Below, piece by piece: positions 1 through 64,000 of a DNA stretch of 64,000 bases. The DNA lies in assembly GCA_017483575.1 (NCBI GenBank), contig JAFUWF010000017.1:1-64000 (forward strand), read 5' to 3'. The first letter of the stretch is position 1, and every line of letters begins with the position of its first letter. Source of the DNA: Bacteroidales bacterium. Lineage in GTDB: Bacteria > Bacteroidota > Bacteroidia > Bacteroidales > P3. The translations under genes and the position numbers were made by a program. A model generated the notes under the pieces. It was not told where the DNA came from and did not search any database. It was given only the letters and a program-made list of their open reading frames with translations.

Positions 1-289
1 CCGCCCGCATCGTCTCGTTGTAGAGCTGTCTCTTCAACTCCAGAACCTCCTTGCGTAACGCCTTGTTCTCCTCTGTGAGACTGTCTGTTGTGTGTTTTCC
101 CATAAGCAGCGCACTCTTGTCGTTTTCCGCTGCAAATTTACGAAGAATATTTGAAATGGTCTTTTGCGCCACTCCGTACTTCTCGGCTAGTGCGTATTGC
201 CCTATCCCCTCTAGGTGATAGTACTTCACTATCTCCATCCTTACGTCCTGCGTCAGCCATCTCTTTACTTCTCTTCCTTTCTTTTGCAT
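1..289 (-). CDS. IS3-type transposase OrfA, N-terminal part, cut by the window edge
   Basis: The minus strand is open from an ATG at 289 to the left edge, giving 96 residues of a basic protein. Residues 10-50 read as a helix-turn-helix (motif YALAEKYGVAQKTISNIL) and residues 70-96 as a leucine-rich coiled coil (TEENKALRKEVLELK). That order, HTH then leucine zipper, is typical of OrfA of IS3-family elements, where OrfA binds the terminal repeats and joins OrfB by frameshifting. OrfB and the far end would lie left of the window. The call rests on motif recognition; another HTH transposase class is possible. Confidence 0.75.
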   Translation of the reverse strand, partial: MQKKGREVKRWLTQDVRMEIVKYYHLEGIGQYALAEKYGVAQKTISNILRKFAAENDKSALLMGKHTTDSLTEENKALRKEVLELKRQLYNETMRA

Positions 290-295
290 TTTTTT

Positions 296-313
296 GTTGA
301 CTTTTGTGTCAAC
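296..313. repeat. Palindrome just upstream of the transposase start
   Basis: GTTGAC and GTCAAC form 6-bp arms around a 6-nt loop, seven bases upstream of the OrfA start codon. It could be a repressor site or part of the terminal structure of the insertion sequence. The outer end of the element was not located; nothing else is recognised between 314 and 485. Confidence 0.4.
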
Positions 314-485
314 TTTTTTCAGCGTAAGACAGTGTACCACAAAATGTGAAATTGTTTGATTGCATCCACTTCTGCACAAAAGAAGAGACAATGTGATGAA
401 TTCTATATATAATTTGTTTTCTTTTTGTTGGACTGCAAGTTTTGGGCAATTGGCGGTACATAATTACAATAGATATACCATTACT

Positions 486-896
486 ATGAACAAACGGATT
501 GTAATACTATTGGTTGCGTGCCTGGTGGGCGGATGCCTTTGGGCGCAGGACAAGCCTGGGAAACGCGAGCGGAAGAAGAACCTCGTGGTGAAGGAATGGA
601 ACACCAAGGCGGGCGCGAAAACGCCCTATCTGGACAACATGGTGACCTACGACGAGCTGGGCCGCAAGATAGAGGAGATTGAGTATGCCTCCTACGGGCA
701 GAAGAAGCGCACGGTGTACAAGTACGAGGGTACGTCGACCAAGTGCGTGCAGCAGGAGGAGTACGACGACAAGAACCACATCACGCGCATCAAGAAATTC
801 GAGTACAACGAAGACGGCACCCGCAGCAAACAGTACAACTACAAGCCCAACGGCAAGCTCGAGAGTACCAAGGAATTTGAATACTCCTACAAATGA
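486..896 (+). CDS. Small exported protein of unknown function
   Basis: This 136-residue protein starts at the ATG at 486, which puts a signal peptide (MNKRIVILLVACLVGGC) at the very N-terminus; an upstream in-frame start at 360 would bury it. The Cys after LVGG could be a lipoprotein site, or cleavage may occur after WAQ. The mature part is rich in Lys, Glu and Tyr, with repeated short strands of the form KKFEYNEDGT and KQYNYKPNGK, resembling the beta repeats of MORN/YD-type surface proteins. Its stop overlaps the start of the VTC gene (ATGA), so the two are probably translationally coupled. No function can be assigned. Confidence 0.7.
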   Translation: MNKRIVILLVACLVGGCLWAQDKPGKRERKKNLVVKEWNTKAGAKTPYLDNMVTYDELGRKIEEIEYASYGQKKRTVYKYEGTSTKCVQQEEYDDKNHITRIKKFEYNEDGTRSKQYNYKPNGKLESTKEFEYSYK

Positions 897-1642
897 GTGT
901 GCTTGAACAGATGGCGCCCATCGGGCTGGAGGACATGAAAGCCGTGCGGCTCATGAACCGCATGGACCAGAAGTACATGGCCCCGGCCTCGCTGCTCGAA
1001 GAGCTCCTCGCGCGCATCACCGAGGACTACTACGTGCAGCACATCGACGGCAATCCCCTGGCACCCTACCACACCCTCTACTTCGACACCGAGGACCTGG
1101 CCATGTACACCATGCACCACAACCAGAAGCTCACCCGCCAGAAGCTCCGCGTGCGCCGCTACCGCTCCACCGACACCACCTTCTTCGAAATCAAGAACAA
1201 AGACAACAAGAAGAAGACCCGCAAGGTGCGCATTCCCGTATCCCCGGACGATTTCAACCATGTGCTCGACGTGCCGGAGGTACGGGAGTTCGTTGAGAAA
1301 AACACCGTTTACGGGGGTAGGCTCCACGAGTGTCTGGAGAACACCTTCGAGCGCATCACCCTCGTCGACAAAGGCATGAGCGAACGCATCACCATCGACC
1401 GCGGCATCCGCTTCCACAACCGCGCCACAGGCCTCGACTCCGACATCTCCCCCCTGCTGGTCATCGAGGTGAAGCACGAGGTCGGCGCCCCCATGAGCGA
1501 CATCGAGCGCGCGCTGCACGACCTCCACATCCTCCCCCGACGCATGAGCAAATACTGCATCGGCACCGCCCTCACCAACCCCTCTGCCAAGCACAACCGC
1601 TTCAAAGAAAAACTGTTATACATAAACAAGATTATATCATGA
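893..1642 (+). CDS. VTC-domain polyphosphate polymerase-like protein
   Basis: The 249-residue product has the VTC tunnel-domain layout: an N-terminal RMDQKYM motif, strand LYFDTED, basic stretch RQKLRVRRYR, the FFEIKNKDNKKKTRK segment, and acidic EVKHE near the C-terminus. In yeast Vtc4 this fold makes polyphosphate from ATP inside a Lys/Arg-lined tunnel; bacterial copies are annotated as polyphosphate polymerases. The start overlaps the upstream stop, and the stop overlaps the DUF4956 start (ATGA both times), so this is the middle gene of a tightly coupled operon. VTC next to DUF4956 is a recurrent bacterial pair, which supports the call. The substrate has not been shown here. Confidence 0.85.
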   Translation: MSVLEQMAPIGLEDMKAVRLMNRMDQKYMAPASLLEELLARITEDYYVQHIDGNPLAPYHTLYFDTEDLAMYTMHHNQKLTRQKLRVRRYRSTDTTFFEIKNKDNKKKTRKVRIPVSPDDFNHVLDVPEVREFVEKNTVYGGRLHECLENTFERITLVDKGMSERITIDRGIRFHNRATGLDSDISPLLVIEVKHEVGAPMSDIERALHDLHILPRRMSKYCIGTALTNPSAKHNRFKEKLLYINKIIS

Positions 1643-2355
1643 AACTTCTGCAATTAGATTTCGACCCCACGATTGCCGCCGAGTTCGGCGACATCGGCGA
1701 CCAGAGCATCGACCTGCTCGGCGTGCCCATCTTCGACGGCCCCTCCCTCTGGACCTTCCTCATCCGCTTCGCCTTCAACCTGCTGGTGTGCTGGATTATC
1801 ACCCATTTCCTCTACTATCGCAAGAGCCACCGGCGCGACTACTACTTCACCTACATGCTCTTCTCCGCCACCATCTTCCTCATCCTCTACCAGTTGCAGA
1901 GCCTGCAGATGGAGATGACGCTGGCCCTCGGCCTCTTCGCCATCTTCAGCATGATACGCTACCGCACCGAGCAACTGCCGATACGCGAGATGACCTACCT
2001 CTTTGTACTCATCGGACTGAGTATCATCAACGGCTCCGGCCTGACGTCCAGCTACACCGCCTTCGCCGTCACCAACCTCCTCGTCATCCTCCTCATCTGG
2101 CTCCTCGAAAGCCTGGGCTTCAGCAAGCGGCAGGCCAACAAAATCATCACCTACGAAAAGATAGAACTCATACGCCCCGACCGCCGAGAAGAACTGCTGG
2201 CCGACCTGAAGGAGCGCACCGGACTGGACATCGTCAAGGTGCAAGTGGGAAGTATCAACTTCCTCAAGGACACGGCATTTCTCAAAGTAACCTACATCCC
2301 CGACGACACAGAGCCCAACGACATAGACATGATTACCAAATTCAAAAACAAATAG
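1639..2355 (+). CDS. DUF4956 membrane protein paired with the VTC protein
   Basis: The ATG at 1639 overlaps the VTC stop and gives a 238-residue protein. It has a short soluble N-terminus, about four hydrophobic segments between residues 35 and 155, the conserved motif GLFAIFSMIRYRTEQLPIREM in the middle, and a cytosolic alpha/beta C-terminal domain. That is the DUF4956 pattern. The family lies beside VTC-domain genes in many bacteria and may anchor polyphosphate synthesis to the membrane or pass the polymer across it; this role is inferred from context. A strong terminator follows directly, so the operon ends here. Confidence 0.85.
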   Translation: MKLLQLDFDPTIAAEFGDIGDQSIDLLGVPIFDGPSLWTFLIRFAFNLLVCWIITHFLYYRKSHRRDYYFTYMLFSATIFLILYQLQSLQMEMTLALGLFAIFSMIRYRTEQLPIREMTYLFVLIGLSIINGSGLTSSYTAFAVTNLLVILLIWLLESLGFSKRQANKIITYEKIELIRPDRREELLADLKERTGLDIVKVQVGSINFLKDTAFLKVTYIPDDTEPNDIDMITKFKNK

Positions 2356-2368
2356 CACACACTCTAGA

Positions 2369-2395
2369 CCCTCTGAAACAGAGGGGCTTTTTGTT
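2369..2395 (+). terminator. Rho-independent terminator of the VTC operon
   Basis: Seven-base arms CCCTCTG and CAGAGGG around AAA are followed by a T-rich run. It sits 14 bp after the DUF4956 stop. Confidence 0.85.
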
Positions 2396-2409
2396 TCATT
2401 TTTTTTTCG

Positions 2410-2420
2410 TATATTTGCAT
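2410..2420 (+). promoter_or_regulatory. Bacteroidota -7 promoter element for the MORN-type lipoprotein gene
   Basis: TATATTTGCAT matches the TAnnTTTG element and lies 21 bp upstream of the ATG at 2441, just after the terminator. Confidence 0.65.
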
Positions 2421-2440
2421 TTTTAAAATTAACGACAGAA

Positions 2441-2959
2441 ATGAAGAAATATCTGATACTCACGCTGACAACCATCGCTTTATGTGCCTGCACGGGCACC
2501 ACTACGCGCGAATTCCGCACGCCGGACAACACCGTTGCAGCCTCGTGCACCTACGAGGGTGCCGACAGTCTGCATGCACAATGGCAGTTCACAGACCCGA
2601 AGGTGAAGGACTGCGACTCGCTGCGCGTGGTGGAGATGGGTACCGACGGACACCCCGCAACCGTATGCTTCTACATGGGCGGGAAAGAACTCTGGCGCCA
2701 GTACTATTCCGACATGCAGTTGCGCAGCGAGGGCGTCACCGTGGGCGGCGTGAGAGAAGGCCGCTGGGTGTTCTTCTTCCCCAACGGTCTGCCGCAGTCG
2801 GAAGCCACCTTCGTGTCCGGCAAGGAAGAAGGGCCCTACAAGGTCTTCCGCGAGAACGGCGTGCCCTACTATGTGGGCCAGTACCACGAAGGACAGCGCA
2901 TCGGCACATGGGAAATCTACGCCGCCGACGGCACCCTGGAAACCACTCAAAGCTACTGA
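2441..2959 (+). CDS. Lipoprotein with MORN-like repeats
   Basis: The 172-residue product begins with a lipoprotein signal (MKKYLILTLTTIALCAC; lipobox Cys at about residue 17). Residues 100-165 hold three MORN-like units with the pattern G.W..F..NG..; GRWVFFFPNG, GPYKVFRENG and GTWEIYAADG are clear. Such repeats occur in secreted proteins annotated as YwqK-type antitoxins or MORN proteins, and no enzyme activity is implied. It has its own promoter and is followed by cca after 27 bp. The stop codon TGA is itself the start of a heptamer array (TGACCAC). Confidence 0.75.
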   Translation: MKKYLILTLTTIALCACTGTTTREFRTPDNTVAASCTYEGADSLHAQWQFTDPKVKDCDSLRVVEMGTDGHPATVCFYMGGKELWRQYYSDMQLRSEGVTVGGVREGRWVFFFPNGLPQSEATFVSGKEEGPYKVFRENGVPYYVGQYHEGQRIGTWEIYAADGTLETTQSY

Positions 2960-2986
2960 CCACTAACCACTGACCACTAACCACCA
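2957..2986. repeat. Heptamer array (TGACCAC/TAACCAC) covering a stop codon
   Basis: Four alternating 7-nt units fill the whole gap between the lipoprotein stop and the cca start. The first unit contains the stop codon. The same unit reappears, inverted, around 29.5 kb. Confidence 0.9.
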
Positions 2987-4468
2987 ATGATCGACCTCGG
3001 ACTTGACCTCTACCGCACCATCGGCCAATGTGCCGACCAGCTGGGCATCGACGCCTACGCTGTGGGCGGCGTCGTGCGCGACTTCTTCCTGCAGCGCCCC
3101 TGCACAGACATCGACGTGGTGTGCGTAGGCCGCGACGAGGGTGGCGAGGTGCATATCGGCATCGAGCTGGCGCACAAAGCCTCCGAGGCCCTGGGCGGCA
3201 GCAAAGTCTCCGTCTTCAAGAACTTCGGCACCGCCAGCTTCAAATACACACCCGGCCACGGTAGCGACAACGAAGGTCGTCAATATGAAATCGAGTTCGT
3301 CGGCGCCCGCCGCGAGAGCTATAGCCACGACAGCCGCAAACCCATCGTCGAGAACGGCACCCTCGAGGACGACCAGCGCCGCCGCGACTTCACCGTCAAC
3401 GCCCTAGCCGTCTGCCTCAACGCCGACCGCTACGGCGAGCTCATGGACCCCTTCGGCGGCATACAGGACCTCAACGAAGGCATCCTCCGCACACCCCTCG
3501 ACCCCGACATCACCTTCTCCGACGACCCCCTGCGCATGATGCGCGCCATACGCTTCGCCTCGCAACTCGGCTTCCACATTGCCGACGACACCTTCGAGGC
3601 TATCGCTCGCAACGCCTCACGCATAGAGATTGTCTCCGCCGAACGCATCACCGTGGAACTCAACAAAATCATGGCCTCGCCCAACCCCTCGCTGGGCCTC
3701 AAGCTGATGCAGAAATGCGGCCTAATGAAGCTCATCCTGCCCGAGATTGCCGCCCTCGCCGGTGTGGAAGTCGTCGACGGCCGCGGCCACAAAGACATCT
3801 TCTTCCACTCCATGCAGGTGCTGGACAACGTCGCTGCCAGCAGTGACAACCTGTGGCTGAGGTGGAGTGCGCTGCTGCACGACGTGGGCAAGCCCGGCGT
3901 GAAAAAATACGACGCCAAGCAGGGCTGGACCTTCCACGGCCACGAGGCTCGCGGCGCCCACATGGTCAAGCGCATCTTCAAGCGCCTGCGCCTGCCCCTG
4001 GGCGAAGAGGAACGCTACGTCGAGAAACTCGTCATGCTCCACATGCGCCCCATCATCCTCGCCGAGGACGTCGTCACCGACAGCGCCGTGCGCCGCCTCC
4101 TCTTCGAGGCTGGCGACGACATCGACGACCTCATGCTCCTCTGCAATGCCGACATCACCACCCGCAACGAGGAGAAACAGCGCCGCCACCGCGCCAACTT
4201 CGAGCTCGTCAAGCGCAAACTCGTCGAACTCGAGGAGCGCGACCGCATCCGCAACTTCCAGCCCCCCGTCTCCGGCGACGACATCATGCAGACCTTCGGC
4301 ATAGGCCCCTGCCACGAGATAGGCATCATCAAGGACGCCATCAAGGACGCCATCCTCGACGGCCAGATTCCCAACGACCGCGCCGCCGCCTGGCAGATGA
4401 TGCTCACCCTCGCCAACGGCCTCGGCCTGAAACCCGTCAGCGCTCCCACGGAGAGCACTCCTGAGTAG
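2987..4468 (+). CDS. cca: CCA tRNA nucleotidyltransferase with HD domain
   Basis: This 493-residue protein adds or repairs the 3' CCA of tRNAs. The nucleotidyltransferase head carries AVGGVVRD (residues 25-32) and the metal-binding DIDVV, followed by the RRDFTVNALA motif near residue 130. A tRNA-binding helical region follows, then an HD domain with LLHDVGKPG at about 300 and the second His in FHGHEARGA. The HD domain may trim 2',3'-phosphates. Length fits the Bacteroidota long form. It is separated from the upstream lipoprotein only by a heptamer array and could be co-transcribed with it. Confidence 0.95.
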   Translation: MIDLGLDLYRTIGQCADQLGIDAYAVGGVVRDFFLQRPCTDIDVVCVGRDEGGEVHIGIELAHKASEALGGSKVSVFKNFGTASFKYTPGHGSDNEGRQYEIEFVGARRESYSHDSRKPIVENGTLEDDQRRRDFTVNALAVCLNADRYGELMDPFGGIQDLNEGILRTPLDPDITFSDDPLRMMRAIRFASQLGFHIADDTFEAIARNASRIEIVSAERITVELNKIMASPNPSLGLKLMQKCGLMKLILPEIAALAGVEVVDGRGHKDIFFHSMQVLDNVAASSDNLWLRWSALLHDVGKPGVKKYDAKQGWTFHGHEARGAHMVKRIFKRLRLPLGEEERYVEKLVMLHMRPIILAEDVVTDSAVRRLLFEAGDDIDDLMLLCNADITTRNEEKQRRHRANFELVKRKLVELEERDRIRNFQPPVSGDDIMQTFGIGPCHEIGIIKDAIKDAILDGQIPNDRAAAWQMMLTLANGLGLKPVSAPTESTPE

Positions 4469-4481
4469 ACAAAAAGAAGAA

Positions 4482-4515
4482 TTTGGCCATATCAATATTA
4501 TTTCGTACTTTTGCA
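4482..4515 (+). promoter_or_regulatory. Promoter of crt
   Basis: A TTTGG box at 4482 and TACTTTTGCA at 4506-4515 give a near-consensus Bacteroidota promoter with about 20 bp between them, ending 40 bp before the crt ATG. Confidence 0.75.
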
Positions 4516-4555
4516 AAATCAAATAGCGAATTAAAAAACTAAAACGAAATATATC

Positions 4556-5332
4556 ATGTACGAACACTTGAAAATAGAAGAACGCGGCATGGTGGCCATC
4601 ATGACCATCAGCGCACCGAAAAGTCTGAATGCACTCAACAGCGACATTCTGAGAGAGATAGGCGAATACCTAGACGAGTTCGACACGCAGCGTTTCCGCT
4701 GCCTTATTGTCACCGGCGACGGCGAGAAGAGCTTCGTGGCAGGTGCCGACATCAGCGAGATGGCGACCCTCGGGCCGCAGCAGGGCGAGCACTTCGGCCG
4801 CACGGGCGCCGAGGTCTTCCGCCAGATCGAGACCCTCCCCTGCCCCGTCATCGCTGCCGTCAACGGTTTCGCCCTCGGCGGCGGCTGCGAGCTGGCCATG
4901 GCCTGCGACATACGCCTCTGCTCCGACAACGCCCGCTTCGGGCAGCCCGAGGTGGGCCTCGGCATCATCCCCGGCTTCAGCGGCACCGTGCGCCTGGCCC
5001 GCCTCGTGGGCATGGGCATGGCCAAGCAGCTCATCTTCACCGGCAAGAACATCAAGGCCGACGAGGCCTTGCGCATAGGCCTCGTCAACGCCGTGGTACC
5101 CCAGGCCGAGCTGATGGACAAAGCCCTCGAGATTGCCAACCAGATTTGCGCCAACGCCCCCCTGGCCGTCAGCGCCGCCAAGCTCTGCATCAACACCTGC
5201 TACGACATGGAGGCCGAGGACGCCATAGCCTTCGAGAACCACGCCTTCGGCATGTGCTTCAGCACCGAGGACCAGAAGAACGGCATGCAGGCCTTCCTCA
5301 CCAAAGGCAAATGCGAGTTCGTCGGCAAATGA
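4556..5332 (+). CDS. crt: Short-chain enoyl-CoA hydratase (crotonase)
   Basis: The 258-residue protein is a crotonase-fold hydratase that adds water to crotonyl-CoA. The oxyanion-hole motifs SFVAGADI and FALGGGCELAMA are intact, and the two catalytic Glu positions are present in GGGCELAM and FGQPEVGLG. Length matches single-domain Crt proteins. It lies directly upstream of hbd; together they interconvert crotonyl-CoA and acetoacetyl-CoA through 3-hydroxybutyryl-CoA. bcd and etfBA are 24 kb away in this window, so the pathway is split over two loci. Confidence 0.93.
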   Translation: MYEHLKIEERGMVAIMTISAPKSLNALNSDILREIGEYLDEFDTQRFRCLIVTGDGEKSFVAGADISEMATLGPQQGEHFGRTGAEVFRQIETLPCPVIAAVNGFALGGGCELAMACDIRLCSDNARFGQPEVGLGIIPGFSGTVRLARLVGMGMAKQLIFTGKNIKADEALRIGLVNAVVPQAELMDKALEIANQICANAPLAVSAAKLCINTCYDMEAEDAIAFENHAFGMCFSTEDQKNGMQAFLTKGKCEFVGK

Positions 5333-5343
5333 TATTTGGGTAA

Positions 5344-5447
5344 CGGCGAATTTGGCGAATCAAGCGAATGGCTTGCGCAAGCACAATTCGAGCAATTCGC
5401 CAGCAATCGACCTGCGCAAGCTTCGCATAATTAGAGCAATTCGCCGA
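5344..5447. repeat. Inverted array with 9-nt units (GCGAATnnn)
   Basis: The crt-hbd spacer holds GCGAATTTG, GCGAATCAA and GCGAATGGC in a row and the complementary AATTCGCC units on the far side, enclosing two TGCGCAAGC cores (5371-5382 and 5412-5421). The outer ends CGGCGAATT and AATTCGCCG pair. The CTGCGCAAGC core reappears at 29508-29517 within another array. Confidence 0.75.
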
Positions 5448-5493
5448 TGAAAAAGAAAAATATTAACGTTTAACAAATTAAATAATTAGCAAC

Positions 5494-6330
5494 ATGAAAA
5501 TCTGTGTTATTGGAACCGGCACCATGGCCAAAGGCATCGTGAAAGCCTTCGCCGCCCAGATGCCCGTTGTCATGAAAAGCCGCACCCAGGCCAGCCTCGA
5601 CAAAGCCATGGCCAGCATCAGCAAGGGCTACGGCAAGCTCGTCGAGAAAGGCAAGATGACCCAGGAGGCCGTCGACGCCCTGCTCAAGAACATCACCACC
5701 ACCACCGACTACGCCACCTTCGCCGACGCCGACCTCGTCATCGAGGCCGCCGTGGAGGAGATGCAGCTCAAGAAGGATGTCTTCACCGAGCTCGACGGCA
5801 TCTGCAAGCCCGAGACCATCTTCGCCACCAACAGCTCCAGCCTCTCCATCACCGAGATCGCCGCCTGCACCAAGCGTCCGGCCCAGTTCATCGGCATGCA
5901 CTTCTTCAACCCCGCCGACCGCATGGCCCTCGTCGAGGTCATCCGCGGCCAGCTCACCAGCGACGAGGTGGTGAAATGCGTCGTCGACCTCGCCACCTCC
6001 ATCGGCAAGCAGCCCGTCGAGGTGAAGGAAGCCCCCGGCTTCGTGGTCAACCGCATCCTCATCCCCATGATCAACGAGGCCGTGGGCATCCTGGCCGACG
6101 GCATCGCCTCCGCCGAGGACATCGACAAGTGCATGCAGCTCGGCGCCAACCACCCCATGGGTCCCCTGGCCCTGGCCGACCTCATCGGCAACGACGTCAA
6201 CCTGGCCATCATGGAGGTGCTCTACAAAGAGTTCGGCGACCCCAAGTACCGTCCCCACCCCCTGCTGCGCAAGATGGTCCGCGCCGGCCTCCTCGGCCGC
6301 AAGACCGGCGAAGGCTTCTACAAATATTGA
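5494..6330 (+). CDS. hbd: 3-hydroxybutyryl-CoA dehydrogenase
   Basis: This 278-residue NAD(P)-dependent enzyme converts acetoacetyl-CoA to 3-hydroxybutyryl-CoA or the reverse. The Rossmann motif GTGTMAKGI opens the protein, the catalytic region contains [12 protein letters not shown] (His and Asn of the dyad area) near residue 135, and [11 protein letters not shown] begins the C-terminal dimerisation domain. Length is typical for the single-domain Hbd family. It is downstream of crt with a 161-bp spacer made largely of an array, and ends at a strong bidirectional terminator. Confidence 0.94.
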
Positions 6331-6350
6331 TTCGCCTTCCGCAAAAACGA

Positions 6351-6390
6351 AAAAAGAGCCCGACACACAGCGTGTCGGGCTCTTTTTCTT
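6351..6390. terminator. Bidirectional terminator between hbd and the next, convergent gene
   Basis: GAGCCCGACAC (6356-6366) and GTGTCGGGCTC (6372-6382) form an 11-bp stem around a 5-nt loop, with A-rich left and T-rich right flanks. It can stop transcription from both converging genes. Confidence 0.92.
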
Positions 6391-6392
6391 TT

Positions 6393-6902
6393 TCATGCCT
6401 TGTGCACCCAGCGGCCGAGGGCGCGGAGGTAGCGGCGGTAGTCGTGGTAGATGCGCTCGGATTCGAGGAGGGGGCGGAGGCGGGGGTCGCGGCGGCAGAA
6501 GTCCTCGCAGCGGCGCATCAGGCGGAGGAACTCTCGCACATTGGGGTGCCAGAAGGGCGTTTCGTCGGGCGAGAGCCACTGCGCGTCCTCGAACTGGAAA
6601 CCGTCGGCCTCGTCGGGCAGCACCCTCATGGCGACACGCAGCATCTGGCTCAAGGCTTCGACATGCCGGCCACGCTCCCAGAAACGGTCGGCCTCGTACT
6701 CGCGACAGCGGCATTCCTCGCGGACAATGGTGCAGGGGTAGAGGTTCTCTTCGCCATCGCGGAGGGTGCGCTTGTAGTTGATCATCGTGCGACCGTAGTC
6801 GTCCACCTTGCTCCACTCGCTGGGCACCACGTTGACCCGCTCGCCGTTGCTCCAGGCGGCCATCACCTTGTTGATACGGATACGTTTGTCTTTCTCTTTC
6901 AT
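6393..6902 (-). CDS. Unknown protein, 169 residues
   Basis: I do not recognise this protein. It is soluble and rich in Arg, Glu and Trp, with no signal peptide or membrane segment. A Cys cluster CTIVREECRC lies near residue 60, followed by helical, Arg-rich sequence to the end (YHDYRRYLRALGRWVHKA). The single gene is expressed from its own promoter near 7061-7069, behind a leader of about 150 nt that can fold into a three-way junction. The structured leader and the stand-alone position suggest post-transcriptional control. Confidence 0.65.
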   Translation of the reverse strand: MKEKDKRIRINKVMAAWSNGERVNVVPSEWSKVDDYGRTMINYKRTLRDGEENLYPCTIVREECRCREYEADRFWERGRHVEALSQMLRVAMRVLPDEADGFQFEDAQWLSPDETPFWHPNVREFLRLMRRCEDFCRRDPRLRPLLESERIYHDYRRYLRALGRWVHKA

Positions 6903-6931
6903 AGATTTTATTTTTTTTTTTAAATGTTAAA

Positions 6932-6993
6932 CAACTCGCTGCATAAGGGCGCAGTATCCCCTGCGACGGACTTTTTCAAGCCCTGTGCAGTTG
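6932..6993 (-). ncRNA. Candidate structured leader RNA (three-way junction)
   Basis: In the transcript of the unknown gene, the outer arms CAACTGCA and TGCAGCGAGTTG close a stem (with a 3-nt bulge). Inside are two hairpins: GGGCTT-GAAA-AAGTCC and CGCAG-GGGATA-CTGCG. It ends about 30 nt before the start codon, with an A/T-rich run between. It matches no riboswitch class I know; hand folding only. Confidence 0.4.
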
Positions 6994-7060
6994 GTTCAAC
7001 GTCTACAAAATCTATGATTTCTAGAAAATTAACGCATAACTGGTTTTCTTCTTTTGTACA

Positions 7061-7069
7061 GCAAAGATA
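7061..7069 (-). promoter_or_regulatory. Promoter -7 element of the unknown gene at 6393-6902
   Basis: Read on the minus strand this is TATCTTTGC, preceded about 20 bp upstream by TTTTG. It implies a transcript leader of roughly 150 nt. Confidence 0.7.
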
Positions 7070-7200
7070 CAATTTATTTCAAAACCGGAGAAATTTTTTA
7101 ACGGAAGGGTGTTCCCCAACGGGAAAAAGGAGGCATGAAAGAAAAAATAATGTTTTCAAAAACTCCTCAAACTCTCCCGAAGGGGAGGATGGTTGGAGGG

Positions 7201-7238
7201 GGGTAGGAGGATGGGATGAGGATGGGAAGAGTATGATA
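7201..7238. repeat. 38-bp dispersed repeat, copy 1
   Basis: This segment is identical at 33 of 38 positions to the complement of 21338-21375; the last 20 bases are identical. Both copies lie in gene-free spacers. The rest of 6994-7303 is A/T- and G-rich low-complexity sequence in which I see no gene. Confidence 0.8.
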
Positions 7239-7303
7239 CAGCAAAGAAGCTGATTGTCAAAGAGTTAAAGACAAAATATTTTTTATTGATTTGCGATGAT
7301 GAT

Positions 7304-8152
7304 TTATTGATAACGGCGCATCCAGGTGAGTTGTTTGCGGGCGTAGTGCCAGGTGTTGAGTTTGACATTTTGGATGGCGGACTGGAGGGATTCGGTGCCG
7401 TCGAGGACGGGGAAAAGTTCGCGGTAGCCGACGGTGCGGAGGGTGGAGAGGTTGCGGTGCGGGAGGAGGCCCTGGACTTCGCCGAGGAGGCCGTCGGCGA
7501 CCATCTGGTCTACGCGGCGGTCGATACGTTGGCGCAGTTCGTCGGGCGACATGGGGAGGAAGGTGGACCAGGGGGTGCCGAGGACGCGCAGCTCGACGTC
7601 GAAGGGGCGAGGTTGCGGTTGCTGGCTGGCGAGCACCTGGGAGTAGGGGCGGCCGGTCATGAGGCAGACTTCGAGGGCGCGCTGCAGGCGCACGGGGTTG
7701 CGGAGGTCGACGCGGGCGTAGTAGTCGGGGTCGAGCATCCGTAGGCGGGCGCGTTTCTCCTCGATGGGCATCTGTTGCAGGTGGGCGCGGAGTTCGGGCG
7801 TGGGGTCGGGCATGGCGGATACGCCGAGGCGCAGGGCGTCGACGTAGAGGCCGCTGCCGCCGACGGCAAGGACAACGTCGTGGGAGAGGAACAGCTGGTC
7901 GAGGAGGGCCAGGGCGTCGTGCTCGTAGTCGGAGATGTTGTAGGGTTCCGTTACCGAGCGGCAGGCGATGAAGTGGTGGGGTGCGGCGGCGAGCTCGTCG
8001 TCCGTGGGGCGTGCCACACCGATGCGGAGCTCGCGGTAGAACTGGCGCGAGTCGCAGGAGAGAATCTCGGTGCCCAGTTCGCGGGCCAGGCGGATGGCGT
8101 AGGCGGTCTTGCCGGAAGCCGTGGGGCCGGTGATGACGAGGAGCTTTTTCAC
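7304..8152 (-). CDS. miaA: tRNA dimethylallyltransferase
   Basis: This 282-residue enzyme transfers a dimethylallyl group to A37 of tRNAs that read codons beginning with U. The P-loop GPTASGKT is at residues 9-16, the substrate loop SCDSRQFYREL follows, and GGSGLYVDAL and RNPVRLQRALEV are the expected family motifs. The length is slightly short of the usual 300 residues but the fold is complete. Its start overlaps the aroA stop by four bases (ATGA), so it is the last gene of a dnaG, sigma-54 activator, aroA, miaA run on this strand. Confidence 0.95.
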   Translation of the reverse strand: MKKLLVITGPTASGKTAYAIRLARELGTEILSCDSRQFYRELRIGVARPTDDELAAAPHHFIACRSVTEPYNISDYEHDALALLDQLFLSHDVVLAVGGSGLYVDALRLGVSAMPDPTPELRAHLQQMPIEEKRARLRMLDPDYYARVDLRNPVRLQRALEVCLMTGRPYSQVLASQQPQPRPFDVELRVLGTPWSTFLPMSPDELRQRIDRRVDQMVADGLLGEVQGLLPHRNLSTLRTVGYRELFPVLDGTESLQSAIQNVKLNTWHYARKQLTWMRRYQ

Positions 8153-9396
8153 ACCTTGTTGTTCAGCACTTTGTCAAACTCGTCCCAGAACTCGGGGAAG
8201 GATTTGTCCACCACTTCGGGCTGCTCGATTTGCAGGTCGGGGAAGCGTAGGCGCAGCGGGGCGAAGGCCATGGCGATGCGATGGTCGTTCCAGGTGCGGA
8301 CGGGCTCCGTGGGGTGGAGCTCGGCGGGATGGATAATCATCTCCTCTTCCGAGCAGGTAACCTTGCCGCCCATGCGCTGCAGTTCCTCGGAGATGGCCTG
8401 CATGCGGTCGCTCTCCTTGAGGGCAATGTTGCTGACGCCCTTGAGGGTGGCCTTCACGCCGGCGGCGGCGGCGGCAACGGCGAAGGTGGGCACGAGGTCG
8501 GGGCAGTCGATGCAGTTGAACTGCACCTTCTGCGGCAGGGGGCGTGCGCCGGGCTGGGGCCCTTGAATGGTGATGGAGCGGGAGGCGGAGCGATAGGGCG
8601 AGCGCACCTCGGTGCTCTCTACGCCGAGGAGGCGGAAGAAGGTGTCGGTGGCGCTGTCGCCCTGGCAGGAGTCGAGCTGGAGGCCGAGGAGACGTATGCG
8701 CGGGTCGGGGCGCAGGAGGGCCATGGTGTAGAAATAGGAGGCCGAGGACCAGTCGCGCTCCACGGAGATGGCGGCGGCCTTGGGCTTGCCCACGAAGGGC
8801 TGCACATAGTAGGTGCGGCCGTTGGAGGAGCGGCGCACCTCGATGCCGGCCTGGCGCAGGGCGTCGCAGGTCATCTCGATGTAGGGACGCGAGGTGGGGC
8901 GCTGGGTCATGGTGAGGGAGATGCCCTCGGGCATGCGCGGAGCGATGAGGAGCAGGGCGCTGACGAACTGGCTGCTGAGCAGGGGGTCGACGGAGACGGT
9001 GCGGCGTGTGGGCACGCCCCCCTGGATGTGGACCGGCAGGAAACCTTCCTTCTCGGTGCACTCCACCCGGAGGCCCATCTGGCGGAGGGCGTCGATGAGG
9101 GGCGCCATGGGGCGCTGGCAGAGGCGGTCGTCGCCGGTGAGGGTGTGATGGCCGGGGGTGATGGCCAGCAGGGGCATCAGGAAGCGGGCCACGGAGCCGG
9201 CGTTGGAGCAATAGTATACGTTGGAGCCGCCGCCGGCTTCGAGCTGCGAAAGCAGGCGGCGCAGCAGACGGGTGTCGCCGGAGGTGGAGGGTTTGCTGAT
9301 GCGGAAATGGCCGCCGGTGAGATGATTGATCATCAGCCAGCGGTTGCTCATGCTCTTGGAGGCAGGGAGGGTGATGCGTATGTCGTTGGTGTTCAT
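8149..9396 (-). CDS. aroA: 3-phosphoshikimate 1-carboxyvinyltransferase (EPSP synthase)
   Basis: This 415-residue enzyme of the shikimate pathway joins PEP to shikimate-3-phosphate. The N-terminal PASKSMSNRWLM carries the substrate-binding Lys and Ser, NAGSVARFLMPLLA is the active-site loop (the family usually has NAGTAMR), and LKESDRMQAI and the C-terminal NDHRIAMAFA are present. The loop variant with SVARF is seen in Bacteroidota. It overlaps miaA and follows the sigma-54 activator after 12 bp, so it sits in the same transcription unit. Confidence 0.94.
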   Translation of the reverse strand: MNTNDIRITLPASKSMSNRWLMINHLTGGHFRISKPSTSGDTRLLRRLLSQLEAGGGSNVYYCSNAGSVARFLMPLLAITPGHHTLTGDDRLCQRPMAPLIDALRQMGLRVECTEKEGFLPVHIQGGVPTRRTVSVDPLLSSQFVSALLLIAPRMPEGISLTMTQRPTSRPYIEMTCDALRQAGIEVRRSSNGRTYYVQPFVGKPKAAAISVERDWSSASYFYTMALLRPDPRIRLLGLQLDSCQGDSATDTFFRLLGVESTEVRSPYRSASRSITIQGPQPGARPLPQKVQFNCIDCPDLVPTFAVAAAAAGVKATLKGVSNIALKESDRMQAISEELQRMGGKVTCSEEEMIIHPAELHPTEPVRTWNDHRIAMAFAPLRLRFPDLQIEQPEVVDKSFPEFWDEFDKVLNNKV

Positions 9397-9408
9397 GGGC
9401 TGGGGGGA

Positions 9409-10647
<1,239 letters not shown>

Positions 10648-10668
10648 GGTATGTTGTTTTTTTTTATT

Positions 10669-12675
10669 TTAATCGATTACACGGTGCAGGGCCATGCCTA
10701 TCTGGCGGCGGAGCTCGACGAGCTGTTTCTTCTCGTTGAGGAGGAGCATCAGGTCGTCGTCGTCCTTGACGGAGCCGAAACGGCGGGCGTTGTCGGCAAT
10801 GCGGGCGTTGACGCAGCCGAGCTTGAAGGAGAGGAGGGTCTCGGTGAGGTCGGCCTGGAGGTTGTCCTCGAGGGTGGAGACGAAGATCTGCTTGGCGCGC
10901 CAGGTGTCGCTGATGCGGAAGGTGTCGAGCATGAGCGAGATGGCGAAGGAGCGGAGGGCCTCGTCGTCGGCGGTGATGAAACGGGAAGCATCGGGGGCGT
11001 CGCCGCGGGCGAGGGTGTCGCAGTAGTAGGTATAGATTTTCTGGCAGAGGGGGTCGGAGAAGGAGAGCTCGTCGGCCTGGAGGTCGCTGACGATGACCTG
11101 GGCCACGGTGAAGGAGATCTCCTGCGTGGTGCCGTCGTCGGCAGGGACGGACTGGGTGAGGGTCTGGTCGCCGTAGTTGAGCAGGAGCTGGACGAGGTGG
11201 CGCTCGGCGGCAGGGGCCTGGACGAGCAGAGAGGGCTGGGGGGAAGGGGGAGTCGGAGGGGACGGAGGAGTCTGAGTATTCTGAATAATCTGAGTATTCT
11301 GAGTATTCTGAGGGTTCTGAGTATTCGGGTTCTCTTGGGGTTGCTGCTGTTCGTAGCTCTTGAGGCGGTTCTGGTTGATGGCCTTGGCCAACTCGTTGGT
11401 GAGGGCCTCTTCGGGGACGTTGAGGAGGTGGGCGCATTGGGAGATGTACTCAGTACGCTCGAGGAGGTCGGGGACCAGGGCGATGGTGTTGACGGTCTCC
11501 TTGACGAGTTCGGCCTTGCGGATGGGGTCGTCCTTGACATCGTCGAGGAGGACACGCGTCTTGAACATGACGAAGTTGTCCTCGTGGGTGGCCAGATAGT
11601 CCTGCAGCTGCGTGGAGCCATACTTCTGGGCATAGCTGTCGGGGTCCTCGCCGTCGGGGAAGAGGACAACGCGCACATGCATGCCCTCGGCGAAGAGGAG
11701 GTTGACGGCACGGAGGGCCGCCTTGATGCCGGCGGAGTCGCCGTCGTAGAGAACGGTGACGTTGGGAGTGTAGCGCTTGATGAGGCGTATCTGCTCGGTG
11801 GTGAGGGAGGTGCCGCAGGAGGCCACGGTGTTCTCGACACCGGACTGGTGCATGGAGATGACGTCGATGTTGCCTTCGACGAGGTAGCACTTGTTGGCCT
11901 TGGCGATGGCCGAGCGGGCCTGATAGAGGCCGTAGAGGGTGCGGCTCTTGTTGTAGATGTCGGAATCGGGAGAGTTGACGTACTTGGCGGCCTGCTTCTC
12001 GGAACTGAGGACACGGCCGGAGAAGCCCAGTACGCGGCCGGAGATGCTGTAGATGGGGAACATGACGCGGCCGCGGAAGCGGTCGTAGCTCTTGTGGGTG
12101 TCCTCCTTGAAGATGGTGAGACCGGTCTTCTCGAGGACGGCGTCGCTGTAGCCGCTGCGGCGGGCATGGTCGGTGAAGTTGCTCCACTCGTCGAGGCAAT
12201 AGCCGAGGCCGAAATTTTTTATCACCTCGTCGCTGAGGCCGCGGCTGTGGAAGTAGCTGAGGCCTACGGCGCGGCCCATCTCGTCGTTGTAGAGAAGGTC
12301 GGCGAAGTACTTCTGAGCAAACTCGGAGACATGGAAAAGGGCGTCGCGTTCATTCTGGCGTTCCTTCTGTTCCTCGGTCTGCTCCTCCTCGTGGATCTCG
12401 ATGTTGTACTTCTGTGCCAGGTAGCGGAGGGCTTCGGGATAGTTGAAGTGCTCGTGCTTCTTGAGGAAGGCCACCACATCGCCGGCCTCGCCGCAACCGA
12501 AGCATTTGAAGATGCCTTTGGAGGGCGAGACATAGAAGGAGGGCGTCTTCTCGTTGTGGAAGGGGCAACAGCCTATGTGGTTGGCTCCGCGCTTCTTGAG
12601 CGACACGAAGTCACCTATCACCTCCTCGATGCGGGAGGCGTCCATAATGCGTTGTATGGTCTCTTGGTCAATCAT
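10669..12675 (-). CDS. dnaG: DNA primase
   Basis: The 668-residue primase makes RNA primers at replication forks. I place the start at 12675 (MIDQETIQRIMDASRI), because a longer frame to 12735 overlaps the promoter and a terminator. The zinc finger shows CCPFHNEKTPSF and FKCFGCGEAGD; the TOPRIM core contains LVEGNIDVISMHQ and VLYDGDSAG. The C-terminal helicase-binding part follows a low-complexity linker (NTQNTQIIQNTQ) coded by a 9-nt array. The following genes on this strand are the sigma-54 activator, aroA and miaA. Confidence 0.95.
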   Translation of the reverse strand: MIDQETIQRIMDASRIEEVIGDFVSLKKRGANHIGCCPFHNEKTPSFYVSPSKGIFKCFGCGEAGDVVAFLKKHEHFNYPEALRYLAQKYNIEIHEEEQTEEQKERQNERDALFHVSEFAQKYFADLLYNDEMGRAVGLSYFHSRGLSDEVIKNFGLGYCLDEWSNFTDHARRSGYSDAVLEKTGLTIFKEDTHKSYDRFRGRVMFPIYSISGRVLGFSGRVLSSEKQAAKYVNSPDSDIYNKSRTLYGLYQARSAIAKANKCYLVEGNIDVISMHQSGVENTVASCGTSLTTEQIRLIKRYTPNVTVLYDGDSAGIKAALRAVNLLFAEGMHVRVVLFPDGEDPDSYAQKYGSTQLQDYLATHEDNFVMFKTRVLLDDVKDDPIRKAELVKETVNTIALVPDLLERTEYISQCAHLLNVPEEALTNELAKAINQNRLKSYEQQQPQENPNTQNPQNTQNTQIIQNTQTPPSPPTPPSPQPSLLVQAPAAERHLVQLLLNYGDQTLTQSVPADDGTTQEISFTVAQVIVSDLQADELSFSDPLCQKIYTYYCDTLARGDAPDASRFITADDEALRSFAISLMLDTFRISDTWRAKQIFVSTLEDNLQADLTETLLSFKLGCVNARIADNARRFGSVKDDDDLMLLLNEKKQLVELRRQIGMALHRVID
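11269..11328. repeat. 9-nt array (TCTGAGTAT) inside dnaG
   Basis: Six units of TCTGAGTAT with small changes code, on the minus strand, the NTQ tripeptide repeats between the catalytic and C-terminal parts of primase. Equivalent arrays lie in three other genes of the window. Confidence 0.9.
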
Positions 12676-12687
12676 GCGATTCGGGGT

Positions 12688-12696
12688 GCAAAGATA
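12688..12696 (-). promoter_or_regulatory. dnaG promoter -7 element
   Basis: The complement reads TATCTTTGC and lies only 12 bp upstream of the dnaG ATG, which implies a very short leader and supports the start at 12675. Confidence 0.7.
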
Positions 12697-12722
12697 CGAC
12701 TTTTTTTTGATATAAATAATAT

Positions 12723-12753
12723 AAAAAAGCACCATCCCGAAGAATGGTGCTTT
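12723..12753 (-). terminator. Terminator of the large type IX secreted protein gene
   Basis: AAAGCACCAT and ATGGTGCTTT form a 10-bp stem around an 8-nt loop, followed on the minus strand by a T-run. Confidence 0.85.
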
Positions 12754-12774
12754 AAATGTTGAATTACAATGGGA

Positions 12775-15700
12775 TTAGTGAATCACTTCGATGGCGCCGT
12801 TGTGCTCGATGTTGCCATTATAGCCGCGGGCGGAGAAGCGATAGAAGTAGGTGCCGTCGGGAACATCGGCAGGATCCCAGAAGTCCTCGTCGCTGGCAAT
12901 GTTCTCGCGATGGTAGACGCGGGCACCCCACTGGTTGTAGATGTCGAGGCTGTTGATGGGATAGCCGAGGCCGTCGACGAGATTCTGGATGACGAAGCGG
13001 TCGTTGACGCCGTCGCCGTTAGGAGTCACCACGTTGGGGAACTGCAGGAAGTCGTTGATGACAAGGATATTGTTGGCAGCGGTGTCGGGGCACACGATGA
13101 CATTGCCCGAAGGGGCAAGGTTGCTGGTACGGGCGATGAGGCGCATGTTGTAGTTGCCGGAGACATCCTCGTTGTACTGCGAGAAGTCGAAGGTGGCGTG
13201 GCGCGTGGTGAGGGTCTCGAACGAGAGCGGATTGTCGCGGTCATACTGGATCTGCCAATAGTACTGGGTGTTGCTGGTGTGGGGCGTGGTGGTGTTGGTG
13301 AAGTTGACAACGGGGTTAAGCACCGAGGGATAGACGGGGTCCCAAACGAAGGAGGCGTTGGGCTTGGGATAGACCGCAATGCCGCCCTCGGAGACAACGG
13401 AGTCGATACAGCCGTCGTCGGAGATGGCATAGTACTTAAGGGTGTAGATACCCTCGGCATAGGTGTGCGTGGGGCTGGAAAGCTCGGAGGTCACACCGTC
13501 GCCGAAGACCCACAAGTGGCGGTCGGCATCGATACTCTGGTTGTGGAAGGTAATGGTCATGGGGTCGCAACCCTCGAAGGAGAAGGGTTCGGGAGTGAAG
13601 TTGGGCAACGGCTGCTTGCGCACGGAGACCCTGATGGTGTCGCGTCCGACGCACTTCTTCTGCGTGGGCCCGCAGGTGTTCAAGACGCTGGCCACATAGT
13701 CGATGTCGCCGGTGGCTTCCTCCTGGGTCATGATGGTGGGGGTATTCTGTCCGAAGGGAGACCAAGTGTAGGAATAGTTCTCGGTAGCCGTGTGGCGGTC
13801 GGTGGCATCGAGGGTGGCGCGGTCTACGCCGCAGAGAGAAGTGTCGGGGCCAAGCTTGGGCTCGGGGGTCCAGAAGGTGGTGATGCTGGTTACAGTATCC
13901 CAGACACAGCCAAACTCATCGTAGACGAAGACGTCAATGGGGAAAGTACCGGCCGTGTCGGGGGAAGAGATGCGGGACAATGTGGGGGTAACTGCCTCGA
14001 CAACGACACCACGATAGTGGCCTAAATCGTAGTCGTGGTACTGGGGAGAAGGATCGGGACGCCAGATGAGGGAGTCGATGCCAACCGTATATTTGCAGTC
14101 ATCGTCCTGAGTCACATTGCAGATATCAAGAGACCAGTTGAACACCCAGCCATTATCAACTCCCCACGTGTCATAAATACGGACTTTCCAAGTTCCGTTA
14201 AGGGGACAGCCAATCAGCTCATCGAAGGTGGCATAAGGAAGGTAGTAGTCCTCCTTGTCTAGATGGTTGCTCGGCATCTTGGTATTCATACTTCCAGTTC
14301 CCGGATTATCGCCACCATGATTGGTAAAATAAGCAGGGATATGGCTGGGAGTGCCCGTCATATTAACAGGCAGGTTTACCGTATATCCCGTCGAAGCGAT
14401 ATAGAAATCGCCAGCAGGGTGGGGATTCGCTGCAGACCACACAGTGCCGGCATTGTCGCCGGTAACAAGGGTATAGTGTTCATCACGGCTAAAGCAGTAG
14501 TCCAAACCAATTCCAAAAGGATTCTGGAGAGAATCGCACTTAGGCTCTTGGTCATTAATACCGTTGAAACCATCAATGGGGAAACCCAAAAAAGTGCCAC
14601 CACCGTATGCTCCGCCAGGCTCTGAAGGGTTCTGGGTCTGGTAATCCGCTGGATACTCGCAATTGCCGAGTGAGCGGTTACCGAACTTCAGGACTGCTTC
14701 CTGACCTGTAGGACATACCAGCGAAAGGAAGAAATCGCCCAAGTAAGAATGCTCCATATTGATACAGATAGAGCAGATGTCGCTCGCGGAGGTCACCCTC
14801 TTTCCGGCTGGGAACTCTGTGAAATCAACCGGGGCCTCATAATAACTGTGGGGGTTTTGTGCCGTTCCACAGCCGCATCCATCAGGAATGAATGTACGCA
14901 CCTCATTGACTTTCGACACCATCTCGTCGGTTTCGACCTCGCGAAGTGTCAGAGTGGCATTCTCGCCGCTATAGCCCATATTCACAGGCAACGAGGAATT
15001 ATTGCAAATGTCAGACAGCGTGAAAATGGTTTTGATGGGGTTGACCGAGGTTCGAACCTTGACCGAAGCAAACATGTCCTCTCCGCAACCAAAAGCATCG
15101 ACTATGCGAAGACTCACATTGTAGCACCCCGTCTTCTGATAATCATTGTATTCTATCGAGTTAACGCCGACACCCGTAATAGAGTCTCCTTCATGATCCA
15201 TATCCCATGTGAAGAACGACGTTGCGTCGCTCGGCGTGTAATATCCATAATTGAACGAATACACACCGTGGGCATTGAAGATGACACCGTCGCCAACGCA
15301 GAGATGGGCTCCAAGGAAACGTGTTGTATCCACTCCGGAAAAACCTTGCGAATGGTCGTCGGCGTCATTCCATATGGTATCTAGCTGTGTTACCATGCGG
15401 ATATAGGCGGAGTCATAAATCACACCGTGGCGTGTGCGGTAGAACTTATCATTGATAACAGGTTCCACCGACTCGCATGGTTTACCGCAAGAGACAGCCA
15501 ATTCAAATCCGCGACCGACGCCGCCATTTTGGCGGAAGCACTCCAGATTAGTTCGGCTGGAATTCGTCAGCGAGTCGGTACGGAAACGAATAGTCAACAT
15601 TCCAGAGGTATTGGTAGGGCTCTCGTAGATAATCTGGCCTTCCGTTACATTTCCGGTGAAGCTATTGAACTTGACCAGCAGCGGTCCAGTGGTACCCTGA

Positions 15701-16008
15701 CCTTCGTAAATATACACGGTGTCAAGACAACTGACTGACAACTCCGTAATAGCGACCCTCATGCGCAAACCATCACCACATTCCCCAACAAAAGTCATAT
15801 AATAGTCAATACCAGACATCGGATTGCCCGCCTCGGGAGCTGAAATACCCTGCGAATCGTCATCCCTGACAACGATTGTACCTCCGTCCATATGTATCGT
15901 ATCCCTATGAGTAGAGGCGTTGAGACGGACCAATACCTGCTGCGCATTCATCATACTCGGCACAAACAGTGCAGCAAGCAACAATATTAAAGACACTATC
16001 TTTTTCAT
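12775..16008 (-). CDS. Large secreted multidomain protein with type IX sorting domain (type B)
   Basis: The 1077-residue protein starts with a signal peptide ending in MMNAQ. The N-terminal part resembles a CUB-like beta domain; around residues 400-620 a proprotein-convertase P-like domain appears (ending near GTWKVRIYDTWGVDNGWVFNWSL); PKD-like domains follow (for example HLWVFGDGVTSELSSPTHTY). The last 90 residues, starting at NVVTPNGDGVNDRF, form the gliding-motility-type C-terminal domain used for type IX secretion and surface attachment. No catalytic residues were identified, so an adhesive or structural role is more likely than an enzyme. It follows a small exported protein on the same strand. 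Confidence 0.9.
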   Translation of the reverse strand: MKKIVSLILLLAALFVPSMMNAQQVLVRLNASTHRDTIHMDGGTIVVRDDDSQGISAPEAGNPMSGIDYYMTFVGECGDGLRMRVAITELSVSCLDTVYIYEGQGTTGPLLVKFNSFTGNVTEGQIIYESPTNTSGMLTIRFRTDSLTNSSRTNLECFRQNGGVGRGFELAVSCGKPCESVEPVINDKFYRTRHGVIYDSAYIRMVTQLDTIWNDADDHSQGFSGVDTTRFLGAHLCVGDGVIFNAHGVYSFNYGYYTPSDATSFFTWDMDHEGDSITGVGVNSIEYNDYQKTGCYNVSLRIVDAFGCGEDMFASVKVRTSVNPIKTIFTLSDICNNSSLPVNMGYSGENATLTLREVETDEMVSKVNEVRTFIPDGCGCGTAQNPHSYYEAPVDFTEFPAGKRVTSASDICSICINMEHSYLGDFFLSLVCPTGQEAVLKFGNRSLGNCEYPADYQTQNPSEPGGAYGGGTFLGFPIDGFNGINDQEPKCDSLQNPFGIGLDYCFSRDEHYTLVTGDNAGTVWSAANPHPAGDFYIASTGYTVNLPVNMTGTPSHIPAYFTNHGGDNPGTGSMNTKMPSNHLDKEDYYLPYATFDELIGCPLNGTWKVRIYDTWGVDNGWVFNWSLDICNVTQDDDCKYTVGIDSLIWRPDPSPQYHDYDLGHYRGVVVEAVTPTLSRISSPDTAGTFPIDVFVYDEFGCVWDTVTSITTFWTPEPKLGPDTSLCGVDRATLDATDRHTATENYSYTWSPFGQNTPTIMTQEEATGDIDYVASVLNTCGPTQKKCVGRDTIRVSVRKQPLPNFTPEPFSFEGCDPMTITFHNQSIDADRHLWVFGDGVTSELSSPTHTYAEGIYTLKYYAISDDGCIDSVVSEGGIAVYPKPNASFVWDPVYPSVLNPVVNFTNTTTPHTSNTQYYWQIQYDRDNPLSFETLTTRHATFDFSQYNEDVSGNYNMRLIARTSNLAPSGNVIVCPDTAANNILVINDFLQFPNVVTPNGDGVNDRFVIQNLVDGLGYPINSLDIYNQWGARVYHRENIASDEDFWDPADVPDGTYFYRFSARGYNGNIEHNGAIEVIH

Positions 16009-16044
16009 AACAATCTTTTTACATGTTCAACATTTCAGGACATT

Positions 16045-16503
16045 TTAACGGGCACGTTCACTTTCCCACAATTCTGTGGCAAGCCTGTTCGTCTCGTCCA
16101 ACGAGTTCAAGACAAGGTAAGGATGTCGCGACGAAGGAGTGGCAAAACACAACACCTTGTTGCCTCGGGGATAGGACAACTGGAATTCTTTAAAGTTGTA
16201 TGCAAAATAGCTCAGGGTGTAGAGATCCACCACATAGTCATCACTTAGATACTCATCCGTAAAAGCGGATTTGACCCGACTGATGGGGTAGACATCAGCG
16301 CCCGCCGGAATTGTATCCGCTTCGTAAAAGGCAGAACGGACGTAAGCGCAACGCCACTCGAATTTCTCCGGAGAGAACGTTTTGAAATCTTCCATCCGTC
16401 CCGCATCGTTGCGGAAATACGGCAGCAATAAGGCATCGCAGTCTTGGGCTTTCGCACCAATCGCCATGATGATCATGGCCGATAAAATTCCAATTTTTTT
16501 CAT
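16045..16503 (-). CDS. Small exported protein of unknown function
   Basis: The 152-residue product has a signal peptide (MKKIGILSAMIIMAIGAKAQ) and a mature domain I do not recognise; it has aromatic strands (YTLSYFAYNFKEFQLSYPRG) and two Cys residues. It is 36 bp upstream of the large type IX protein and probably co-transcribed with it, which suggests a shared role at the surface. A strong Shine-Dalgarno-like GGAGG at 16511-16515, seven bases before the ATG, is unusual for this genome. Confidence 0.75.
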   Translation of the reverse strand: MKKIGILSAMIIMAIGAKAQDCDALLLPYFRNDAGRMEDFKTFSPEKFEWRCAYVRSAFYEADTIPAGADVYPISRVKSAFTDEYLSDDYVVDLYTLSYFAYNFKEFQLSYPRGNKVLCFATPSSRHPYLVLNSLDETNRLATELWESERAR

Positions 16504-16510
16504 TGTTTTT

Positions 16511-16515
16511 CCTCC
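16511..16515 (-). promoter_or_regulatory. Shine-Dalgarno-like GGAGG of the small exported gene
   Basis: The complement GGAGG lies 7 nt before the ATG. Other starts in this window rarely show such a site. Confidence 0.5.
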
Positions 16516-16593
16516 ATTTTTAATTCAACATTTTTTGTCCTTCTACTATAAAGACCGCGAGGTGCCATTTTTGGCTCACACTTTTAACATTTG

Positions 16594-17193
16594 TTATGAA
16601 TTTTTAACATTTCTGCGGCGAATTTTATTGATTAACGCCATCAAAAAGCCCAGAGCAAGGAAGCCGCCCGGAGGCAGGATCATCATCAGCATGCCGTCGG
16701 CACCACCGATAAGGCTGTGGCCGAAGAAGCAACCCGTGCCGAGCAGCTCGCGCACGATGCCGAGCAAGGTCAGCGCCCAAGTGAAACCCAGACCCATGAA
16801 GAGGCCGTCGAGGGCCGAATGGCCGACGCCGTTCTTCGAGGCAAAGGCCTCGGCGCGACCCAGCACGATGCAGTTCACCACGATGAGGGAGATGAACAGG
16901 CCCAGGCTGTCGTAGAGTCCGGGAAGGTAGGCTTTCATCACCATCTCAACCACGGTGACGAAAGAGGCGATAATGACGATGAAGGCCGGGATGCGCACCT
17001 TGTCAGGAATGACGCTCTTGAGGAGCGAAATGACGATGTTGGACATCAGCAACACAAAGGTCGTGGCCAGACCCATGCTCAGGCCGTTGACGGCCGAGGT
17101 GGTGGTGGCCAGCGTGGGGCACATGCCGAGAATCAGCACCCACGTGGGGTTCTCCTTGATGAGACCGTTTTTGATAATATCTTTTGCGTTCAT
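16594..17193 (-). CDS. rnfE: Rnf complex subunit E
   Basis: The 199-residue protein has six hydrophobic segments and the RnfE signatures ENPTWVLILGMCPTLATTT, VNGLSMGLATT, IPAFIVIIASFVTVVEM and VVNCIVLGRAEAFA. RnfE and RnfA are paralogues that hold the membrane [2Fe-2S] cluster between them; the NPTWV and LGMCP motifs identify this one as E. It is the last rnf gene here. In other Bacteroidota operons rnfA normally follows, but the next 90 bp are non-coding and then an unrelated gene begins. Confidence 0.95.
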   Translation of the reverse strand: MNAKDIIKNGLIKENPTWVLILGMCPTLATTTSAVNGLSMGLATTFVLLMSNIVISLLKSVIPDKVRIPAFIVIIASFVTVVEMVMKAYLPGLYDSLGLFISLIVVNCIVLGRAEAFASKNGVGHSALDGLFMGLGFTWALTLLGIVRELLGTGCFFGHSLIGGADGMLMMILPPGGFLALGFLMALINKIRRRNVKNS

Positions 17194-17205
17194 AATCGTA
17201 CTGTT

Positions 17206-17769
17206 TTAGCGGGTGATGTTGGAAAAAGTCTTTGCGGCATCGTTGACGATGCTCAGGAAAGCGCGCGAGGTGATGGTGGAGCCCGTGATGGCATCCACGT
17301 CGCCGCCGTCCTTCTTCACTGTGAGGTCGCCCTCGGCAGGCTTGCGGCCGATGACGCTGCCCTTGCCGTCCTTCTGGAACCAGGCATCGGCTTTGGCGCC
17401 GAGACCGGGGGTCTCATGGGTTTCAAGAATCTGGTAGCCGGTGACCAGGCCGTCGGCGTCGAAGCCCACCATCAGCTGAAGGTGGCCGCCGAAGCCTTTG
17501 TCGTTGCCGGCCTCGATGGCGGCGCCGACCATGTTACCCTGCTCGTCGTAGGCCACGTGGCAGGTCTTGCCGTCCACCTCCTGGTCGTCGAGCTTGGCGA
17601 AAGCCGGCAGCACGGCGCTGATGGCGTTCTCCACCTTGGCCTTCTGGGCGGCGGCGATGGGTTCTTGGGTGACTGCATTCAGGGCTGCCAAAATGGCGGC
17701 GGCCACGAGGGCTATCGCCGTCAACGACAGGAGCATATTGACTAATGTAGATTGTGCTTTCTTTGCCAT
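17206..17769 (-). CDS. rnfG: Rnf complex subunit G, covalent-FMN protein
   Basis: This 187-residue subunit has one N-terminal membrane helix and an FMN-binding domain. The flavinylation motif reads DAITGSTITSRA near residue 160, with the second Thr of GSTIT the likely FMN attachment site; Ser replaces the more usual Ala in the motif. Within Rnf it passes electrons between RnfD and the rest of the complex on the outer face. It lies 12 bp before rnfE and 32 bp after rnfD. Confidence 0.93.
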   Translation of the reverse strand: MAKKAQSTLVNMLLSLTAIALVAAAILAALNAVTQEPIAAAQKAKVENAISAVLPAFAKLDDQEVDGKTCHVAYDEQGNMVGAAIEAGNDKGFGGHLQLMVGFDADGLVTGYQILETHETPGLGAKADAWFQKDGKGSVIGRKPAEGDLTVKKDGGDVDAITGSTITSRAFLSIVNDAAKTFSNITR

Positions 17770-17771
17770 AT

Positions 17772-17801
17772 CTTTAATCTTTAACCATTAAACATAAAAC
17801 A
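17772..17801. repeat. Degenerate heptamer array (CTTTAAT) between rnfD and rnfG
   Basis: TCTTTAA, TCTTTAA, CCATTAA and ACATAAA follow in a row with a 7-nt period and fill the spacer. Confidence 0.6.
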
Positions 17802-18761
17802 TTACGCCGCGAAGCGCTGGGGTTTGCACCAGCGGTTGATGAGCGGGGTGACGGCGTTCATCAGCAGGATGGCGAAGCTCACGCCTTCGGGATAAGCGCC
17901 CCAGTTGCGGATGATGATGGTCAGCAGGCCACAGCCAAAGCCGAAGATGAGCTGGCCGCTCTTGGCCATGGGGGTGGTCACCATGTCGGTGGCCATGAAG
18001 CAGGCACCGAGCATGATACCGCCGGTGAGGATGGTCATCAGGGGATCCATGTAGGCCGTGGGGTCCACCAGCCACAGGATGCCGCTGAACACGAAGGCCG
18101 TGCCGATGAAGGCCACGGGGATATGCCAGGTGATGATCTTCTTCCACAGCAGATAGCAGGCACCGATGAGGATGGCGATGGCCGAAACCTCGCCCATCGA
18201 ACCGCCAATGTGGCCCAGGAAGGCATCCATGAAGGTCACACCCTCAGGCAGGGCACCCTCCTTGAAGGCTCCGAGGGGCGTGGCGCCGGTGGCCACGTCG
18301 AAGTCCATCGGGAACAGACCGCCCACCTGCGGCCAGGTGGTCATCTGAACCGGGAAGGAGATGAGCAGGAACACACGGCCCACCAGGGCGGGGTTGAAGG
18401 GGTTCTTGCCCAGGCCGCCGAAAGCCATCTTGCCGACACCCATGGCCACCAGGGCTCCGATGACGACTATCCACATCATGCTCACCGTGGCGGGCACGTT
18501 GAAGGCCAACAGCAGGCCGGTGACAACGGCGGAGCCGTCGCACACAGTGCTGGGCACCTTCATGATGTATTTCTCTATCAGCCACTGGAACAGCACGCAG
18601 CTGGCCACCGAGATGAGGCTCACCAGCAGGGCATTGAGGCCGAAATAGGCTATGGCCACCAGCAGCGCAGGCACCAGGGCCATATTGACGCGCCACATGA
18701 TTTTCTTTGTCGACTCGTCGCTGTGCACGTGGGGCGAGCCCGATATATTTAATAGATTCAT
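17802..18761 (-). CDS. rnfD: Rnf complex subunit D, membrane flavoprotein
   Basis: The 319-residue protein starts with SGSPHVHSDESTKKIMW, the conserved Rnf/Nqr N-terminus, and has about nine membrane segments. GNPFNPALVGRVF-like sequence (KNPFNPALVGRVFLLISFP) and TGATPLGAFKEG match the FMN site region, where Thr carries covalent FMN. It is one of the ion-transport subunits. Position between rnfC and rnfG fits the standard order. Confidence 0.95.
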   Translation of the reverse strand: MNLLNISGSPHVHSDESTKKIMWRVNMALVPALLVAIAYFGLNALLVSLISVASCVLFQWLIEKYIMKVPSTVCDGSAVVTGLLLAFNVPATVSMMWIVVIGALVAMGVGKMAFGGLGKNPFNPALVGRVFLLISFPVQMTTWPQVGGLFPMDFDVATGATPLGAFKEGALPEGVTFMDAFLGHIGGSMGEVSAIAILIGACYLLWKKIITWHIPVAFIGTAFVFSGILWLVDPTAYMDPLMTILTGGIMLGACFMATDMVTTPMAKSGQLIFGFGCGLLTIIIRNWGAYPEGVSFAILLMNAVTPLINRWCKPQRFAA

Positions 18762-18803
18762 ATAGTATTTATATTATATTCTACAATCTTTTTTCGTTCC
18801 GTG

Positions 18804-18822
18804 CCGCAGCCCAGGGCTGCGG
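18804..18822. repeat. Perfect hairpin in the rnfC-rnfD spacer
   Basis: CCGCAGCCC and GGGCTGCGG form a 9-bp stem with a 1-nt centre. No T-run follows on the minus strand, so it looks more like an mRNA-stabilising or processing hairpin than a terminator. Confidence 0.6.
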
Positions 18823-18832
18823 GAACTCCAGT

Positions 18833-20161
18833 TTATTTCTTGGCGGCCATCATGGCGCGGACTCGGTTCTTGCCGAGGCGTATCTCGTCGGTCAGCGGCT
18901 TGTTGGCCGGGCAGCTGAAGAAGCAGCAGCCACACTCGATGCAGTCAAGGATGTTGTGCTCCTTGGCCTCCTCGATACGGCCGTTCTTCACCAGCGACGA
19001 GAAGAGGTAAGGCTCCAGGCCCATGGGGCAGGCGTGCATGCACTTGCCGCAACGGATACAGGCCGTCTCGGGGCTGCGACGGGCCTCGCCCTCGTCCATG
19101 ACGAGCACACTCGAATTGCCCTTCACCGTCGGGGCATCGAGGTTCACCACGGCCTTGCCCATCATCGTGCCGCCGCTGATGACCTTGCCGGTCGTGGCGG
19201 GCAACTCGCCGATGGAGTGCTTGATGATGTCGTTGTAGGTCGTACCGATACGCACCACGTAGTTGTGCTGGCTCGGAAGCTTCTTGCCGGTGACGGTGAG
19301 GATGTTCTCGATGAGGGGTTTGTTCTTCTGGATGGCCTCGTAGACCGAGAAGGCGGTGCCAAGGTTGCTCACCACGCAGCCCACATCGATAGGCAGCTTG
19401 CCGCTGGGCACCTTGCGGCCGGTGACGGCATTGATGAGCTGCTTCTCGGCGCCCTGCGGGTACTTCACCTTCAGGGGCTCGACTATGATGCCTTCGAACT
19501 GCTTGGCCATGTCCTGCATCTTCTGGATGGCCAGAGTCTTGTTGCTCTCGATGCCGATGTAGGCATTGGGAACACCCAGGGCCTTGCGCAGGATGCTCAC
19601 GCCGATGCACACCTCTTCGGCATGCTCCATCATGACGCGGTAGTCGCTCGTCAGGTACGGCTCGCACTCCGCGGCATTGATGATGAGGTATTCGGCCTTC
19701 TTGCCTTCGGGAATGCTGTATTTGATATGTGCGGGGAACGTGGCGCCGCCGAGGCCCACAATACCCATCTCCTTCAGTTTGGCCACAATCTCTTTGGGCT
19801 CCAGCGTGCACTCGCGCTTGATGTCGGGAGTGCGGTCGATGGTCTCCATCCACTCGTCGCCTTCCACCTTGATGTATACGGCGGGCTTGGTGAGGCCGAA
19901 GGCATCCTTGCAGGTATCTACCTTCAGCACCGTACCGCTGACGGGCGAATGGACATTGGCGCACATGAAAGCCTGCGCCTCGCCGATGAGCTGACCCACT
20001 TTCACCTTGTCGCCCTTCTGCACCACCGGAGTGGCGGGGGCGCCGAGGTGCTGGTTCATCAGCACCACCATCTGCTGCGGCACGGGCATCACCTCGATGG
20101 CGGCATCGTTCGATATCTTGTTTTCTTCGGGGTGGACACCACCCATTTTGAAAGTCTTCAT
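18833..20161 (-). CDS. rnfC: Rnf complex subunit C, NADH-binding
   Basis: This 442-residue soluble subunit accepts or donates electrons at NAD(H). The N-terminal part contains a lipoyl-like fold (VQKGDKVKVGQLIGEA, VHSPVSGTVLK), the middle holds the flavin/NADH region (GLGGATFPAHIKY, INAAECEPYLT), and the C-terminus has two ferredoxin-type clusters, CIRCGKCMHACP and CIECGCCFFSCP. It is the second gene of the operon, after rnfB. Confidence 0.96.
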   Translation of the reverse strand: MKTFKMGGVHPEENKISNDAAIEVMPVPQQMVVLMNQHLGAPATPVVQKGDKVKVGQLIGEAQAFMCANVHSPVSGTVLKVDTCKDAFGLTKPAVYIKVEGDEWMETIDRTPDIKRECTLEPKEIVAKLKEMGIVGLGGATFPAHIKYSIPEGKKAEYLIINAAECEPYLTSDYRVMMEHAEEVCIGVSILRKALGVPNAYIGIESNKTLAIQKMQDMAKQFEGIIVEPLKVKYPQGAEKQLINAVTGRKVPSGKLPIDVGCVVSNLGTAFSVYEAIQKNKPLIENILTVTGKKLPSQHNYVVRIGTTYNDIIKHSIGELPATTGKVISGGTMMGKAVVNLDAPTVKGNSSVLVMDEGEARRSPETACIRCGKCMHACPMGLEPYLFSSLVKNGRIEEAKEHNILDCIECGCCFFSCPANKPLTDEIRLGKNRVRAMMAAKK

Positions 20162-20169
20162 CTCTCTTT

Positions 20170-20204
20170 GAATTAAGAATTAAGAGTTAAGCATTAAGAA
20201 TTGG
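20170..20204. repeat. Heptamer array (GAATTAA) over the rnfB stop codon
   Basis: Five units GAATTAA, GAATTAA, GAGTTAA, GCATTAA and GAATTGG run from the spacer into the last codons of rnfB. The rnfB stop (20194-20196) lies in the fourth unit. Confidence 0.85.
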
Positions 20205-21096
20205 CCTGCGGAGCGGCGGGGGCTGGCTGGGCGGCGGGAGCCTCGGCGGGCTTCGGAGCCTCGGGCTTCTTGGCCGGGGCCGGGAAGTTCACGTCGACGA
20301 TGGCATGCGTCGGGCACTCCGTCACGCACTTGCGGCAGGCGATGCACTTGTTGAAGTCGATGTACGAAAGGTTGTCGGCGATGGTGATGGCCTCCATGGG
20401 GCACACCTTGGCGCACTTGCCGCAGCCGATGCAGGCGTTGGCGCAGGTCTTCATGGCCTGGGCGCCCTTCTCCTTGTTGACGCAGCTGACGTACACGCGG
20501 CGGTCCTTCTTGCCCTTGTTGCGCAGCTCGATGATGCGACGGGGGCAGGCCTTGGCACAAGCGCCGCAGGCGGTGCACTTGTTCTCGTCGACCACCGGCG
20601 TACCGGTAGCGGGATCCATGTGGATGGCGTCGAACTGGCAGGCTGCCACACAGTCGCCACAGCCAAGGCAACCGAAGGGGCAACCGTTCTCGCCGGTGTA
20701 CACAGTGTTCTGGAAGGCGCAGGAACGCAGGCCGTCGTAGTTGGAGAGACGCTTCTCCCCGCAGTTGGCGGGATGGCAGCGCACCACGGCCACCTGGGGC
20801 TCGCCCTGCTCCACGGCACAGCCTAACAACTGGGCAATCTTCTGGGCCACAGCGTCGCCACCGGGGGCGCAGCGCAGACCGTCGAGGTTGCCCTGGGCCA
20901 CGCAGGCCTCGGCAAAAGCACGGCAGCCGGCCTTGCCGCAGCCGCCGCAGTTGGCACCCGGCAGCACCTCGGCCACCTCATCGATCAGTGGATCTTCGAC
21001 CACCTTGAATTTTTGGGCTACAAAATAGAGCACCACGGCAAAGAAGGCGCCAATAACGCCCAATACCAATACCGCAATCAAGATTTGTTGAGTCAT
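20194..21096 (-). CDS. rnfB: Rnf complex subunit B, polyferredoxin
   Basis: The 300-residue protein has one N-terminal membrane helix, the special [4Fe-4S] domain NCGGCGKAGCRAFAEAC, and four ferredoxin-type motifs (CLGCGDCVAACQ, CTACGACAKACP, CIGCGKCAKVCP, CIACRKCVTECP). It takes electrons from reduced ferredoxin and feeds the membrane part. The C-terminal tail is a Pro/Ala/Lys linker ending in residues coded by a heptamer array. It is first in the operon and has its own promoter. Confidence 0.96.
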   Translation of the reverse strand: MTQQILIAVLVLGVIGAFFAVVLYFVAQKFKVVEDPLIDEVAEVLPGANCGGCGKAGCRAFAEACVAQGNLDGLRCAPGGDAVAQKIAQLLGCAVEQGEPQVAVVRCHPANCGEKRLSNYDGLRSCAFQNTVYTGENGCPFGCLGCGDCVAACQFDAIHMDPATGTPVVDENKCTACGACAKACPRRIIELRNKGKKDRRVYVSCVNKEKGAQAMKTCANACIGCGKCAKVCPMEAITIADNLSYIDFNKCIACRKCVTECPTHAIVDVNFPAPAKKPEAPKPAEAPAAQPAPAAPQANS

Positions 21097-21161
21097 GTTA
21101 TTATTTTGTGTTTTAGGTTTTCCGTTAAAATTTTATAACTTGCTTTTATATACTAAACGAG

Positions 21162-21171
21162 TGCAAAAATA
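21162..21171 (-). promoter_or_regulatory. rnf operon promoter -7 element
   Basis: The complement TATTTTTGCA fits the TAnnTTTG element and is 66 bp upstream of the rnfB ATG. The remaining spacer up to 21510 holds low-complexity sequence and the 38-bp repeat; I see no gene in it. Confidence 0.7.
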
Positions 21172-21337
21172 CATAAATTATATTAAACAGCCAAATTTTT
21201 TTTTCCACACCCGTTGAAAACCCCTTTTTCCATCCCCGGAACCCGCCACAAACAATCATCGTACAAAGCAAAATATTAATCGTAACACAACAAAACAAAT
21301 TTTATCCATAAAACATTAATAATCAACCATTTTACCA

Positions 21338-21375
21338 TATCATACTCTTCCCATCCTGTTACCACACTCCTACCC
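21338..21375. repeat. 38-bp dispersed repeat, copy 2 (inverted to copy 1)
   Basis: This is the inverted counterpart of 7201-7238, 33 of 38 positions identical. It lies in the 470-bp spacer between the divergent rnfB and usp genes. Confidence 0.8.
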
Positions 21376-21510
21376 TCCTCGTTCCACCCTTTTCGCCGGA
21401 AGGTTTTAATAGGTACCGGAGGGGGCCCTGGAGGGGTGCCCAGGAAGGGCCAAAAGGGGGTGTTCGGCGAGTGGGCGACGGTTGGTTTGAACAGAAAAAA
21501 CGAAAAAAAA

Positions 21511-21542
21511 TTTGGTGGATTCATTTTTTATTTGTAATTTTG
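21511..21542 (+). promoter_or_regulatory. Promoter of the universal stress protein gene
   Basis: TTTGG at 21511 and TAATTTTG at 21535-21542 give a good Bacteroidota promoter with 20 bp between the boxes, ending 27 bp before the ATG. Confidence 0.75.
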
Positions 21543-21568
21543 TATCGTCAAAATTAAATGAAATACCT

Positions 21569-22390
21569 ATGAGCAAAGTTGTTGTTGGTTTCGATTTTTC
21601 TTCGGGTTCGGCCTATGCCGTCGACCTCGCCATCGACATTGCCAACCGTTGGCAATGCGATATCCGACTGGTGTATGTGAAGGAAAAAAAGGAGGATGAA
21701 GACCCTATCAGGGCCGAAATCGAGCGTCGCAATGCCGGTGTGGCGCACCTGCTGAAGGGCATCAAGCTGGAATACGTTCTCCGCCAGGGCAATCCCGCCG
21801 AGGAACTGGCCAAACAGGCCGAGGAGGACGACGCCTCGTTGCTGATCGTTGGCACCCACGGCATGAGCGGTATGAAGAAGAGCCTGCTGGGCCGCAACAG
21901 CTACCGCACCGTGGAGCTCTCGCCCGTGCCTGTGTTGCTCATCCGCGAGGACTTCAACTTCAACAAGGCGTTGGAGAACATCGTGGTGCCCATCGACAGC
22001 AGCGACGACACCCGCCAGAAGATAGGCCAGGCCGCCACCTTCGCCAAGACTTTCGGTTCCAAGATACACCTCCTGGGCCTCTTCACCTCGTCGGCACCGA
22101 GTGTGCGCCAGGTGGTGAAGAACTACATCAGCATGGTGCAGCGCTACCTCGACACCAACAACATCGAATACAGCACCGAGTTCATGGCCGTCAAGGGCAA
22201 CGTCACCACGGACACCATCGAGTACGCCGAGCGTGTGAATGCCGACATGATAGCCATCATGACCGAGCAGGAGAGTTCCCTCACCAGCCTCATTATGGGA
22301 AACTTCGCACAGCAGATGCTCACCCAGTCCAAGACCCCCGTTCTCACCGTGCGCCCCAAGAAGGTTCTTGCCGACACGGCACAGTATTAA
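21569..22390 (+). CDS. Tandem universal stress protein
   Basis: The ATG at 21569 gives 273 residues starting SKVVVGFDFSSGSAYAV; a longer frame from 21512 would cover the promoter. Two UspA-like domains follow each other. The first has the nucleotide-binding pattern GTHGMSGMKKSLLGRNSYRT near residues 105-125; the second is more divergent (TEQESSLTSLIMGNFAQQML). These proteins bind ATP or AMP and help cells through starvation or oxygen stress. It is transcribed away from the rnf operon, and the next gene on the same strand follows after 54 bp. Confidence 0.88.
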   Translation: MSKVVVGFDFSSGSAYAVDLAIDIANRWQCDIRLVYVKEKKEDEDPIRAEIERRNAGVAHLLKGIKLEYVLRQGNPAEELAKQAEEDDASLLIVGTHGMSGMKKSLLGRNSYRTVELSPVPVLLIREDFNFNKALENIVVPIDSSDDTRQKIGQAATFAKTFGSKIHLLGLFTSSAPSVRQVVKNYISMVQRYLDTNNIEYSTEFMAVKGNVTTDTIEYAERVNADMIAIMTEQESSLTSLIMGNFAQQMLTQSKTPVLTVRPKKVLADTAQY

Positions 22391-22392
22391 CG

Positions 22393-22440
22393 AAATTGAG
22401 AATTGAGAATTGAGAATTTAAAATTAAAAATTGAGAATCC
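22393..22440. repeat. Heptamer array (AATTGAG) before the SPOR gene
   Basis: Seven units of AATTGAG/AATTTAA/AATTAAA type occupy nearly the whole spacer between the stress protein and the SPOR-domain gene. Confidence 0.92.
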
Positions 22441-22444
22441 AGAC

Positions 22445-22933
22445 ATGAAGAAAACAATTGGAGAGAACGGAAATCGGAAATGGTTGAAACTGTTATGCGT
22501 CAGCTTAATTATCAATTTCCATTTTTCAACTTTCAATTCTCTCCAGGCGCAGACGGGCCGCGTCACCGTGACGGGCGACGTGGCCGTGAACGAGATGGTG
22601 GCACGCCATGTGGAACTCAACAACCGCACCAAGACCATGCCGGGCTACCGTGTGCAGATAGCCTCCTTCTCCGGTATCAACTCCAAGAACAGCGCCTTCT
22701 CCCTGCGCGAACGCTTCATGACCGACTACCCCGCCGTCCAGGCCTACATCATCTACGACGAGCCCAACTTCAAGGTCAAAGTCGGCGACTTCCGTTCCCG
22801 CCTCGAAGCCTACGCTTTCCTACAGGAAATCAAAGAAGTATACAAAGGCTACATCATCAAAGACAACATCTACGCCGAGCCCCCCACCCTCGAAGACTAC
22901 GCCCCCGACGACCTGGAATCAGGCGAGGAATAG
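22445..22933 (+). CDS. Exported SPOR-domain protein
   Basis: The start at 22445 gives 162 residues with an N-terminal signal peptide; an upstream in-frame start at 22403 would only add array-coded residues. The hydrophobic part of the signal (IINFHFSTFNSLQAQ) is coded by a heptamer array. Residues 65-140 form a SPOR domain (GYRVQIASFSG to KVKVGDFRSRLEAYAFLQEI), a fold that binds denuded glycan strands in peptidoglycan. Its 3' end overlaps the convergent hemW by 15 bp. Confidence 0.85.
   Translation: MKKTIGENGNRKWLKLLCVSLIINFHFSTFNSLQAQTGRVTVTGDVAVNEMVARHVELNNRTKTMPGYRVQIASFSGINSKNSAFSLRERFMTDYPAVQAYIIYDEPNFKVKVGDFRSRLEAYAFLQEIKEVYKGYIIKDNIYAEPPTLEDYAPDDLESGEE
22505..22544. repeat. Heptamer array inside the SPOR-protein signal peptide
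   Basis: Units of TCAATTT/TTCAACT/TTCAATT type code residues of the signal peptide hydrophobic core. The complementary sequence forms the preceding spacer array at 22393-22440, so the two can pair. Confidence 0.85.
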
Positions 22934-24013
22934 GTCCGCGGCCATGCCGTCGGCGTAGAGGAGGCCTTCTGTTGTGGGTTCACACCTCATACCTCCGACT
23001 TCCGACCTCTCGACAATCCAACCGCAAGCGATATAGGGCTGTATCTTTCGATGCAGCTCTTCTTTGTATTTGTCGGGGACCATATCCAGCGGGATGCCAC
23101 GGGTGGTGCGGAGGGAGGTCATCAGGAGTTCGTTGAAGGCGTCGTCGTCGGTGAGGGTTTCTTCGTTCTCTACTCTCCACTCTCCGCTCTCCGCTCCCAT
23201 GGGGCCGTTCCATCTCCGGTGGAGGCCGTCGAAGCTGTGGGCTCCGGGGCCGAGGCCTAGGTAGGGCGTACGGTCCCAGTAGCGGCTGTTGTGGCGCGAA
23301 TGGCAGCCGGGGCGACAGTAGTTGGAGACCTCGTATTGAACGAAACCCTTGGCAATGAGCGTATCATGCAGGGCGAAGTACTGCCGCACCACCTCGTCGT
23401 CTCCGGGCAGCACCACCCTCCCCTGCTCCACCTGGCGGGCAAGCGCCGTGCCAGGTTCCACGGTGAGGGCATAGGCGGAGACATGGGTAACCAATTGAAA
23501 ATTGAAAAATGAAGATTGAAAATGAAGAGGAAGGCCATAGATGAAGTCGACGCTGATGTTGTGGAAGCCGGCGTCGTAGGCGTTCTGCACGGCGTCGAGG
23601 GCCTGTTGCGCTGTGTGGCGGCGGCCGATGAGGCGGAGCATCTCGTCGTCGAGGGTCTGGATGCCGATGCTGAGGCGGTTGACGAGGCCGATGTTACGGA
23701 GGCCCTGCAGGTAGTCCACCGTCAGGTCCTCGGGGTTGGCCTCCAGCGTCACCTCCTCCACCTGCGAGAGGTCGAAGCACTCGTGCAGGGCATCGACGAT
23801 GCGGGTCAACTGCTCCAGCGGCAGGATGCTCGGCGTGCCGCCGCCGAAGTAGACCGTGCGGATGGGGTGAGACTGCTCGCCACGGCGTTGCCGCATCTCC
23901 TCGATGAGATTGTCAACGTACAGGGTCTGCCGGCGGGACGCCGGCGCTCCATGGGAATAGAACGCGCAGTAGGTGCACTTGCGGTGGCAGAAGGGTACGT
24001 GAATGTATATCAT
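22919..24013 (-). CDS. hemW: Heme chaperone HemW (radical SAM, HemN-like)
   Basis: The 364-residue protein opens with the radical SAM motif CHRKCTYCAF and has GGGTPSIL, LEANPEDL, and VNRLSIGIQTLDD as expected in HemW. HemW binds heme and delivers it to respiratory proteins; it lacks the HemN-specific N-terminal residues. Three heptamer arrays are inserted in-frame (22984-23013, 23165-23198, 23492-23530). The last replaces the segment after YGLP, where the family normally has PGQT, and shortens it by about six residues. Whether the protein is fully active is therefore an open point. Its ATG overlaps the meaB stop. Confidence 0.9.
   Translation of the reverse strand: MIYIHVPFCHRKCTYCAFYSHGAPASRRQTLYVDNLIEEMRQRRGEQSHPIRTVYFGGGTPSILPLEQLTRIVDALHECFDLSQVEEVTLEANPEDLTVDYLQGLRNIGLVNRLSIGIQTLDDEMLRLIGRRHTAQQALDAVQNAYDAGFHNISVDFIYGLPLHFQSSFFNFQLVTHVSAYALTVEPGTALARQVEQGRVVLPGDDEVVRQYFALHDTLIAKGFVQYEVSNYCRPGCHSRHNSRYWDRTPYLGLGPGAHSFDGLHRRWNGPMGAESGEWRVENEETLTDDDAFNELLMTSLRTTRGIPLDMVPDKYKEELHRKIQPYIACGWIVERSEVGGMRCEPTTEGLLYADGMAADLFLA
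22984..23013. repeat. Heptamer array (CCTCCGA type) in the hemW C-terminal region
   Basis: CCTCATA, CCTCCGA, CTTCCGA and CCTCTCG follow one another. Read on the minus strand they code ERSEVGGMR near the HemW C-terminus. Confidence 0.8.
23165..23198. repeat. Heptamer array (CTCTCCA type) in hemW
   Basis: Five units of TCTCCAC/TCTCCGC type are read on the minus strand as GAESGEWRVENEE. The same unit lies in the sigma-54 activator and in the signal peptide of the gene at 56493-57170. Confidence 0.85.
23492..23530. repeat. Heptamer array (AATTGAA type) replacing a conserved hemW segment
   Basis: Five AATTGAA/AATGAAG units are read on the minus strand as LHFQSSFFNFQL, directly after the conserved YGLP of HemW. 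Confidence 0.88.
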
Positions 24014-25095
24014 CCTAACAGTTGGTCGGCGGCGGCGTAGGGGCTGATTTTATTTTCAAGGATTTCCTTGCTCAGGGCCTCGATGCGTTCCTCCATGCCG
24101 GGGGCGTTGAAGAAGCGCTCGCGCAGACCGTTCTCGATGGCCTCGGTCATGATGCGCAGGTTCTGCTGCTGCCGTTTCTGGTAGAAATAGCCGTTGCCTT
24201 TGGTGAAGGTGACGTAGTCCATCACGGAATTCCACAGCTCTTCGACGCCCTGCTTGGTGTAGGCCGAGCAGAGCATCACCTTCACCGTCCAGCCGCTTTC
24301 GGGCATGGGGAAAAGGTGGAGGGCATTGCGGAACTGCGCGGCGGAGAGCTCGGAGCGTTGCATATCAAGCTCGCACTTGTTGATGGCAATCATGTCGGCC
24401 ATCTCCATGATGCCGCGCTTGATGCCCTGCAGCTCGTCGCCTGTGTTGGCCAGCTGCAGCAGGAGGAAGAAGTCCACCATGGAGTGCGCCGCCACCTCGC
24501 TCTGGCCCACGCCAACGGTCTCGACGATGACAACGTCGAAGCCTGCAGCCTCGCAGAGGGTGATGATTTCCCTCGTCTTGCGCGCCACGCCGCCCAGGCT
24601 TCCCGCCGAGGGGCTGGGACGGATAAAGGCGTTGGGGTCGACGGAGAGCTCCTCCATGCGTGTCTTGTCGCCGAGGATGGAGCCGCGGGAGCGTTCGCTG
24701 CTGGGGTCGATGGCCAGCACGGCCACCTTGTGGTTGTGCGAAGTGAGCATCTTGCCCAGGGCTTCGATGATGGTGCTCTTGCCGGCACCGGGGACACCGG
24801 TGATGCCGAGGCGTACGCTCTTGCCGCTGTAGGGCAGGCAGCGCTCGATGACCTGCTGCGCCTTCTGTTGATGATCGAAGCGCGAGCTCTCCACCAGCGT
24901 GATGGCACGGCTAAGGAGGGTGCGGTCGCCGTGGCGGATGCCGCTGACCAGTTCCTCCACCGTGGGCTCCTGTCGGCGCAGGGCTCGCATGCGCTCCACA
25001 TAGCTGCTGCTGACCTGTTCGGGCTGCTTGACGCCGGGAGCCACGCTCAGCGCCGAGTCGTATTCGAAGTTACTATAAAGATGTTTGTCGTCCAT
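24010..25095 (-). CDS. meaB: MeaB/ArgK-type GTPase (methylmalonyl-CoA mutase chaperone)
   Basis: The start at 25095 (MDDKHLYSNFEYD) gives 361 residues; a longer reading frame to 25200 only covers a heptamer array and the S23 gene. The G-domain shows GVPGAGKSTII, AIDPSSERSRGSILGDK, ETVGVGQSEV and NKCE in order. MeaB-type GTPases load and protect the cobalamin cofactor of methylmalonyl-CoA mutase, a key enzyme of propionate formation. The mutase genes are not in this window. The gene is translationally coupled to hemW. Confidence 0.93.
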   Translation of the reverse strand: MDDKHLYSNFEYDSALSVAPGVKQPEQVSSSYVERMRALRRQEPTVEELVSGIRHGDRTLLSRAITLVESSRFDHQQKAQQVIERCLPYSGKSVRLGITGVPGAGKSTIIEALGKMLTSHNHKVAVLAIDPSSERSRGSILGDKTRMEELSVDPNAFIRPSPSAGSLGGVARKTREIITLCEAAGFDVVIVETVGVGQSEVAAHSMVDFFLLLQLANTGDELQGIKRGIMEMADMIAINKCELDMQRSELSAAQFRNALHLFPMPESGWTVKVMLCSAYTKQGVEELWNSVMDYVTFTKGNGYFYQKRQQQNLRIMTEAIENGLRERFFNAPGMEERIEALSKEILENKISPYAAADQLLG

Positions 25096-25102
25096 TTTTT
25101 TC

Positions 25103-25550
25103 AGGTATGAGGTAGGAGGTATGAGATTGGAGGTTGATGTCAGTCTTTGCAATATACTTTTTTTGTTGCAGCTGAAAGCAGTTTCACCAACTCCTCGCAA
25201 TCTCCATACAAACTATTAAACTGCTCTTCCGTGAGATAATCGGTGGCATTAAGCAATTCAAGCCAATACAATGATTCCTCCGCCTCTTTCAACGATATCG
25301 ACAACTTCATACCAAAATCCGGCATTGATTGCGCTCGTTTGGCCTCTCTAACATTGGCACCGATACTCGTACCGCTTCTCAACAACTGCTTGGACAATAC
25401 ATATTCATGCTTCTCCTCGCAAAGATACTTATAGAGTTTCACAACACGGACAGCGAAATTAAAACTCTTGCTCTGTATAATAGTCTCAGCCATATTATAA
25501 AAATAAATCAACTTCAAAACCTCATACCTTCGACCTCCTACCTCCTACCT
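25103..25550. mobile_element. Candidate cassette: S23 gene between inverted heptamer arrays
   Basis: The S23 gene is bordered at 25103-25138 by GGTATGA/GGTAGGA-type units and at 25517-25550 by the complementary CCTCATA/CCTCCTA units, so the transcript could fold with the gene in the loop. This resembles the layout of 23S rRNA intervening sequences, which carry S23 genes between complementary ends. No target-site duplication was identified. Mobility is inferred. Confidence 0.5.
25140..25493 (-). CDS. Four-helix-bundle protein of the S23 / 23S rRNA intervening-sequence family
   Basis: The start at 25493 (MAETIIQSKSF) gives 117 residues that match the S23 family: FNFAVRVVKLYKYLCEE, then LLRSGTSIGANVREAKRAQS in the second helix, KLSISLKEAEESLYWLELL in the third and ELVKLLSAATKKV in the fourth. 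The family was first found inside 23S rRNA intervening sequences, and relatives (bAvd) serve diversity-generating retroelements. Its biochemical role is unknown. There is no rRNA and no reverse transcriptase near it here; inverted heptamer arrays flank it. Confidence 0.88.
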   Translation of the reverse strand: MAETIIQSKSFNFAVRVVKLYKYLCEEKHEYVLSKQLLRSGTSIGANVREAKRAQSMPDFGMKLSISLKEAEESLYWLELLNATDYLTEEQFNSLYGDCEELVKLLSAATKKVYCKD

Positions 25551-25587
25551 AAATCAAAAAGCGGCCTTTAGGACCGCTTTTTGATTT
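25551..25587. terminator. Terminator of the tRNA transcript, possibly bidirectional
   Basis: AAATCAAAAAGCGG pairs with CCGCTTTTTGATTT around a short loop. It follows the tRNA on the minus strand with a T-run and abuts the S23 cassette. Confidence 0.85.
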
Positions 25588-25591
25588 CAAG

Positions 25592-25665
25592 TAGCGGGAA
25601 TCAGACTTGAACTGATGACCTCCGGGTTATGAATCCAGCGCTCTAACCAGCTGAGCTATCCCGCC
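25592..25665 (-). tRNA. tRNA with CAU anticodon, probably elongator Met
   Basis: The minus strand folds into a 74-nt cloverleaf: acceptor GGCGGGA with TCCCGCT, D-arm with GCTCAGCTGGTTAGAGC, anticodon loop TTCATAA (CAT at 25629-25631), and T-loop GTTCAAGTC. CCA is not encoded. The closing pair next to the anticodon loop is an A-C mismatch. Elongator Met is favoured over the lysidine-modified Ile2 tRNA by the overall body sequence, but this is not certain. Confidence 0.88.
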
Positions 25666-25687
25666 ATCTTTCCTTTTGAAAGCGGGT

Positions 25688-25696
25688 GCAAAAGTA
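25688..25696 (-). promoter_or_regulatory. Promoter -7 element of the tRNA gene
   Basis: The complement TACTTTTGC lies 22 bp upstream of the tRNA 5' end. Confidence 0.6.
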
Positions 25697-25764
25697 CTAA
25701 CTTTTTCCGATATGACCAAATATTTTTGCAAAATAATTTACAACATATTATTTCTCAACGCTAT

Positions 25765-25804
25765 AAAAAGGTGGCGGCGATGCTTTTCAAGCATCGCCGC
25801 CACC
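25765..25804 (-). terminator. Terminator of the FISUMP-like secreted protein gene
   Basis: A perfect 16-bp stem (GGTGGCGGCGATGCTT with its complement, 25770-25804) with a 3-nt loop is followed by a T-run on the minus strand. Confidence 0.92.
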
Positions 25805-25841
25805 CGTATTTCAGCCTTTTGAAGCCTGTTTTCGCCCTTCT

Positions 25842-27155
25842 TCAGAAGCGCGGAATATCGTGCGCCAGGCGTATGCTGACGCGCGTCGTGTTACTTATCG
25901 TAGAGGTCTCGTCAAATGTGGAATAAGTCGTCGAAATGCTGAAATATACCACATAGTGGCTTTGGCTGGCTGCACTGTGAAACGAATTGGAGGCATACCT
26001 GCCAGATTCGCCCATATAGGATGTTGAGCTTGCATCGTAGGACACTCCGGCGGCGGGCAGGAACACAGCCCCTGCAGCCTCCAGTATGGCCCACTGGGCA
26101 GCGGTATAGGTGTTCGGCATCGACTGGGAGCTAATCACCATGCTTATGCCGTCGGGCAGTTGCCAGTCGTCGGGCAGCAACACCAGCCCCGGAACACCCG
26201 CCACGGTAGCGAATGTGCGCAAACTGATTGCATTGGTACGTTCACGGAGAATGTACGTCCATTCGTCCTTCGACAGCACGCGCCAGAGACCTACCGCGTC
26301 GCCACCGTTGGAAATAGGACTTCGGGCAGCATCCCCGTTGCCCCAGATATTGCACATCATCAGGTCGATCCAGCCATCGTAGGTGGACGACTGATAGTTG
26401 TTGTTGAGCGACCCAAGGGCGTCGTACTGGTGCTCGGCGAAGCGATAGGTGGTGTCCGACCGCCGGAACTGCACATTGCCACAGGAGAAGGAGACCTGCT
26501 CCAGTCCGTTGATGGAGAAGCGGCCCGGCAGCATGCCCTCGATGGAGTCGGTCATCCACACCGTGTCGGCGGCGAAGGCCGTGGTGTCGTAGTGCACCTC
26601 CACGCTGTCGCGGATATATACCACCACGCTGTCGTGGACATGGACAACCACGCTGTCAACCACATGCACCACCGTGCTGTCCATCACATGCACCACCACG
26701 CTGTCGCGCACATGCACCGTGTCGCGGCCGCCGGCATTGGCGGCATAGAGGGCGTAGGGCACGGACATCAGCTGCTGTGTGGTGCTGAGGGTAAAGACGT
26801 TGCCGCCGTCGGGGTCAATCTGCGTCTTGAGGAACCAGGGGCCGTCGGCCCAGTCGATGGCCAGCTCCATGGTGGTGTTTACCAACGAGGTGCCCTGCCC
26901 CACGGTAATCGAAAAGAGGCCGGCGGCATCGGTGGTGGGATTGTGCAGCTCGGCATACCGCTCCGCGCCGAGGGCGTTGCCCTGCACCAGGCTGATGCGC
27001 ACAGCCACCGTGCGGTTGGCCACGGCATGGCCCTGCGCGTCGCGCACTGCGGCCTGGTAGGTGAAGCCCTGCGGGGCCTGGGCGTAAGCAGAATTGAAAA
27101 TTGAGAATTGAAAATTGAAAATTATTGCCAAAGCAATCAGAATCGTCTTCTTCAT
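25842..27155 (-). CDS. Secreted protein with FISUMP-like C-terminal region and DSVVVHV repeats
   Basis: The 437-residue protein has a signal peptide whose hydrophobic part (IIFNFQFSIFNS) is coded by a heptamer array. The N-terminal beta domain (PQGFTYQAAVRDAQGHAV to PYALYAANA) is one seen in Bacteroidota surface proteins. Residues 145-190 carry five octad repeats of the form DSVVVHVx. The C-terminal half resembles the FISUMP domain (LWRVLSKDEWTYIL, LLPDDWQLPDG). The start overlaps the stop of the upstream type IX protein gene (ATGA). No enzymatic function is evident; adhesion is plausible. Confidence 0.75.
   Translation of the reverse strand: MKKTILIALAIIFNFQFSIFNSAYAQAPQGFTYQAAVRDAQGHAVANRTVAVRISLVQGNALGAERYAELHNPTTDAAGLFSITVGQGTSLVNTTMELAIDWADGPWFLKTQIDPDGGNVFTLSTTQQLMSVPYALYAANAGGRDTVHVRDSVVVHVMDSTVVHVVDSVVVHVHDSVVVYIRDSVEVHYDTTAFAADTVWMTDSIEGMLPGRFSINGLEQVSFSCGNVQFRRSDTTYRFAEHQYDALGSLNNNYQSSTYDGWIDLMMCNIWGNGDAARSPISNGGDAVGLWRVLSKDEWTYILRERTNAISLRTFATVAGVPGLVLLPDDWQLPDGISMVISSQSMPNTYTAAQWAILEAAGAVFLPAAGVSYDASSTSYMGESGRYASNSFHSAASQSHYVVYFSISTTYSTFDETSTISNTTRVSIRLAHDIPRF
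27090..27124. repeat. Heptamer array forming part of a signal peptide
   Basis: Five GAATTGA/AAATTGA units are read on the minus strand as IFNFQFSIFNS, the hydrophobic core of the signal peptide of the FISUMP-like protein. Confidence 0.92.
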
Positions 27156-27625
27156 AGTTTTGTGATTTTGTACGTTTTGTTGTTGACTTGCAGCATATAC
27201 ACGCCTGCTGCGTAGACGCCGAGGTCGATGCGCACGTCCTCTTTGCCGCTGCTTTGCATGGTGCCGAGCAGCTGCCCGGACAACGTGTACAGCCTCACCT
27301 GGAGCGCCGGCGTCCCACCGGCATCAGCCCTGACCACCACACCGTCCATCGTCGGGTTGGGATAGACAGTTACTGCGGACGAGACGTCCGCGCTCCATGG
27401 CAAGCCTACCTCCTCGATGGTGATGGGCTGCACCACGCCTTCGCGCAGCCACCCGTCCGCGGTGGCGGCGGTGGCCACCTGGCCGACGCTGTAGGTCAGC
27501 GCATAGCCTCCGCCCTCGGCCGTGCCTCCCGTCGAGGTCACCGCCGTCTGCGCCGCCGCCCCCAAGGGCAGCATGGCCCCCAGCAGCAACAACACAGGTT
27601 TAAATTTAGAATGGTTACAATTCAT
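27152..27625 (-). CDS. Small secreted protein with type IX sorting domain (type A)
   Basis: The start at 27625 (MNCNHSKFKPVLLLLGA) gives 157 residues with a signal peptide ending GAAAQ. The body has only about 60 residues (GGYALTYSVGQVATA), and the last 75 form a Por-type C-terminal sorting domain: VYPNPTMDGVVV, then LYTLSGQLL and YAAGVYMLQVNNKTYKI. The small cargo is a pattern seen for surface proteins made in pairs; it is coupled to the next gene by ATGA overlap. Confidence 0.85.
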   Translation of the reverse strand: MNCNHSKFKPVLLLLGAMLPLGAAAQTAVTSTGGTAEGGGYALTYSVGQVATAATADGWLREGVVQPITIEEVGLPWSADVSSAVTVYPNPTMDGVVVRADAGGTPALQVRLYTLSGQLLGTMQSSGKEDVRIDLGVYAAGVYMLQVNNKTYKITKL

Positions 27626-27627
27626 CG

Positions 27628-27648
27628 TTTTTAGTCGTTTTAGTCGTT
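27628..27648. repeat. Short 9-nt array (TTTTAGTCG) at a start codon
   Basis: Two full TTTTAGTCG units and a partial one sit directly upstream of the type IX protein ATG. Confidence 0.6.
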
Positions 27649-27731
27649 TCAAAAATTCACTCCCTATATACAAATACACAAAAAAGGGGTCAAATCTTAC
27701 AACGCCTTTCACTTTTTAACATTTTTTATGA

Positions 27732-28805
27732 CTACATCAGGCCGCTGAGGGTGCCGCCGATGCTGTCGCGGCGGGCGCCGGTGACGGAGCGGAGGGTGTT
27801 GACTTTGCCATGCAGGCGGAGGTAGCCGAGGAGGGCGAAAATGAGAGCCTCCTTGTAGTTGACAATCAGCGCGTCGGGGACGGTGACCTGCATCTCGGGG
27901 CGATAGTTGGAGAGGAGCTCCAGCAGATAGCTGTTCCAGGCGCCGCCGCCGGTAACGAGCAGCGTGCCAATCCCCTGGGCCTCAGCCACGCGGGCTATCT
28001 GCATGGCAATGTGCGAGGTGACGGTGGCCAAGGCATCGCGCACCTGCGACTGCGAGGGCGTCACGCCGAGGAAGCCTTTAACAATAGGCCAGAACTGGCC
28101 GACGAACCACTCCTTGCCCAGCGACTTCGGGCCCGGCAACGTGTAGTATTCCAGCGCGTCAAGCTCGTGGAGCAGGCAGGTGTGCACATCGCCGCCGCTG
28201 GCGTTGGTGCCGCCCTTGTCGTAGGGGTGCCCGAGCATGGCCGCCAGCCGGTTGAGCGCCATGTTGCAGGGGCATATATCAAACGCTACGCGCTCATACC
28301 TCCGACCTCCGACCTCCGACCTGAACGAGATATTGGCAATCCCTCCCAGGTTCAAACACGCGTCATACTCGCCGAAGAGCAGTTCGTCGCCAATGGGCAC
28401 CAACGGGGCGCCCTGGCCACCGAGGGCAACGTCGAGGGTGCGGAAGTTGCTCACCACCGGCAACCCCGTCTCGGCAGCGATGGCGTCGCCGTCGCCGATC
28501 TGGGTGGTCAACCCTTTATCAGGTTGATGGAAGATGGTGTGCCCGTGCGAGGCGATGGCCTCCGGGCGGGGCTTGCCCTCGAGGAACTTGTTGACAACGT
28601 GGCCGAAATAGTGTCCCAGCTCGGCATGCGCCAGCGCGTAGTCGAGCGCCGAGGCGTTCTCGAGCGTGGCGAGGCGGCGGCGCCACTCGTCGGGATAGGC
28701 CACCGTGTCGGCAGCCAGGATGCGGTAGCCGCTGTCCGAAATATCGCAGAGCGCCAGGTCGACGCCGTCGAGCGAGGTGCCCGACATCAGTCCCAATATT
28801 TTCAT
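27732..28805 (-). CDS. anmK: Anhydro-N-acetylmuramic acid kinase
   Basis: This 357-residue sugar kinase recycles cell-wall anhydro-MurNAc to MurNAc-6-phosphate. The ATP-binding motif GLMSGTSLDGVD opens the protein; SHGHTIFHQP, VSNFRTLDVALGGQGAPLVP and LNLGGIANIS are intact, as is VTGGGAWN near the C-terminus. After GGIANIS a heptamer array inserts about ten residues (RSEVGGRRYE) before VAFDICPCN, which in relatives follows almost directly. It has its own promoter and stands alone on this strand. Confidence 0.94.
   Translation of the reverse strand: MKILGLMSGTSLDGVDLALCDISDSGYRILAADTVAYPDEWRRRLATLENASALDYALAHAELGHYFGHVVNKFLEGKPRPEAIASHGHTIFHQPDKGLTTQIGDGDAIAAETGLPVVSNFRTLDVALGGQGAPLVPIGDELLFGEYDACLNLGGIANISFRSEVGGRRYERVAFDICPCNMALNRLAAMLGHPYDKGGTNASGGDVHTCLLHELDALEYYTLPGPKSLGKEWFVGQFWPIVKGFLGVTPSQSQVRDALATVTSHIAMQIARVAEAQGIGTLLVTGGGAWNSYLLELLSNYRPEMQVTVPDALIVNYKEALIFALLGYLRLHGKVNTLRSVTGARRDSIGGTLSGLM
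28293..28322. repeat. Heptamer array (CCTCCGA) inside anmK
   Basis: One CATACCT unit and three CCGACCT units are read on the minus strand as RSEVGGRRYE. Confidence 0.9.
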
Positions 28806-28828
28806 CTTTTTAATGCTTTAATTTCGAT

Positions 28829-28837
28829 GCAAAGATA
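28829..28837 (-). promoter_or_regulatory. anmK promoter -7 element
   Basis: The complement TATCTTTGC lies 24 bp upstream of the anmK ATG. Confidence 0.75.
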
Positions 28838-28907
28838 CGAAAAAAAACACAATCGCGAACAAAAGTTCTTCCACCCACCGCACCCGTACCGACGGCGTAT
28901 CGTCTCC

Positions 28908-28965
28908 AACAATGGTCGGTATTGGGTCGGGGTTGAGTCGGTGCTGACATAGTGTCGGCATGTCG
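28908..28965. repeat. Degenerate GTCGG-spaced repeat in the anmK-ridA spacer
   Basis: GTCGG recurs five times at irregular intervals of about 10-17 nt in the 268-bp divergent spacer. No gene is seen there. Confidence 0.4.
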
Positions 28966-29032
28966 CAAATATTCATTATCAAGCAGTTGCAAAAAACATA
29001 AAAAAAAGCTCTTCTGTTCCAAAAAAAATGCG

Positions 29033-29040
29033 TAATTTTG
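29033..29040 (+). promoter_or_regulatory. ridA promoter -7 element
   Basis: TAATTTTG followed by CA lies 34 bp upstream of the ridA ATG. Confidence 0.65.
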
Positions 29041-29073
29041 CACCCTCAGAATATCAAATAAAACTGAAATAAC

Positions 29074-29448
29074 ATGAAGAAAATCATCAACACCCCCAAC
29101 GCCCCCGCCGCCATCGGCCCCTACAGCCAGGCAGTGCAGGCCGGCAACACACTCTACATCTCGGGCCAGATTCCCATCGACCCCGCCACGAAGACTGTCC
29201 CCGAGGGCATTACGGCTCAGACCGAGCAGGTGATGCAGAACATCAAGGCCATCCTCGACGAGGCCGGCTACACCTTCCAGGACGTGGTGAAATCCACCTG
29301 CCTGCTGGCCGACATGGAGTATTTCAAGCCCATGAACGAGGTCTACGCCAAGTACTACAGCACCGACTGCCCCGCCCGCGCCGCTTTCGCCGTCAAGGGC
29401 CTGCCGATGGGCGTGCTGGTTGAAATTGAGACAATTGCAGTGAAATAA
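29074..29448 (+). CDS. ridA: RidA-family enamine/imine deaminase
   Basis: The 124-residue protein has the RidA pattern: NAPAAIGPYSQAV at the N-terminus, LYISGQIPID, and CPARAAFAVKGLPMG with the active-site Arg near residue 105. RidA hydrolyses reactive 2-aminoacrylate and related imines made by PLP enzymes. It is the first gene of the run that continues with bcd and etfBA, though a 110-bp spacer with paired arrays separates it from bcd, so the link may be only positional. Confidence 0.93.
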   Translation: MKKIINTPNAPAAIGPYSQAVQAGNTLYISGQIPIDPATKTVPEGITAQTEQVMQNIKAILDEAGYTFQDVVKSTCLLADMEYFKPMNEVYAKYYSTDCPARAAFAVKGLPMGVLVEIETIAVK

Positions 29449-29457
29449 ATTGATTAA

Positions 29458-29549
29458 GTGGCCAGTGGTCAGTGGTCAGTGGTCAGTTTTGCTGACGCTC
29501 CCACAAACTGCGCAAGCAACCAACCACTGACCACTGACCACTAACAACT
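29458..29549. repeat. Facing heptamer arrays (AGTGGTC) in the ridA-bcd spacer
   Basis: About four AGTGGTC units (29458-29487) face about four GACCACT-type units (29517-29549) across a 30-nt loop that contains CTGCGCAAGC. The arms can form a long hairpin in the transcript. Confidence 0.92.
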
Positions 29550-29558
29550 AAAAAAAAC

Positions 29559-30698
29559 ATGGATTTTAGCTACACCAAACAAGAAGAACTCTTCCTGCAG
29601 ATGATTCGCGAGTTTGCAGAGAACGAGGTCAAGCCCCTCGCCGCCGAGGTCGACGAGGAGGAGCGTTTCCCGATGGAGACCGTGCAGAAGATGGCCAAAC
29701 TCGGCCTGATGGGCATCCCCATCCCCACCCAGTACGGCGGTGCCGGCGGCACCAACGTGATGTACGGCATGGCCGTCGAGGAGCTGAGCCGCGTGTGCGC
29801 CACCACAGGCGTCATCCTGTCGGCCCACACCAGCCTCTGCGCCGCCCCCATCCTTGAGGCCGGCACCGAGGAGCAGAAGATGAAGTACCTGCCCAAGCTC
29901 GCCAGCGGCGAGTGGATCGGCGCCTTCGGCCTCACCGAGCCCAACGCCGGTACCGACGCCGCCGGCCAGCAGACCACGGCCGTCCTCGAGGGCGACGAGT
30001 GGGTGCTCAACGGCAGCAAGATTTTCATCACCAACGGCTCCTACGCCAACGTGTTCATCGTCATCGCCATGACCGACAAGAGCCTCGGCACCAAGGGCAT
30101 CAGCGCCTTCATCGTCGAGAAGACCGATCCGGGCTTCAGCATCGGCAAGAAGGAGAAGAAGATGGGTATCCGCGGCTCGGCCACGACGGAGCTTATCTTC
30201 GAGGACTGCCGCATCCCGAAGGACCGCCAGCTGGGCCAACTCGGCAAGGGCTTCGGCCTGGCCATGAAGACCCTCGACGGCGGCCGCATCGGCATCGCCT
30301 GCCAGGCCCTCGGCATCGCCCAGGGCGCCATGGACGAGACCATCAAGTACACCAAGGAGCGCAAGCAGTTCGGCCGCAGTATCAGCCAGTTCCAGAACAC
30401 CCAGTTCCAGATGGCCGACCTCGAGACCAAGGTGCAGGCCGCCCGCCTGCTCTGCCGCTCGGCCCACTACAAGAAAGACCACGGCATCCCCTACAGCGCC
30501 GATGCCGCCATGGCCAAGCTCTTCAGCGCCGAGACCGCTATGGAGGTGACCACCAAGGCCGTCCAGTTCCACGGCGGCTACGGCTACACCCGCGAGTACC
30601 CGGTGGAGCGTATGATGCGCGACGCCAAGATCACCGAGATCTACGAAGGAACCTCCGAGGTCCAGCGCATGGTCATTGCCGGTAAGTTGTTTAAATAA
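29559..30698 (+). CDS. bcd: Acyl-CoA dehydrogenase, probably butyryl-CoA dehydrogenase
   Basis: The 379-residue flavoprotein shows the ACAD signatures FGLTEPNAGTDAAG and GIRGSATTEL, the QFGRSISQFQ segment, and the catalytic Glu in ITEIYEGTSEVQR. Length and sequence match short-chain enzymes that reduce crotonyl-CoA to butyryl-CoA. Next to etfB and etfA, this is the usual make-up of electron-bifurcating Bcd-Etf complexes, which also reduce ferredoxin. The substrate is inferred from context with crt and hbd. Confidence 0.92.
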   Translation: MDFSYTKQEELFLQMIREFAENEVKPLAAEVDEEERFPMETVQKMAKLGLMGIPIPTQYGGAGGTNVMYGMAVEELSRVCATTGVILSAHTSLCAAPILEAGTEEQKMKYLPKLASGEWIGAFGLTEPNAGTDAAGQQTTAVLEGDEWVLNGSKIFITNGSYANVFIVIAMTDKSLGTKGISAFIVEKTDPGFSIGKKEKKMGIRGSATTELIFEDCRIPKDRQLGQLGKGFGLAMKTLDGGRIGIACQALGIAQGAMDETIKYTKERKQFGRSISQFQNTQFQMADLETKVQAARLLCRSAHYKKDHGIPYSADAAMAKLFSAETAMEVTTKAVQFHGGYGYTREYPVERMMRDAKITEIYEGTSEVQRMVIAGKLFK

Positions 30699-30709
30699 AA
30701 ATTAACGTT

Positions 30710-30797
30710 TATGGGTTAGAGGTTATAGGTTATAGACGCTGCCGCACCACACCATCGCGCCAGCCCTCCATAACCCATAACCCATAACCAATAACCT
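30710..30797. repeat. Facing heptamer arrays (GGTTATA) in the bcd-etfB spacer
   Basis: Three to four GGGTTAG/AGGTTAT units (30710-30734) face four ATAACCC-type units (30769-30797) across a 34-nt loop. The right array ends 9 bp before the etfB ATG. Confidence 0.92.
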
Positions 30798-30806
30798 TTC
30801 AAGAAA

Positions 30807-31592
30807 ATGAACATAGTAGTTTGCATAAAACAAGTGCCGGACACCACCGAGGTGAAGATCAACCCCCAGACCGGCACGCTCATCCGCGAGGGCGTTCCCT
30901 CCATCATGAACCCCGACGACAAGGGCGGCCTCGAGTACGCCCTGCAGCTGAAGGACAAATACGGCGCCCACGTGACCGTCATCACCATGGGTCTGCCCCA
31001 GGCCGAGGCCATCCTCCGCGAGGCCCTCGCCATGGGCGTCGACCGCGCCATCCTGCTCACCGACCGCAAGCTCGGCGGCGCCGACACCCTGGCCACCTCC
31101 AGCGCCATCGCCGGCGCCCTGCGCACCATGGACTTCGACCTCATCATCACCGGCCGCCAGGCCATCGACGGCGACACCGCACAGGTGGGTCCCCAGATTG
31201 CCGAGCACCTCGACCTGCCGCAGGTCTCCTACATGGAGGACCTCCAGTACGACGAGGCCACGAAGACCTTCACCATCAAGAAGCAGCTCGAGGACGGCTA
31301 CCAGGTGCTGCAGATGCAGGCCCCCTGCGTCGTCACCGCCCTGGCCTCCAGCGTCCACCCGCGCTACATGAGCGTCAACGGCATCGTCACCGCCTTCGAC
31401 AAGGAAGTCGAGGTGTGGGGCGCCGACCGCATCAACGTGCCCGACGAGCACATCGGCAAGGCCGGCTCGCCTACGAGCGTCTTCAAGTCGTTCCCCAAGC
31501 AGCTCAAGCCCGCCGGCCAGACCTTCGAGGTCAGCCCCGAAGAGGCCGTGGAGCTCATCGTCAACAAACTGAAAGAGAAACACATTATTTGA
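30807..31592 (+). CDS. etfB: Electron transfer flavoprotein beta subunit
   Basis: The 261-residue protein begins MNIVVCIKQVPDTTEVKI and carries the conserved ALAMGVDRAILLTD and TGRQAIDGDTAQVGPQIAE segments of EtfB. In bifurcating Etf the beta subunit holds a second FAD instead of AMP; the sequence alone, without alignment, does not prove which form this is. It is followed after 5 bp by etfA. Confidence 0.93.
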   Translation: MNIVVCIKQVPDTTEVKINPQTGTLIREGVPSIMNPDDKGGLEYALQLKDKYGAHVTVITMGLPQAEAILREALAMGVDRAILLTDRKLGGADTLATSSAIAGALRTMDFDLIITGRQAIDGDTAQVGPQIAEHLDLPQVSYMEDLQYDEATKTFTIKKQLEDGYQVLQMQAPCVVTALASSVHPRYMSVNGIVTAFDKEVEVWGADRINVPDEHIGKAGSPTSVFKSFPKQLKPAGQTFEVSPEEAVELIVNKLKEKHII

Positions 31593-31597
31593 TTGCC

Positions 31598-32608
31598 ATG
31601 AACTTAGCAGAATATAAAGACGTTTACGTGTTTGCCGAGCAACGCGACGGCAAACTGCAGAATGTGGCCCTCGAGCTGCTGGGCAAAGCCCGCGAACTGG
31701 CCGACGCCAACCAGGAGAAGGTCGTCGCCATGCTCCTCGGCAAGGACATCCGCGCCCTCTCGCAGACCCTCATCGAGCACGGCGCCGACGAGGTCATCGT
31801 GGTCGACAACGACCTGCTGAAGGACTACCTCACCGAGCCCTACACCCAGGCCATCACCGCCATCATCGCCGAGCGCAAGCCCAGCATCATGCTCATCGGC
31901 GCCACCACCATCGGCCGCGACCTCGGTCCCCGCGTCTCCGCCCGCAACCGCACGGGCCTCACCGCCGACGCCACCAAGCTGGAGATCAGCGACGACGAGG
32001 CCCACGAGTTCCGCATGACCCGTCCGGCTTTTGGAGGAAACCTCATGGCCACCATCCTCTGCAAGAACCACCGCCCGCAGATGTCCACCGTGCGCCCGGG
32101 CGTCATGCAGAAAATGGCCGCCGACGCCACCCGCAAGGGCGTCGTCACCGACTTTGCCGTCAACTTCGACACGGCCAAGATTGGCCGTGTCAAACTGGTC
32201 AAGACTGTCAAGGAAGAGAAGACCGTCACCGACATCAGCGAGGCCAAGATCCTCGTCAGCGGCGGTCGCGGCGTAGGCACCAAGGACGGCTTCAGCAAGC
32301 TCGGCGCCCTCGCCAAGCAGCTCGGCGGCGAGGTCTCCAGCAGCCGCGCCATGGTCGACGCCGGCGTCATGGACGCCAGCCGCCAGGTCGGCCAGACGGG
32401 CAAGACCGTCCGCCCGGCCCTCTACATGGCCTGCGGCATCAGCGGCGCCATCCAGCACCTCGCCGGCATGGAGGAGAGCGAACTCATCATCGCCATCAAC
32501 AAAGACAAGTTCGCCCCCATCTTCAGCGTTGCCGACCTCGGCATCGTGGGCGACCTCCACAAGATCGTCCCCATGCTGACTGAAAGATTAGCCACCATGC
32601 AGCGCTAA
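31598..32608 (+). CDS. etfA: Electron transfer flavoprotein alpha subunit
   Basis: The start at 31598 (MNLAEYKDVYVFAEQR) gives 336 residues. The N-terminal domain and the C-terminal FAD domain are both complete; the FAD motifs SGGRGVGTKDGF, VDAGVMDASRQVGQTG and YMACGISGAIQHLAGM are clear. It pairs with EtfB and passes electrons to or from Bcd. A strong terminator follows 16 bp after the stop, closing the bcd-etfBA unit. Confidence 0.95.
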   Translation: MNLAEYKDVYVFAEQRDGKLQNVALELLGKARELADANQEKVVAMLLGKDIRALSQTLIEHGADEVIVVDNDLLKDYLTEPYTQAITAIIAERKPSIMLIGATTIGRDLGPRVSARNRTGLTADATKLEISDDEAHEFRMTRPAFGGNLMATILCKNHRPQMSTVRPGVMQKMAADATRKGVVTDFAVNFDTAKIGRVKLVKTVKEEKTVTDISEAKILVSGGRGVGTKDGFSKLGALAKQLGGEVSSSRAMVDAGVMDASRQVGQTGKTVRPALYMACGISGAIQHLAGMEESELIIAINKDKFAPIFSVADLGIVGDLHKIVPMLTERLATMQR

Positions 32609-32624
32609 TCCTGGGTAATAATTG

Positions 32625-32660
32625 AAAGCGGCTCGCAGCAATGCTGCGAGCCGCTTTTTA
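32625..32660 (+). terminator. Terminator after etfA
   Basis: AAAGCGGCTCGCA and TGCGAGCCGCTTT form a 13-bp stem around a short loop, followed by a T-run. The next gene begins 11 bp later. Confidence 0.92.
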
Positions 32661-32670
32661 GCAAATCTAT

Positions 32671-33567
32671 ATGAAAGCATCTGTACTCTTCAAGGAATAT
32701 GTATGGCTGGTGGACACCATCGCGCGCGCAGGGCGCATCACGCTGCGCGAAATCAACGACCGCTGGCTGCTTACGGATATGAGCGAGGGTGTGCCTTTCA
32801 GCCGCACCACCTTCCGCCGCCACCGGCAAGAGGTGGAGGAGATGTTCGGCATCATCATCGACTGCGACGCGGAGAACCGCTACTATATCGACGACCCCTC
32901 ACTGATGAGTACCGACAGCGTGCCGCGCTGGATGCTCAGCACCTTGGCGGTGAGCAACATCGTCAGCGAAGCCCGTGGAATGCACGACCGTATTTTACTG
33001 GAGAGCATCCCCAGCGAAAGCGAACATCTGCGTTTGGTTGTGGAAGCCATGCGGGGTAACCGCCGCGTGGCCGTCACCTACCGCCGCTATGGGAGTTCCG
33101 AGCCACAACAGTGGACGGTCGACCCCTATTGCATCAAGCTCTTCCGTCGCCGCTGGTATCTGCTTGGGCGCTTCGAGAAGGGCGGCTTCATCGTCCTATC
33201 CTTCGACCGTATGCTGGAGATTGCTGTGACCGAAGAGACCTTCACGATGGATAAGGATTTCGATGCACAGGCCTACTTCTCGGAGTACTACGGGGTGATG
33301 GTCGACGACCGCATACCGGTGCAGCGCATCGTCCTGCGGGCCTACGGCAACGAGCGCTACGCCATGCGCGACCTACCCATCCACCCCTCACAGCGGGAAC
33401 TTGAAGCGGGTGAAGACTACGTCGATCTCGAAGTGCGACTGCACCCCACACATGATTTCCTTGCCCAGATACTCTCGCGTGGCCGCTGGCTGAAAGTTGT
33501 TTCCCCGGAAGGTATAGTACAAGAAATCAACCAACTGCTGCAAGAGACGGCAGAAAATTACAAATAA
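32671..33567 (+). CDS. WYL-domain transcriptional regulator
   Basis: The 298-residue protein has an N-terminal helix-turn-helix (residues 1-80, TLREINDRWLLTD), a WYL domain (VDPYCIKLFRRRWYLLGRF at about 150-170), and a C-terminal WCX-like extension. WYL domains bind ligands such as oligonucleotides and often control defence genes (BrxR, CapW). Here HIRAN, SIMPL and McrBC genes follow on the same strand, so a defence-related role is plausible but unproven. It begins only 11 bp after the etfA terminator, with no promoter between, so it needs read-through or a promoter upstream of the hairpin. Confidence 0.88.
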   Translation: MKASVLFKEYVWLVDTIARAGRITLREINDRWLLTDMSEGVPFSRTTFRRHRQEVEEMFGIIIDCDAENRYYIDDPSLMSTDSVPRWMLSTLAVSNIVSEARGMHDRILLESIPSESEHLRLVVEAMRGNRRVAVTYRRYGSSEPQQWTVDPYCIKLFRRRWYLLGRFEKGGFIVLSFDRMLEIAVTEETFTMDKDFDAQAYFSEYYGVMVDDRIPVQRIVLRAYGNERYAMRDLPIHPSQRELEAGEDYVDLEVRLHPTHDFLAQILSRGRWLKVVSPEGIVQEINQLLQETAENYK

Positions 33568-33606
33568 TTTCGCCCACTGGTCCGTTTTTTGGCGCACCTA
33601 TAGGTG

Positions 33607-33615
33607 TATCTTTGC
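33607..33615 (+). promoter_or_regulatory. Promoter of the HIRAN-SIMPL pair
   Basis: TATCTTTGC with a TTTTTTGG run about 16 bp upstream lies 64 bp before the HIRAN gene ATG. Confidence 0.75.
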
Positions 33616-33639
33616 ATCGTGATTTGGGGAAATCCGGAA

Positions 33640-33678
33640 TCTTTAAACTTTAAACAAGAAACTTTAAACTTTAAGAAC
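33640..33678. repeat. Heptamer array (CTTTAAA) in the HIRAN leader
   Basis: CTTTAAA, CTTTAAA, CAAGAAA, CTTTAAA and CTTTAAG follow in a row, ending next to the ATG at 33680. Confidence 0.9.
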
Positions 33679-33679
33679 G

Positions 33680-34084
33680 ATGAAAGCACACCAGAAACAT
33701 TTCATGAGCTGCCATTTGGCGGCACGCCAGTACTACGATGCCGACCTTGTGTGGGACTTCCTCCGCGTGGGCAAAGAGGTACGCCTCGAGCGCGAGTTGG
33801 ACAACCCTCACGACCCCTATGCCGTGCAGGTCATCTTCGCGAAAGACGGCGAGGACTACCTCCTGGGTTACATCCCGCGCAGCGACAACCGCGCCATTGC
33901 CGACTTCCTGGAGATGGGCTGGGACGGCGCCTTCCGTTGCGTCATCAGCGGCATCAATCCCGACACCCACCCCGAAAACCAGGTCCACCTCACTATTAGC
34001 CTCCAACGAAACGGGAACGCAGGAGATCCGCCCAAGCAGCTGAATGAAGACCATCCGTCAAACAACAAAAAAAGAAAACAATGA
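33680..34084 (+). CDS. HIRAN-domain protein
   Basis: The 134-residue protein is a single HIRAN domain: FMSCHLAARQYYDADLVW at the start, the conserved RELDNPHDPYAVQV near residue 45, and LLGYIPRSDNRAIADFLEMG. HIRAN domains bind 3' ends of single-stranded DNA or damaged DNA in HLTF and related proteins; stand-alone bacterial copies occur near DNA-processing genes. The C-terminal tail is hydrophilic. It is coupled by ATGA to the SIMPL gene. Confidence 0.85.
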   Translation: MKAHQKHFMSCHLAARQYYDADLVWDFLRVGKEVRLERELDNPHDPYAVQVIFAKDGEDYLLGYIPRSDNRAIADFLEMGWDGAFRCVISGINPDTHPENQVHLTISLQRNGNAGDPPKQLNEDHPSNNKKRKQ

Positions 34085-34746
34085 ACGAATCGACAATTCA
34101 AGTAACAGGCACCGGCAGCATTCATGTCGTGCCCGACGTAACACGCCTTACCGTCTCCATTAAACGACATTTCGCTTCCTACAAGCTATCTTTTGAAAGT
34201 GCTAAAGAAAATAGCGCGTGGTTTGTCAAAATACTGGAATACAACCATCAGCCTGGCCAACTGGCCAAAACTGTTTGGTTCGACATCTCTGACCATCAGA
34301 CACCGCAGTACGACGAAGACGGCAACTACCTGGGTAGCGTTGCCGACGGCTATGACCTTAACCAACGTGTGCAGATTGACTTCGGCATTGACAACGTTCT
34401 TGTCAACAACGTGGTGCGTGGCATAGGAAAATTCATAGTTGGCGCACAGATCAATATCGGCTATACCGTGCGCGATCCACGTCCCATACAGCTCAAAATG
34501 TTGGAACGTGCCGTTAAAGATGCCAAAGAGAAAGCCACAATAATGGCCACCGCTGCCGGACGCGAGCTGGGGAATGTAACAAATATTGAATATGGAGAAC
34601 TTCATGACTCTCTTTCCGTTTATTCGCAGGCACGCAATATCCACGACAACGCAGAGGCCTCGGCCAGCACCGCCAGCAGTCTCGATATCACACCCGAAGA
34701 CCTAGTGATGAGCGACAAAGTCAACGTCTCGTGGAGTCTTAAGTAA
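34081..34746 (+). CDS. SIMPL (DUF541) domain protein without signal peptide
   Basis: The 221-residue product begins ESTIQVTGTGSIHVVPD, the conserved opening of DUF541/SIMPL proteins, and continues with the alternating strand and helix pattern (LERAVKDAKEKATIMATAAGRELG). Most family members are exported; this one lacks a signal peptide and so is probably cytosolic. It is translationally coupled to the HIRAN gene and lies 95 bp before mcrB. Its molecular role is unknown. Confidence 0.85.
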   Translation: MNESTIQVTGTGSIHVVPDVTRLTVSIKRHFASYKLSFESAKENSAWFVKILEYNHQPGQLAKTVWFDISDHQTPQYDEDGNYLGSVADGYDLNQRVQIDFGIDNVLVNNVVRGIGKFIVGAQINIGYTVRDPRPIQLKMLERAVKDAKEKATIMATAAGRELGNVTNIEYGELHDSLSVYSQARNIHDNAEASASTASSLDITPEDLVMSDKVNVSWSLK

Positions 34747-34779
34747 CATTATTATCGCATCAATATCAAGAAAAAGTTG

Positions 34780-34788
34780 TATTTTTGC
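34780..34788 (+). promoter_or_regulatory. Promoter of mcrB
   Basis: TATTTTTGC lies 53 bp upstream of the ATG at 34842. A possible TTG start at 34785 would lie inside this element, so the ATG was chosen. Confidence 0.7.
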
Positions 34789-34841
34789 ATTTTGAAAACG
34801 GAATTAATTACGCTTGTTGCAGCGAAAAAAATGGATGGAAA

Positions 34842-37202
34842 ATGAAATACACCTGGATACCGTTTTATACGGAAATGGCAGATAAACTATTGCCTTTTAA
34901 GGATAACAGGAAGGCCTTGCTTGATATTATATACGGGTTAAGCAAAGAATCGGTAGGATACATCCGGGCTAATGATGGTGGGCAAATTACAGATATTGAC
35001 CCATTTACTACTTTCGGCATCTTCAACCGAGGTATATCCGATTCTAATCGCATTAAATTATGCGAATACTTCAAGGACAAACTGAACATCAAAGCTAACG
35101 TTCCTTCAGAGTTTGACGGTGTTCCTGTTCTCCATAACCAGAAATCCACATTCTTCTGGAGAGATAAAATCCCTACTGACATTCAACCTCTTTGGGATTT
35201 ATTTGAATCTGCTTTGGTGGGTAACGAGAGCCCTGTGAGCAAAAATCTTGACATCGTCTTCAAACAAAAAGGGATTAAGTGGAACATAACAATGGGCTTG
35301 TATTGGATTAGGCCTTACGAATATATTTCACTCGACTCCATGAACAGAAAATTTATTCCATCCATCGGAATAAAAATGATTGAAGAAGATGAAATTGATG
35401 CGTCTCACTATTTTGCATTACTGAAAAACATCAAGACCCTAATCAAAGAGAAGAAGATAAATGCCTCCAATGTCCCTGAAATATCATACCGGGCATGGGT
35501 TTCCGGTAGAGAACAAACAATCAGAAACTACTGGCTGGTGGGCTATAGTTTCGGAGGTAACGATTCACAACTAGAGAGATTCAAGGCAGAAGGAATATGG
35601 GAGGGAGGCTTTGATGAGGAATCTGCGGTTGACAAAAAACTCCTCGCTCTATCAAAGACCATCAAGGAGGGTGATGTCATTGTTCTCAAGTCTTCATCGA
35701 CGAAAGGGACAAACCATGATTTACCCTTTTTGAGAGTAAAGGCTGTTGGTGTGGTGACAAGTCCCGTTTCTACCTATATGGTTGATGGATGCACCCGTTG
35801 TAGATGCAACGTAAACTACGTCGACTGGAATCAGACGGACTTTGACGGCAACATTTACGGCGCCTATAGAAAAACCATTCACCAAGCCGACAGCAAAGTG
35901 CAGGAAATAATCGATTATGTCAACAGATTAATCAACGGAGACCACATGATACAAAAGAAATACCAAACCTATATTGATTTACTGGAAGAAAGCCATAACC
36001 TTGTACTAACTGGCGCGCCCGGCACTGGCAAGACGTTTATGGCTCAGGAGATTGCCAAAGAGATGGGGGCTGAAACCAGGTTCGTACAGTTCCATCCTTC
36101 ATATGACTATACCGACTTCGTGGAAGGGCTACGCCCAGTAGAGAAGGATGATGGCCAGGTGGGGTTTGAACGGAAGGATGGTGTTTTCAAGGAGTTCTGC
36201 CGGGATGCCTTCAAAAATCTGGTGGATTCCGAGAAGAGCATCGAGAGTTTGACCAAGGAAATATCGTGGCAGGAGAGATTGGAACAATTTGTCGAGGATG
36301 CCATTGACCAAGAGACAAAATTCAAGACGGTCAATGGAAGTGAGTTCGCCATCACGGACATGAAGGGGCGTACAATCATAGTACATAATGAACAAAATGA
36401 GAAGACCACTAAGGTGGCTGTTAATGCCGACGACATCCTTGAACTGCTCACCAATGAAGTGTCGTTGAAGATTGTCAGAGACATCCGCAATTATTTCAAT
36501 CGCAAGTTTGGAACACAACCAGACTCATACGCATACATTATCACAAAGGCTATCAGAGACATGAAGCAGAAGATGCCTGTGGTGGAAGCCAACAAAGTAG
36601 AAAGGAAACCGTTTGTTTTCATTATCGACGAGATTAACCGTGGCGAAGCATCGAAGATATTTGGGGAGCTATTCTTTGCCATTGATCCAGGTTATCGGGG
36701 TAAGAAAGAGACCATGGTGCAGACACAGTACCAAAACCTCGTGCCAGAGACGGATGTATTTGCCAAGGGATTCTATGTACCAGAAAATGTTTATATTTTG
36801 GCGACAATGAATGATATTGACCGCTCTGTTGAAAGTATGGACTTTGCTATGAGAAGACGGTTTACTTGGAAAGAAGTAACACCAGCTGACACTGAGGCTA
36901 TGCTGGATACGCTTACATGTGCCAACGAGGCAAAGGCAACGATGGCTCGATTGAACAAAGCCATTGCTGAAACTGACGGTTTGGGAGCTGCTTATCAGAT
37001 TGGACCGTCTTATTTCCTAAAGCTCGAGAAGAGTGGAGGCGACTTCAATAAACTTTGGGAAATGAACATTGAACCATTGCTGAAGGAATACCTGCGTGGA
37101 TTCCGTAAGACAAGTGAGACTCTTGACAAATTCAAGTTGGCATATTTCGGAGCAAAGGAAGAAACGACAACTGACGATATAGAACTGATAGATGAGGATT
37201 AA
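34842..37202 (+). CDS. mcrB: McrB-type AAA+ GTPase of a modification-dependent restriction system
   Basis: The 786-residue protein has a C-terminal McrB motor: Walker A GAPGTGKTFM near residue 395, FVQFHPSYDYTDFVEGLRP after it, FIIDEINRGEASKIFGELF, and the McrB signature ATMNDIDRSVESMDFAMRRRF. The first 380 residues are not a standard DUF3578 head. Their last part (SKTIKEGDVIVLKSS to CNVNYVDW) has the look of a small beta-barrel reader such as a PUA/EVE fold, which would recognise modified bases; that is inference. It overlaps mcrC by 11 bp. The sequence is clearly more AT-rich than its neighbours, suggesting transfer. Confidence 0.92.
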   Translation: MKYTWIPFYTEMADKLLPFKDNRKALLDIIYGLSKESVGYIRANDGGQITDIDPFTTFGIFNRGISDSNRIKLCEYFKDKLNIKANVPSEFDGVPVLHNQKSTFFWRDKIPTDIQPLWDLFESALVGNESPVSKNLDIVFKQKGIKWNITMGLYWIRPYEYISLDSMNRKFIPSIGIKMIEEDEIDASHYFALLKNIKTLIKEKKINASNVPEISYRAWVSGREQTIRNYWLVGYSFGGNDSQLERFKAEGIWEGGFDEESAVDKKLLALSKTIKEGDVIVLKSSSTKGTNHDLPFLRVKAVGVVTSPVSTYMVDGCTRCRCNVNYVDWNQTDFDGNIYGAYRKTIHQADSKVQEIIDYVNRLINGDHMIQKKYQTYIDLLEESHNLVLTGAPGTGKTFMAQEIAKEMGAETRFVQFHPSYDYTDFVEGLRPVEKDDGQVGFERKDGVFKEFCRDAFKNLVDSEKSIESLTKEISWQERLEQFVEDAIDQETKFKTVNGSEFAITDMKGRTIIVHNEQNEKTTKVAVNADDILELLTNEVSLKIVRDIRNYFNRKFGTQPDSYAYIITKAIRDMKQKMPVVEANKVERKPFVFIIDEINRGEASKIFGELFFAIDPGYRGKKETMVQTQYQNLVPETDVFAKGFYVPENVYILATMNDIDRSVESMDFAMRRRFTWKEVTPADTEAMLDTLTCANEAKATMARLNKAIAETDGLGAAYQIGPSYFLKLEKSGGDFNKLWEMNIEPLLKEYLRGFRKTSETLDKFKLAYFGAKEETTTDDIELIDED

Positions 37203-38517
37203 TCTGACAGACAACAACATCGGGCAGCCGAATACAGGATTGTTCCAAAGGAGTGATTTGGCGGCCTTGTTTCCTATTGCCGACAAGACAATAGCAGAGT
37301 TGTGTCGTGAGAATGAAAACCTGCTCTTCTTCCCCTTTAGCATTGAGACGGCTGATGATAGGATTGGCGAGTCCACTGTTATAAACATTCTGAATACAGA
37401 CGACCCAGAGAAAGTTCGCATCAGCACAGGTAACGTGATGGGGTTTATCGGTGTAGGCAACCTTCGGATTAAGATCAAGTCGAGATTTGATGAAGGGCGT
37501 GACGACTTCCTTTTGCACTATATGCTTCAGAAAGTGTTATCTTTTAACCTTTTCGACCTTAAACATAACAATGAGCAAGAAGATGTCTTCGACTTCATTA
37601 TGTTCATGTTTCCCTATTTCCTGAAATCAGCCTTACGGCAAGGCGTTTACAGAGAATACCAAACCTATCGGCATAATGACGCAAATCTCAAGGGAACGAT
37701 TGATGTCGGAAGGCACATTGCGAGAAATGTTCCTTTTGTCGGTAACATCGCTTATTCTACAAGAGAATATAGCCACGACAACAATCTGACGGAGCTCATA
37801 CGTCATACCATCGAGTTTATGAAAACCAAGAAGTATGGGCAATCTGTTTTGAACATTGACCGTGAGACTATCGAAAATGTGAACACCATCGTTGAACATA
37901 CACCATTCTATAATAAAAACGAGCGCAGTAGCATTGTCAACAAGAACCTCCGCGTCAAGGTGCATCCGTATTATACTGAGTATCGACCTCTACAGACGCT
38001 CTGCCTCCAGATTCTCAGGATGGAAGAGGTGAAGTATGGTGAGCATGATGAGGAAGTCTGCGGTATCCTGTTTGACGGTGCTTGGCTATGGGAGGAATAT
38101 GTGAACATCCTTCTGAGCAATGTTGGCTTTACTCATCCAGAGAACAAACTACATAAGGGCGGAATATACTTGTTTGATAATCATAGTGGAGTTCGTTATC
38201 CAGACTTCTATAAGGATGACTTCGTACTGGATGCAAAATACAAGCGACTTGGCAACTATGACAAGGTGTCTAAGGTCAACCGGGACGATGTGCATCAGGT
38301 CATCGCCTATATCAACGCACTACATGCAACCAGAGGCGGTTTTGTGGCCCCATTAGAGCAAAAACAAGTGGAAGTGCCGACCTCTCATCTGAAAGATAGC
38401 GTTTCTACGCTCTCCATATTCGGCATCGAGATATGCAAAACGGCATCGTCGTATGCGGACTTCTGCGAGAAGATGAATAGAAACGAAACCGTCTTTATCA
38501 ATTCATTATCTATCTAA
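37192..38517 (+). CDS. mcrC: McrC-type nuclease subunit
   Basis: The 441-residue protein has the McrC plan: an N-terminal domain that contacts the McrB ring, a helical middle (LKGTIDVGRHIARNVPF), and a C-terminal PD-(D/E)xK nuclease. The catalytic site is visible as GVRYPDFYKDDFVLDAKYKRL, with the Asp of YPDF and D-A-K as metal ligands. With McrB it cuts DNA bearing modified cytosines. Codon use is AT-rich like mcrB, and the next gene, now broken, starts 7 bp after its stop. Confidence 0.92.
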   Translation: MRINLTDNNIGQPNTGLFQRSDLAALFPIADKTIAELCRENENLLFFPFSIETADDRIGESTVINILNTDDPEKVRISTGNVMGFIGVGNLRIKIKSRFDEGRDDFLLHYMLQKVLSFNLFDLKHNNEQEDVFDFIMFMFPYFLKSALRQGVYREYQTYRHNDANLKGTIDVGRHIARNVPFVGNIAYSTREYSHDNNLTELIRHTIEFMKTKKYGQSVLNIDRETIENVNTIVEHTPFYNKNERSSIVNKNLRVKVHPYYTEYRPLQTLCLQILRMEEVKYGEHDEEVCGILFDGAWLWEEYVNILLSNVGFTHPENKLHKGGIYLFDNHSGVRYPDFYKDDFVLDAKYKRLGNYDKVSKVNRDDVHQVIAYINALHATRGGFVAPLEQKQVEVPTSHLKDSVSTLSIFGIEICKTASSYADFCEKMNRNETVFINSLSI

Positions 38518-38524
38518 GATTCAT

Positions 38525-39884
38525 ATGCCCGACCACAAAATAGGACAACGCAAAGATAGATACATTGCCTTTTTGGATGACCTTTATGAAGGACTGATGG
38601 ATAACGAAGGAAATGTCGTTATCAGTCCAGCTTTGGGGTACCGGGAAATCTATGAGTTTGTTGACGGGGTTGCTATAGGCTTTCGGCTCGACCACAAGCC
38701 CGACGAGGGCGGTTGGGGACTCCTCAACGAGCGTGGCGAGAAAATCACCGATTTCAAGTACTGGCATATCGAACGTTTTGTGGAACGCAATCTGTACATC
38801 GCCTGCGTCACTCCTGGCCTCCGCAAGAACCTGATGCGAAACGACGGCACACTGGTTTTCAAAGAAAGCTATCAGGACATCTACAAAAACAGCTACAAGG
38901 GCGGCTATGTCATCGCTAGCAACACCATCCGAAAGACATCGGCGGCACCTAACCGCTACCCCAAAGGACTGCTGCACACGAAGGGCGAGGTGCTACTACC
39001 TGTGGAGTACGACGACATCCAATGGGTGAAAGGACGCGAGGACATTCTTTGCATCAAACGCGAAGGATATATTGGTTATGTATGTGCACTCTATAATGGG
39101 CAAACAGGCATCGAATTAGATGTGACACTTCCCGGCCTGTGGATGGGCGTGAAAGGCACTGTTTGCGAAGGCTGCATTTATTCTAAATGTATCGACTCGG
39201 AAGGCAAAGGCTGCGGCAAACTGTTCTTGCGTTCGTTCCGCGACCGCAACCTCTCTGGTGAGTGCGAATACAGGAAACGGTCGCTCACGGAGCCTTCGTT
39301 GTTTGGCAACTGCCATCGAACCACGCGCGCTACCTGAATATTGCACGCGCCATTTGCGTCGTGGCATTTCACGATGTCTATGGGCGCGAGATGTTCGACC
39401 GCAAGGGCCGATTTTCGCGTGAGTGCGGATTCGTTATGGACGACAGGCTGTTGAGCATAAACAGATTCTATGACCACAGTTCTTCTGACAATCCATATCA
39501 GCCTCTCTTCTTTAGCGTGGGGAACATTTGGCACGACCCTTCAAATCTAATCAACTACCCCCACGGCATATACTTCGACCAGTCGCTCCAGAATCTCAGG
39601 CAAACACTGGAGAGCTACAAATACACACCTGGTAAAAACGAACTATTCAAAAGAAGTACATCGTGCCCGGCGGGTTCAAACAACTTATGCACGAACTCTT
39701 GATGGACGATTTCCTAGACTACTTTTACAACCCTGAGCCAGTCATGGGCGAAGTATCCGTCAACTTCAATTATACCAAGCCAGCGGTTGTCAAGCGACTG
39801 GCTAGGAAATATCTCTCCTTCTGCCAGGAAGTCATTCCTCATCGTGCCACCCTGATGATTGAAAAACTGAAGCAGTATCTTTGA
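38525..39884 (+). pseudogene. WG-repeat protein gene broken by two frameshifts
   Basis: Three frames together give one protein of about 450 residues. Frame one (38525-39337) carries WG-like repeats (GGWGLLNERGEKI, GLLHTKGEVLLPVEYDDI). The sense then moves to a second frame from about 39262 (SNHARYLNIARAICVVAFHD). A third frame resumes from about 39650 (KKYIVPGGFKQLMHELL to 39884), across a run of A at 39650-39653 where one missing base explains the shift. It lies 7 bp after mcrC and looks like a third gene of that operon that has decayed, unless the shifts are assembly errors. Confidence 0.75.
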
Positions 39885-39957
39885 TTCGCTACGCTCACGA
39901 AGATACTGCATTTCGGATATATAAAAATAAAATTTTACCATATCACTCAACTTTCGT

Positions 39958-39967
39958 ATCTTTGCAC
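39958..39967 (+). promoter_or_regulatory. Promoter of the RAYT-type transposase gene
   Basis: TATCTTTGCA, a consensus -7 element, lies 20 bp upstream of the ATG at 39988. Confidence 0.75.
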
Positions 39968-39987
39968 CTCGAAAACAATAGAAGGAA

Positions 39988-41034
39988 ATGGCAGTAACAC
40001 CCTATCGTCCACGAAACCCGGGGCACGACTACTACGGTCGCGGGGTATACCTCATCACACTTGTTGTGAGCGGAAGGGACCCTCTGCTGGCGGGGTTCAC
40101 GACTGAGCTCGGTCGAGAAAGGATTGTCCTCACTCACTTGGGCGAAGCGGTGCAGCAGGCGTGGCAACAGACACCAGCCATCCAGGCTACCAACGGCAAC
40201 CGCGTGGCGGTGCACGCCAGCGTCTGTATGCCCGACCATTTCCATGGGGTCATCGAGGTGTTGGAGCCCATGTCATGGAGCCTCGGCGACATCATCCAGG
40301 CCTTCAAGTCCTCCTGCACGGCCCGCTGGCAGACGATGGTCGGATTGCCCTCGTCCACCAATCGACCGATCTCGGTCGATTGCCAAAGCCCCGACTGTCC
40401 CGCATGGCTGCGCGCCAAAGCCCTCGACCATTACACTGAGGGCTCGCTCATCCGCAGCCTCTCCTACAAGCAGCGGCAGGAGTACTACGCCTTCGTCGGC
40501 CGCACGCGGCGTCCGCTGTTCGACGACAACTACGACGACACCATCTGCCTCGACGAGCGCCACCGGCGGGCGATGATAGCCTATGTGGACGACAACCTAC
40601 GCCGGGCATTGCTGCGGCGCCGACTGCCCGACGTGCTGCGGCGATGCCTCCACATACAGATAGGCGAACGCAGCTACGGTGCCTTCGGCAACCTATTCCT
40701 ACTGCGCTGGGCCCGCAAGGTGCAGGTGCAATGCCACCGACGGCACCCGGTCAGCCACATCCCCTACGAGACCACCGACGATTTCGCCCGACAGCACGAC
40801 GCATGGGTCGCCGCCATTCTTGCCGGACAGACAGTTATCGTAACACCCGGCATCTCGCGCGGCGAGCAGCAGATGAAAAATGAATGCCTGGAGAAAGGCT
40901 ACCCCCTGATACACCTGCAGGACGAACCCATCGGACCATACTGGAAACCTGAACTCAGCCGATTCCACAACCTGAACACCCTCGCAGCGGAAATCTGCGC
41001 ATTTGAGGGAGAGGCTATGATAATACAGAATTGA
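39988..41034 (+). CDS. RAYT-type (Y1, HUH) transposase
   Basis: The 348-residue protein begins PYRPRNPGHDYYGRGVYLITL and has the HUH motif in SVCMPDHFHGVIEV near residue 85, followed by LGDIIQAFKSSCTARW. These are features of REP-associated tyrosine transposases. Catalytic Tyr candidates lie in AYVDDNLRRALLR near residue 200, where relatives have YIxxNPVRA. About 130 extra residues follow, unusual for the family. In other bacteria RAYTs move short palindromic REP sequences. It is coupled to a sigma-like gene by an overlap (TTGA). Confidence 0.85.
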   Translation: MAVTPYRPRNPGHDYYGRGVYLITLVVSGRDPLLAGFTTELGRERIVLTHLGEAVQQAWQQTPAIQATNGNRVAVHASVCMPDHFHGVIEVLEPMSWSLGDIIQAFKSSCTARWQTMVGLPSSTNRPISVDCQSPDCPAWLRAKALDHYTEGSLIRSLSYKQRQEYYAFVGRTRRPLFDDNYDDTICLDERHRRAMIAYVDDNLRRALLRRRLPDVLRRCLHIQIGERSYGAFGNLFLLRWARKVQVQCHRRHPVSHIPYETTDDFARQHDAWVAAILAGQTVIVTPGISRGEQQMKNECLEKGYPLIHLQDEPIGPYWKPELSRFHNLNTLAAEICAFEGEAMIIQN

Positions 41035-41051
41035 AGAAAACACTTGTGGCC

Positions 41052-41999
41052 ATGGATCAGATAGAGACAATTGCAGACATCATCCTCGCCGGGGGCGGAA
41101 AGGCCGACGAGGCGATGTACTACCTGCTGCACGAGCGGCTCGACCGGCAACTGCGTCACCGCTACGAGCCCTACCGGCGCCAGCTGCGCGACGACTACGA
41201 AGACCTGGTGGCCGACTTCTTCCTCTATCTGCGCGAGGGCGACTACGCCTCGCTGCGCCGCATCCGCAACAAGGCCGCCCTCGAGGGCTGGCTGCTCAGC
41301 ACCTTCCGCAACTACCTGACAAATCGTGCCGGTTCGGAACATGGGAATTCGCTAATTTGTAAATTCGATGATCAAGCCACGCGAACGACTGACGAATCAA
41401 CGAAATCACAAGTTCACGAGTTCGACGAGGTTGCCGCTGCCGCACAACTCATCGCCTATGCCCACCAGACGCTGCCGCCGCGCGACCGCTTCATCCTGCT
41501 CCGCTCGCTGCTCACCCTGCTCAACAAACAGCAGGCGCTACCCAACGACGACATGGCCGCCGCCCTAGGCATGACTCCCGTCGCCTACCGCGTATCCCTC
41601 CACCGCGCCAAGCGTCACCTCGCCCGCTTCCGCGACCGGCTATCCTCTCCCCTCTCCAGCAGGAGAGGGGCTGGGGGTGAGGCTATTCTCGACCCCGACC
41701 ACCAGTCGATGGCGCAGCACCTCAGCGACCACTTCGACGACCTCTACCCCACCCTGCTGCACTACTATACCCTCTCGCTCGACGCCCTCCCCACAGCCAC
41801 CGACGTCCGTCGCTTGCGCGAAAACTTCTGCGACACCACAGGCCTCCTGCTCCACGAACCCACGGCGCCTTACACCTTCACACCGCAGGCATTCTGGACA
41901 CGCCTGTCAGCCTTCCTCATCGAAGGAGAATCCGCATCTGCGCCACCTGCTCATACGCCATCGCATGGCTCCAGCGGCATTCACAAGAATAATTTTTAA
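41052..41999 (+). CDS. Sigma-70-like (ECF-type) protein with C-terminal extension
   Basis: Starting at the ATG at 41052 the protein has 315 residues; a TTG at 41031 overlapping the RAYT stop is an alternative. Residues 15-95 resemble sigma region 2 ([36 protein letters not shown]) and residues 135-190 region 4 ([29 protein letters not shown]). Array-derived residues fill the linker between them, and a palindromic GGAGAGGGG element is read in-frame after region 4. The last 100 residues are unassigned. Coupling to a transposase gene is unusual. Confidence 0.7.
41343..41428. repeat. 8-nt array (GAATTCGT-type, facing copies) inside the sigma-like gene
   Basis: AATTCGCT, AATTTGTA and AATTCGAT units on the left face ACGAATCA, ACGAAATC and ACGAGTTC units on the right. 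The block codes the linker between sigma regions 2 and 4. Confidence 0.7.
41644..41682. repeat. REP-like palindrome read in-frame in the sigma-like gene
   Basis: CCCCTCTCC and GGAGAGGGG pair around AGCA and are followed by CTGGGGGTGAGG. It is translated as [14 protein letters not shown] just after region 4. Similar hairpins are common REP-type elements in other bacteria. Confidence 0.75.
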
Positions 42000-42019
42000 C
42001 CCTAAAACATAGAAATACA

Positions 42020-42562
42020 ATGAAAGAATTGAAAGGTACCAAGACCGAGAAGAACCTGATGGAGGCGTTCGCTGGCGAGAGCATGGCGCGCAACAAGTAC
42101 ACCTACTATGCCTCCAAGGCCAAGAAGGACGGCTACGTCCAGATCTCCAACATCTTCGAGGAGACCGCCAAGAACGAGAAGGAGCATGCCGAGCTGTGGT
42201 TCAAATACCTCCACGGCGGCAGCGTGCCCACCACCACCGACAACCTGAAGGACGCCGCCGACGGCGAGAACCAGGAGTGGACCGACATGTACGCCCGCAT
42301 GGCCCGCGAAGCCCGCGAAGAGGGCTTCACCGAGATTGCCGCCAAGTTCGAGATGGTCGGCGCCATCGAGCGCGAGCACGAGGAGCGCTACCGCCGCCTG
42401 CTGAAGAACATCGAGGACGGCATCGTCTTCAGCCGCGAAGGCGACATGATCTGGCAGTGCTCCAACTGCGGCCACATCGTCGTCGGCAAGAAAGCCCCGC
42501 AGGTCTGCCCCGTCTGCAACCACGAGCAAGCCTACTTCCAGCTCAAACCCGAGAATTTTTAA
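42020..42562 (+). CDS. rbr: Rubrerythrin
   Basis: This 180-residue peroxidase protects anaerobes from hydrogen peroxide. The N-terminal diiron bundle shows [34 protein letters not shown] and [14 protein letters not shown] with the ligand Glu and His residues; the C-terminal rubredoxin domain has CSNCG and CPVCN. The gene is complete. Its last 78 bases are duplicated, imperfectly, at 44213-44290, on the far side of the HipBST module, which starts directly after its stop codon. Confidence 0.96.
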
Positions 42563-42582
42563 TTATACCCAATCGGGTATAA
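42563..42582. promoter_or_regulatory. hip operator O1
   Basis: TTATACCC-AATC-GGGTATAA is a perfect palindrome with 8-bp arms that begins on the base after the rbr stop codon. It is the likely binding site of the HTH protein HipB. Confidence 0.8.
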
Positions 42583-42603
42583 GACCCGCTTCTAAAAGTA
42601 AAA

Positions 42604-42623
42604 CTACACCCTATCGGGTATAA
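42604..42623. promoter_or_regulatory. hip operator O2
   Basis: CTACACCC-TATC-GGGTATAA differs from O1 in the left arm. It is the inverted counterpart of O3. Confidence 0.75.
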
Positions 42624-42646
42624 TTATTCATTTTTTTTGAATATTT

Positions 42647-42666
42647 TTATACCCGAAAGGGTGTAG
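42647..42666. promoter_or_regulatory. hip operator O3, next to the promoter
   Basis: TTATACCC-GAAA-GGGTGTAG mirrors O2, so O2 and O3 form one large inverted repeat. It touches the TTTTG -33 box of the hip promoter. Confidence 0.8.
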
Positions 42667-42691
42667 TTTTGAAAAATCTTCGTATCTTTGC
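42667..42691 (+). promoter_or_regulatory. hipBST promoter
   Basis: TTTTG at 42667 and TATCTTTGC at 42683-42691 end 16 bp before the hipB ATG. Binding at O3 would block it, which implies autorepression. Confidence 0.75.
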
Positions 42692-42706
42692 AAAAAATTT
42701 TCGACA

Positions 42707-42919
42707 ATGAACGACTGCGGAAAATACGTCAAAGATATGCGAAAACACCATGGACTGACACAAGAGATTCTGGCAGCAAAAGCAGGCGTGGGCCTGCGTT
42801 TCCTACGAGAACTGGAAGCTGGCAAAGAAACCCTGCGAATGGACAAAGTAAATTGCGTCCTTGCCATGTTCGGTAGCGAGTTGGGGGTGGTGAAACAGAA
42901 AAAAGAAGCTGAAGAATGA
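42707..42919 (+). CDS. hipB: HipB-type antitoxin/repressor
   Basis: The 70-residue protein is one Xre-type helix-turn-helix: YVKDMRKHHGLTQEILAAKAG, then GLRFLRELEAGKETLRMDKV. In hip systems this protein binds operators upstream of its own gene and helps hold the kinase inactive. Three palindromes lie upstream here. Its stop overlaps the start of the next gene by four bases. Confidence 0.9.
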   Translation: MNDCGKYVKDMRKHHGLTQEILAAKAGVGLRFLRELEAGKETLRMDKVNCVLAMFGSELGVVKQKKEAEE

Positions 42920-43245
42920 GACAGGCCAATGTTTATTTCCAATCATCCTTTGCAGGCCGACTCAGCGAGGAGGAAGATGGCTACCGTTTCGAATATAACG
43001 ATGCATACCTTGGCCAACCCAATGCCATGGACATCAGTCTGACATTGCCCACAACGCAAAAGGTATTCCGTTCGAAAACAATGTTCCCCTTCTTCGATGG
43101 CCTGATACCCGAAGGCTGGCTGTTGGATATTTCCGTAAGAAACTGGAAACTTGACCCCAAAGACCGCATGGGGCTGCTGATGACCTGCTGTCGCGACTGC
43201 ATCGGTGCCGTTAGCGTTATAGCATCAACCAAGGAGGACGAATGA
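42916..43245 (+). CDS. hipS: HipS-like protein (HipA N-terminal domain as separate subunit)
   Basis: The 109-residue protein corresponds to the N-terminal subdomain of HipA: VYFQSSFAGRLSEEEDGYRFEY, LPTTQKVFRSKTMFPFFDGLIPEGWLL, then RNWKLDPKDRMGLLMTCCRDCIGAVSVI. In the tripartite HipBST systems, HipS is the antitoxin that inhibits the kinase HipT. It overlaps both neighbours by four bases, so the three proteins are probably made in fixed ratio. Confidence 0.85.
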   Translation: MRQANVYFQSSFAGRLSEEEDGYRFEYNDAYLGQPNAMDISLTLPTTQKVFRSKTMFPFFDGLIPEGWLLDISVRNWKLDPKDRMGLLMTCCRDCIGAVSVIASTKEDE

Positions 43246-44192
43246 TGGAACGCTGCCAGTATTGCTATAAAGAGTTGTCGCCCGGCGAGCGTCACTATCA
43301 CCGCCACTGCGCGAAGAGGTTTTTCGGCACATACAAAGTGCCCGAGATTCCCTACACACGGGACAACATCAACGACCTCGCACAAACGCTGGTGAAGAGC
43401 CAGACCACTGTCACTGGTGTACAGCCCAAACTCTCCATGCATCTGTCGCGCGGGGGCAAAGATGAGCCCGACCGGCTGACCTTGGTGGGCATGTGGGGCA
43501 ACTACATCCTCAAGCCCCAAGCTAAAGCCTACCCCAACCTGCCAGAGAACGAGGACCTCACCATGCATCTGGCCACCTTGGCTGGCATCAACGTTGTCCC
43601 CCATACGCTGGCACACATGGCTGACGGAGAGCTCTGCTACCTGACCCGTCGCATCGACCGCACAAACGATGGCTGCAAGATACCCATGGAGGATGCCTGC
43701 CAACTCAGCGAGCGCCTGACTGAAGACAAATACCGTTCCTCCTACGAGCAGGTGTCCAAAATCATCCAGCGCTATTCCACCGTCGGAAAGCTCGACTTGG
43801 TGAACTTCTGGGAAGTGGTGATGTTCTCGTGGCTGACAGGCAACTCGGACATGCACCTGAAGAACTTCTCCTTATACATGCCAACCAGCGGCCAGTGGCA
43901 ACTCACCCCTGCCTACGACCTGCTGGCGGTACACCTGGCTATGCCATCCGACCGAGAGGAGCTCGCGCTGACCCTCAACGGTAAGAAAAGCAACATCAAA
44001 CGCGAAGACTTCATCCTCGCCATGAGCCGTTTCGGCATCAACGAAGTAGTGGTGCAGCGTATGATTGCCAAATTTGCAAAGATTTACCCCAAGTGGCAAT
44101 CCTGCATCGCAGAATCCTTCCTGCCGAAAGAATCACAGCATGACTTGTCCGACTATATCGCTGCAAAACTTGCCAAGCTCACAAATGTGTAG
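43242..44192 (+). CDS. hipT: HipT-like serine/threonine kinase toxin
   Basis: The 316-residue kinase begins with a zinc-ribbon-like CQYCYKEL and HRHCAKRFFG, then the Gly-rich loop VTGVQPKLSMHL. ATP-site Lys is in YILKPQ; the catalytic loop is GNSDMHLKNFSLYM and the metal site is LTPAYDLL. HipT of E. coli phosphorylates a tryptophanyl-tRNA synthetase; the target here is unknown. The Ser-x-Ser autophosphorylation pair before the Gly loop appears as Thr56-Val-Thr58. All kinase motifs look intact. Confidence 0.88.
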   Translation: MMERCQYCYKELSPGERHYHRHCAKRFFGTYKVPEIPYTRDNINDLAQTLVKSQTTVTGVQPKLSMHLSRGGKDEPDRLTLVGMWGNYILKPQAKAYPNLPENEDLTMHLATLAGINVVPHTLAHMADGELCYLTRRIDRTNDGCKIPMEDACQLSERLTEDKYRSSYEQVSKIIQRYSTVGKLDLVNFWEVVMFSWLTGNSDMHLKNFSLYMPTSGQWQLTPAYDLLAVHLAMPSDREELALTLNGKKSNIKREDFILAMSRFGINEVVVQRMIAKFAKIYPKWQSCIAESFLPKESQHDLSDYIAAKLAKLTNV

Positions 44193-44212
44193 ACGATGGA
44201 TTCCAATAAGCC

Positions 44213-44290
44213 GGCAATAAAGCCCCGCAGGTCTGACCCGTCTGCAACCACGAGCAGACCTACTTCCAGCTCAGGCCCGAGAACTATTAA
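44213..44290 (+). pseudogene. Duplicated 3' end of rubrerythrin
   Basis: These 78 bases match 42485-42562 at 70 of 78 positions and translate as APQV, a stop in place of the first Cys of the CPVC motif, then PVCNHEQTYFQLRPENY. It is not a gene but a remnant of a rubrerythrin terminus, with the whole hip module between it and the intact rbr. The convergent gene at 44287 ends inside it. Confidence 0.92.
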
Positions 44291-44832
44291 GCGCCGTCAC
44301 TCCACCAGCGGCGCAGTTTCTTTTCCAGGAAGAAGGTGTCGTATAGGTCGGGGGAGAGGCGGTAGACGGGGCCGCCGCGTGTGTAAAGCCATATCCAGCG
44401 GCGAAAATGTCGGGGATAGAAGTCGATTAAGGGCTCTTCTGTCCGGGAAATCGCGCGGATGTTGCGCCAAGGCAGACTGACATCCTTGACCGGCTTCCAA
44501 TCCCCGCCTTTCACTTTCCGCTGCGCTTTGGTGAGGCGTATGCCCTTCTCGAAGATATCAATTCTGTCGCCGATGTGTCGCAACCAAGTGATGGCACACC
44601 AAACCAACGCAATGATTCCCAACAACAAGAAGACCCAGTGCCACCACTTTGCATCGAACATGAGCAGCCCATAAAGCAGAAAAACTGCCAATGCCAAAGG
44701 AAGCAACGCCATCAGGCCGACGCGCAATATCGACCGGTAGACCTTCGCGGGCTTACCCCAATCCTCATTCTCTTCGGCGATGCGCCGACGCACGGCTTTG
44801 AGCTGGTTGCAGATGTGTTTTCCTCGGTTCAT
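44287..44832 (-). CDS. Membrane protein with PH-like cytosolic part and GKxIC N-terminus
   Basis: The 181-residue protein starts MNRGKHICNQLKAVRRRIAEEN, a short motif that recurs at the N-terminus of otherwise different Bacteroidales membrane proteins. Two hydrophobic helices follow (residues 35-85). The C-terminal half alternates basic strands (GIRLTKAQRKVKGGDWKPV, SLPWRNIRAI) as in bacterial PH-like domains. Function is unknown. It is transcribed alone from a promoter at 44840. Confidence 0.65.
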   Translation of the reverse strand: MNRGKHICNQLKAVRRRIAEENEDWGKPAKVYRSILRVGLMALLPLALAVFLLYGLLMFDAKWWHWVFLLLGIIALVWCAITWLRHIGDRIDIFEKGIRLTKAQRKVKGGDWKPVKDVSLPWRNIRAISRTEEPLIDFYPRHFRRWIWLYTRGGPVYRLSPDLYDTFFLEKKLRRWWSDGA

Positions 44833-44839
44833 AGCGACT

Positions 44840-44848
44840 GCAAAGATA
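44840..44848 (-). promoter_or_regulatory. Promoter -7 element of the GKxIC membrane protein
   Basis: The complement TATCTTTGC lies 8 bp upstream of the ATG, implying a nearly leaderless message. Confidence 0.7.
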
Positions 44849-44866
44849 CGAAAAAAAAATTATTCT

Positions 44867-44947
44867 GACACGAATTTCCATTAATTGACCATTAAATATT
44901 CATGGAAAATTCATGGCAATTCGTGTTTAATAAAGTAGATATTCGTG
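44867..44947. repeat. Nested inverted repeats in the spacer before patB
   Basis: CACGAATT (44869-44876) pairs with AATTCGTG (44918-44925), and the wider GACACGAAT with ATTCGTGTC at 44939-44947. Inner CCATTAATT/CATTAAAT and ATTCATGG units repeat at about 10 nt. It resembles the facing arrays elsewhere. Confidence 0.7.
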
Positions 44948-45002
44948 TCTTACAGAAAATAAAACAGTCCATTTCTCGTTATATATCCAAAAACAAACAA
45001 CA

Positions 45003-46178
45003 ATGAAACAATACGATTTCGACACCCCGATAGACCGCCACGGCACCGACTGCTTCAAGTGGGACGCGATGCCAGCGATGTACCATCGCGACGACCTCAC
45101 CCCCATGTGGGTGGCGGACATGGACTTCCGCTCGCCGGACTTCGTGATGGAAGCCATCCGCCGCCGCTGCGACCACGAGGTGCTGGGCTACACCATGCCC
45201 TCCGACGGCTACTGGCAGGCGGTGACCTCCTGGCTGGCCAAGCACTACGACATCCACACCACCCGCGAGAGCCTCCACTTCATCCCTGGCATCGTGGCGG
45301 GCATCTCGTATGCCCTGCTGTGCCTGACGCAACCCGGAGACAAAGTGCTGGTCACCACGCCCGTCTACCCACCCTTCCTCAACCTGCCGAGGGAAAGCGG
45401 ACGGGAACTGGTGTGCTGCCAACTGAAGATTGCCGACAACCGTTTCGTCATCGACTTCGACGACTTCGAGCGCCGTGCCGAGGGCTGCAAGGTCTTCATT
45501 ATGAGCAACCCGCACAACCCCGCGGGCACCGTGTGGGGCAAGGAGACGCTGCAGCGCATCGCCGACATCTGCATCCGCAAAGGCATCATCGTCATCAGCG
45601 ACGAGATCCACGCCGACCTCACCCTGCCGCCCCACCGCCATGTGAGCTACAGCACCGTGTCGGAAGCCGCCGCGCGCCACAGCATCACCTTCATGGCCCC
45701 CAGCAAGACCTTCAACATCGCCGGCCTCGGCAGCTCTGTATGCTACATCAGCGACGAAGACCTGCGCCGCCGCTTCTACGGCTGGCTCGACGCCCTGGGC
45801 GTGGCGGGCGGCAACATCTTCGCCTTCACGGCCGCCGAAGCCGCCTTCGCCCACGGCGAGGAGTGGCTGCAGCAGATGCTCGCCTACCTGCAAGCCAACG
45901 TGCAGACGCTGGACAACTTCCTAAAGACCAGACTCCCCGAGGTCAAGGCCGTCCTCCCCGAAGCCTCCTACCTCGCCTGGCTCGACTTCAGCGCCTACGG
46001 CATCCCCCACAAGAAGCTCGCCGACCGCTTCATCAACGAGGCCAACGTGGTGATGAATGATGGCACCACATTTGGCGGCAAAGCCTACGAAGGCTGCTTC
46101 CGCCTCAACCTCGGCTGCCCCCGCTCACAGCTCCTCGACGCCCTCGACCGCATCGCCCACACAATAGAGACCAGATAA
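45003..46178 (+). CDS. patB: MalY/PatB-type PLP enzyme (probable cystathionine beta-lyase)
   Basis: The 391-residue aminotransferase-fold enzyme has the MalY/PatB opening (MWVADMDFRSPDFV), NPHNPAGTVW, the PLP-binding Asp in SDEIHADL, and the Schiff-base Lys in PSKTFNIAGLG. Members cleave C-S bonds of cystathionine or cysteine conjugates; some are aminotransferases. A heptamer array fills the spacer to the next gene. Confidence 0.92.
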   Translation: MKQYDFDTPIDRHGTDCFKWDAMPAMYHRDDLTPMWVADMDFRSPDFVMEAIRRRCDHEVLGYTMPSDGYWQAVTSWLAKHYDIHTTRESLHFIPGIVAGISYALLCLTQPGDKVLVTTPVYPPFLNLPRESGRELVCCQLKIADNRFVIDFDDFERRAEGCKVFIMSNPHNPAGTVWGKETLQRIADICIRKGIIVISDEIHADLTLPPHRHVSYSTVSEAAARHSITFMAPSKTFNIAGLGSSVCYISDEDLRRRFYGWLDALGVAGGNIFAFTAAEAAFAHGEEWLQQMLAYLQANVQTLDNFLKTRLPEVKAVLPEASYLAWLDFSAYGIPHKKLADRFINEANVVMNDGTTFGGKAYEGCFRLNLGCPRSQLLDALDRIAHTIETR

Positions 46179-46210
46179 TTTCAATTTTCAATTCTCAATT
46201 TTCAATTTCC
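46179..46210. repeat. Heptamer array (TCAATTT) between patB and the TonB-like gene
   Basis: TCAATTT, TCAATTC, TCAATTT and TCAATTT follow the patB stop directly and end at the next ATG. Confidence 0.92.
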
Positions 46211-47017
46211 ATGAAGCACCTCCTCCTCCCTACCCTGCTGCTCCTCGCCCTCAACGGCTGTGCGCAGACGCCAAGCAGCAAAACCACCGACACACAGGAC
46301 AAAGACCTGATAATAAACGCAGACACGGCGGCGCAATACCAGTGCACCTACTGCGTCCATGAACACGAGCCCGAGTTCCCCGGCGGCATGGAGGCCCTGT
46401 ACGCCTACCTCGACAGCGCGGTGCGCTACCCGCAGGTGGCGCTGGACTACGGCATCGAGGGCAAGATATTCCTCACCTTCGTCGTGGAGACCGACGGCAG
46501 CATCACCGAGCCGCGGGTGATGCGCGGCCTGCCCGGCGGATGCTCCCGTGCGGCGGTCGACGCCGTCAGGCGCATGCCGCGCTGGAGCCCCGGCAAGCAA
46601 TACTGCACTTCCGACAGCACACTCGTACCCGTGCGCGTGCAGTTCAACCTGCCCGTCAACTTCCGCCTCGACCCCCGGCAGCCCCGCACCATCGGCGGCA
46701 GCGAGGAGGGCGACAAGGAGGTCATCCCCACCTACCCCGGCGGCATCGAAGCCCTCTACCGCTACCTCGCCACCCACATCGACCGTCCGCTCGGGGAATG
46801 GGTCGGCGTGCTGACCCCCACCCTCGATTTCGACAGCGTGGGCACCATCACCGGAGTCCGCCTTCCCGACTGCAACCCCATGGCCGACGCCCTCCGCGAG
46901 GCCTTCCACGCCATGCCACGCTGGAACATGCCCACCATGAAGTCCTCCCTCTCCAGCCCGCTCCTCATCGTACCTATCAACCTCCCCAAGCTGCTCGAAC
47001 TGCGCAATAAACAATAA
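46211..47017 (+). CDS. Lipoprotein with two TonB-C-like domains
   Basis: The 268-residue product has a lipobox (LALNGC). Two related domains follow: residues 55-150 with PEFPGGMEALYAYLDS, GIEGKIFLTFVVETDGSI and AVRRMPRWSPGKQ, and residues 175-262 with TYPGGIEALYRYL and AFHAMPRWN. These are TonB C-terminal signatures. There is no N-terminal membrane helix of the classic TonB type; it is anchored by lipid. Its function may be outer-membrane energy coupling or simply a protein-binding lipoprotein. Confidence 0.8.
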   Translation: MKHLLLPTLLLLALNGCAQTPSSKTTDTQDKDLIINADTAAQYQCTYCVHEHEPEFPGGMEALYAYLDSAVRYPQVALDYGIEGKIFLTFVVETDGSITEPRVMRGLPGGCSRAAVDAVRRMPRWSPGKQYCTSDSTLVPVRVQFNLPVNFRLDPRQPRTIGGSEEGDKEVIPTYPGGIEALYRYLATHIDRPLGEWVGVLTPTLDFDSVGTITGVRLPDCNPMADALREAFHAMPRWNMPTMKSSLSSPLLIVPINLPKLLELRNKQ

Positions 47018-47027
47018 CAACCTGGCC

Positions 47028-49031
47028 ATGAAACGACTGGTTCTGATAGCATTTATTCTGACCATGGGCACCCTTTCGGCGCAGGAATATGTCACCCTGA
47101 AGGGGCGCATCACCGACAGCCGCACGCGCAAGGCGGTGCCCTACGCCGCCGTGCTGCTACAGGGCACCAATACGGGCACGCAGAGCAACGACGCGGGCGA
47201 GTGGAAATTGAAAATTGAGAATGGAAAATTGAAAAATAATGACATGGTCCTCTTCTCGGCCATGGGCTATAAGCGGTTGGCCGTCAGCGTAGAGCAGCTG
47301 ATAAAGAAGGGCGACGTGCGCCTCGAGCCCCACGCCATGGAGCTGAAGGAGGTGCAGGTGACGGGCTTCGTCACACCGCAGGCCATCATCGCCGAGGCCG
47401 TGCGCCGAATACCGGAGAACTACCACACCGACACCACCATCGACACCTGGTTCCTGCGCGACTACCGCCTGCTCGACGGCAACCTCTACCTCTTCGACGA
47501 GAGCGTGATGGACGTGCTGCGCTACGGCTACGCCCACGACAGCACCAAGCGGGGCTACTCCTTCAGCGACCGCCAGCGCGAGATGGACAACAACTACAAG
47601 TCCGTCCTGCGCCACCGCCTACTGGTGCTCGACAGCCTCAGCGTGCGCCTCGCCGCCGGCGACATGCCCAAGGCCATGGCCGACATGGCCTTCAGCGACA
47701 ACAATATCTTCAGCGAGTCCATGCTCACACCGCAAGCCAATTTCAGCACCGCCGAGCGCTTTGTGAAAAGGAACAAGTACGACCCCATCCGGGAATACAC
47801 CGACGACGAGGGCGTGGCCTACTGGGTGCTGCGAGGCTACGGCCGCACAAGCAACCCTCATTTCAAGGCCCACTACACGCTGCACATCCGGCAGGACAAC
47901 TTCGCCGTGGTGGACTACCTATTCGACAGCGACAGCGGCCGCTACGACTACCCCGAGGGCATCTGGTGGAACCAGCCCTGGACTGCAAGACACAGCCACC
48001 GGAACATAGACCAGGAGCACTACGAGCTGCGCAACGGCAAGTACAGCCTGACGCACTCGCTGCGCTACAGCGACATCACCTACTACTGCCACCAGGCCTA
48101 CGGCTACGAGCTGGCCAACGCGGAGCAGCGCGTCGTCACCTGCCGCGAGATGCTGCTCACCGACCAGCGTCCGGGCGACACCTCCTTCCTGCGCCAGCGC
48201 AACGTGCTGGGCTACAAGAACCAAGGCTACGCCGACGCCATGGGCCAGAGCAGCTACGACGAGGACTTCTGGGGCCAGTACAACACCCTGCCGCTGGACA
48301 GCGCCATCCGCGAGAAGCTGGAGGCCTTCTATCCAACCAATCGGAATAATCAGAATAATCAGATTACTCAGAATACTCAGAGTACTCAGAGCACTCCGAA
48401 TCATCCGATGATTCTCAACCCAGCCGCCAAGCAGGACTCCCTCGTCGCCCTGCGGGCCGCCAAGGACACCACGCCGGCCACCATCGCCCCCCTGCCCCGC
48501 TGGGTCTTCTACCGCTACGGAGGCATCGGCGGCAACCGCCTCATCGGCGACGACGGCAAGAGCCGCCGCGGCATCAGCCAGCAGCTGGGCCTCGGCACAC
48601 GCCTCCACCTCGGCGGGCGCTTCCACCTCTACGCCGACCTGCAGTACGCCTGGATGCACACCAAGGCCGACTTCGGCCACCTCAACACCCACAGCCTCAC
48701 CGTGCCCCTGCGCCTGAGCTTCGACATCGCCAAGCCCTCGCCCAACTTCGACAGCCGCCTCTACGTGGCCGTCGGCGGCTGGGGCCGCTACACCTTCTTC
48801 GGCCACGTGGGCAACGACACCGACATCTTGGACCGCCGGCACACCGCCGGCACACCGCAAACCGGCATCATCGACCACTGGGACTACGGCTGGAGCTGGA
48901 CCATCGGCGCGGAGTTCTTCCGCACCATCTCGCTGGAGTGGACCTCCTATCGCAGCCTGCGCACCTCGATGCTCGACGGCAGCGAGCTCTTCCGCCATAA
49001 CGGCGCCTTCACGCTGAGCATCAATTTCTAA
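47028..49031 (+). CDS. Outer-membrane protein with carboxypeptidase-regulatory-like N-terminal domain
   Basis: The 667-residue protein has a signal peptide (ending TLSAQ), then a CarboxypepD-reg-like beta domain with KGRITDSRTRKAVPYAAVLL, and later strands that suggest an outer-membrane barrel (LGLGTRLHLGGRFHLYADLQ). It resembles DUF5686-type proteins but is shorter, so the family is not certain. A heptamer array inserts WKLKIENGKLKN within the regulatory domain, and a 9-nt array gives a NNQITQNTQSTQST linker before the C-terminal third. It is 10 bp after the TonB-like gene. Confidence 0.75.
   Translation: MKRLVLIAFILTMGTLSAQEYVTLKGRITDSRTRKAVPYAAVLLQGTNTGTQSNDAGEWKLKIENGKLKNNDMVLFSAMGYKRLAVSVEQLIKKGDVRLEPHAMELKEVQVTGFVTPQAIIAEAVRRIPENYHTDTTIDTWFLRDYRLLDGNLYLFDESVMDVLRYGYAHDSTKRGYSFSDRQREMDNNYKSVLRHRLLVLDSLSVRLAAGDMPKAMADMAFSDNNIFSESMLTPQANFSTAERFVKRNKYDPIREYTDDEGVAYWVLRGYGRTSNPHFKAHYTLHIRQDNFAVVDYLFDSDSGRYDYPEGIWWNQPWTARHSHRNIDQEHYELRNGKYSLTHSLRYSDITYYCHQAYGYELANAEQRVVTCREMLLTDQRPGDTSFLRQRNVLGYKNQGYADAMGQSSYDEDFWGQYNTLPLDSAIREKLEAFYPTNRNNQNNQITQNTQSTQSTPNHPMILNPAAKQDSLVALRAAKDTTPATIAPLPRWVFYRYGGIGGNRLIGDDGKSRRGISQQLGLGTRLHLGGRFHLYADLQYAWMHTKADFGHLNTHSLTVPLRLSFDIAKPSPNFDSRLYVAVGGWGRYTFFGHVGNDTDILDRRHTAGTPQTGIIDHWDYGWSWTIGAEFFRTISLEWTSYRSLRTSMLDGSELFRHNGAFTLSINF
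47202..47240. repeat. Heptamer array (AAATTGA) in the outer-membrane protein gene
   Basis: GAAATTG, AAAATTG, AGAATGG, AAAATTG and AAAAATA units are read in-frame as WKLKIENGKLKN. The same DNA in the other orientation forms signal peptides at 22.5 and 27.1 kb. Confidence 0.9.
48340..48410. repeat. 9-nt array (AGAATACTC) in the outer-membrane protein gene
   Basis: Seven units of GGAATAATC/AGAATACTC/AGAGTACTC type are read as NNQ, ITQ, NTQ, STQ repeats. Confidence 0.92.
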
Positions 49032-50176
49032 AGAAGACTGAGTATGGGCCTCACGGCCTCCTGCGGCGAGAAAGGCTGCAGGGCTACACGGCGTTGGGCC
49101 AGATGCTCCGCCGTGAACTCCTGCGCCATGAGGCTGTCCAACGCCGCGCGCATCGCCTCGGGGCTGTCGGCCACGGTACATAGTCCTTCCAGTCCCGTAC
49201 CGGCCACCATGGCGCTGTTCACCAGGCAGAAACGTCCGGCATAGAGCGAGTTCAGCAGCTTCAACTTGAGGCCTGTAGCCTGCCCCGTCACCATCACGCA
49301 CACATGCGCCTCCTCCACCAGCCGTTGCATCGTCCCGTCGTCAGGGCTGCCAACCAACTCCACATTCGGCATCGCATCTATCCTTTCGCGCAGCCACGCC
49401 GGCGGCTCGTTGCCAGCCACCACCAACCGGTGCTCCGACCCCTTGAAAACCTTGTCCAGCAGATACTCCACCGCATGATAGTTCTCCGCCACCGCCAGGT
49501 TCCCATGATAAAGCGCGAAGCGCTCTCCTACCTCCGACCTCCTACCTCCTACCTCATACCTCCTACCTCCTACCTCCCCAAAGGGGTGCATCCCCGTGGA
49601 CAGCAGCACATTCCGGCACCCCATGCGGACCAGCTCCTTCTGGTCGGCAGGCGAAATGGCCAGCACCGCCGAGGCACGGCGGAGGATAGGTTCATAGCGA
49701 CGTATCTTCCTAGCTTCAAGCTTCAAGTAGAGACGTTTCCCCAACCGCCTCTCCGCCGCTGCCAGCTGTCCGTAGTAGTCGGCCTCGATATTATGCGCGC
49801 GCACCATCACCATGCGGTCGCGCGTCAGCGCCTCGTCCTCCAGCAGCAGGCAGCAATGCAGCCCCTCAAGGAGGATGGGATAGCGGTCCTGCATCAACCT
49901 CGCCGTCAACTCCCTGCTGTGCCGCGAGCTAACGATGAACGGCCGTCGGTCGAGCATCCGCAAAGGCGACATATCGCGGCGGTAGTATCGCACCTCCTCG
50001 CACCAGCGCTCCAGCTCCGGCGCCGGACCACGGCCATAGTCGAAGCAGTGCAGATGCACGCGCACACCGGCCTCCGCCAACGCCTTGAGGCGATAGAACA
50101 CGTCGATCACCCCGCCGTAGTTCGCCGGCAGCGGCACGTTGAACGTCACAATATGCAGATGCCCATCATTTCTCAT
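49028..50176 (-). CDS. Glycosyltransferase (GT4-like)
   Basis: The 382-residue protein has the GT-B pattern: an N-terminal Rossmann-like half (HIVTFNVPLPANYGGVIDV, RAHNIEADYYGQL) and a C-terminal donor half (YHGNLAVAENYHAVEYLLD, LVVAGNEPPAWL, VELVGSPDDGTMQRLVEEAHV, TGLKLKLLNSLYAGRF). The acceptor is unknown. Between the halves, a heptamer array inserts two copies of the heptad EVGGRRY/EVGGRRS. Its ATG is itself inside another array at 50168-50200. It converges with the outer-membrane protein gene, overlapping by 4 bp. Confidence 0.82.
   Translation of the reverse strand: MRNDGHLHIVTFNVPLPANYGGVIDVFYRLKALAEAGVRVHLHCFDYGRGPAPELERWCEEVRYYRRDMSPLRMLDRRPFIVSSRHSRELTARLMQDRYPILLEGLHCCLLLEDEALTRDRMVMVRAHNIEADYYGQLAAAERRLGKRLYLKLEARKIRRYEPILRRASAVLAISPADQKELVRMGCRNVLLSTGMHPFGEVGGRRYEVGGRRSEVGERFALYHGNLAVAENYHAVEYLLDKVFKGSEHRLVVAGNEPPAWLRERIDAMPNVELVGSPDDGTMQRLVEEAHVCVMVTGQATGLKLKLLNSLYAGRFCLVNSAMVAGTGLEGLCTVADSPEAMRAALDSLMAQEFTAEHLAQRRVALQPFSPQEAVRPILSLL
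49525..49577. repeat. Heptamer array (GGAGGTA) in the glycosyltransferase gene
   Basis: About seven units are read on the minus strand as EVGGRRYEVGGRRSEVG. The units at the two positions where the frame would give TAG are TAT and TCG variants. Confidence 0.92.
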
Positions 50177-50200
50177 TTCTCATTTTTCATTTCTCATTTT
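50168..50200. repeat. Heptamer array (AATGAGA) providing a start codon
   Basis: On the minus strand AATGAGA, AATGAAA and AATGAGA precede AATGATG. The start codon of the glycosyltransferase is the ATG of the last AATGAGA unit. Confidence 0.85.
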
Positions 50201-50639
50201 AAAACCAATTGGTCAGACCCAGCAGATAGGAGGATACGATGTATCGCAGCAGCTTGCCGACGAACATGATGAGGCATGTCCACAAGGGGTTCAGCCGCAT
50301 GAAACCCATGGCGATGGCCAAGGGGTCGCCCACAATGGGCAGCCACGTCAGCAACGCCGCCCACACGCCGTACTTCTCTATGTGTCCGCGGAAACGCTCT
50401 ATCTTCTCCCGCTTCACCTTGAACCACCGCTCCAGCCACTCCCACTTGCATAGCCAGCCCATGTAGAAGCTGATCATGCCTCCGGCGGTGTTGCCCAGCG
50501 TGGCCACCAGCACGATGACCGGCACGGGGTAGCCCAGCAGCATGGCGCCTGCCACTATCGCCTCCGACGAGAAGGGGATGATGGTGGCCGACAGCAGGCA
50601 CGCCAGGAAGAGTCCGAAGAGTCCGAGGTTTTCCAACAT
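50199..50639 (-). CDS. DedA/YqaA-family membrane protein
   Basis: The start at 50639 (MLENLGLFGLFLACLL) gives 146 residues; a longer frame from 50687 runs through a palindrome. The protein has SATIIPFSSEAIVAGAMLLG, GNTAGGMISFYMG and WLPIVGDPLAIAMGFMRLNP, the conserved YqaA/DedA pattern, and about four membrane segments. DedA proteins move lipid carriers or support proton-motive force. It lies upstream of the glycosyltransferase on the same strand and is divergent from the GNAT-HD gene. Confidence 0.85.
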   Translation of the reverse strand: MLENLGLFGLFLACLLSATIIPFSSEAIVAGAMLLGYPVPVIVLVATLGNTAGGMISFYMGWLCKWEWLERWFKVKREKIERFRGHIEKYGVWAALLTWLPIVGDPLAIAMGFMRLNPLWTCLIMFVGKLLRYIVSSYLLGLTNWF

Positions 50640-50670
50640 ATTCAATCCGTATAACGTAGAATCCCAATCA

Positions 50671-50693
50671 AATATTGTGCCAAACACAATATT
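50671..50693. promoter_or_regulatory. Palindrome between divergent genes
   Basis: AATATTGTG and CACAATATT form perfect 9-bp arms around CCAAA, centred in the 80-bp gap between the YqaA-like and GNAT-HD genes. It is a likely repressor site for one or both. Confidence 0.65.
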
Positions 50694-50719
50694 TCTGCCA
50701 TTTCGGCGTTACCTCTGAC

Positions 50720-51823
50720 ATGATACGTAAAAGCACACCCGACGACATCGACCTCATCCTCCGCATGTACGACCATTCGCGCAGCGTCATGCGTGCCGAC
50801 GGCAACCTCTCGCAGTGGGTCGGCTACCCCACGAGGGAGGATGTGGAAGAAGATATTCAGCGCGGGGTGTCGTATATAACTCCCCTCGGCACCTTCGCCC
50901 TTGTCCCCGGCATCGAACCCACCTACGCCTACATCGACCACGGCCGTTGGGTGACGCCGGACCGCCCCTACAGCACCCTCCACCGCCTGGCGGCCCTGCC
51001 CGGCACCCACGGCATCGCCGACGAGGCCTTCCGCTTCGCCAAGCAGCAGAGCGACTACCTCCGCGTGGACACCCACCACGACAACCGCCCCATGCACCAC
51101 ATCCTCGAGCGGGAGGGCTTCGTCTACTGCGGCGTCATCTACATGCCCGACGGCGCCCCGCGCGACGCCTACGAGTGGTGGCGCTACGACGAGGTGCCCG
51201 AGGACCTGAAAGCCTACGTGGAGCACGAGATACTGCCCCGCCACGAGCACTACGACGCCGCCCACCGCCCCGACCACATCCGCCGCGTCATCGCCCGCAG
51301 CATGGCCATGCAGCCCTCGGCCATAACCTATACTGCCGCCGCCATGCACGACCTGGGCCTCTGCGAGGGCCGCGAGTCCCACCACCTCGCCTCCGGTCGC
51401 ATCATCCGTGCCGGTATCGGTATGGTTGACGGCAAAGCCGTCGACCAACCGCTCCGCCGTTGGTTTAACGAAGCAGAGATCGAGACCATCGCCCAGGCCG
51501 CCGAAGACCACCGCGCCTCGGCCAAGACACCGCCACGCTCCCTCCTGGGATGCATCATCGCCGAAGCCGACCGCGACATCGAACCCGAGACCATCGTCCG
51601 CCGCACCATGGAGTACGGCCTCAGCCACTATCCCGAACTCAACAAAGAAGGCCACTGGCAACGCACCCTCGACCACCTGCACGAGAAATACGCCGAGGGC
51701 GGATACATCAAGCTCTGGCTCCCCGACTCCCCCAACGCCACCCCTCTGGCAGAGCTCCGCGAACTGATACGAGATGAAAAAAAATTAAAAACCTTATTCG
51801 ATAACCTATGGACATCTTTCTGA
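50720..51823 (+). CDS. GNAT acetyltransferase fused to an HD domain
   Basis: Starting at 50720 (MIRKSTPDDIDLILRMYDHS) the 367-residue protein has a GNAT domain up to about residue 155 (HHILEREGFVYCGVIYMPDG at the end) and an HD-type phosphohydrolase domain after it: HRPDHIRRVIARS, MHDLGLCEGRESHH, and AEDHRAS with further metal-ligand His/Asp candidates. The two activities in one chain are unusual. No substrate can be named. It overlaps the next gene by 16 bp. Confidence 0.8.
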   Translation: MIRKSTPDDIDLILRMYDHSRSVMRADGNLSQWVGYPTREDVEEDIQRGVSYITPLGTFALVPGIEPTYAYIDHGRWVTPDRPYSTLHRLAALPGTHGIADEAFRFAKQQSDYLRVDTHHDNRPMHHILEREGFVYCGVIYMPDGAPRDAYEWWRYDEVPEDLKAYVEHEILPRHEHYDAAHRPDHIRRVIARSMAMQPSAITYTAAAMHDLGLCEGRESHHLASGRIIRAGIGMVDGKAVDQPLRRWFNEAEIETIAQAAEDHRASAKTPPRSLLGCIIAEADRDIEPETIVRRTMEYGLSHYPELNKEGHWQRTLDHLHEKYAEGGYIKLWLPDSPNATPLAELRELIRDEKKLKTLFDNLWTSF

Positions 51824-52299
51824 TTATCATGGCTTTCGTATGCCTGCTGGTAGGCATCGTCGGTTCCATCGTTCCCGGCCTGCCGGGTCCGCCCATCAGC
51901 TGGGTGGGACTCCTCGTTGCAGGCTTCACGCCGTGGGTGGCCAACACCCCCGCGCTGCTCATCGTCACCGCCGCCGTGGCCATCTTCATCACGGTGATGG
52001 ACTACGTCATCCCCTCCCTGACCACCAAGCGCTTCGGCGGCAGCAAGTACGGCATCTGGGGCTGCAACATCGGCCTTGTGGTCTCCATCTTCGGCCTTCC
52101 CTTCGGCCCCACGGGCCTGCTGGGCATGGTCTTCTGGCCCTTCATCGGCGCCCTCATCGGCGAATTCATCAAGCAGCAGGACTTCCAGCCCGCCCTCAAG
52201 GCCGGCTTCGGCGCCTTCGTGGGTTTCCTCACCGGCACGCTCCTCAAGGTGGTCTACTGCATTGCCATCCTCATCGTCGTCATAGCGGCGATGGTGTAA
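51808..52299 (+). CDS. DUF456 membrane protein
   Basis: The 163-residue hydrophobic protein has the DUF456 pattern: VGIVGSIVPGLPGPPISWVG near the N-terminus, then GGSKYGIWGCNIGLVV and GPTGLLGMVFWPFIGALIGE, with Gly-rich membrane helices. The family has no known function. It overlaps the GNAT-HD gene by 16 bp and converges with apt. Confidence 0.85.
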   Translation: MDIFLIIMAFVCLLVGIVGSIVPGLPGPPISWVGLLVAGFTPWVANTPALLIVTAAVAIFITVMDYVIPSLTTKRFGGSKYGIWGCNIGLVVSIFGLPFGPTGLLGMVFWPFIGALIGEFIKQQDFQPALKAGFGAFVGFLTGTLLKVVYCIAILIVVIAAMV

Positions 52300-52306
52300 G
52301 GAACGG

Positions 52307-52870
52307 CTACTCCACCCCCTCGAGGCTCAACAGGCTGTGCACCGGGGCGAGAGGCTCCAGCAGCTTGCGACCACCCAGGGCAGGCAGTTCCACGAGGAAG
52401 ATGAACTCCTTGACGCGTATCCTGCGGCCGTCGATGACTTGCTGCTGCAGCGATTCGACAATGCCCTTCACCGTGCCGCCGGTGGCCAGCAGGTCGTCGA
52501 AGAGGGTCACGTCGATATACTCGCCGTTGGGCACGCAGGCGGCAAAGTCGCTGCGGCGGTAGAAAAGTTCGTCGCTGCCGTATTCTTTCATGATTTCCAC
52601 CCTCACCAGGTCGTCGCCGGCATGGGGCAGCTTGCCCTTCTTGCGCATCAGCACCACCTTCTCCACGCGGCGCGAGGTGCAGAGGAGCGGTGCTGCGAAG
52701 AGGAAGCCACGGGCCTCGACGGTGACCAGGTTCGGCGCCGTGGTCAGGCGGTCGATTTCGGCAATGGCTTCGTTGAAGGCCTTCTTATCGAGCATGAAAG
52801 GCAGCACATCGATGAAGTCGATGCCCGCCTTCGGGAAATCGGGGTAGTGTTTGATGATGTTCTCGAACAT
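52307..52870 (-). CDS. apt: Adenine phosphoribosyltransferase
   Basis: The 187-residue protein has the Apt plan: FPKAGIDFIDVLPFM at the N-terminus, VEARGFLFAAPL, KKGKLPHAGD near the flexible loop, and the PRPP-binding FDDLLATGGTV. It salvages adenine to AMP. The PRPP loop lacks the usual VVDD opening (VTLFDD instead), within normal variation. A 10-nt tandem array separates it from atoE, upstream on the same strand. Confidence 0.88.
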   Translation of the reverse strand: MFENIIKHYPDFPKAGIDFIDVLPFMLDKKAFNEAIAEIDRLTTAPNLVTVEARGFLFAAPLLCTSRRVEKVVLMRKKGKLPHAGDDLVRVEIMKEYGSDELFYRRSDFAACVPNGEYIDVTLFDDLLATGGTVKGIVESLQQQVIDGRRIRVKEFIFLVELPALGGRKLLEPLAPVHSLLSLEGVE

Positions 52871-52901
52871 ATTGTTTTGTTTTCTTTGTTTTCTTTTTTC
52901 C

Positions 52902-52974
52902 CTAGGATATCCTAGGTCTTCCTAGGACCTCCTAGGTCTTCCTAGGAAATCCTAGGAAATCCTAGGAAATCCTA
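52902..52974. repeat. 10-nt array (CCTAGGAAAT) ending at the atoE stop codon
   Basis: Seven units built on the palindrome CCTAGG with variable AAAT, TCTT, ATAT or ACCT spacers run into the atoE stop (52972-52974, the TAG of CCTAC on the other strand). Each unit contains an AvrII-type palindrome, so the array reads alike on both strands. Confidence 0.95.
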
Positions 52975-54321
52975 CAGCGCCCACACCACCAGCCCTCCGC
53001 AGATAATCATCCCCGTGATAATCAGGTCCACCAGGCAGTAGCCCATGATGTCGCGGGCCGAGAGCTTGGCGATGGCCAGTGCCGGCAACGCCCAGAAGGG
53101 CTGTATGAGGTTGGTCCACGCATCGCCCCAGGCTATGGCCGTGCCCGTCAGGCCCGGGTCCACGCCCAGGTCGGCACCGGCGCTGAACATGATGGGGGCC
53201 TGGATGGCCCAATGGCCGCCACCGGAGGGAACGAACATGTTGAGCAACGCCGCACATAGGAAGGTCAGCAGCGGATAAGTGGTTGGATTGCTGATGCGTA
53301 TGCAGCCGTCGGCAATGACGGTGCCCATGCAGATGCCGCTCTCGCCAACGCCCGTGATGATGCCCATGATGCCCGCATAGAAGGGGAACTGCAGGATGAT
53401 GCCGCTTGCTCCCGTGGCAGCCTTGCCGAACGCGCGCACATACGCCAGCGGCGTACCATGCAGCATCAGGCCCAGGGCCAGGAAAATCATGATGACGATG
53501 CCCAGGTCCAACGTCGCACCGCGGAACACCAGCTTCACCACCAGATAGGCCGCCAGCATCAACGCTATGGCCCACGACAGGATCGGGCTGTGCTCCATCC
53601 TCTGGGCCGGCGTGGGCTTTTCTGATTTCTCAGAGTATTCGGAATGCTCCGACTCCTCCGCCAACAGCGCAGGGTCCACCACCACAGCACCCGTCTTGGG
53701 GTGCATCAGGCTGTTGGCCACGGTGATGGCCACGATGACCAGCAGCACCATGACGAGGTTGTGCGGGTCCAGAATGGTCTGGCTCACAGGCACCGGGGCC
53801 GTCAGGGCGCCGTTGGTGGCCTTGGCCAGGGCCTCGCCGGGCGTGGCCATGGTCAGGGGGATGGAACCCGACAAACCGGCATGCCACACCACGAAACCGC
53901 TATACGCCGAGGCAATGAGCAGCCTGTAGTCCACCCCCGCCATCTGCCGCGCTATCTCCTTGGCGAAGATGACGCCCACGATGAGGCCGAAACCCCAGTT
54001 CAGCCAGCAGGCCAGGGCCGAGACCACGGTCACCAAGGCTATGGCCCCCGCAGGGCTCTTGGGAATACGCGCCAGGGCCGCGATGCCCTTCTTCACACTC
54101 GGCGCGGCCGCCAGCGTGCTGCCGCACACCAGCACCAACGCCATCTGCATGGCGAAAGCCAGCAGGTTCCACACGCCACCGCCCCAGTGCTCGACGACCT
54201 CGAGCGGCGTCTGCCGGCAAATCGGCATGGCCAACACCGCCGCCGCGAACGTCAGCAGGATGGCAAAAATAAACGGCTCCGGGAGCCACCGTTGCACCAG
54301 TCTTACACAGAATTTAATCAT
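52972..54321 (-). CDS. atoE: Short-chain fatty acid transporter (AtoE-like)
   Basis: The 449-residue membrane protein has about twelve hydrophobic segments and AtoE signatures: FCVRLVQRWLPEPFIFAI, LNWGFGLIVGVIFAKEIAR, WHAGLSGSIPLTMATPG, and FVPSGGGHWAIQAPIM. AtoE of E. coli takes up butyrate and acetoacetate. The segment ESEHSEYSEKSEK in a cytosolic loop is coded by a 9-nt array. It is 3 bp after the alkaline phosphatase gene. In an organism with crt, hbd and bcd it may move butyrate. Confidence 0.9.
   Translation of the reverse strand: MIKFCVRLVQRWLPEPFIFAILLTFAAAVLAMPICRQTPLEVVEHWGGGVWNLLAFAMQMALVLVCGSTLAAAPSVKKGIAALARIPKSPAGAIALVTVVSALACWLNWGFGLIVGVIFAKEIARQMAGVDYRLLIASAYSGFVVWHAGLSGSIPLTMATPGEALAKATNGALTAPVPVSQTILDPHNLVMVLLVIVAITVANSLMHPKTGAVVVDPALLAEESEHSEYSEKSEKPTPAQRMEHSPILSWAIALMLAAYLVVKLVFRGATLDLGIVIMIFLALGLMLHGTPLAYVRAFGKAATGASGIILQFPFYAGIMGIITGVGESGICMGTVIADGCIRISNPTTYPLLTFLCAALLNMFVPSGGGHWAIQAPIMFSAGADLGVDPGLTGTAIAWGDAWTNLIQPFWALPALAIAKLSARDIMGYCLVDLIITGMIICGGLVVWAL
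53620..53657. repeat. 9-nt array inside atoE
   Basis: Four degenerate units of GAATACTCT type are read as SEH, SEY, SEK, SEK in a loop. The frame differs from that of the related arrays in dnaG and at 48.3 kb. Confidence 0.85.
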
Positions 54322-54324
54322 AGC

Positions 54325-55476
54325 TTATATACCCATCAACCAACGAATCTTTTCCGGAATATCGGTATTCTCCTGGATACCGGAGAAATACTGCGCGCCG
54401 GGGCCCAGGGCGAAGACGGGCACCATGCAGCCCGTGTGGCTACCCCAGAGGTAGCGCACGTCGTTCTGCCCCTTCTCGATGTCGCCATCCGGGAGGGTCA
54501 CGCCGCCGGTCTCGTGGTCCGCGGTGACGATGACGAGGGTCTCGCCGTCGCGCTGCGCGAAATCGAGCACGGCATGCAGCATCACCTCGAAGTCGGCCAA
54601 CTCGGCACGCATATAGGCCGAGTCGTTGTTGTGGCAGGCCCAGTCGATCTGCGACCCCTCGATCATCAGGGCAAAGCCCTCGGGGTCGCGGCTGAGCATG
54701 GCGATAGCCTTCTTGGCACCCTGTGCCAACACATCGCCACGCGCGGGCGCCGTCAGCGGGTCGCCCTCGTAGAGCAGCGCCACCAGCTTCTGCCCGCCGA
54801 AGCGGTTCATGCTGTCCAGCGTGTTCACCACCGTGTATCCACGCTTGGCCAGCGTGTCCAACGGGCTGAGGCCGTCCTTCCGGTTCTGCGGGAAGAAATA
54901 CTTACGCCCGCCGCCGATCATCACATCGTGCTGGCACTGAGCCATCTGCAGGCTCAGCGTGTCGAACATCTTGCGGTAGGGCACATGGCCGTAGGACGAG
55001 GCCGGCGTGGCGTCAAGCACGCTGCTCGTCACCACGAAGCCCGTGCTCATGCCGGCCCTCTTGGCGTCATCGAAAATGGTCTCGTAGCGGGCCGAGTCGG
55101 GACCCCAGTTCACGTGGTAGTTGTCCACCTTCTGGCCCGTGGTCAACGCCGTGCCGCCGGCGGCGGAATCGGTGCGGTAATGGTTGCGCGAGTAGGTGCG
55201 CGAGAAGCCGCTGTAGGGGAACCGCAGGAAGGCCGAATTGTTGCCCATCGCCGCCACCACCGAGGCATACACCTGCGGCACACCCATGCCGTCGCCCACA
55301 ATGAGGATGACATTCTTCGGCATCGGCTCGCTCTGCTCCTCCGCCGCCTGGGCCTCGCGCTCGGCCTCGCGCTCCTGCGCCTCGGCCTCCAGCACCAGAG
55401 CCGCCATTTCCACACATCCGCTCAGCAGCAACACCCCCGGCAACAGCAGCATCAACGCTATACGTCTAATTTTCAT
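54325..55476 (-). CDS. Alkaline phosphatase lipoprotein
   Basis: The 383-residue enzyme carries a lipobox (LLLSGC) and a Glu/Ala coiled stretch, then the catalytic core: metal site LIVGDGMGVPQV, nucleophile Ser in TDSAAGGTALT, EGSQIDWACHNNDSAYM and TADHETGG with metal-binding His and Asp. It releases phosphate from monoesters at the cell surface. It is 3 bp upstream of atoE, so the two are co-transcribed from the promoter near 55512. Confidence 0.93.
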   Translation of the reverse strand: MKIRRIALMLLLPGVLLLSGCVEMAALVLEAEAQEREAEREAQAAEEQSEPMPKNVILIVGDGMGVPQVYASVVAAMGNNSAFLRFPYSGFSRTYSRNHYRTDSAAGGTALTTGQKVDNYHVNWGPDSARYETIFDDAKRAGMSTGFVVTSSVLDATPASSYGHVPYRKMFDTLSLQMAQCQHDVMIGGGRKYFFPQNRKDGLSPLDTLAKRGYTVVNTLDSMNRFGGQKLVALLYEGDPLTAPARGDVLAQGAKKAIAMLSRDPEGFALMIEGSQIDWACHNNDSAYMRAELADFEVMLHAVLDFAQRDGETLVIVTADHETGGVTLPDGDIEKGQNDVRYLWGSHTGCMVPVFALGPGAQYFSGIQENTDIPEKIRWLMGI

Positions 55477-55511
55477 ATCTTAACACTTTATATATATACA
55501 ATAAACAGAAT

Positions 55512-55520
55512 GCAAAAATA
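55512..55520 (-). promoter_or_regulatory. Promoter -7 element of the phosphatase-atoE unit
   Basis: The complement TATTTTTGC lies 36 bp upstream of the ATG at 55476. Confidence 0.7.
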
Positions 55521-55585
55521 CGAAAAAAACACAAAAAGCAAAAGCCCTCGCCAAAAATTATTTTCCCACCCGCCTTTTCCTGCCT

Positions 55586-55648
55586 CCATCCTCCCCCAAA
55601 CCCCTCAAAAAACCGCCCCCATCCTCCCCCAAACCCCTCAAAAAAACG
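55586..55648. repeat. 33-nt tandem repeat (two copies) in a pyrimidine-rich spacer
   Basis: CCATCCTCCCCCAAACCCCT begins both copies at 55586 and 55619. The remaining 55521-55868 spacer is C/T-rich with short ACC-rich units; no gene is seen in it. Confidence 0.85.
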
Positions 55649-55868
55649 TCACCGAACCACCTCAAAACCAACAACTAAACTGGACCAACTCCTACCTATC
55701 TCCTTATCTTCCCCTAATTATTTCCAGACAATCTCCTACCCGTATGGGATATGATAAGGTTTTTATAGGGAAATGTTAAAAATTTAAAAAAAATAATATG
55801 CAACACAATATTTTGGCTGTTGGTGCGTACTTAGGATGGATTATTAACCTTGAAAAATTTTTTAGCGT

Positions 55869-56711
55869 ATGGCAAAACAACGATTTGGAATCAACGATGC
55901 CTACCGGGGAACGGTGGGGACGGTTATCGGATATGAATGGAGGGGCAAATGGTGCCTGAGGGCCAAGCCCGTGTTCGTGAAGAATCCGCGCACGGAGGCG
56001 CAGCAGATGAACCGCGAGCTCTTCCGCGAGGCGGTGCGCTTCGCCGGGCGGATGACGAGTGTTCTGCGCCTGAGCCTGAGGACGGTAGCCCTCGACCTGG
56101 GGATGACGGAGTGCAACCGCATGGTGCAGCTGAACCACAACTGCTTCGCGTTCGACGACGAGGGGCAGCTGAAGGTGGACTATGCCTCGCTGGTTGTTGC
56201 CGAAGGGCCCGTGGCACCCGTGGCTTTCAGCTCGTTGGAGGTGGCGGAAGGGTGCGTCAAAGGGACGTTCGAGCGCAATCCGCTGCATGTCCGTGCCGAC
56301 AGCGAGGACGAGGTGTTCGTGGTGGCCCTCTGTCCGGAGGCCGGCGACTACTGCCTCTCGGCACCTACGTTGCGCCGCAGGCAGAAGGTAGTCTTCTGTC
56401 TGCCAGACGAATGGGAGGGCAAGGAGGTGCATTTCTACTGCTTCGTGCGCGACTACCTGGGCCGCGCCTCGGAGAGCCAATACCTGGGATGCCTAGTGGA
56501 CGGGATGGGAGAAGCTCTCGACGGGACGGGCAATGGCGTCGACGGAGAGCAGCGGGAGGATTTCGCGTTCGAAGATGTCGCGTCTAACGATACGATAATG
56601 AGGGTCGTAGGCGGCCTTGAAGGCGGCGCTGTGGCTCATGACGAACTTGGCGTCGGGGGTGACCATGCCCTCGGTGCTCCGCAGGACAGCGGAGACGAGC
56701 TGCGGGAGTGA
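55869..56711 (+). CDS. DUF6266 protein with antisense C-terminal extension
   Basis: The 280-residue reading frame opens MAKQRFGINDAYRGTVGTVIGYEWRGKWCLRAKP, where the first part (RGTVGTVIGYEWRGKWCLR) is the conserved DUF6266 start found in Bacteroidota. The family domain ends near residue 210 (GRASESQYLGCLVD). The last 70 residues overlap the convergent gene by 219 bp and look like its antisense, so the natural stop seems lost. The function of DUF6266 is unknown. Confidence 0.75.
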   Translation: MAKQRFGINDAYRGTVGTVIGYEWRGKWCLRAKPVFVKNPRTEAQQMNRELFREAVRFAGRMTSVLRLSLRTVALDLGMTECNRMVQLNHNCFAFDDEGQLKVDYASLVVAEGPVAPVAFSSLEVAEGCVKGTFERNPLHVRADSEDEVFVVALCPEAGDYCLSAPTLRRRQKVVFCLPDEWEGKEVHFYCFVRDYLGRASESQYLGCLVDGMGEALDGTGNGVDGEQREDFAFEDVASNDTIMRVVGGLEGGAVAHDELGVGGDHALGAPQDSGDELRE

Positions 56712-57170
56712 GAGTATCCCTCTCTTGACCAAAATGAGGTTCACCCGCACGAAATTGCTGTCGCAGAGGGTGTATTCGTAGAGCGGGAAGGATGGGTTAC
56801 ACACTCCTCCGTCCGCACTTCGTGCGTCCACCTCCCCTAGCTTAGGGGAGGAGTTGGATACCGAAGGCTTGCTATCTGGCTGCACCCCTAAGTTAGGGGA
56901 GCTGGCAGCGCGGAGCGCTGACTGAGGAGTGTGTGGATTGTCGCGCATCTCGTCCACCTCGCGCTGGATATAGCGGGCCGCGGCGACGGAGTCGGTCAGC
57001 AGGTGGCCTGGACCGTAGAGGTCCTGGAAGACAAGCTTGTAGAGGTCCGTAGCCTCGGCGGCGGGATAGCGTTGGGCGTACTGTTTCAGCGCCTCGGCAC
57101 ACTGCGAGTGGAGAGTGGAGAGCGGAGAGTGGAGAACAGCTATCGCGTACAATAACAGAATCTTTTTCAT
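56493..57170 (-). CDS. Exported protein of unknown function, interrupted by a repeat element
   Basis: The 225-residue product has a signal peptide whose second half (VLHSPLSTLHSQ) is coded by a heptamer array. The core contains YKLVFQDLYGPGHLLTDS and PLYEYTLCDSNFVRVNLIL, a conserved unknown Bacteroidota pattern. Between MRDN and NPSFPLYEY a 136-bp palindromic element adds about 45 residues (ALRAASSPNLGVQ, SSPKLGEVDARSADGGV). The frame stays open throughout. Its start overlaps the tatC stop by four bases; its 3' end overlaps the DUF6266 gene. Confidence 0.7.
   Translation of the reverse strand: MKKILLLYAIAVLHSPLSTLHSQCAEALKQYAQRYPAAEATDLYKLVFQDLYGPGHLLTDSVAAARYIQREVDEMRDNPHTPQSALRAASSPNLGVQPDSKPSVSNSSPKLGEVDARSADGGVCNPSFPLYEYTLCDSNFVRVNLILVKRGILSLPQLVSAVLRSTEGMVTPDAKFVMSHSAAFKAAYDPHYRIVRRDIFEREILPLLSVDAIARPVESFSHPVH
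56799..56934. mobile_element. 136-bp REP/MITE-like element with 11-bp terminal inverted repeats
   Basis: ACACACTCCTC at 56799-56809 is exactly complementary to GAGGAGTGTGT at 56924-56934. Inside are two hairpins around CCTCCCCT-AGGGGAGG and ACCCCTAAGTTAGGGGA. It lies within the exported-protein gene and stays translatable on the minus strand. Confidence 0.8.
57106..57136. repeat. Heptamer array (GGAGAGT) within a signal peptide
   Basis: Four GAGAGTG-type units are read on the minus strand as VLHSPLSTLHSQ. Confidence 0.9.
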
Positions 57171-57859
57171 TTGGCGGTCTTTTTAACTATAAGAATACTA
57201 AGCTCGTACAACAAATAAATGGGGACGGAGACGAGCGAGAGGGTGAAGGGGTCGCCGGTGGGGGTGATAATGGCGCCGACGATGACGATGACGACGATGG
57301 CGTGGCGGCGGTAGCGGCTCATGAACTGCGGCTTGAGGATGCCCATCTTGGCCAGCAGCCAGCAGAGGACGGGCAGCTCGAAGACCACGCCGAGGACGAA
57401 GCTCATCACCATCAGGAGGTCGACGTAGGAGGTCAGCGAGATGAGGTTCTGCACCTCGCCGCTGACCTGGTAGGAGCCGAGGAAGCGGACCGTGAAGGGG
57501 AAGATGATGAAGTAGTTGAGTGCCACACCGCAATAGAACAGCAGGCAGGCGCCGAGGAGGGCACGCACGACCACGCGGCGCTCGGCAGCGTAGAGGCCGG
57601 GGGCCACGAAGGCGAAGAGCTCATAGATGAGATAGGGTGCCGTGAGGAGGAGTCCGGCCAGCAGGGCCACGCGCATGTGGATGAGGAACTGCTGGGCGAT
57701 GTCGACATTGATGAGGTTGAGGAAGTCGGGCTTGGGATAGAGCACCACGGCGAAGAGCGTCTCTTTGAAGCAGAAACAGGCCACCATGGCCACCAAAGCG
57801 GCCAGGAGCATGCGCCAGATGTGCCGGCGCAGGACATCGAGGTGGTCCCAGAAGGTCAA
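57167..57859 (-). CDS. tatC: Sec-independent translocase TatC
   Basis: The 230-residue protein opens TFWDHLDVLRRHIWRM, the conserved TatC N-terminus, and has six membrane segments with APYLIYELFAFVAPGLY and the conserved Glu/Pro region FELPVLCWLL. It recognises twin-arginine signals and builds the translocation site with TatA. There is no TatB-like gene here, as is usual in Bacteroidota. It is downstream of tatA and overlaps the next gene by four bases. Confidence 0.95.
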   Translation of the reverse strand: MTFWDHLDVLRRHIWRMLLAALVAMVACFCFKETLFAVVLYPKPDFLNLINVDIAQQFLIHMRVALLAGLLLTAPYLIYELFAFVAPGLYAAERRVVVRALLGACLLFYCGVALNYFIIFPFTVRFLGSYQVSGEVQNLISLTSYVDLLMVMSFVLGVVFELPVLCWLLAKMGILKPQFMSRYRRHAIVVIVIVGAIITPTGDPFTLSLVSVPIYLLYELSILIVKKTAK

Positions 57860-57909
57860 AGTGAATTGAAAATTGAGAATTGAAAATTGAGAATTGGAAA
57901 TTGAAATTA
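57860..57909. repeat. Heptamer array (GAATTGA) between tatA and tatC, over the tatA stop
   Basis: Six to seven GAATTGA/AAATTGA/GAATTGG units fill the spacer and reach the tatA stop codon at 57907-57909. Confidence 0.92.
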
Positions 57910-58089
57910 TTTCTCTTCTGTTTTCGTTTCACTTTTACTGTCTTCCACTCCGTTCATGCCATCCTTGAAGCTCTTGACGCCTTTGCCGACGCCGTGCATG
58001 AGCTCGGGGATCTTCTTGCCGCCGAAAAGCAGCAGGACGATGAGGACGATGACGATAATCTCCCAGGTGCCTAACATTAACAGTTTCAT
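57907..58089 (-). CDS. tatA: Twin-arginine translocase subunit TatA
   Basis: The 60-residue protein has one N-terminal membrane helix ([20 protein letters not shown]), the FGxKK/P hinge, the amphipathic helix [19 protein letters not shown] and a charged tail. It forms the export pore with TatC. The start overlaps the stop of the Tat-exported reductase gene (ATGA), which ties cargo and exporter in one unit. Confidence 0.95.
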
Positions 58090-59474
58090 ACCAATGAGTC
58101 TTTAAGTTTGTTGGTGTAATCTTCGATCATGCGCATCTTGGTGGGAATCTGGATGTGCTGGGGGCAGTGGGTGAGGCACTCGCCGCAGTCGATGCAGTGG
58201 TCGGCCTGGCGGAGGCGTTCGATGCTCTGGTCGTAGGAGGTGAGGAAGGCGCGGCGGGCGCGACGGAACTCGCGCTGCTCGACGGTGCCTTCGGTGGCTA
58301 TGTTGCCCTCGTTGAGGCACTTGTTGTAGTGGGCGAAGATGCCGGGGATGTCGAGGCCGTAGGGGCAGGGCATGCAGTACTGGCACGAGGTGCAGGGGAT
58401 GGCGGGGAAGTGGGCGAACTCGTCGGCCACGCGGTCGAGGAGGGCCAGTTCGTCGGCGGAGAGCGGCTCGGCGGGCGAGCAAGAGCGGATGTTGTCCTGC
58501 AGGTGCTCCATGAGGTTCATGCCGCTGAGGGCCGTCATGATGCGGGGGTACATGCCGAGGTGGCGCCAGGACCAGGAGGCCAGGGAGCGGTTGGGCTCCT
58601 GGGCCTTGAGGAGGGAGGCCATGTGTTCGTTGAGCGTGCCGAGGCGGCCGCCGAGGAGGGGCTCCATGATGACAGCGGGAATCTCGCGCTTGTCCAGCTC
58701 GGTGTATAGGTGTTCGGCGTTGACGTTCTCTTCCTCAATCTCGTGGGCGTAGTGCCAGTCGACGTAGTTCATCTGTATCTGAGCGAAGTCCCAGTGGTAC
58801 TTGTCGTGGAGGGCCACCACCTTGTCGAACTCGGACTGCACGCCGTGGAACGACCAACCGAGGTTGCGTATGCGGCCGGCCTCGCGTTCCTTGAGGAGGA
58901 AGTCGAGGACGCCGTTGTCGACAAAACGCTTGTCGAAGTCGCTGACGCCGTTGTCGAGGCCACCGAAGGAGTGGAGGAGGTAGTAGTCGATGTGGTCCAC
59001 GCGGAGTTTCTCGAAGCTCTCATGGTACATCTTGATGCTGGCCTCGTAGCTCCAGTCGCGGAAGTTGGACATCTTGGTGGCGATGAGCCACTTGTCGCGG
59101 GGATGGCGACTGAGGGCGATGCCCGTGGCCTCCTCGGACATACCCTTGAGGTAGACGGGGGAGGTGTCGAAATAGTTGACACCGTGGGCGATGGCATAGT
59201 CGACCAGTTGGTTGATGGCCTCCTGGTCGAGCTTGGCGTCGGGCTTGGAGCGGAGGTCGCCGCCGCCTTCAACGGGCAGGCGCATCATGCCGAAGCCCAG
59301 GAAGGAGACCTGCTGGCCGTGGGCGTCGGGGCGGTAGGTCATCTTGTCGGTGGGCACCTCGCCGGGGGTGTAGCCTTCGGCGGCGACGCTGTTGGGATTG
59401 TCGCAGCCGGCGGCCATCGCGGCTCCCGCCACGACAGCCCCGGTCATGCCTTTGAGGAATTGTCGTCTATCCAT
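58086..59474 (-). CDS. Tat-exported aldo/keto reductase with ferredoxin-like C-terminus
   Basis: The start at 59474 gives 462 residues and a twin-arginine signal at the very N-terminus ([17 protein letters not shown]) with a following AAGC, so it may be an exported lipoprotein. The aldo/keto reductase barrel shows [26 protein letters not shown], and [12 protein letters not shown]. The C-terminal part has [11 protein letters not shown] and [12 protein letters not shown], ligands for [4Fe-4S] clusters. It follows yitT after 2 bp and overlaps tatA, so it may be a dedicated Tat substrate. Its physiological substrate is unknown. Confidence 0.9.
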
Positions 59475-59476
59475 AG

Positions 59477-60445
59477 TTATCTCTTGTCGATGATTTCTTT
59501 GCGGGCTTTGTGCTTCTTGCCGCTGGACCAGAAGCCGTAGACCTCGCTGACGTTGCCGGCGGTGGAGAAGGCCTCGATCTTGTTGTCCTTCATCCAGGCG
59601 AGGATCTTGCTGAACTCGTCCTTGCTGAGGAGCACCTCGAGCTCGATGGACTTCTCGCCGCTGTAGCCGCCGGTGACCTCGTAGAGGGTGCATCCGCGAT
59701 GCAGCTCGTTGATGATGTACTGGCGTATGCGTTCGTGCTCCTTGGAGACGATGCAGAGGCGCTTGTGGTTGTTGAGGGTGGCGGTGAAGTAGTCGACCAC
59801 GAGGCCGTTGATCCAGGTGCCGATGAGGCCGATGACAACCATGCGGAAGTCGTTGATGAAGAAGGCGGTGCAGCAGATGACGGCGCCGGCCACGGAGACG
59901 GAGGCTCCAATGTCGAAGTGGAGGAACTTGTTGACGATCTTGGCGAGGATGTCAAGGCCGCCGGTGGAGGCGTTGATGCTGAACATCAGGGCCTGGGAGG
60001 CACTGAGCAGGAGTACGAAGCAGCAGAGGTCCAGCCAGGGGTCGCCCATGACAGAGGGGGTGCCGGTGACGAGGTTGGCGTTGGCGATGTTCGTCCAGGG
60101 GTAGACGGCATCCCAGAAGTCGGTCAGAGGGCCGAGGATGAGGGCCGTGTAGACGGTCTTGAAACCGAACTCGCTGTCGATCAAGAGGAACGCCAGAATC
60201 AGCAGCACGATGTTGATGCAGATAATCCAGGTGCCGATGCCTTGGCCGCCGGTGAAGATGTTGGAGAGCACGATGGAGAGACCGGAGATGGTGCCGATGA
60301 TGAGTTTGGAGGGGACGAGGAAGTAGTAGACGGCGGCGGCGGTGACCATCATACCGAGGGTCATGATGACCAGTTCCTTCCAGAATTTCCAAGTGCCGAC
60401 ATACTTGACGGCTTCGTTCATTTTTTCAGAGACATTAATGCTCAT
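59477..60445 (-). CDS. YitT-family membrane protein (DUF161/DUF2179)
   Basis: The 322-residue protein has five to six N-terminal membrane segments with VPSKLIIGTISGLSIVLSN and FSINASTGGLDILAKIVNK, then a cytosolic DUF2179 domain (ELHRGCTLYEVTGGYSGE, EVLLSKDEFSKIL). These pairs are the mark of the YitT family, whose transport substrate is unknown. It is 2 bp before the reductase gene. Confidence 0.9.
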   Translation of the reverse strand: MSINVSEKMNEAVKYVGTWKFWKELVIMTLGMMVTAAAVYYFLVPSKLIIGTISGLSIVLSNIFTGGQGIGTWIICINIVLLILAFLLIDSEFGFKTVYTALILGPLTDFWDAVYPWTNIANANLVTGTPSVMGDPWLDLCCFVLLLSASQALMFSINASTGGLDILAKIVNKFLHFDIGASVSVAGAVICCTAFFINDFRMVVIGLIGTWINGLVVDYFTATLNNHKRLCIVSKEHERIRQYIINELHRGCTLYEVTGGYSGEKSIELEVLLSKDEFSKILAWMKDNKIEAFSTAGNVSEVYGFWSSGKKHKARKEIIDKR

Positions 60446-60499
60446 AGTTCGTTGGGGTTTTTGTTGGGATTTATAGATTTTTATTATTTATTCCGTTTT

Positions 60500-61882
60500 T
60501 CAGATTTCCACGTGGCGTTCGCGGCCTTCGACATAGATGGCCGTCAGGGGGCGTGCGGGGCAGTAGTACTCGCAGGCGCCGCAGCCGAGGCAGCGGCTCT
60601 CGTTGACGGCGGGCTTGCCGTCCACCATGCTGATGGCCGCCGAGGGGCAGTGGCGTGCGCAGACGCCGCAGGAGATGCAGTTGTCGGGCAGCACCACGGC
60701 ATGGCCGATGGAGATGGCGGTCTTCTGCTCGTGGGCGATGGGCTGGATGGCGCCGGCGGGGCAGACCTCGCTGCAGCGGGTGCAGGCCGTGCGGCAGTAG
60801 CCCTGGTCGAAGGCCATGTAGGGCTGCATGAGGGTGGCGAGGCTGGTGCTGGGGCGCAGCACGTGTTCGGGGCACTTGCTAACGCAGAGCTGGCAGGCGG
60901 TGCAGCGGCTCTCGAAGTTCTTGAGGCTGATGGAGCCTGCGGGCTTGAGGGGCATCTGGCGGTCGGGGACCTGCTTGTCCTCGATGACGGCCAGGCCGCC
61001 GTCGAGTTTCTGGCCCTGGGCGTGGAGGGTGGTGGCGGCGCCGACGGCGGCGGTGGTGGCCAGGAATTTTCTTCTAGAGGGGTCGGTCGGAGTGGTCGGA
61101 GTACTCTGAGTATTCTGATTATTCCGAGTATTCTGAGTATTCAGATTACTCAGAGATATGGCGCCCACCTTGCAGTTGGCCAGGCAGGCCCAGCAGTCGA
61201 CGCAGCGGGAGTGGTCGACGGTCTTGTTGTCGATATTGATACACATGGCTTTGCAGCCCTTTTCGCACTTGCGGCAGGAGACGCACTTGTCGGCGTCGAT
61301 CTTGATGCCGAAGAGGCGGAACTTGCTGACGAGGCCCAGCAGCGACCCCACGGGGCAGATGGTGTTGCACCACAGGCGGCCGTACATGAAGCTGCACAGG
61401 CCGATGACCACGAGGGTGACGATGGCGACGACCAGCGGCAGGCCGGAGGAATGGATGTTGGTCACCATGCGGGCGTAGGCGCTGTAGGGGGCGATGAGCA
61501 CGGCGATGCCATTGAGGCCAAAAACCATCAGCAGGACGAAGAGCACCAAGATGGTGTAGCGCAGCCAGTTGGCGGGCTTGCGATAGCGGAAGGGGCGCTT
61601 CTTGCCGAAGATGAGCTTGTGGAACCAGGTGAAGATGTCCTGGAAGATGCCCATGGGGCAGACGATGGAACAGTAGAGACGGCCGATGAGGAAGGTCACC
61701 ACGAGGATGGCGACGACCATCACCACGTTGAGCGCCAAAACGGCAGGGAGGAACTGCATCTTGGGCATCCATCCCAGGTAGTGGCGCAGCACGGCATCGT
61801 CGGTAGTGTCCAGCAGCAACGCCGTGATGCAGAGGAGCACCAGCGCGGCGAGGCAAATTCGTACGTATTTGAAGTATTTCAT
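60500..61882 (-). CDS. Membrane polyferredoxin (NapH-like) fused to a Tat-signal ferredoxin part
   Basis: The 460-residue protein starts with four or five membrane helices carrying the NapH/NosR-type motifs LYCSIVCPMG and LWCNTICPVG. Two ferredoxin motifs follow (CVSCRKCEKGCK, CVDCWACLANCK). Then comes an array-coded NTQNTRNNQNTQSTP linker and, directly after, a twin-arginine motif SRRKFLATTAAVG as in a Tat signal. The last 170 residues carry more [4Fe-4S] motifs (CTACQLCVSKCP, CTRCSEVCP, CISCGVCARHCP, CLGCGACEYYCP). It looks like two genes joined. An electron path to the reductase downstream is plausible. Confidence 0.88.
   Translation of the reverse strand: MKYFKYVRICLAALVLLCITALLLDTTDDAVLRHYLGWMPKMQFLPAVLALNVVMVVAILVVTFLIGRLYCSIVCPMGIFQDIFTWFHKLIFGKKRPFRYRKPANWLRYTILVLFVLLMVFGLNGIAVLIAPYSAYARMVTNIHSSGLPLVVAIVTLVVIGLCSFMYGRLWCNTICPVGSLLGLVSKFRLFGIKIDADKCVSCRKCEKGCKAMCINIDNKTVDHSRCVDCWACLANCKVGAISLSNLNTQNTRNNQNTQSTPTTPTDPSRRKFLATTAAVGAATTLHAQGQKLDGGLAVIEDKQVPDRQMPLKPAGSISLKNFESRCTACQLCVSKCPEHVLRPSTSLATLMQPYMAFDQGYCRTACTRCSEVCPAGAIQPIAHEQKTAISIGHAVVLPDNCISCGVCARHCPSAAISMVDGKPAVNESRCLGCGACEYYCPARPLTAIYVEGRERHVEI
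61083..61155. repeat. 9-nt array joining two parts of the polyferredoxin
   Basis: About seven GAGTATTCT/GAGTACTCT units are read on the minus strand as NTQ-type repeats, right before the SRRKFL motif. Confidence 0.92.
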
Positions 61883-61889
61883 ATTCGTC

Positions 61890-61920
61890 GTTCTTAATTC
61901 TTCATTCTTATTTCTTCTTC
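61890..61920. repeat. Heptamer array (TTCTTAA) over the LuxR-gene stop
   Basis: TTCTTAA, TTCTTCA, TTCTTAT and TTCTTCT span the spacer between the regulator and the polyferredoxin gene. The regulator stop at 61908-61910 lies inside, giving the KKK C-terminus. Confidence 0.75.
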
Positions 61921-62768
61921 AGCATGGCATACACGGCCAGGCCGGCCACGGACTTGATGCCGGTCTTCTTGGTGATGCTCTTGCGGTGGGTGTTGACGGT
62001 GTTGACGGCGATATTGAGCTTGGTGGCAATCTCCTTGCTGCTCAGGCCCTGGGCCACCAGCACGAGGACCTCCTGCTCGCGGTCGCTGAGGTCGTAGTCC
62101 TCGGGGGGCATGAGCAGCAGTTCCTCGATCATGGCGTGCTTCTCCAGGTCGCGGCTGAGCTGCATGATGTCGAACACCAGCTCCATCATCTCCTCGTTGA
62201 GGCGTTCGCCGGGGATGTACTTGTAGATGATCTGCGTGAGGTCGGAGAGCTTGTCCTTGATGTTGTCGTGGCTCTTCACGTAGTGGTCGGTAACGATTTT
62301 GCTCAGGGGCTCGCCCTCGGAGAGGGAGTCCAGCATGGATACCAGGTTGCGCTCCTCGCGGCGCACGTGGTCGCGCACCTCGCGGCAGTAGTCGGAGAAG
62401 TACTTCTTCAGCACGGCGGCGCTGTGGTCGCCAGCGCTTTCGGCCACATGGTCGAGGTGGTGCTGCATGTGGGGCAGACGGTCCTCGATGTAGTAGCGAT
62501 GGCTGGCCTGCAGGTGCTCCACCACAAGGCGATGGTCGATGGCGGCCACCTCCTCGTCGTCGGGGCGGTAGTCGTCGAAGCTGTATATGTTGCACACCGT
62601 CAGGAAGAAGTTCTCGTCCACACCGCGCTCGCGGCAGACCTCCTTGACGCTCTTCTCGCCGAAGCCCAGGGGGATGCCGAAACGCGGAAGCATGAGGATG
62701 AGGTCGTAGTTCGAGGCTATCATGTCGGACATCTTCATGCGGCTGGTGAATATCGTTCTTTTGCTCAC
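61908..62768 (-). CDS. LuxR-type regulator with hemerythrin-like domain
   Basis: I chose a GTG start at 62768 (286 residues, SKRTIFTSRMKMSDMIASN); an upstream TTG lies near the promoter. Residues 10-60 resemble the DUF1858/ScdA N-terminal helix bundle (LMLPRFGIPLGFGEKSVKEVC), residues 85-210 a hemerythrin-like bundle with repeated His and Glu (HMQHHLDHVAES, VRDHVRREERNL), and the C-terminus is a LuxR HTH (LSDREQEVLVLVAQGLSSKEIATKLN). Diiron hemerythrin domains sense oxygen, NO or iron state. It heads the redox/Tat operon and probably controls it. Confidence 0.85.
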   Translation of the reverse strand: MSKRTIFTSRMKMSDMIASNYDLILMLPRFGIPLGFGEKSVKEVCRERGVDENFFLTVCNIYSFDDYRPDDEEVAAIDHRLVVEHLQASHRYYIEDRLPHMQHHLDHVAESAGDHSAAVLKKYFSDYCREVRDHVRREERNLVSMLDSLSEGEPLSKIVTDHYVKSHDNIKDKLSDLTQIIYKYIPGERLNEEMMELVFDIMQLSRDLEKHAMIEELLLMPPEDYDLSDREQEVLVLVAQGLSSKEIATKLNIAVNTVNTHRKSITKKTGIKSVAGLAVYAMLKKK

Positions 62769-62813
62769 GTTCTTATATCTTTTTGCAAGGCACAAAAGGC
62801 CCTGGATTGAAAG

Positions 62814-62823
62814 TGCAAAAGTA
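62814..62823 (-). promoter_or_regulatory. Promoter -7 element of the redox/Tat operon
   Basis: The complement TACTTTTGCA lies about 46 bp upstream of the chosen GTG start. Confidence 0.7.
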
Positions 62824-62852
62824 CAAAAAAAAATTGATACGATGCGAGTGTT

Positions 62853-62893
62853 TTATAAAAAAGAGAGGAGGCACAGGTACCTGTGCCCCCCTA
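62853..62893 (-). terminator. Terminator of the type IX secreted protein gene at the right edge
   Basis: GGCACAGGTACCTGTGCC is a perfect palindrome (62870-62887) extended by C/G-rich flanks and followed, on the minus strand, by a T-run. Confidence 0.8.
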
Positions 62894-62923
62894 TTCGTTT
62901 CTCTCTATGGTGGTTACAACAGC

Positions 62924-64000
62924 TCAGCGCTTGATAATTTTGCGTGCCGCCGTACCCTTGTCGGTGGTGATGCGGAGCAGATAGACGCCGCGTTCCAACG
63001 CCTCGGTGGGCAAAATAGTCACCTCGCCCTCGAGCTTCATGACGAGTCTGCCGGTGAGGTCCAGCATCTCCACGCGGCGGAGGCCGTCGACCTCAACCGT
63101 CAGGCGGTCGGATACGGGGTTGGGATAGACGCGGATGTTCATGTTCTCCACCTCAGAGATGGCCGTTGTGTCGATGGGTTCGACGGGTTCGGGGGTGGTG
63201 GTGTCGATGGCCACCGAGACATCGTCCACCAGCAGGCCCAGGCGGTTGTAGGCCCTGTGGCGCACGGCCACCCGGACGGTCTGGCCCCGATAGTTGTCCA
63301 GACTGACGCCGTAGGGTGCAAACCCCTCGCCCTCAGCCGTCCGCAGGGGCATCAGCACCTGGAAGTCGCTCAAGTTGATTCTGTCGTCGGGTTCCCGGGT
63401 GGTCACCAGCATCTCGAACTCGTCGAGCTGCTCGTCGGGGCTCTCCGCCAGGGTTCCCAGCAGGGTTACGGCGCTGGCCGCCTGCATCGAGAAGCGCCAG
63501 CTGCCGGTATCAGGAAGGGTGATGGCGGGCGAAAGCAGAAGATTGTCGGCGCTGAGGGGCTGCGTGGCGCCGGAGAGGATGTAGCTGAAGAGGTTGCCCA
63601 CGGGACGTGCCGACCACGAGACCACGCTGTTGCCGCTGCCGCCGTAGGCCAGCAGGGCGTCGAACATCATGTCCGTCGGGTCGCCGCGCAGGGCCATCTC
63701 CCACTCCTGGCCGTCACCGTCGAGGTCGTAGCTTGCCCAGCAGCCCATGTCGAGGTCGAAGGGTTCCACGAAGGGCAACGTCTCGCCACCGGAACATTCC
63801 ACGATGGTGATGGTGGCCGAATCGTGGAAGTCGCCGTAGAGAGGCGAGGTCACCGTCAGCCCGATGGTGTAGGTGCCCGCAGCCGGCCATTGTACCTCCA
63901 CCTGGCTGCCCGTGGCCGTGGCGGGGTTGGCGCCGGCGAGCGTCCAACTATAGGTCAGGTTCTCGCTACTCACCACGCGGGCGCCGAGCGACACAAAGTC
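62924..64000 (-). CDS. Secreted protein with PKD and jelly-roll domains and type IX sorting tail, 5' end cut off
   Basis: At least 358 residues are visible; the frame runs off the window without a start. The visible N-terminal part is the end of a PKD-like domain (YSWTLAGANPATATGSQVEV), followed by a MAM/choice-of-anchor-type beta domain (LLLSPAITLPDTGSWRFSMQ, LVDDVSVAID). The last 75 residues, from IRVYPNPVSDRLTVE to the end, form a type A sorting domain for type IX secretion. No catalytic motif is seen; an adhesive surface role is likely. Confidence 0.88.
   Translation of the reverse strand, partial: DFVSLGARVVSSENLTYSWTLAGANPATATGSQVEVQWPAAGTYTIGLTVTSPLYGDFHDSATITIVECSGGETLPFVEPFDLDMGCWASYDLDGDGQEWEMALRGDPTDMMFDALLAYGGSGNSVVSWSARPVGNLFSYILSGATQPLSADNLLLSPAITLPDTGSWRFSMQAASAVTLLGTLAESPDEQLDEFEMLVTTREPDDRINLSDFQVLMPLRTAEGEGFAPYGVSLDNYRGQTVRVAVRHRAYNRLGLLVDDVSVAIDTTTPEPVEPIDTTAISEVENMNIRVYPNPVSDRLTVEVDGLRRVEMLDLTGRLVMKLEGEVTILPTEALERGVYLLRITTDKGTAARKIIKR

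What the first reader, a model, noticed from the sequence alone, without database searches (positions are those of the whole stretch)
2957..61920. Dispersed degenerate tandem arrays with a 7-nt period throughout the window
Seen directly: about 20 arrays of 3-8 heptamers, including TGACCAC (2957), GAATTAA (20170), AATTGAG (22393), GGTATGA/GGTAGGA (25103), AGTGGTC (29458), GGTTATA (30710), CTTTAAA (33640), TCAATTT (46179), AATGAGA (50168) and GAATTGA (57860). Unit sequence changes from locus to locus but the period does not. They fill entire spacers and often abut the next ATG. Heptanucleotide STRR repeats are known from filamentous cyanobacteria; I know no matching description for this group. 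Inference: a DNA-level process creates and spreads 7-nt periodic sequence here.
Basis: partly seen in the sequence, partly recalled or inferred. Interest (0 to 1): 0.9.

Follow-up and report, generated by a model that had tools for sequence, protein, structure and literature searches.

The report
Interchangeable short repeat blocks across genomes
A group of uncultured gut bacteria carries many small blocks of short tandem repeats, often as mirror-image pairs, that differ between sister species at the same place, between genes and even inside genes; what copies them is unknown.

Summary
All ten named arrays are at the stated places; the window holds 16 strict period-7 arrays against 0 in each of 20 dinucleotide shuffles. 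In 453 kb of this rumen Bacteroidales genome there are 83; 52 lie inside called genes.

The arrays are not open-ended slippage tracts. They are about 30 nt long, fall into a few recurring families, and when close together are usually inverted (12 of 14 pairs). Seven is not universal: sampled relatives are dominated by 7, 8 or 11, and 9-nt arrays fill many orthologous slots. At two orthologous operon spacers the occupant's family shows no more phylogenetic signal than shuffled labels, yet the two slots of one genome share a family more often than chance (11 of 30, expected 3.0), and most filled spacers fold as hairpins (66 of 93, z below -2).

Best reading: a diversified class of miniature, non-autonomous hairpin repeats copied around the genome and kept where tolerated. 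Absence from several array-rich drafts suggests that neither Y1 transposase nor reverse transcriptase is needed. The copying enzyme is not identified.

The parts
2955..2984 (.). period-7 array ACTRACC at a gene junction, close to the next ATG
9599..9683 (.). inverted pair of GTGGAGA / TCTCCRC arrays inside a sigma-54 activator ORF (9409-10647, -), between AAA lid and HTH domains
17770..17802 (.). period-7 array ATCTTTA/TTAAACA
20170..20202 (+). AATTAAG array (AATT core)
22394..22432 (+). AATTGAG array, 6 AATT cores, spacer
23167..23196 (.). GCGGAGA/GTGGAGA array in frame inside the HemW-like radical SAM gene (site 2)
23493..23523 (.). AATTGAA array in frame inside the same gene (site 1), in the segment before the conserved HVSAY
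22919..24013 (-). HemW-like gene (Radical_SAM E 5e-31) that carries the two arrays above
25103..25134 (+). AGGTATG/AGGTAGG array
25519..25550 (.). ACCTCCT array near tRNA-Met
27092..27123 (+). (AATTGAR)4AATT, 32 nt, antisense inside a called gene (25842-27155, -; no Pfam hit), near its N terminus
28298..28322 (.). ACCTCCG array in frame inside an AnmK-like gene (27732-28805, -)
29457..29551 (.). inverted pair AGTGGTC / ACCACTG with 35-nt loop, spacer upstream of the acyl-CoA dehydrogenase-like gene
30699..30806 (+). bcd-etfB operon spacer filled by a GGTTATA / CCATAAC hairpin (fold z -6.67)
33641..33674 (.). CTTTAAA array
46179..46208 (-). AATTGAA-family array abutting an ATG
47205..47235 (+). 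AAATTGA array inside a called gene (47028-49031, +), sense orientation
49525..49577 (.). ACCTCCT array (7 AGGT cores) inside a glycosyltransferase-like gene (49028-50176, -)
50166..50199 (.). AATGAGA-family array
57106..57135 (+). AGTGGAG array inside overlapping ORFs without Pfam support
57864..57908 (+). AATTGAA array, 6 AATT cores, spacer
61883..61917 (.). TTCTTAA array
11254..11321 (.). period-9 array inside a DnaG-like primase gene (10669-12735, -)
61085..61154 (.). period-9 array inside a Fer4 gene (60500-61882, -)

Best explanation
The arrays are arms of a diversified class of miniature, non-autonomous palindromic repeat elements living in one genus of rumen Bacteroidales. An arm is a tandem array of narrow size (about 30 nt, 4-5 units); two arms in inverted order around a short loop form a hairpin cassette, and single arms are half-elements or remnants. 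New copies are made from existing ones at unrelated places in the genome. They persist where the host tolerates them: in operon spacers, between stop codon and an A-rich start region, and in permissive loops of proteins if the frame stays open. A slot that tolerates one cassette is later occupied by others, so orthologous slots carry different families and periods. Shown: excess, narrow size, recurring families, pairing, hairpin folding, loss of phylogenetic memory at slots, sharing of families within a genome, in-frame residence in genes, a species-specific burst. Inferred: copying goes through a single-stranded or hairpin intermediate at the replication fork (template switching or annealing), with unit-step slippage evening out the units within an arm. 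The enzyme that makes or moves the copies is not identified.
For: Size: 120 period-7 arrays pooled from 11 genomes have median 31 nt, 76 of 120 between 28 and 34, 5 of 120 at 42 or more. Form: (AATTGAR)4AATT is modal, 24 of 38 strand-hits with exactly 5 cores. Families recur at unrelated loci. Pairing: of 14 neighbour pairs within 150 nt, 12 are inverted and 1 direct. Slots: among spacers with a named family, family changes on the flanking-gene tree equal shuffled labels (bcd-etfB 30 against mean 31.2, n 43; etfB-etfA 25 against 26.8, n 37), while etfB-etfA occupancy is conserved (8 changes against mean 21.4, minimum 16 of 50 shuffles). Within one genome the two slots share a family in 11 of 30 loci, expected 3.0, 0 of 20,000 shuffles as high. 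Folding: 66 of 93 filled spacers z < -2. Genes: orthologue length differences are multiples of 3 in 82 of 83 coding comparisons, 597 of 1,903 noncoding. Orientation: AATTGAR, whose forward strand has TGA and reverse none, is antisense in 11 and sense in 3 genes. Burst: a 31-nt core has 58 copies in one relative, 24 and 11 in two others, 0 in the window's genome.
Against: No enzyme and no clean insertion with a target-site signature were found. At several coding sites orthologues without periodicity have the same length as the array-bearing gene, which looks like overwriting, not insertion. 59 of 83 arrays are not in an inverted pair by the strict rule. Loops share only a loose GC-rich motif. 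The two etf slots lie under 1 kb apart, so shared families could also come from joint transfer. Five spacer pairs are on average more alike than their flanks, so recombination between species contributes. Stop codons do not explain everything: GGTTATN is in 0 of 9 cases inside genes although its ATT and ATG variants are open on the forward strand, and AGTGGTY and AAATGAG, open on one strand in most variants, are in 0 of 4 and 0 of 4.
Confidence: 0.57

Rival explanations
1. Local replication slippage with a preferred 7-nt step makes each array from its own neighbourhood (the proposal of Mrazek and colleagues 2007, seen only as cited in PMC4679880 and PMC4692102).
For: Heptanucleotides are reported there as the most abundant long-unit class in most genomes; one period is shared by different units in this genome.
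Against: A few unit families recur at unrelated loci, lengths are narrowly peaked, neighbouring arrays are inverted, AT-rich AATTGAA arrays sit inside genes of a 57% GC genome, and sampled relatives are dominated by 8 or 11.
Confidence: 0.12
2. REPIN-like elements moved in trans by a Y1 (RAYT) transposase.
For: Single and inverted-pair copies, hairpins, species-specific families; Y1_Tnp is in 63 of 99 genomes of the genus and has 3 matches in the window's genome; it is in 26 of 37 genomes with 40 or more AATTGAR hits and 37 of the other 62.
Against: 11 of those 37 genomes have no Y1_Tnp match, and 9 of these 11 also have no RVT_1 match. They are 64-96% complete, so single absences can be gaps. 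Most arrays here are inside genes, and an arm is a multi-unit array.
Confidence: 0.13
3. Selected cis-acting RNA hairpins between operon genes, kept for translation or mRNA stability; sequence is free to change as long as it folds.
For: 66 of 93 filled spacers fold better than shuffles (z < -2), 4 of 93 have z above 0; last 15 nt 62% A against 33% inside (empty spacers were not compared). etfB-etfA occupancy is conserved on the tree while the family is not.
Against: 52 of 83 arrays are inside genes, most are unpaired, and some close relatives have an empty slot. bcd-etfB occupancy has little signal (7 changes against a shuffled mean of 8.7). It does not say where new families come from.
Confidence: 0.22
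4. Cassette exchange is mostly recombination between species, not copying within a genome.
For: Five spacer pairs with at least 90% identity, mean 97.9% in the spacer against 90-93% in the flanks; the two slots are linked, so shared families could be co-transferred.
Against: Only 5 such pairs were found; it cannot explain new sites or 58 near-identical copies in one genome.
Confidence: 0.15

Closest known systems
REPINs / REP sequences (Bertels and Rainey 2011, PMC3116915, abstract and outline read)
   Same: Short, dispersed families; singlets and inverted doublets that can form hairpins; proposed non-autonomous mobility.
   Different: Here each arm is a tandem array of 4-5 units, the unit length varies between species, most arrays in the sampled genome are inside called genes, and a Y1 transposase is missing from some array-rich drafts.
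Rickettsia palindromic elements (two passages of the review PMC10969869 read)
   Same: Palindromic repeats of several families inserted in frame in unrelated genes.
   Different: RPEs are about 150 bp with a conserved peptide; here arms of about 30 nt with a period of 7-11, and different families at the same site in different species.
TAACTGA heptamer repeats of Beggiatoaceae, cyanobacteria and five Bacteroidetes (PMC4679880; abstract and sections 3, 8, 10 read); cyanobacterial STRR (recalled)
   Same: Heptanucleotide arrays, in the main genome mostly in spacers and near start codons; positions differ between species.
   Different: One favoured unit, one indirect repeat set against 169 direct ones in the main genome, related heptamers rare there; here several unit families, inverted pairs, other periods in sister species, many arrays inside genes.
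Tandem repeats of Borg elements (PMC9879509; abstract, section 2.1.3 and passages read)
   Same: Fast-evolving tandem repeats in spacers and in frame in genes.
   Different: Borg repeats are concluded to be unique to each locus and to arise from local sequence; here the same units recur at many loci and in many species, at narrow size.

Membership tests
REPIN | Over-represented short sequence occurring as singlets and inverted doublets that fold as hairpins | tested here: met
   12 inverted and 1 direct of 14 neighbour pairs; hairpin folding of 66 of 93 filled spacers
REPIN | Extragenic location | tested here: not met
   52 of 83 arrays inside called genes; 7 of 9 tested array-bearing window ORFs have Pfam domains
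REPIN | Association with a RAYT (Y1 transposase) | tested here: inconclusive
   Y1_Tnp in 26 of 37 genomes with 40+ AATTGAR hits and 37 of 62 others; 11 array-rich drafts lack it
Rickettsia palindromic elements | In-frame insertion in genes | tested here: met
   82 of 83 coding length differences are multiples of 3 (10 array sites in about 6 distinct slots, comparisons not independent)
Rickettsia palindromic elements | About 150-bp conserved element coding for a conserved peptide | tested here: not met
   Median array length 31 nt; peptides differ by family and frame
Heptanucleotide STRR / TAACTGA repeats | Tandem heptamers, several copies, mainly in spacers | tested here: inconclusive
   Heptamers yes, mainly in spacers no; other periods in relatives
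Known RNA families (Rfam) | Match to a family at gathering score | tested here: not met
   Only one match in the window, a tRNA

The most novel reading that the evidence does not exclude
A DNA-writing process lays down patches of about 30 nt with a period that is set differently in different species (7, 8 or 11, perhaps 9 nt) and overwrites the resident sequence in place, including segments of conserved length in housekeeping-like genes, without a transposase or reverse transcriptase of the two families tested.
Probability: 0.2. Interest if true: 0.92.

Novelty: new variant of a known kind. Interest (0 to 1): 0.7.

Why it matters
If right, this is a class of tiny dispersed repeats that bridges simple-sequence repeats and REPIN- or RPE-like palindromes: narrow-size periodic arms, a dominant period that differs between sampled relatives, and slots in operons and in protein loops whose occupant has lost phylogenetic memory. 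It would give a natural test bed, in dozens of species with the same operon, for how short periodic DNA is born and copied, and for how proteins tolerate random peptide patches.

Tried and rejected
Fixed period 7 as the essence: rejected, because sampled relatives are dominated by 8 or 11. Pure spacer phenomenon: rejected. Y1 transposase as the necessary mover: not supported. Reverse transcriptase (RVT_1) as the necessary maker: not supported; the window's draft genome has no match and 41 of 99 genomes do. IS ends: the 31-nt core of the 8-nt-unit element shows no regular pair spacing in the listed positions (judged by eye). Assembly artefact: unlikely, because arrays recur at the same HemW site in five named records besides the window. 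Comparisons of close loci, L074/L075 and L042/L045 and G021/G027, gave no clean empty/filled insertion with a target-site signature. Rfam found only the tRNA.

Claims withdrawn on checking. That slots keep their place while occupants swap (44 against 7 changes) is not shown for bcd-etfB, since shuffled labels give 46.4 and 8.7; it holds for etfB-etfA occupancy only. That GGTTATN has stops on both strands and AGGTNNG none is wrong for several variants, so the stop-codon filter now rests on AATTGAR alone. That the period is inherited along lineages is not shown: at the two slots it has no phylogenetic signal; only genome samples differ.

Limits. The gene caller is my own and simple. Family labels come from hand-written patterns (13 of 66 and 5 of 70 labelled 'other'); L027 is labelled but not on the tree, so tree counts use 65 and 69 loci. 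Rows without a readable spacer were left out (for bcd-etfB L036, L057, L070, L075, L077; for etfB-etfA L057). In one search, 77 of 144 arrays had orthologues on both flanks and 6 of the 77 fell between the coding and noncoding limits; intact genes keep frame by nature, so the 82 of 83 shows mainly that these arrays sit in real reading frames. In one search, 14 of 30 loci were printed; the other 16 lay on the reverse strand and were not read. The comparison with other families includes four stretches chosen because a pattern hit was listed there, which works against my claim; some G104 stretches were likewise chosen at hits, which raises its rate. The G020 sample is only 29 kb. In one search cores were searched as exact words, so the 4+3 layout is a description, not a test. 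AATTGAR hits count pattern positions, often several per array.
Full report
What was checked. Period 7 stands out in the window (21 loose windows; 16 strict arrays against 0 in each of 20 dinucleotide shuffles). The window is part of contig C26 of a 1.96-Mb, 78% complete draft genome. Its EtfB is nearest to uncultured, mostly rumen, Bacteroidales (80 loci kept; record titles also name Candidatus Colimorpha and bacterium P3).

Genome scale. In 453 kb of the same genome there are 96 loose period-7 windows against a mean of 0.0 in 5 block shuffles, with smaller excesses at 9, 10 and 11 (24, 13, 29). By the strict measure there are 83 period-7 arrays, 52 inside called genes and 31 in spacers or at gene edges. 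Twenty stretches from other families of the order, 323 kb in all, have 3.

Anatomy. Period-7 arrays pooled from 11 genomes are about 31 nt long: 76 of 120 between 28 and 34 nt, 5 of 120 at 42 or more. In the window's genome they fall into a few families: AATT+GAR, AGTG+GAG or GTC, AGGT+NNG, GGTT+ATN. The modal AATT form is five cores, 32 nt (24 of 38 strand-hits). Of 14 neighbouring pairs within 150 nt, 12 are inverted and 1 direct; 24 of 83 arrays are in inverted pairs, with loops of 10-62 nt, several with a GCTGACGC-like stretch. A separate 11-nt-unit palindrome has 7 inverted pairs; the 6 printed have loops of 47 nt (five) and 25 nt (one).

The period differs between genomes. Samples of 29-80 kb from ten relatives show mainly 7 (G001, G006), 7 and 8 (G104), 8 (G020) or 11 (G016, G018, G029), and few strict arrays in G003, G005 and G021. 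The AATTGAR pattern is in 76 of 99 genomes of the genus and an 8-nt pattern, AATGCGT, in 58 of 99, though not in the window's genome. At the two operon slots below, period has no phylogenetic signal (16 changes against a shuffled mean of 16.6; 17 against 16.8), so I do not claim that it is inherited along lineages.

Slots in an operon. Among the window and L009-L078, the bcd-etfB spacer is 17-24 nt in 10 of 66 loci and 37-299 nt in the rest; the etfB-etfA spacer is 8-23 nt in 28 of 70 and 45-203 nt in the rest. Filled spacers carry 14 labelled array families with periods 7, 8, 9 or 10. On a tree of 70 loci built from the flanking genes, the family of the occupant changes as often as under shuffled labels: 30 against a mean of 31.2 (n 43) and 25 against 26.8 (n 37). 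Occupancy as such is conserved at etfB-etfA (8 changes against a mean of 21.4, minimum 16 of 50 shuffles) but hardly at bcd-etfB (7 against 8.7). The two slots of one genome share a family in 11 of 30 loci, where 3.0 are expected and none of 20,000 shuffles reaches 11; they share a period in 15 of 25 against 8.2 (102 of 20,000 shuffles). The slots are under 1 kb apart, so this fits copying within a genome or joint transfer. Filled spacers (45 nt or more) still fold: median z -2.72, 66 of 93 below -2, 4 of 93 above 0; the last 15 nt are 62% A against 33% inside. Five pairs of species share spacers at 94-100% identity (mean 97.9%) with mean flank identities of 90-93%, so some exchange crosses species.

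Slots in genes. A HemW-like gene (Radical_SAM) has two sites. In the 14 of 30 orthologous loci that were printed, site 1, the segment before the conserved HVSAY, is 54-63 nt in 13, whether it is array-derived or not, and 90 nt in one. Site 2 is 39 nt in 9, 60 nt with degenerate 7-mer sequence in 3, 75 nt in 1 and 102 nt with a 9-mer array in 1. In an AnmK-like gene, 22 of 24 orthologues have no array at the window's site and 20 of these 22 are 12-18 nt shorter; two others carry an array, one of the same family and one of another. Over 10 coding array sites (about 6 distinct slots), 82 of 83 orthologue length differences are multiples of 3, against 597 of 1,903 at 61 noncoding sites. At several coding sites orthologues without periodicity have exactly the same length, as if the array had overwritten the segment. 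Array-bearing window genes include a sigma-54 activator and a DnaG-like primase; 7 of 9 tested ORFs have Pfam domains, 2 have none.

Which families enter genes. In the 453-kb sample AATTGAR is in genes in 14 of 21 cases (11 antisense, 3 sense), AGTGGAN in 11 of 12 (5 sense, 6 antisense), AGGTNNG in 18 of 22 (7 sense, 11 antisense), GGTTATN in 0 of 9, AGTGGTY in 0 of 4, AAATGAG in 0 of 4. AATTGAR has TGA on its forward strand only, so its orientation fits a stop-codon filter; AGTGGAG and AGGTCGG have no stops; GGTTATN always has TAA on the reverse strand but TAG on the forward strand only in the ATA variant, so its absence from genes is not fully explained.

Movers. Y1_Tnp is found in 63 of 99 genomes and RVT_1 in 41 of 99. 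Of 37 genomes with 40 or more AATTGAR hits, 26 have Y1_Tnp, as have 37 of the other 62. The 11 without it are G006, G008, G009, G017, G019, G061, G075, G079, G086, G088 and G118; all but G019 and G079 also have no RVT_1 match. Draft genomes make single absences weak. A 31-nt core with 8-nt-unit arms has 58 copies in G104, 24 in G021, 11 in G027, 1 each in G002 and G006 and none in G000, G001 and G020; several copies are nested inside other arrays. This points to recent copying.

Mechanism. I favour copy dispersal of miniature hairpin repeats by host replication or repair through a hairpin or single-stranded intermediate, with unit-step slippage evening the units within an arm. The recurrence of families, the pairing, the turnover of occupants and the residence in reading frames are shown; the enzymology is inference.

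Literature. Seven searches of the paper library were answered. They returned TAACTGA heptamers (PMC4679880; abstract and sections 3, 8, 10 read), G-rich heptamers of Xanthomonas and Nostoc (PMC4692102, passages), Borg repeats (PMC9879509; abstract, one section and passages), REPINs (PMC3116915, abstract and outline) and a review with RPEs (PMC10969869, passages). None of the titles and abstract starts listed described arrays of this kind in rumen Bacteroidales; subscription journals are mostly not in that library.

Noticed in passing
L169:16740-16830 and 15 further copies in L216, L217, L218, L220, L221: Element with core GATATGATGCGAGYCGTATAAACTTATCAAC and 8-nt-unit arms, 58 copies in one relative; several copies sit inside outer inverted 8-nt arrays, and the L169 copy interrupts an AATTGAG array.
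   Followed up: partly
L098:14399-14500, L101:4739-4840, L102:12442-12542, L103:14619-14720, L105:19791-19892, L106:12823-12902: 11-nt-unit palindrome CATATAGTATA with recurring flanks like ttcgacccttct and aagaacagtcga, MITE-like, in the window's own genome.
   Followed up: partly
window 10669-12735, 60500-61882, 47028-49031: Period-9 arrays coding NTQ-rich stretches inside a DnaG-like primase, a Fer4 protein and a CarboxypepD_reg protein.
   Followed up: partly
window 52901-52974: Period-10/20 array CCTAGGAAAT, with a palindromic core like the 10-nt family seen in the etfB-etfA spacer of L029.
   Followed up: no
window 55582-55669: Period-33 repeat GCCCCCATCCTCCCCCAAACCCCTCAAAAAACC.
   Followed up: no
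G029 stretches L155-L158: 11-nt arrays, one printed as a near-perfect inverted pair with a loop of a few nucleotides.
   Followed up: no
L065 bcd-etfB spacer, 299 nt: Unusually long, non-periodic spacer that may be partly coding.
   Followed up: no
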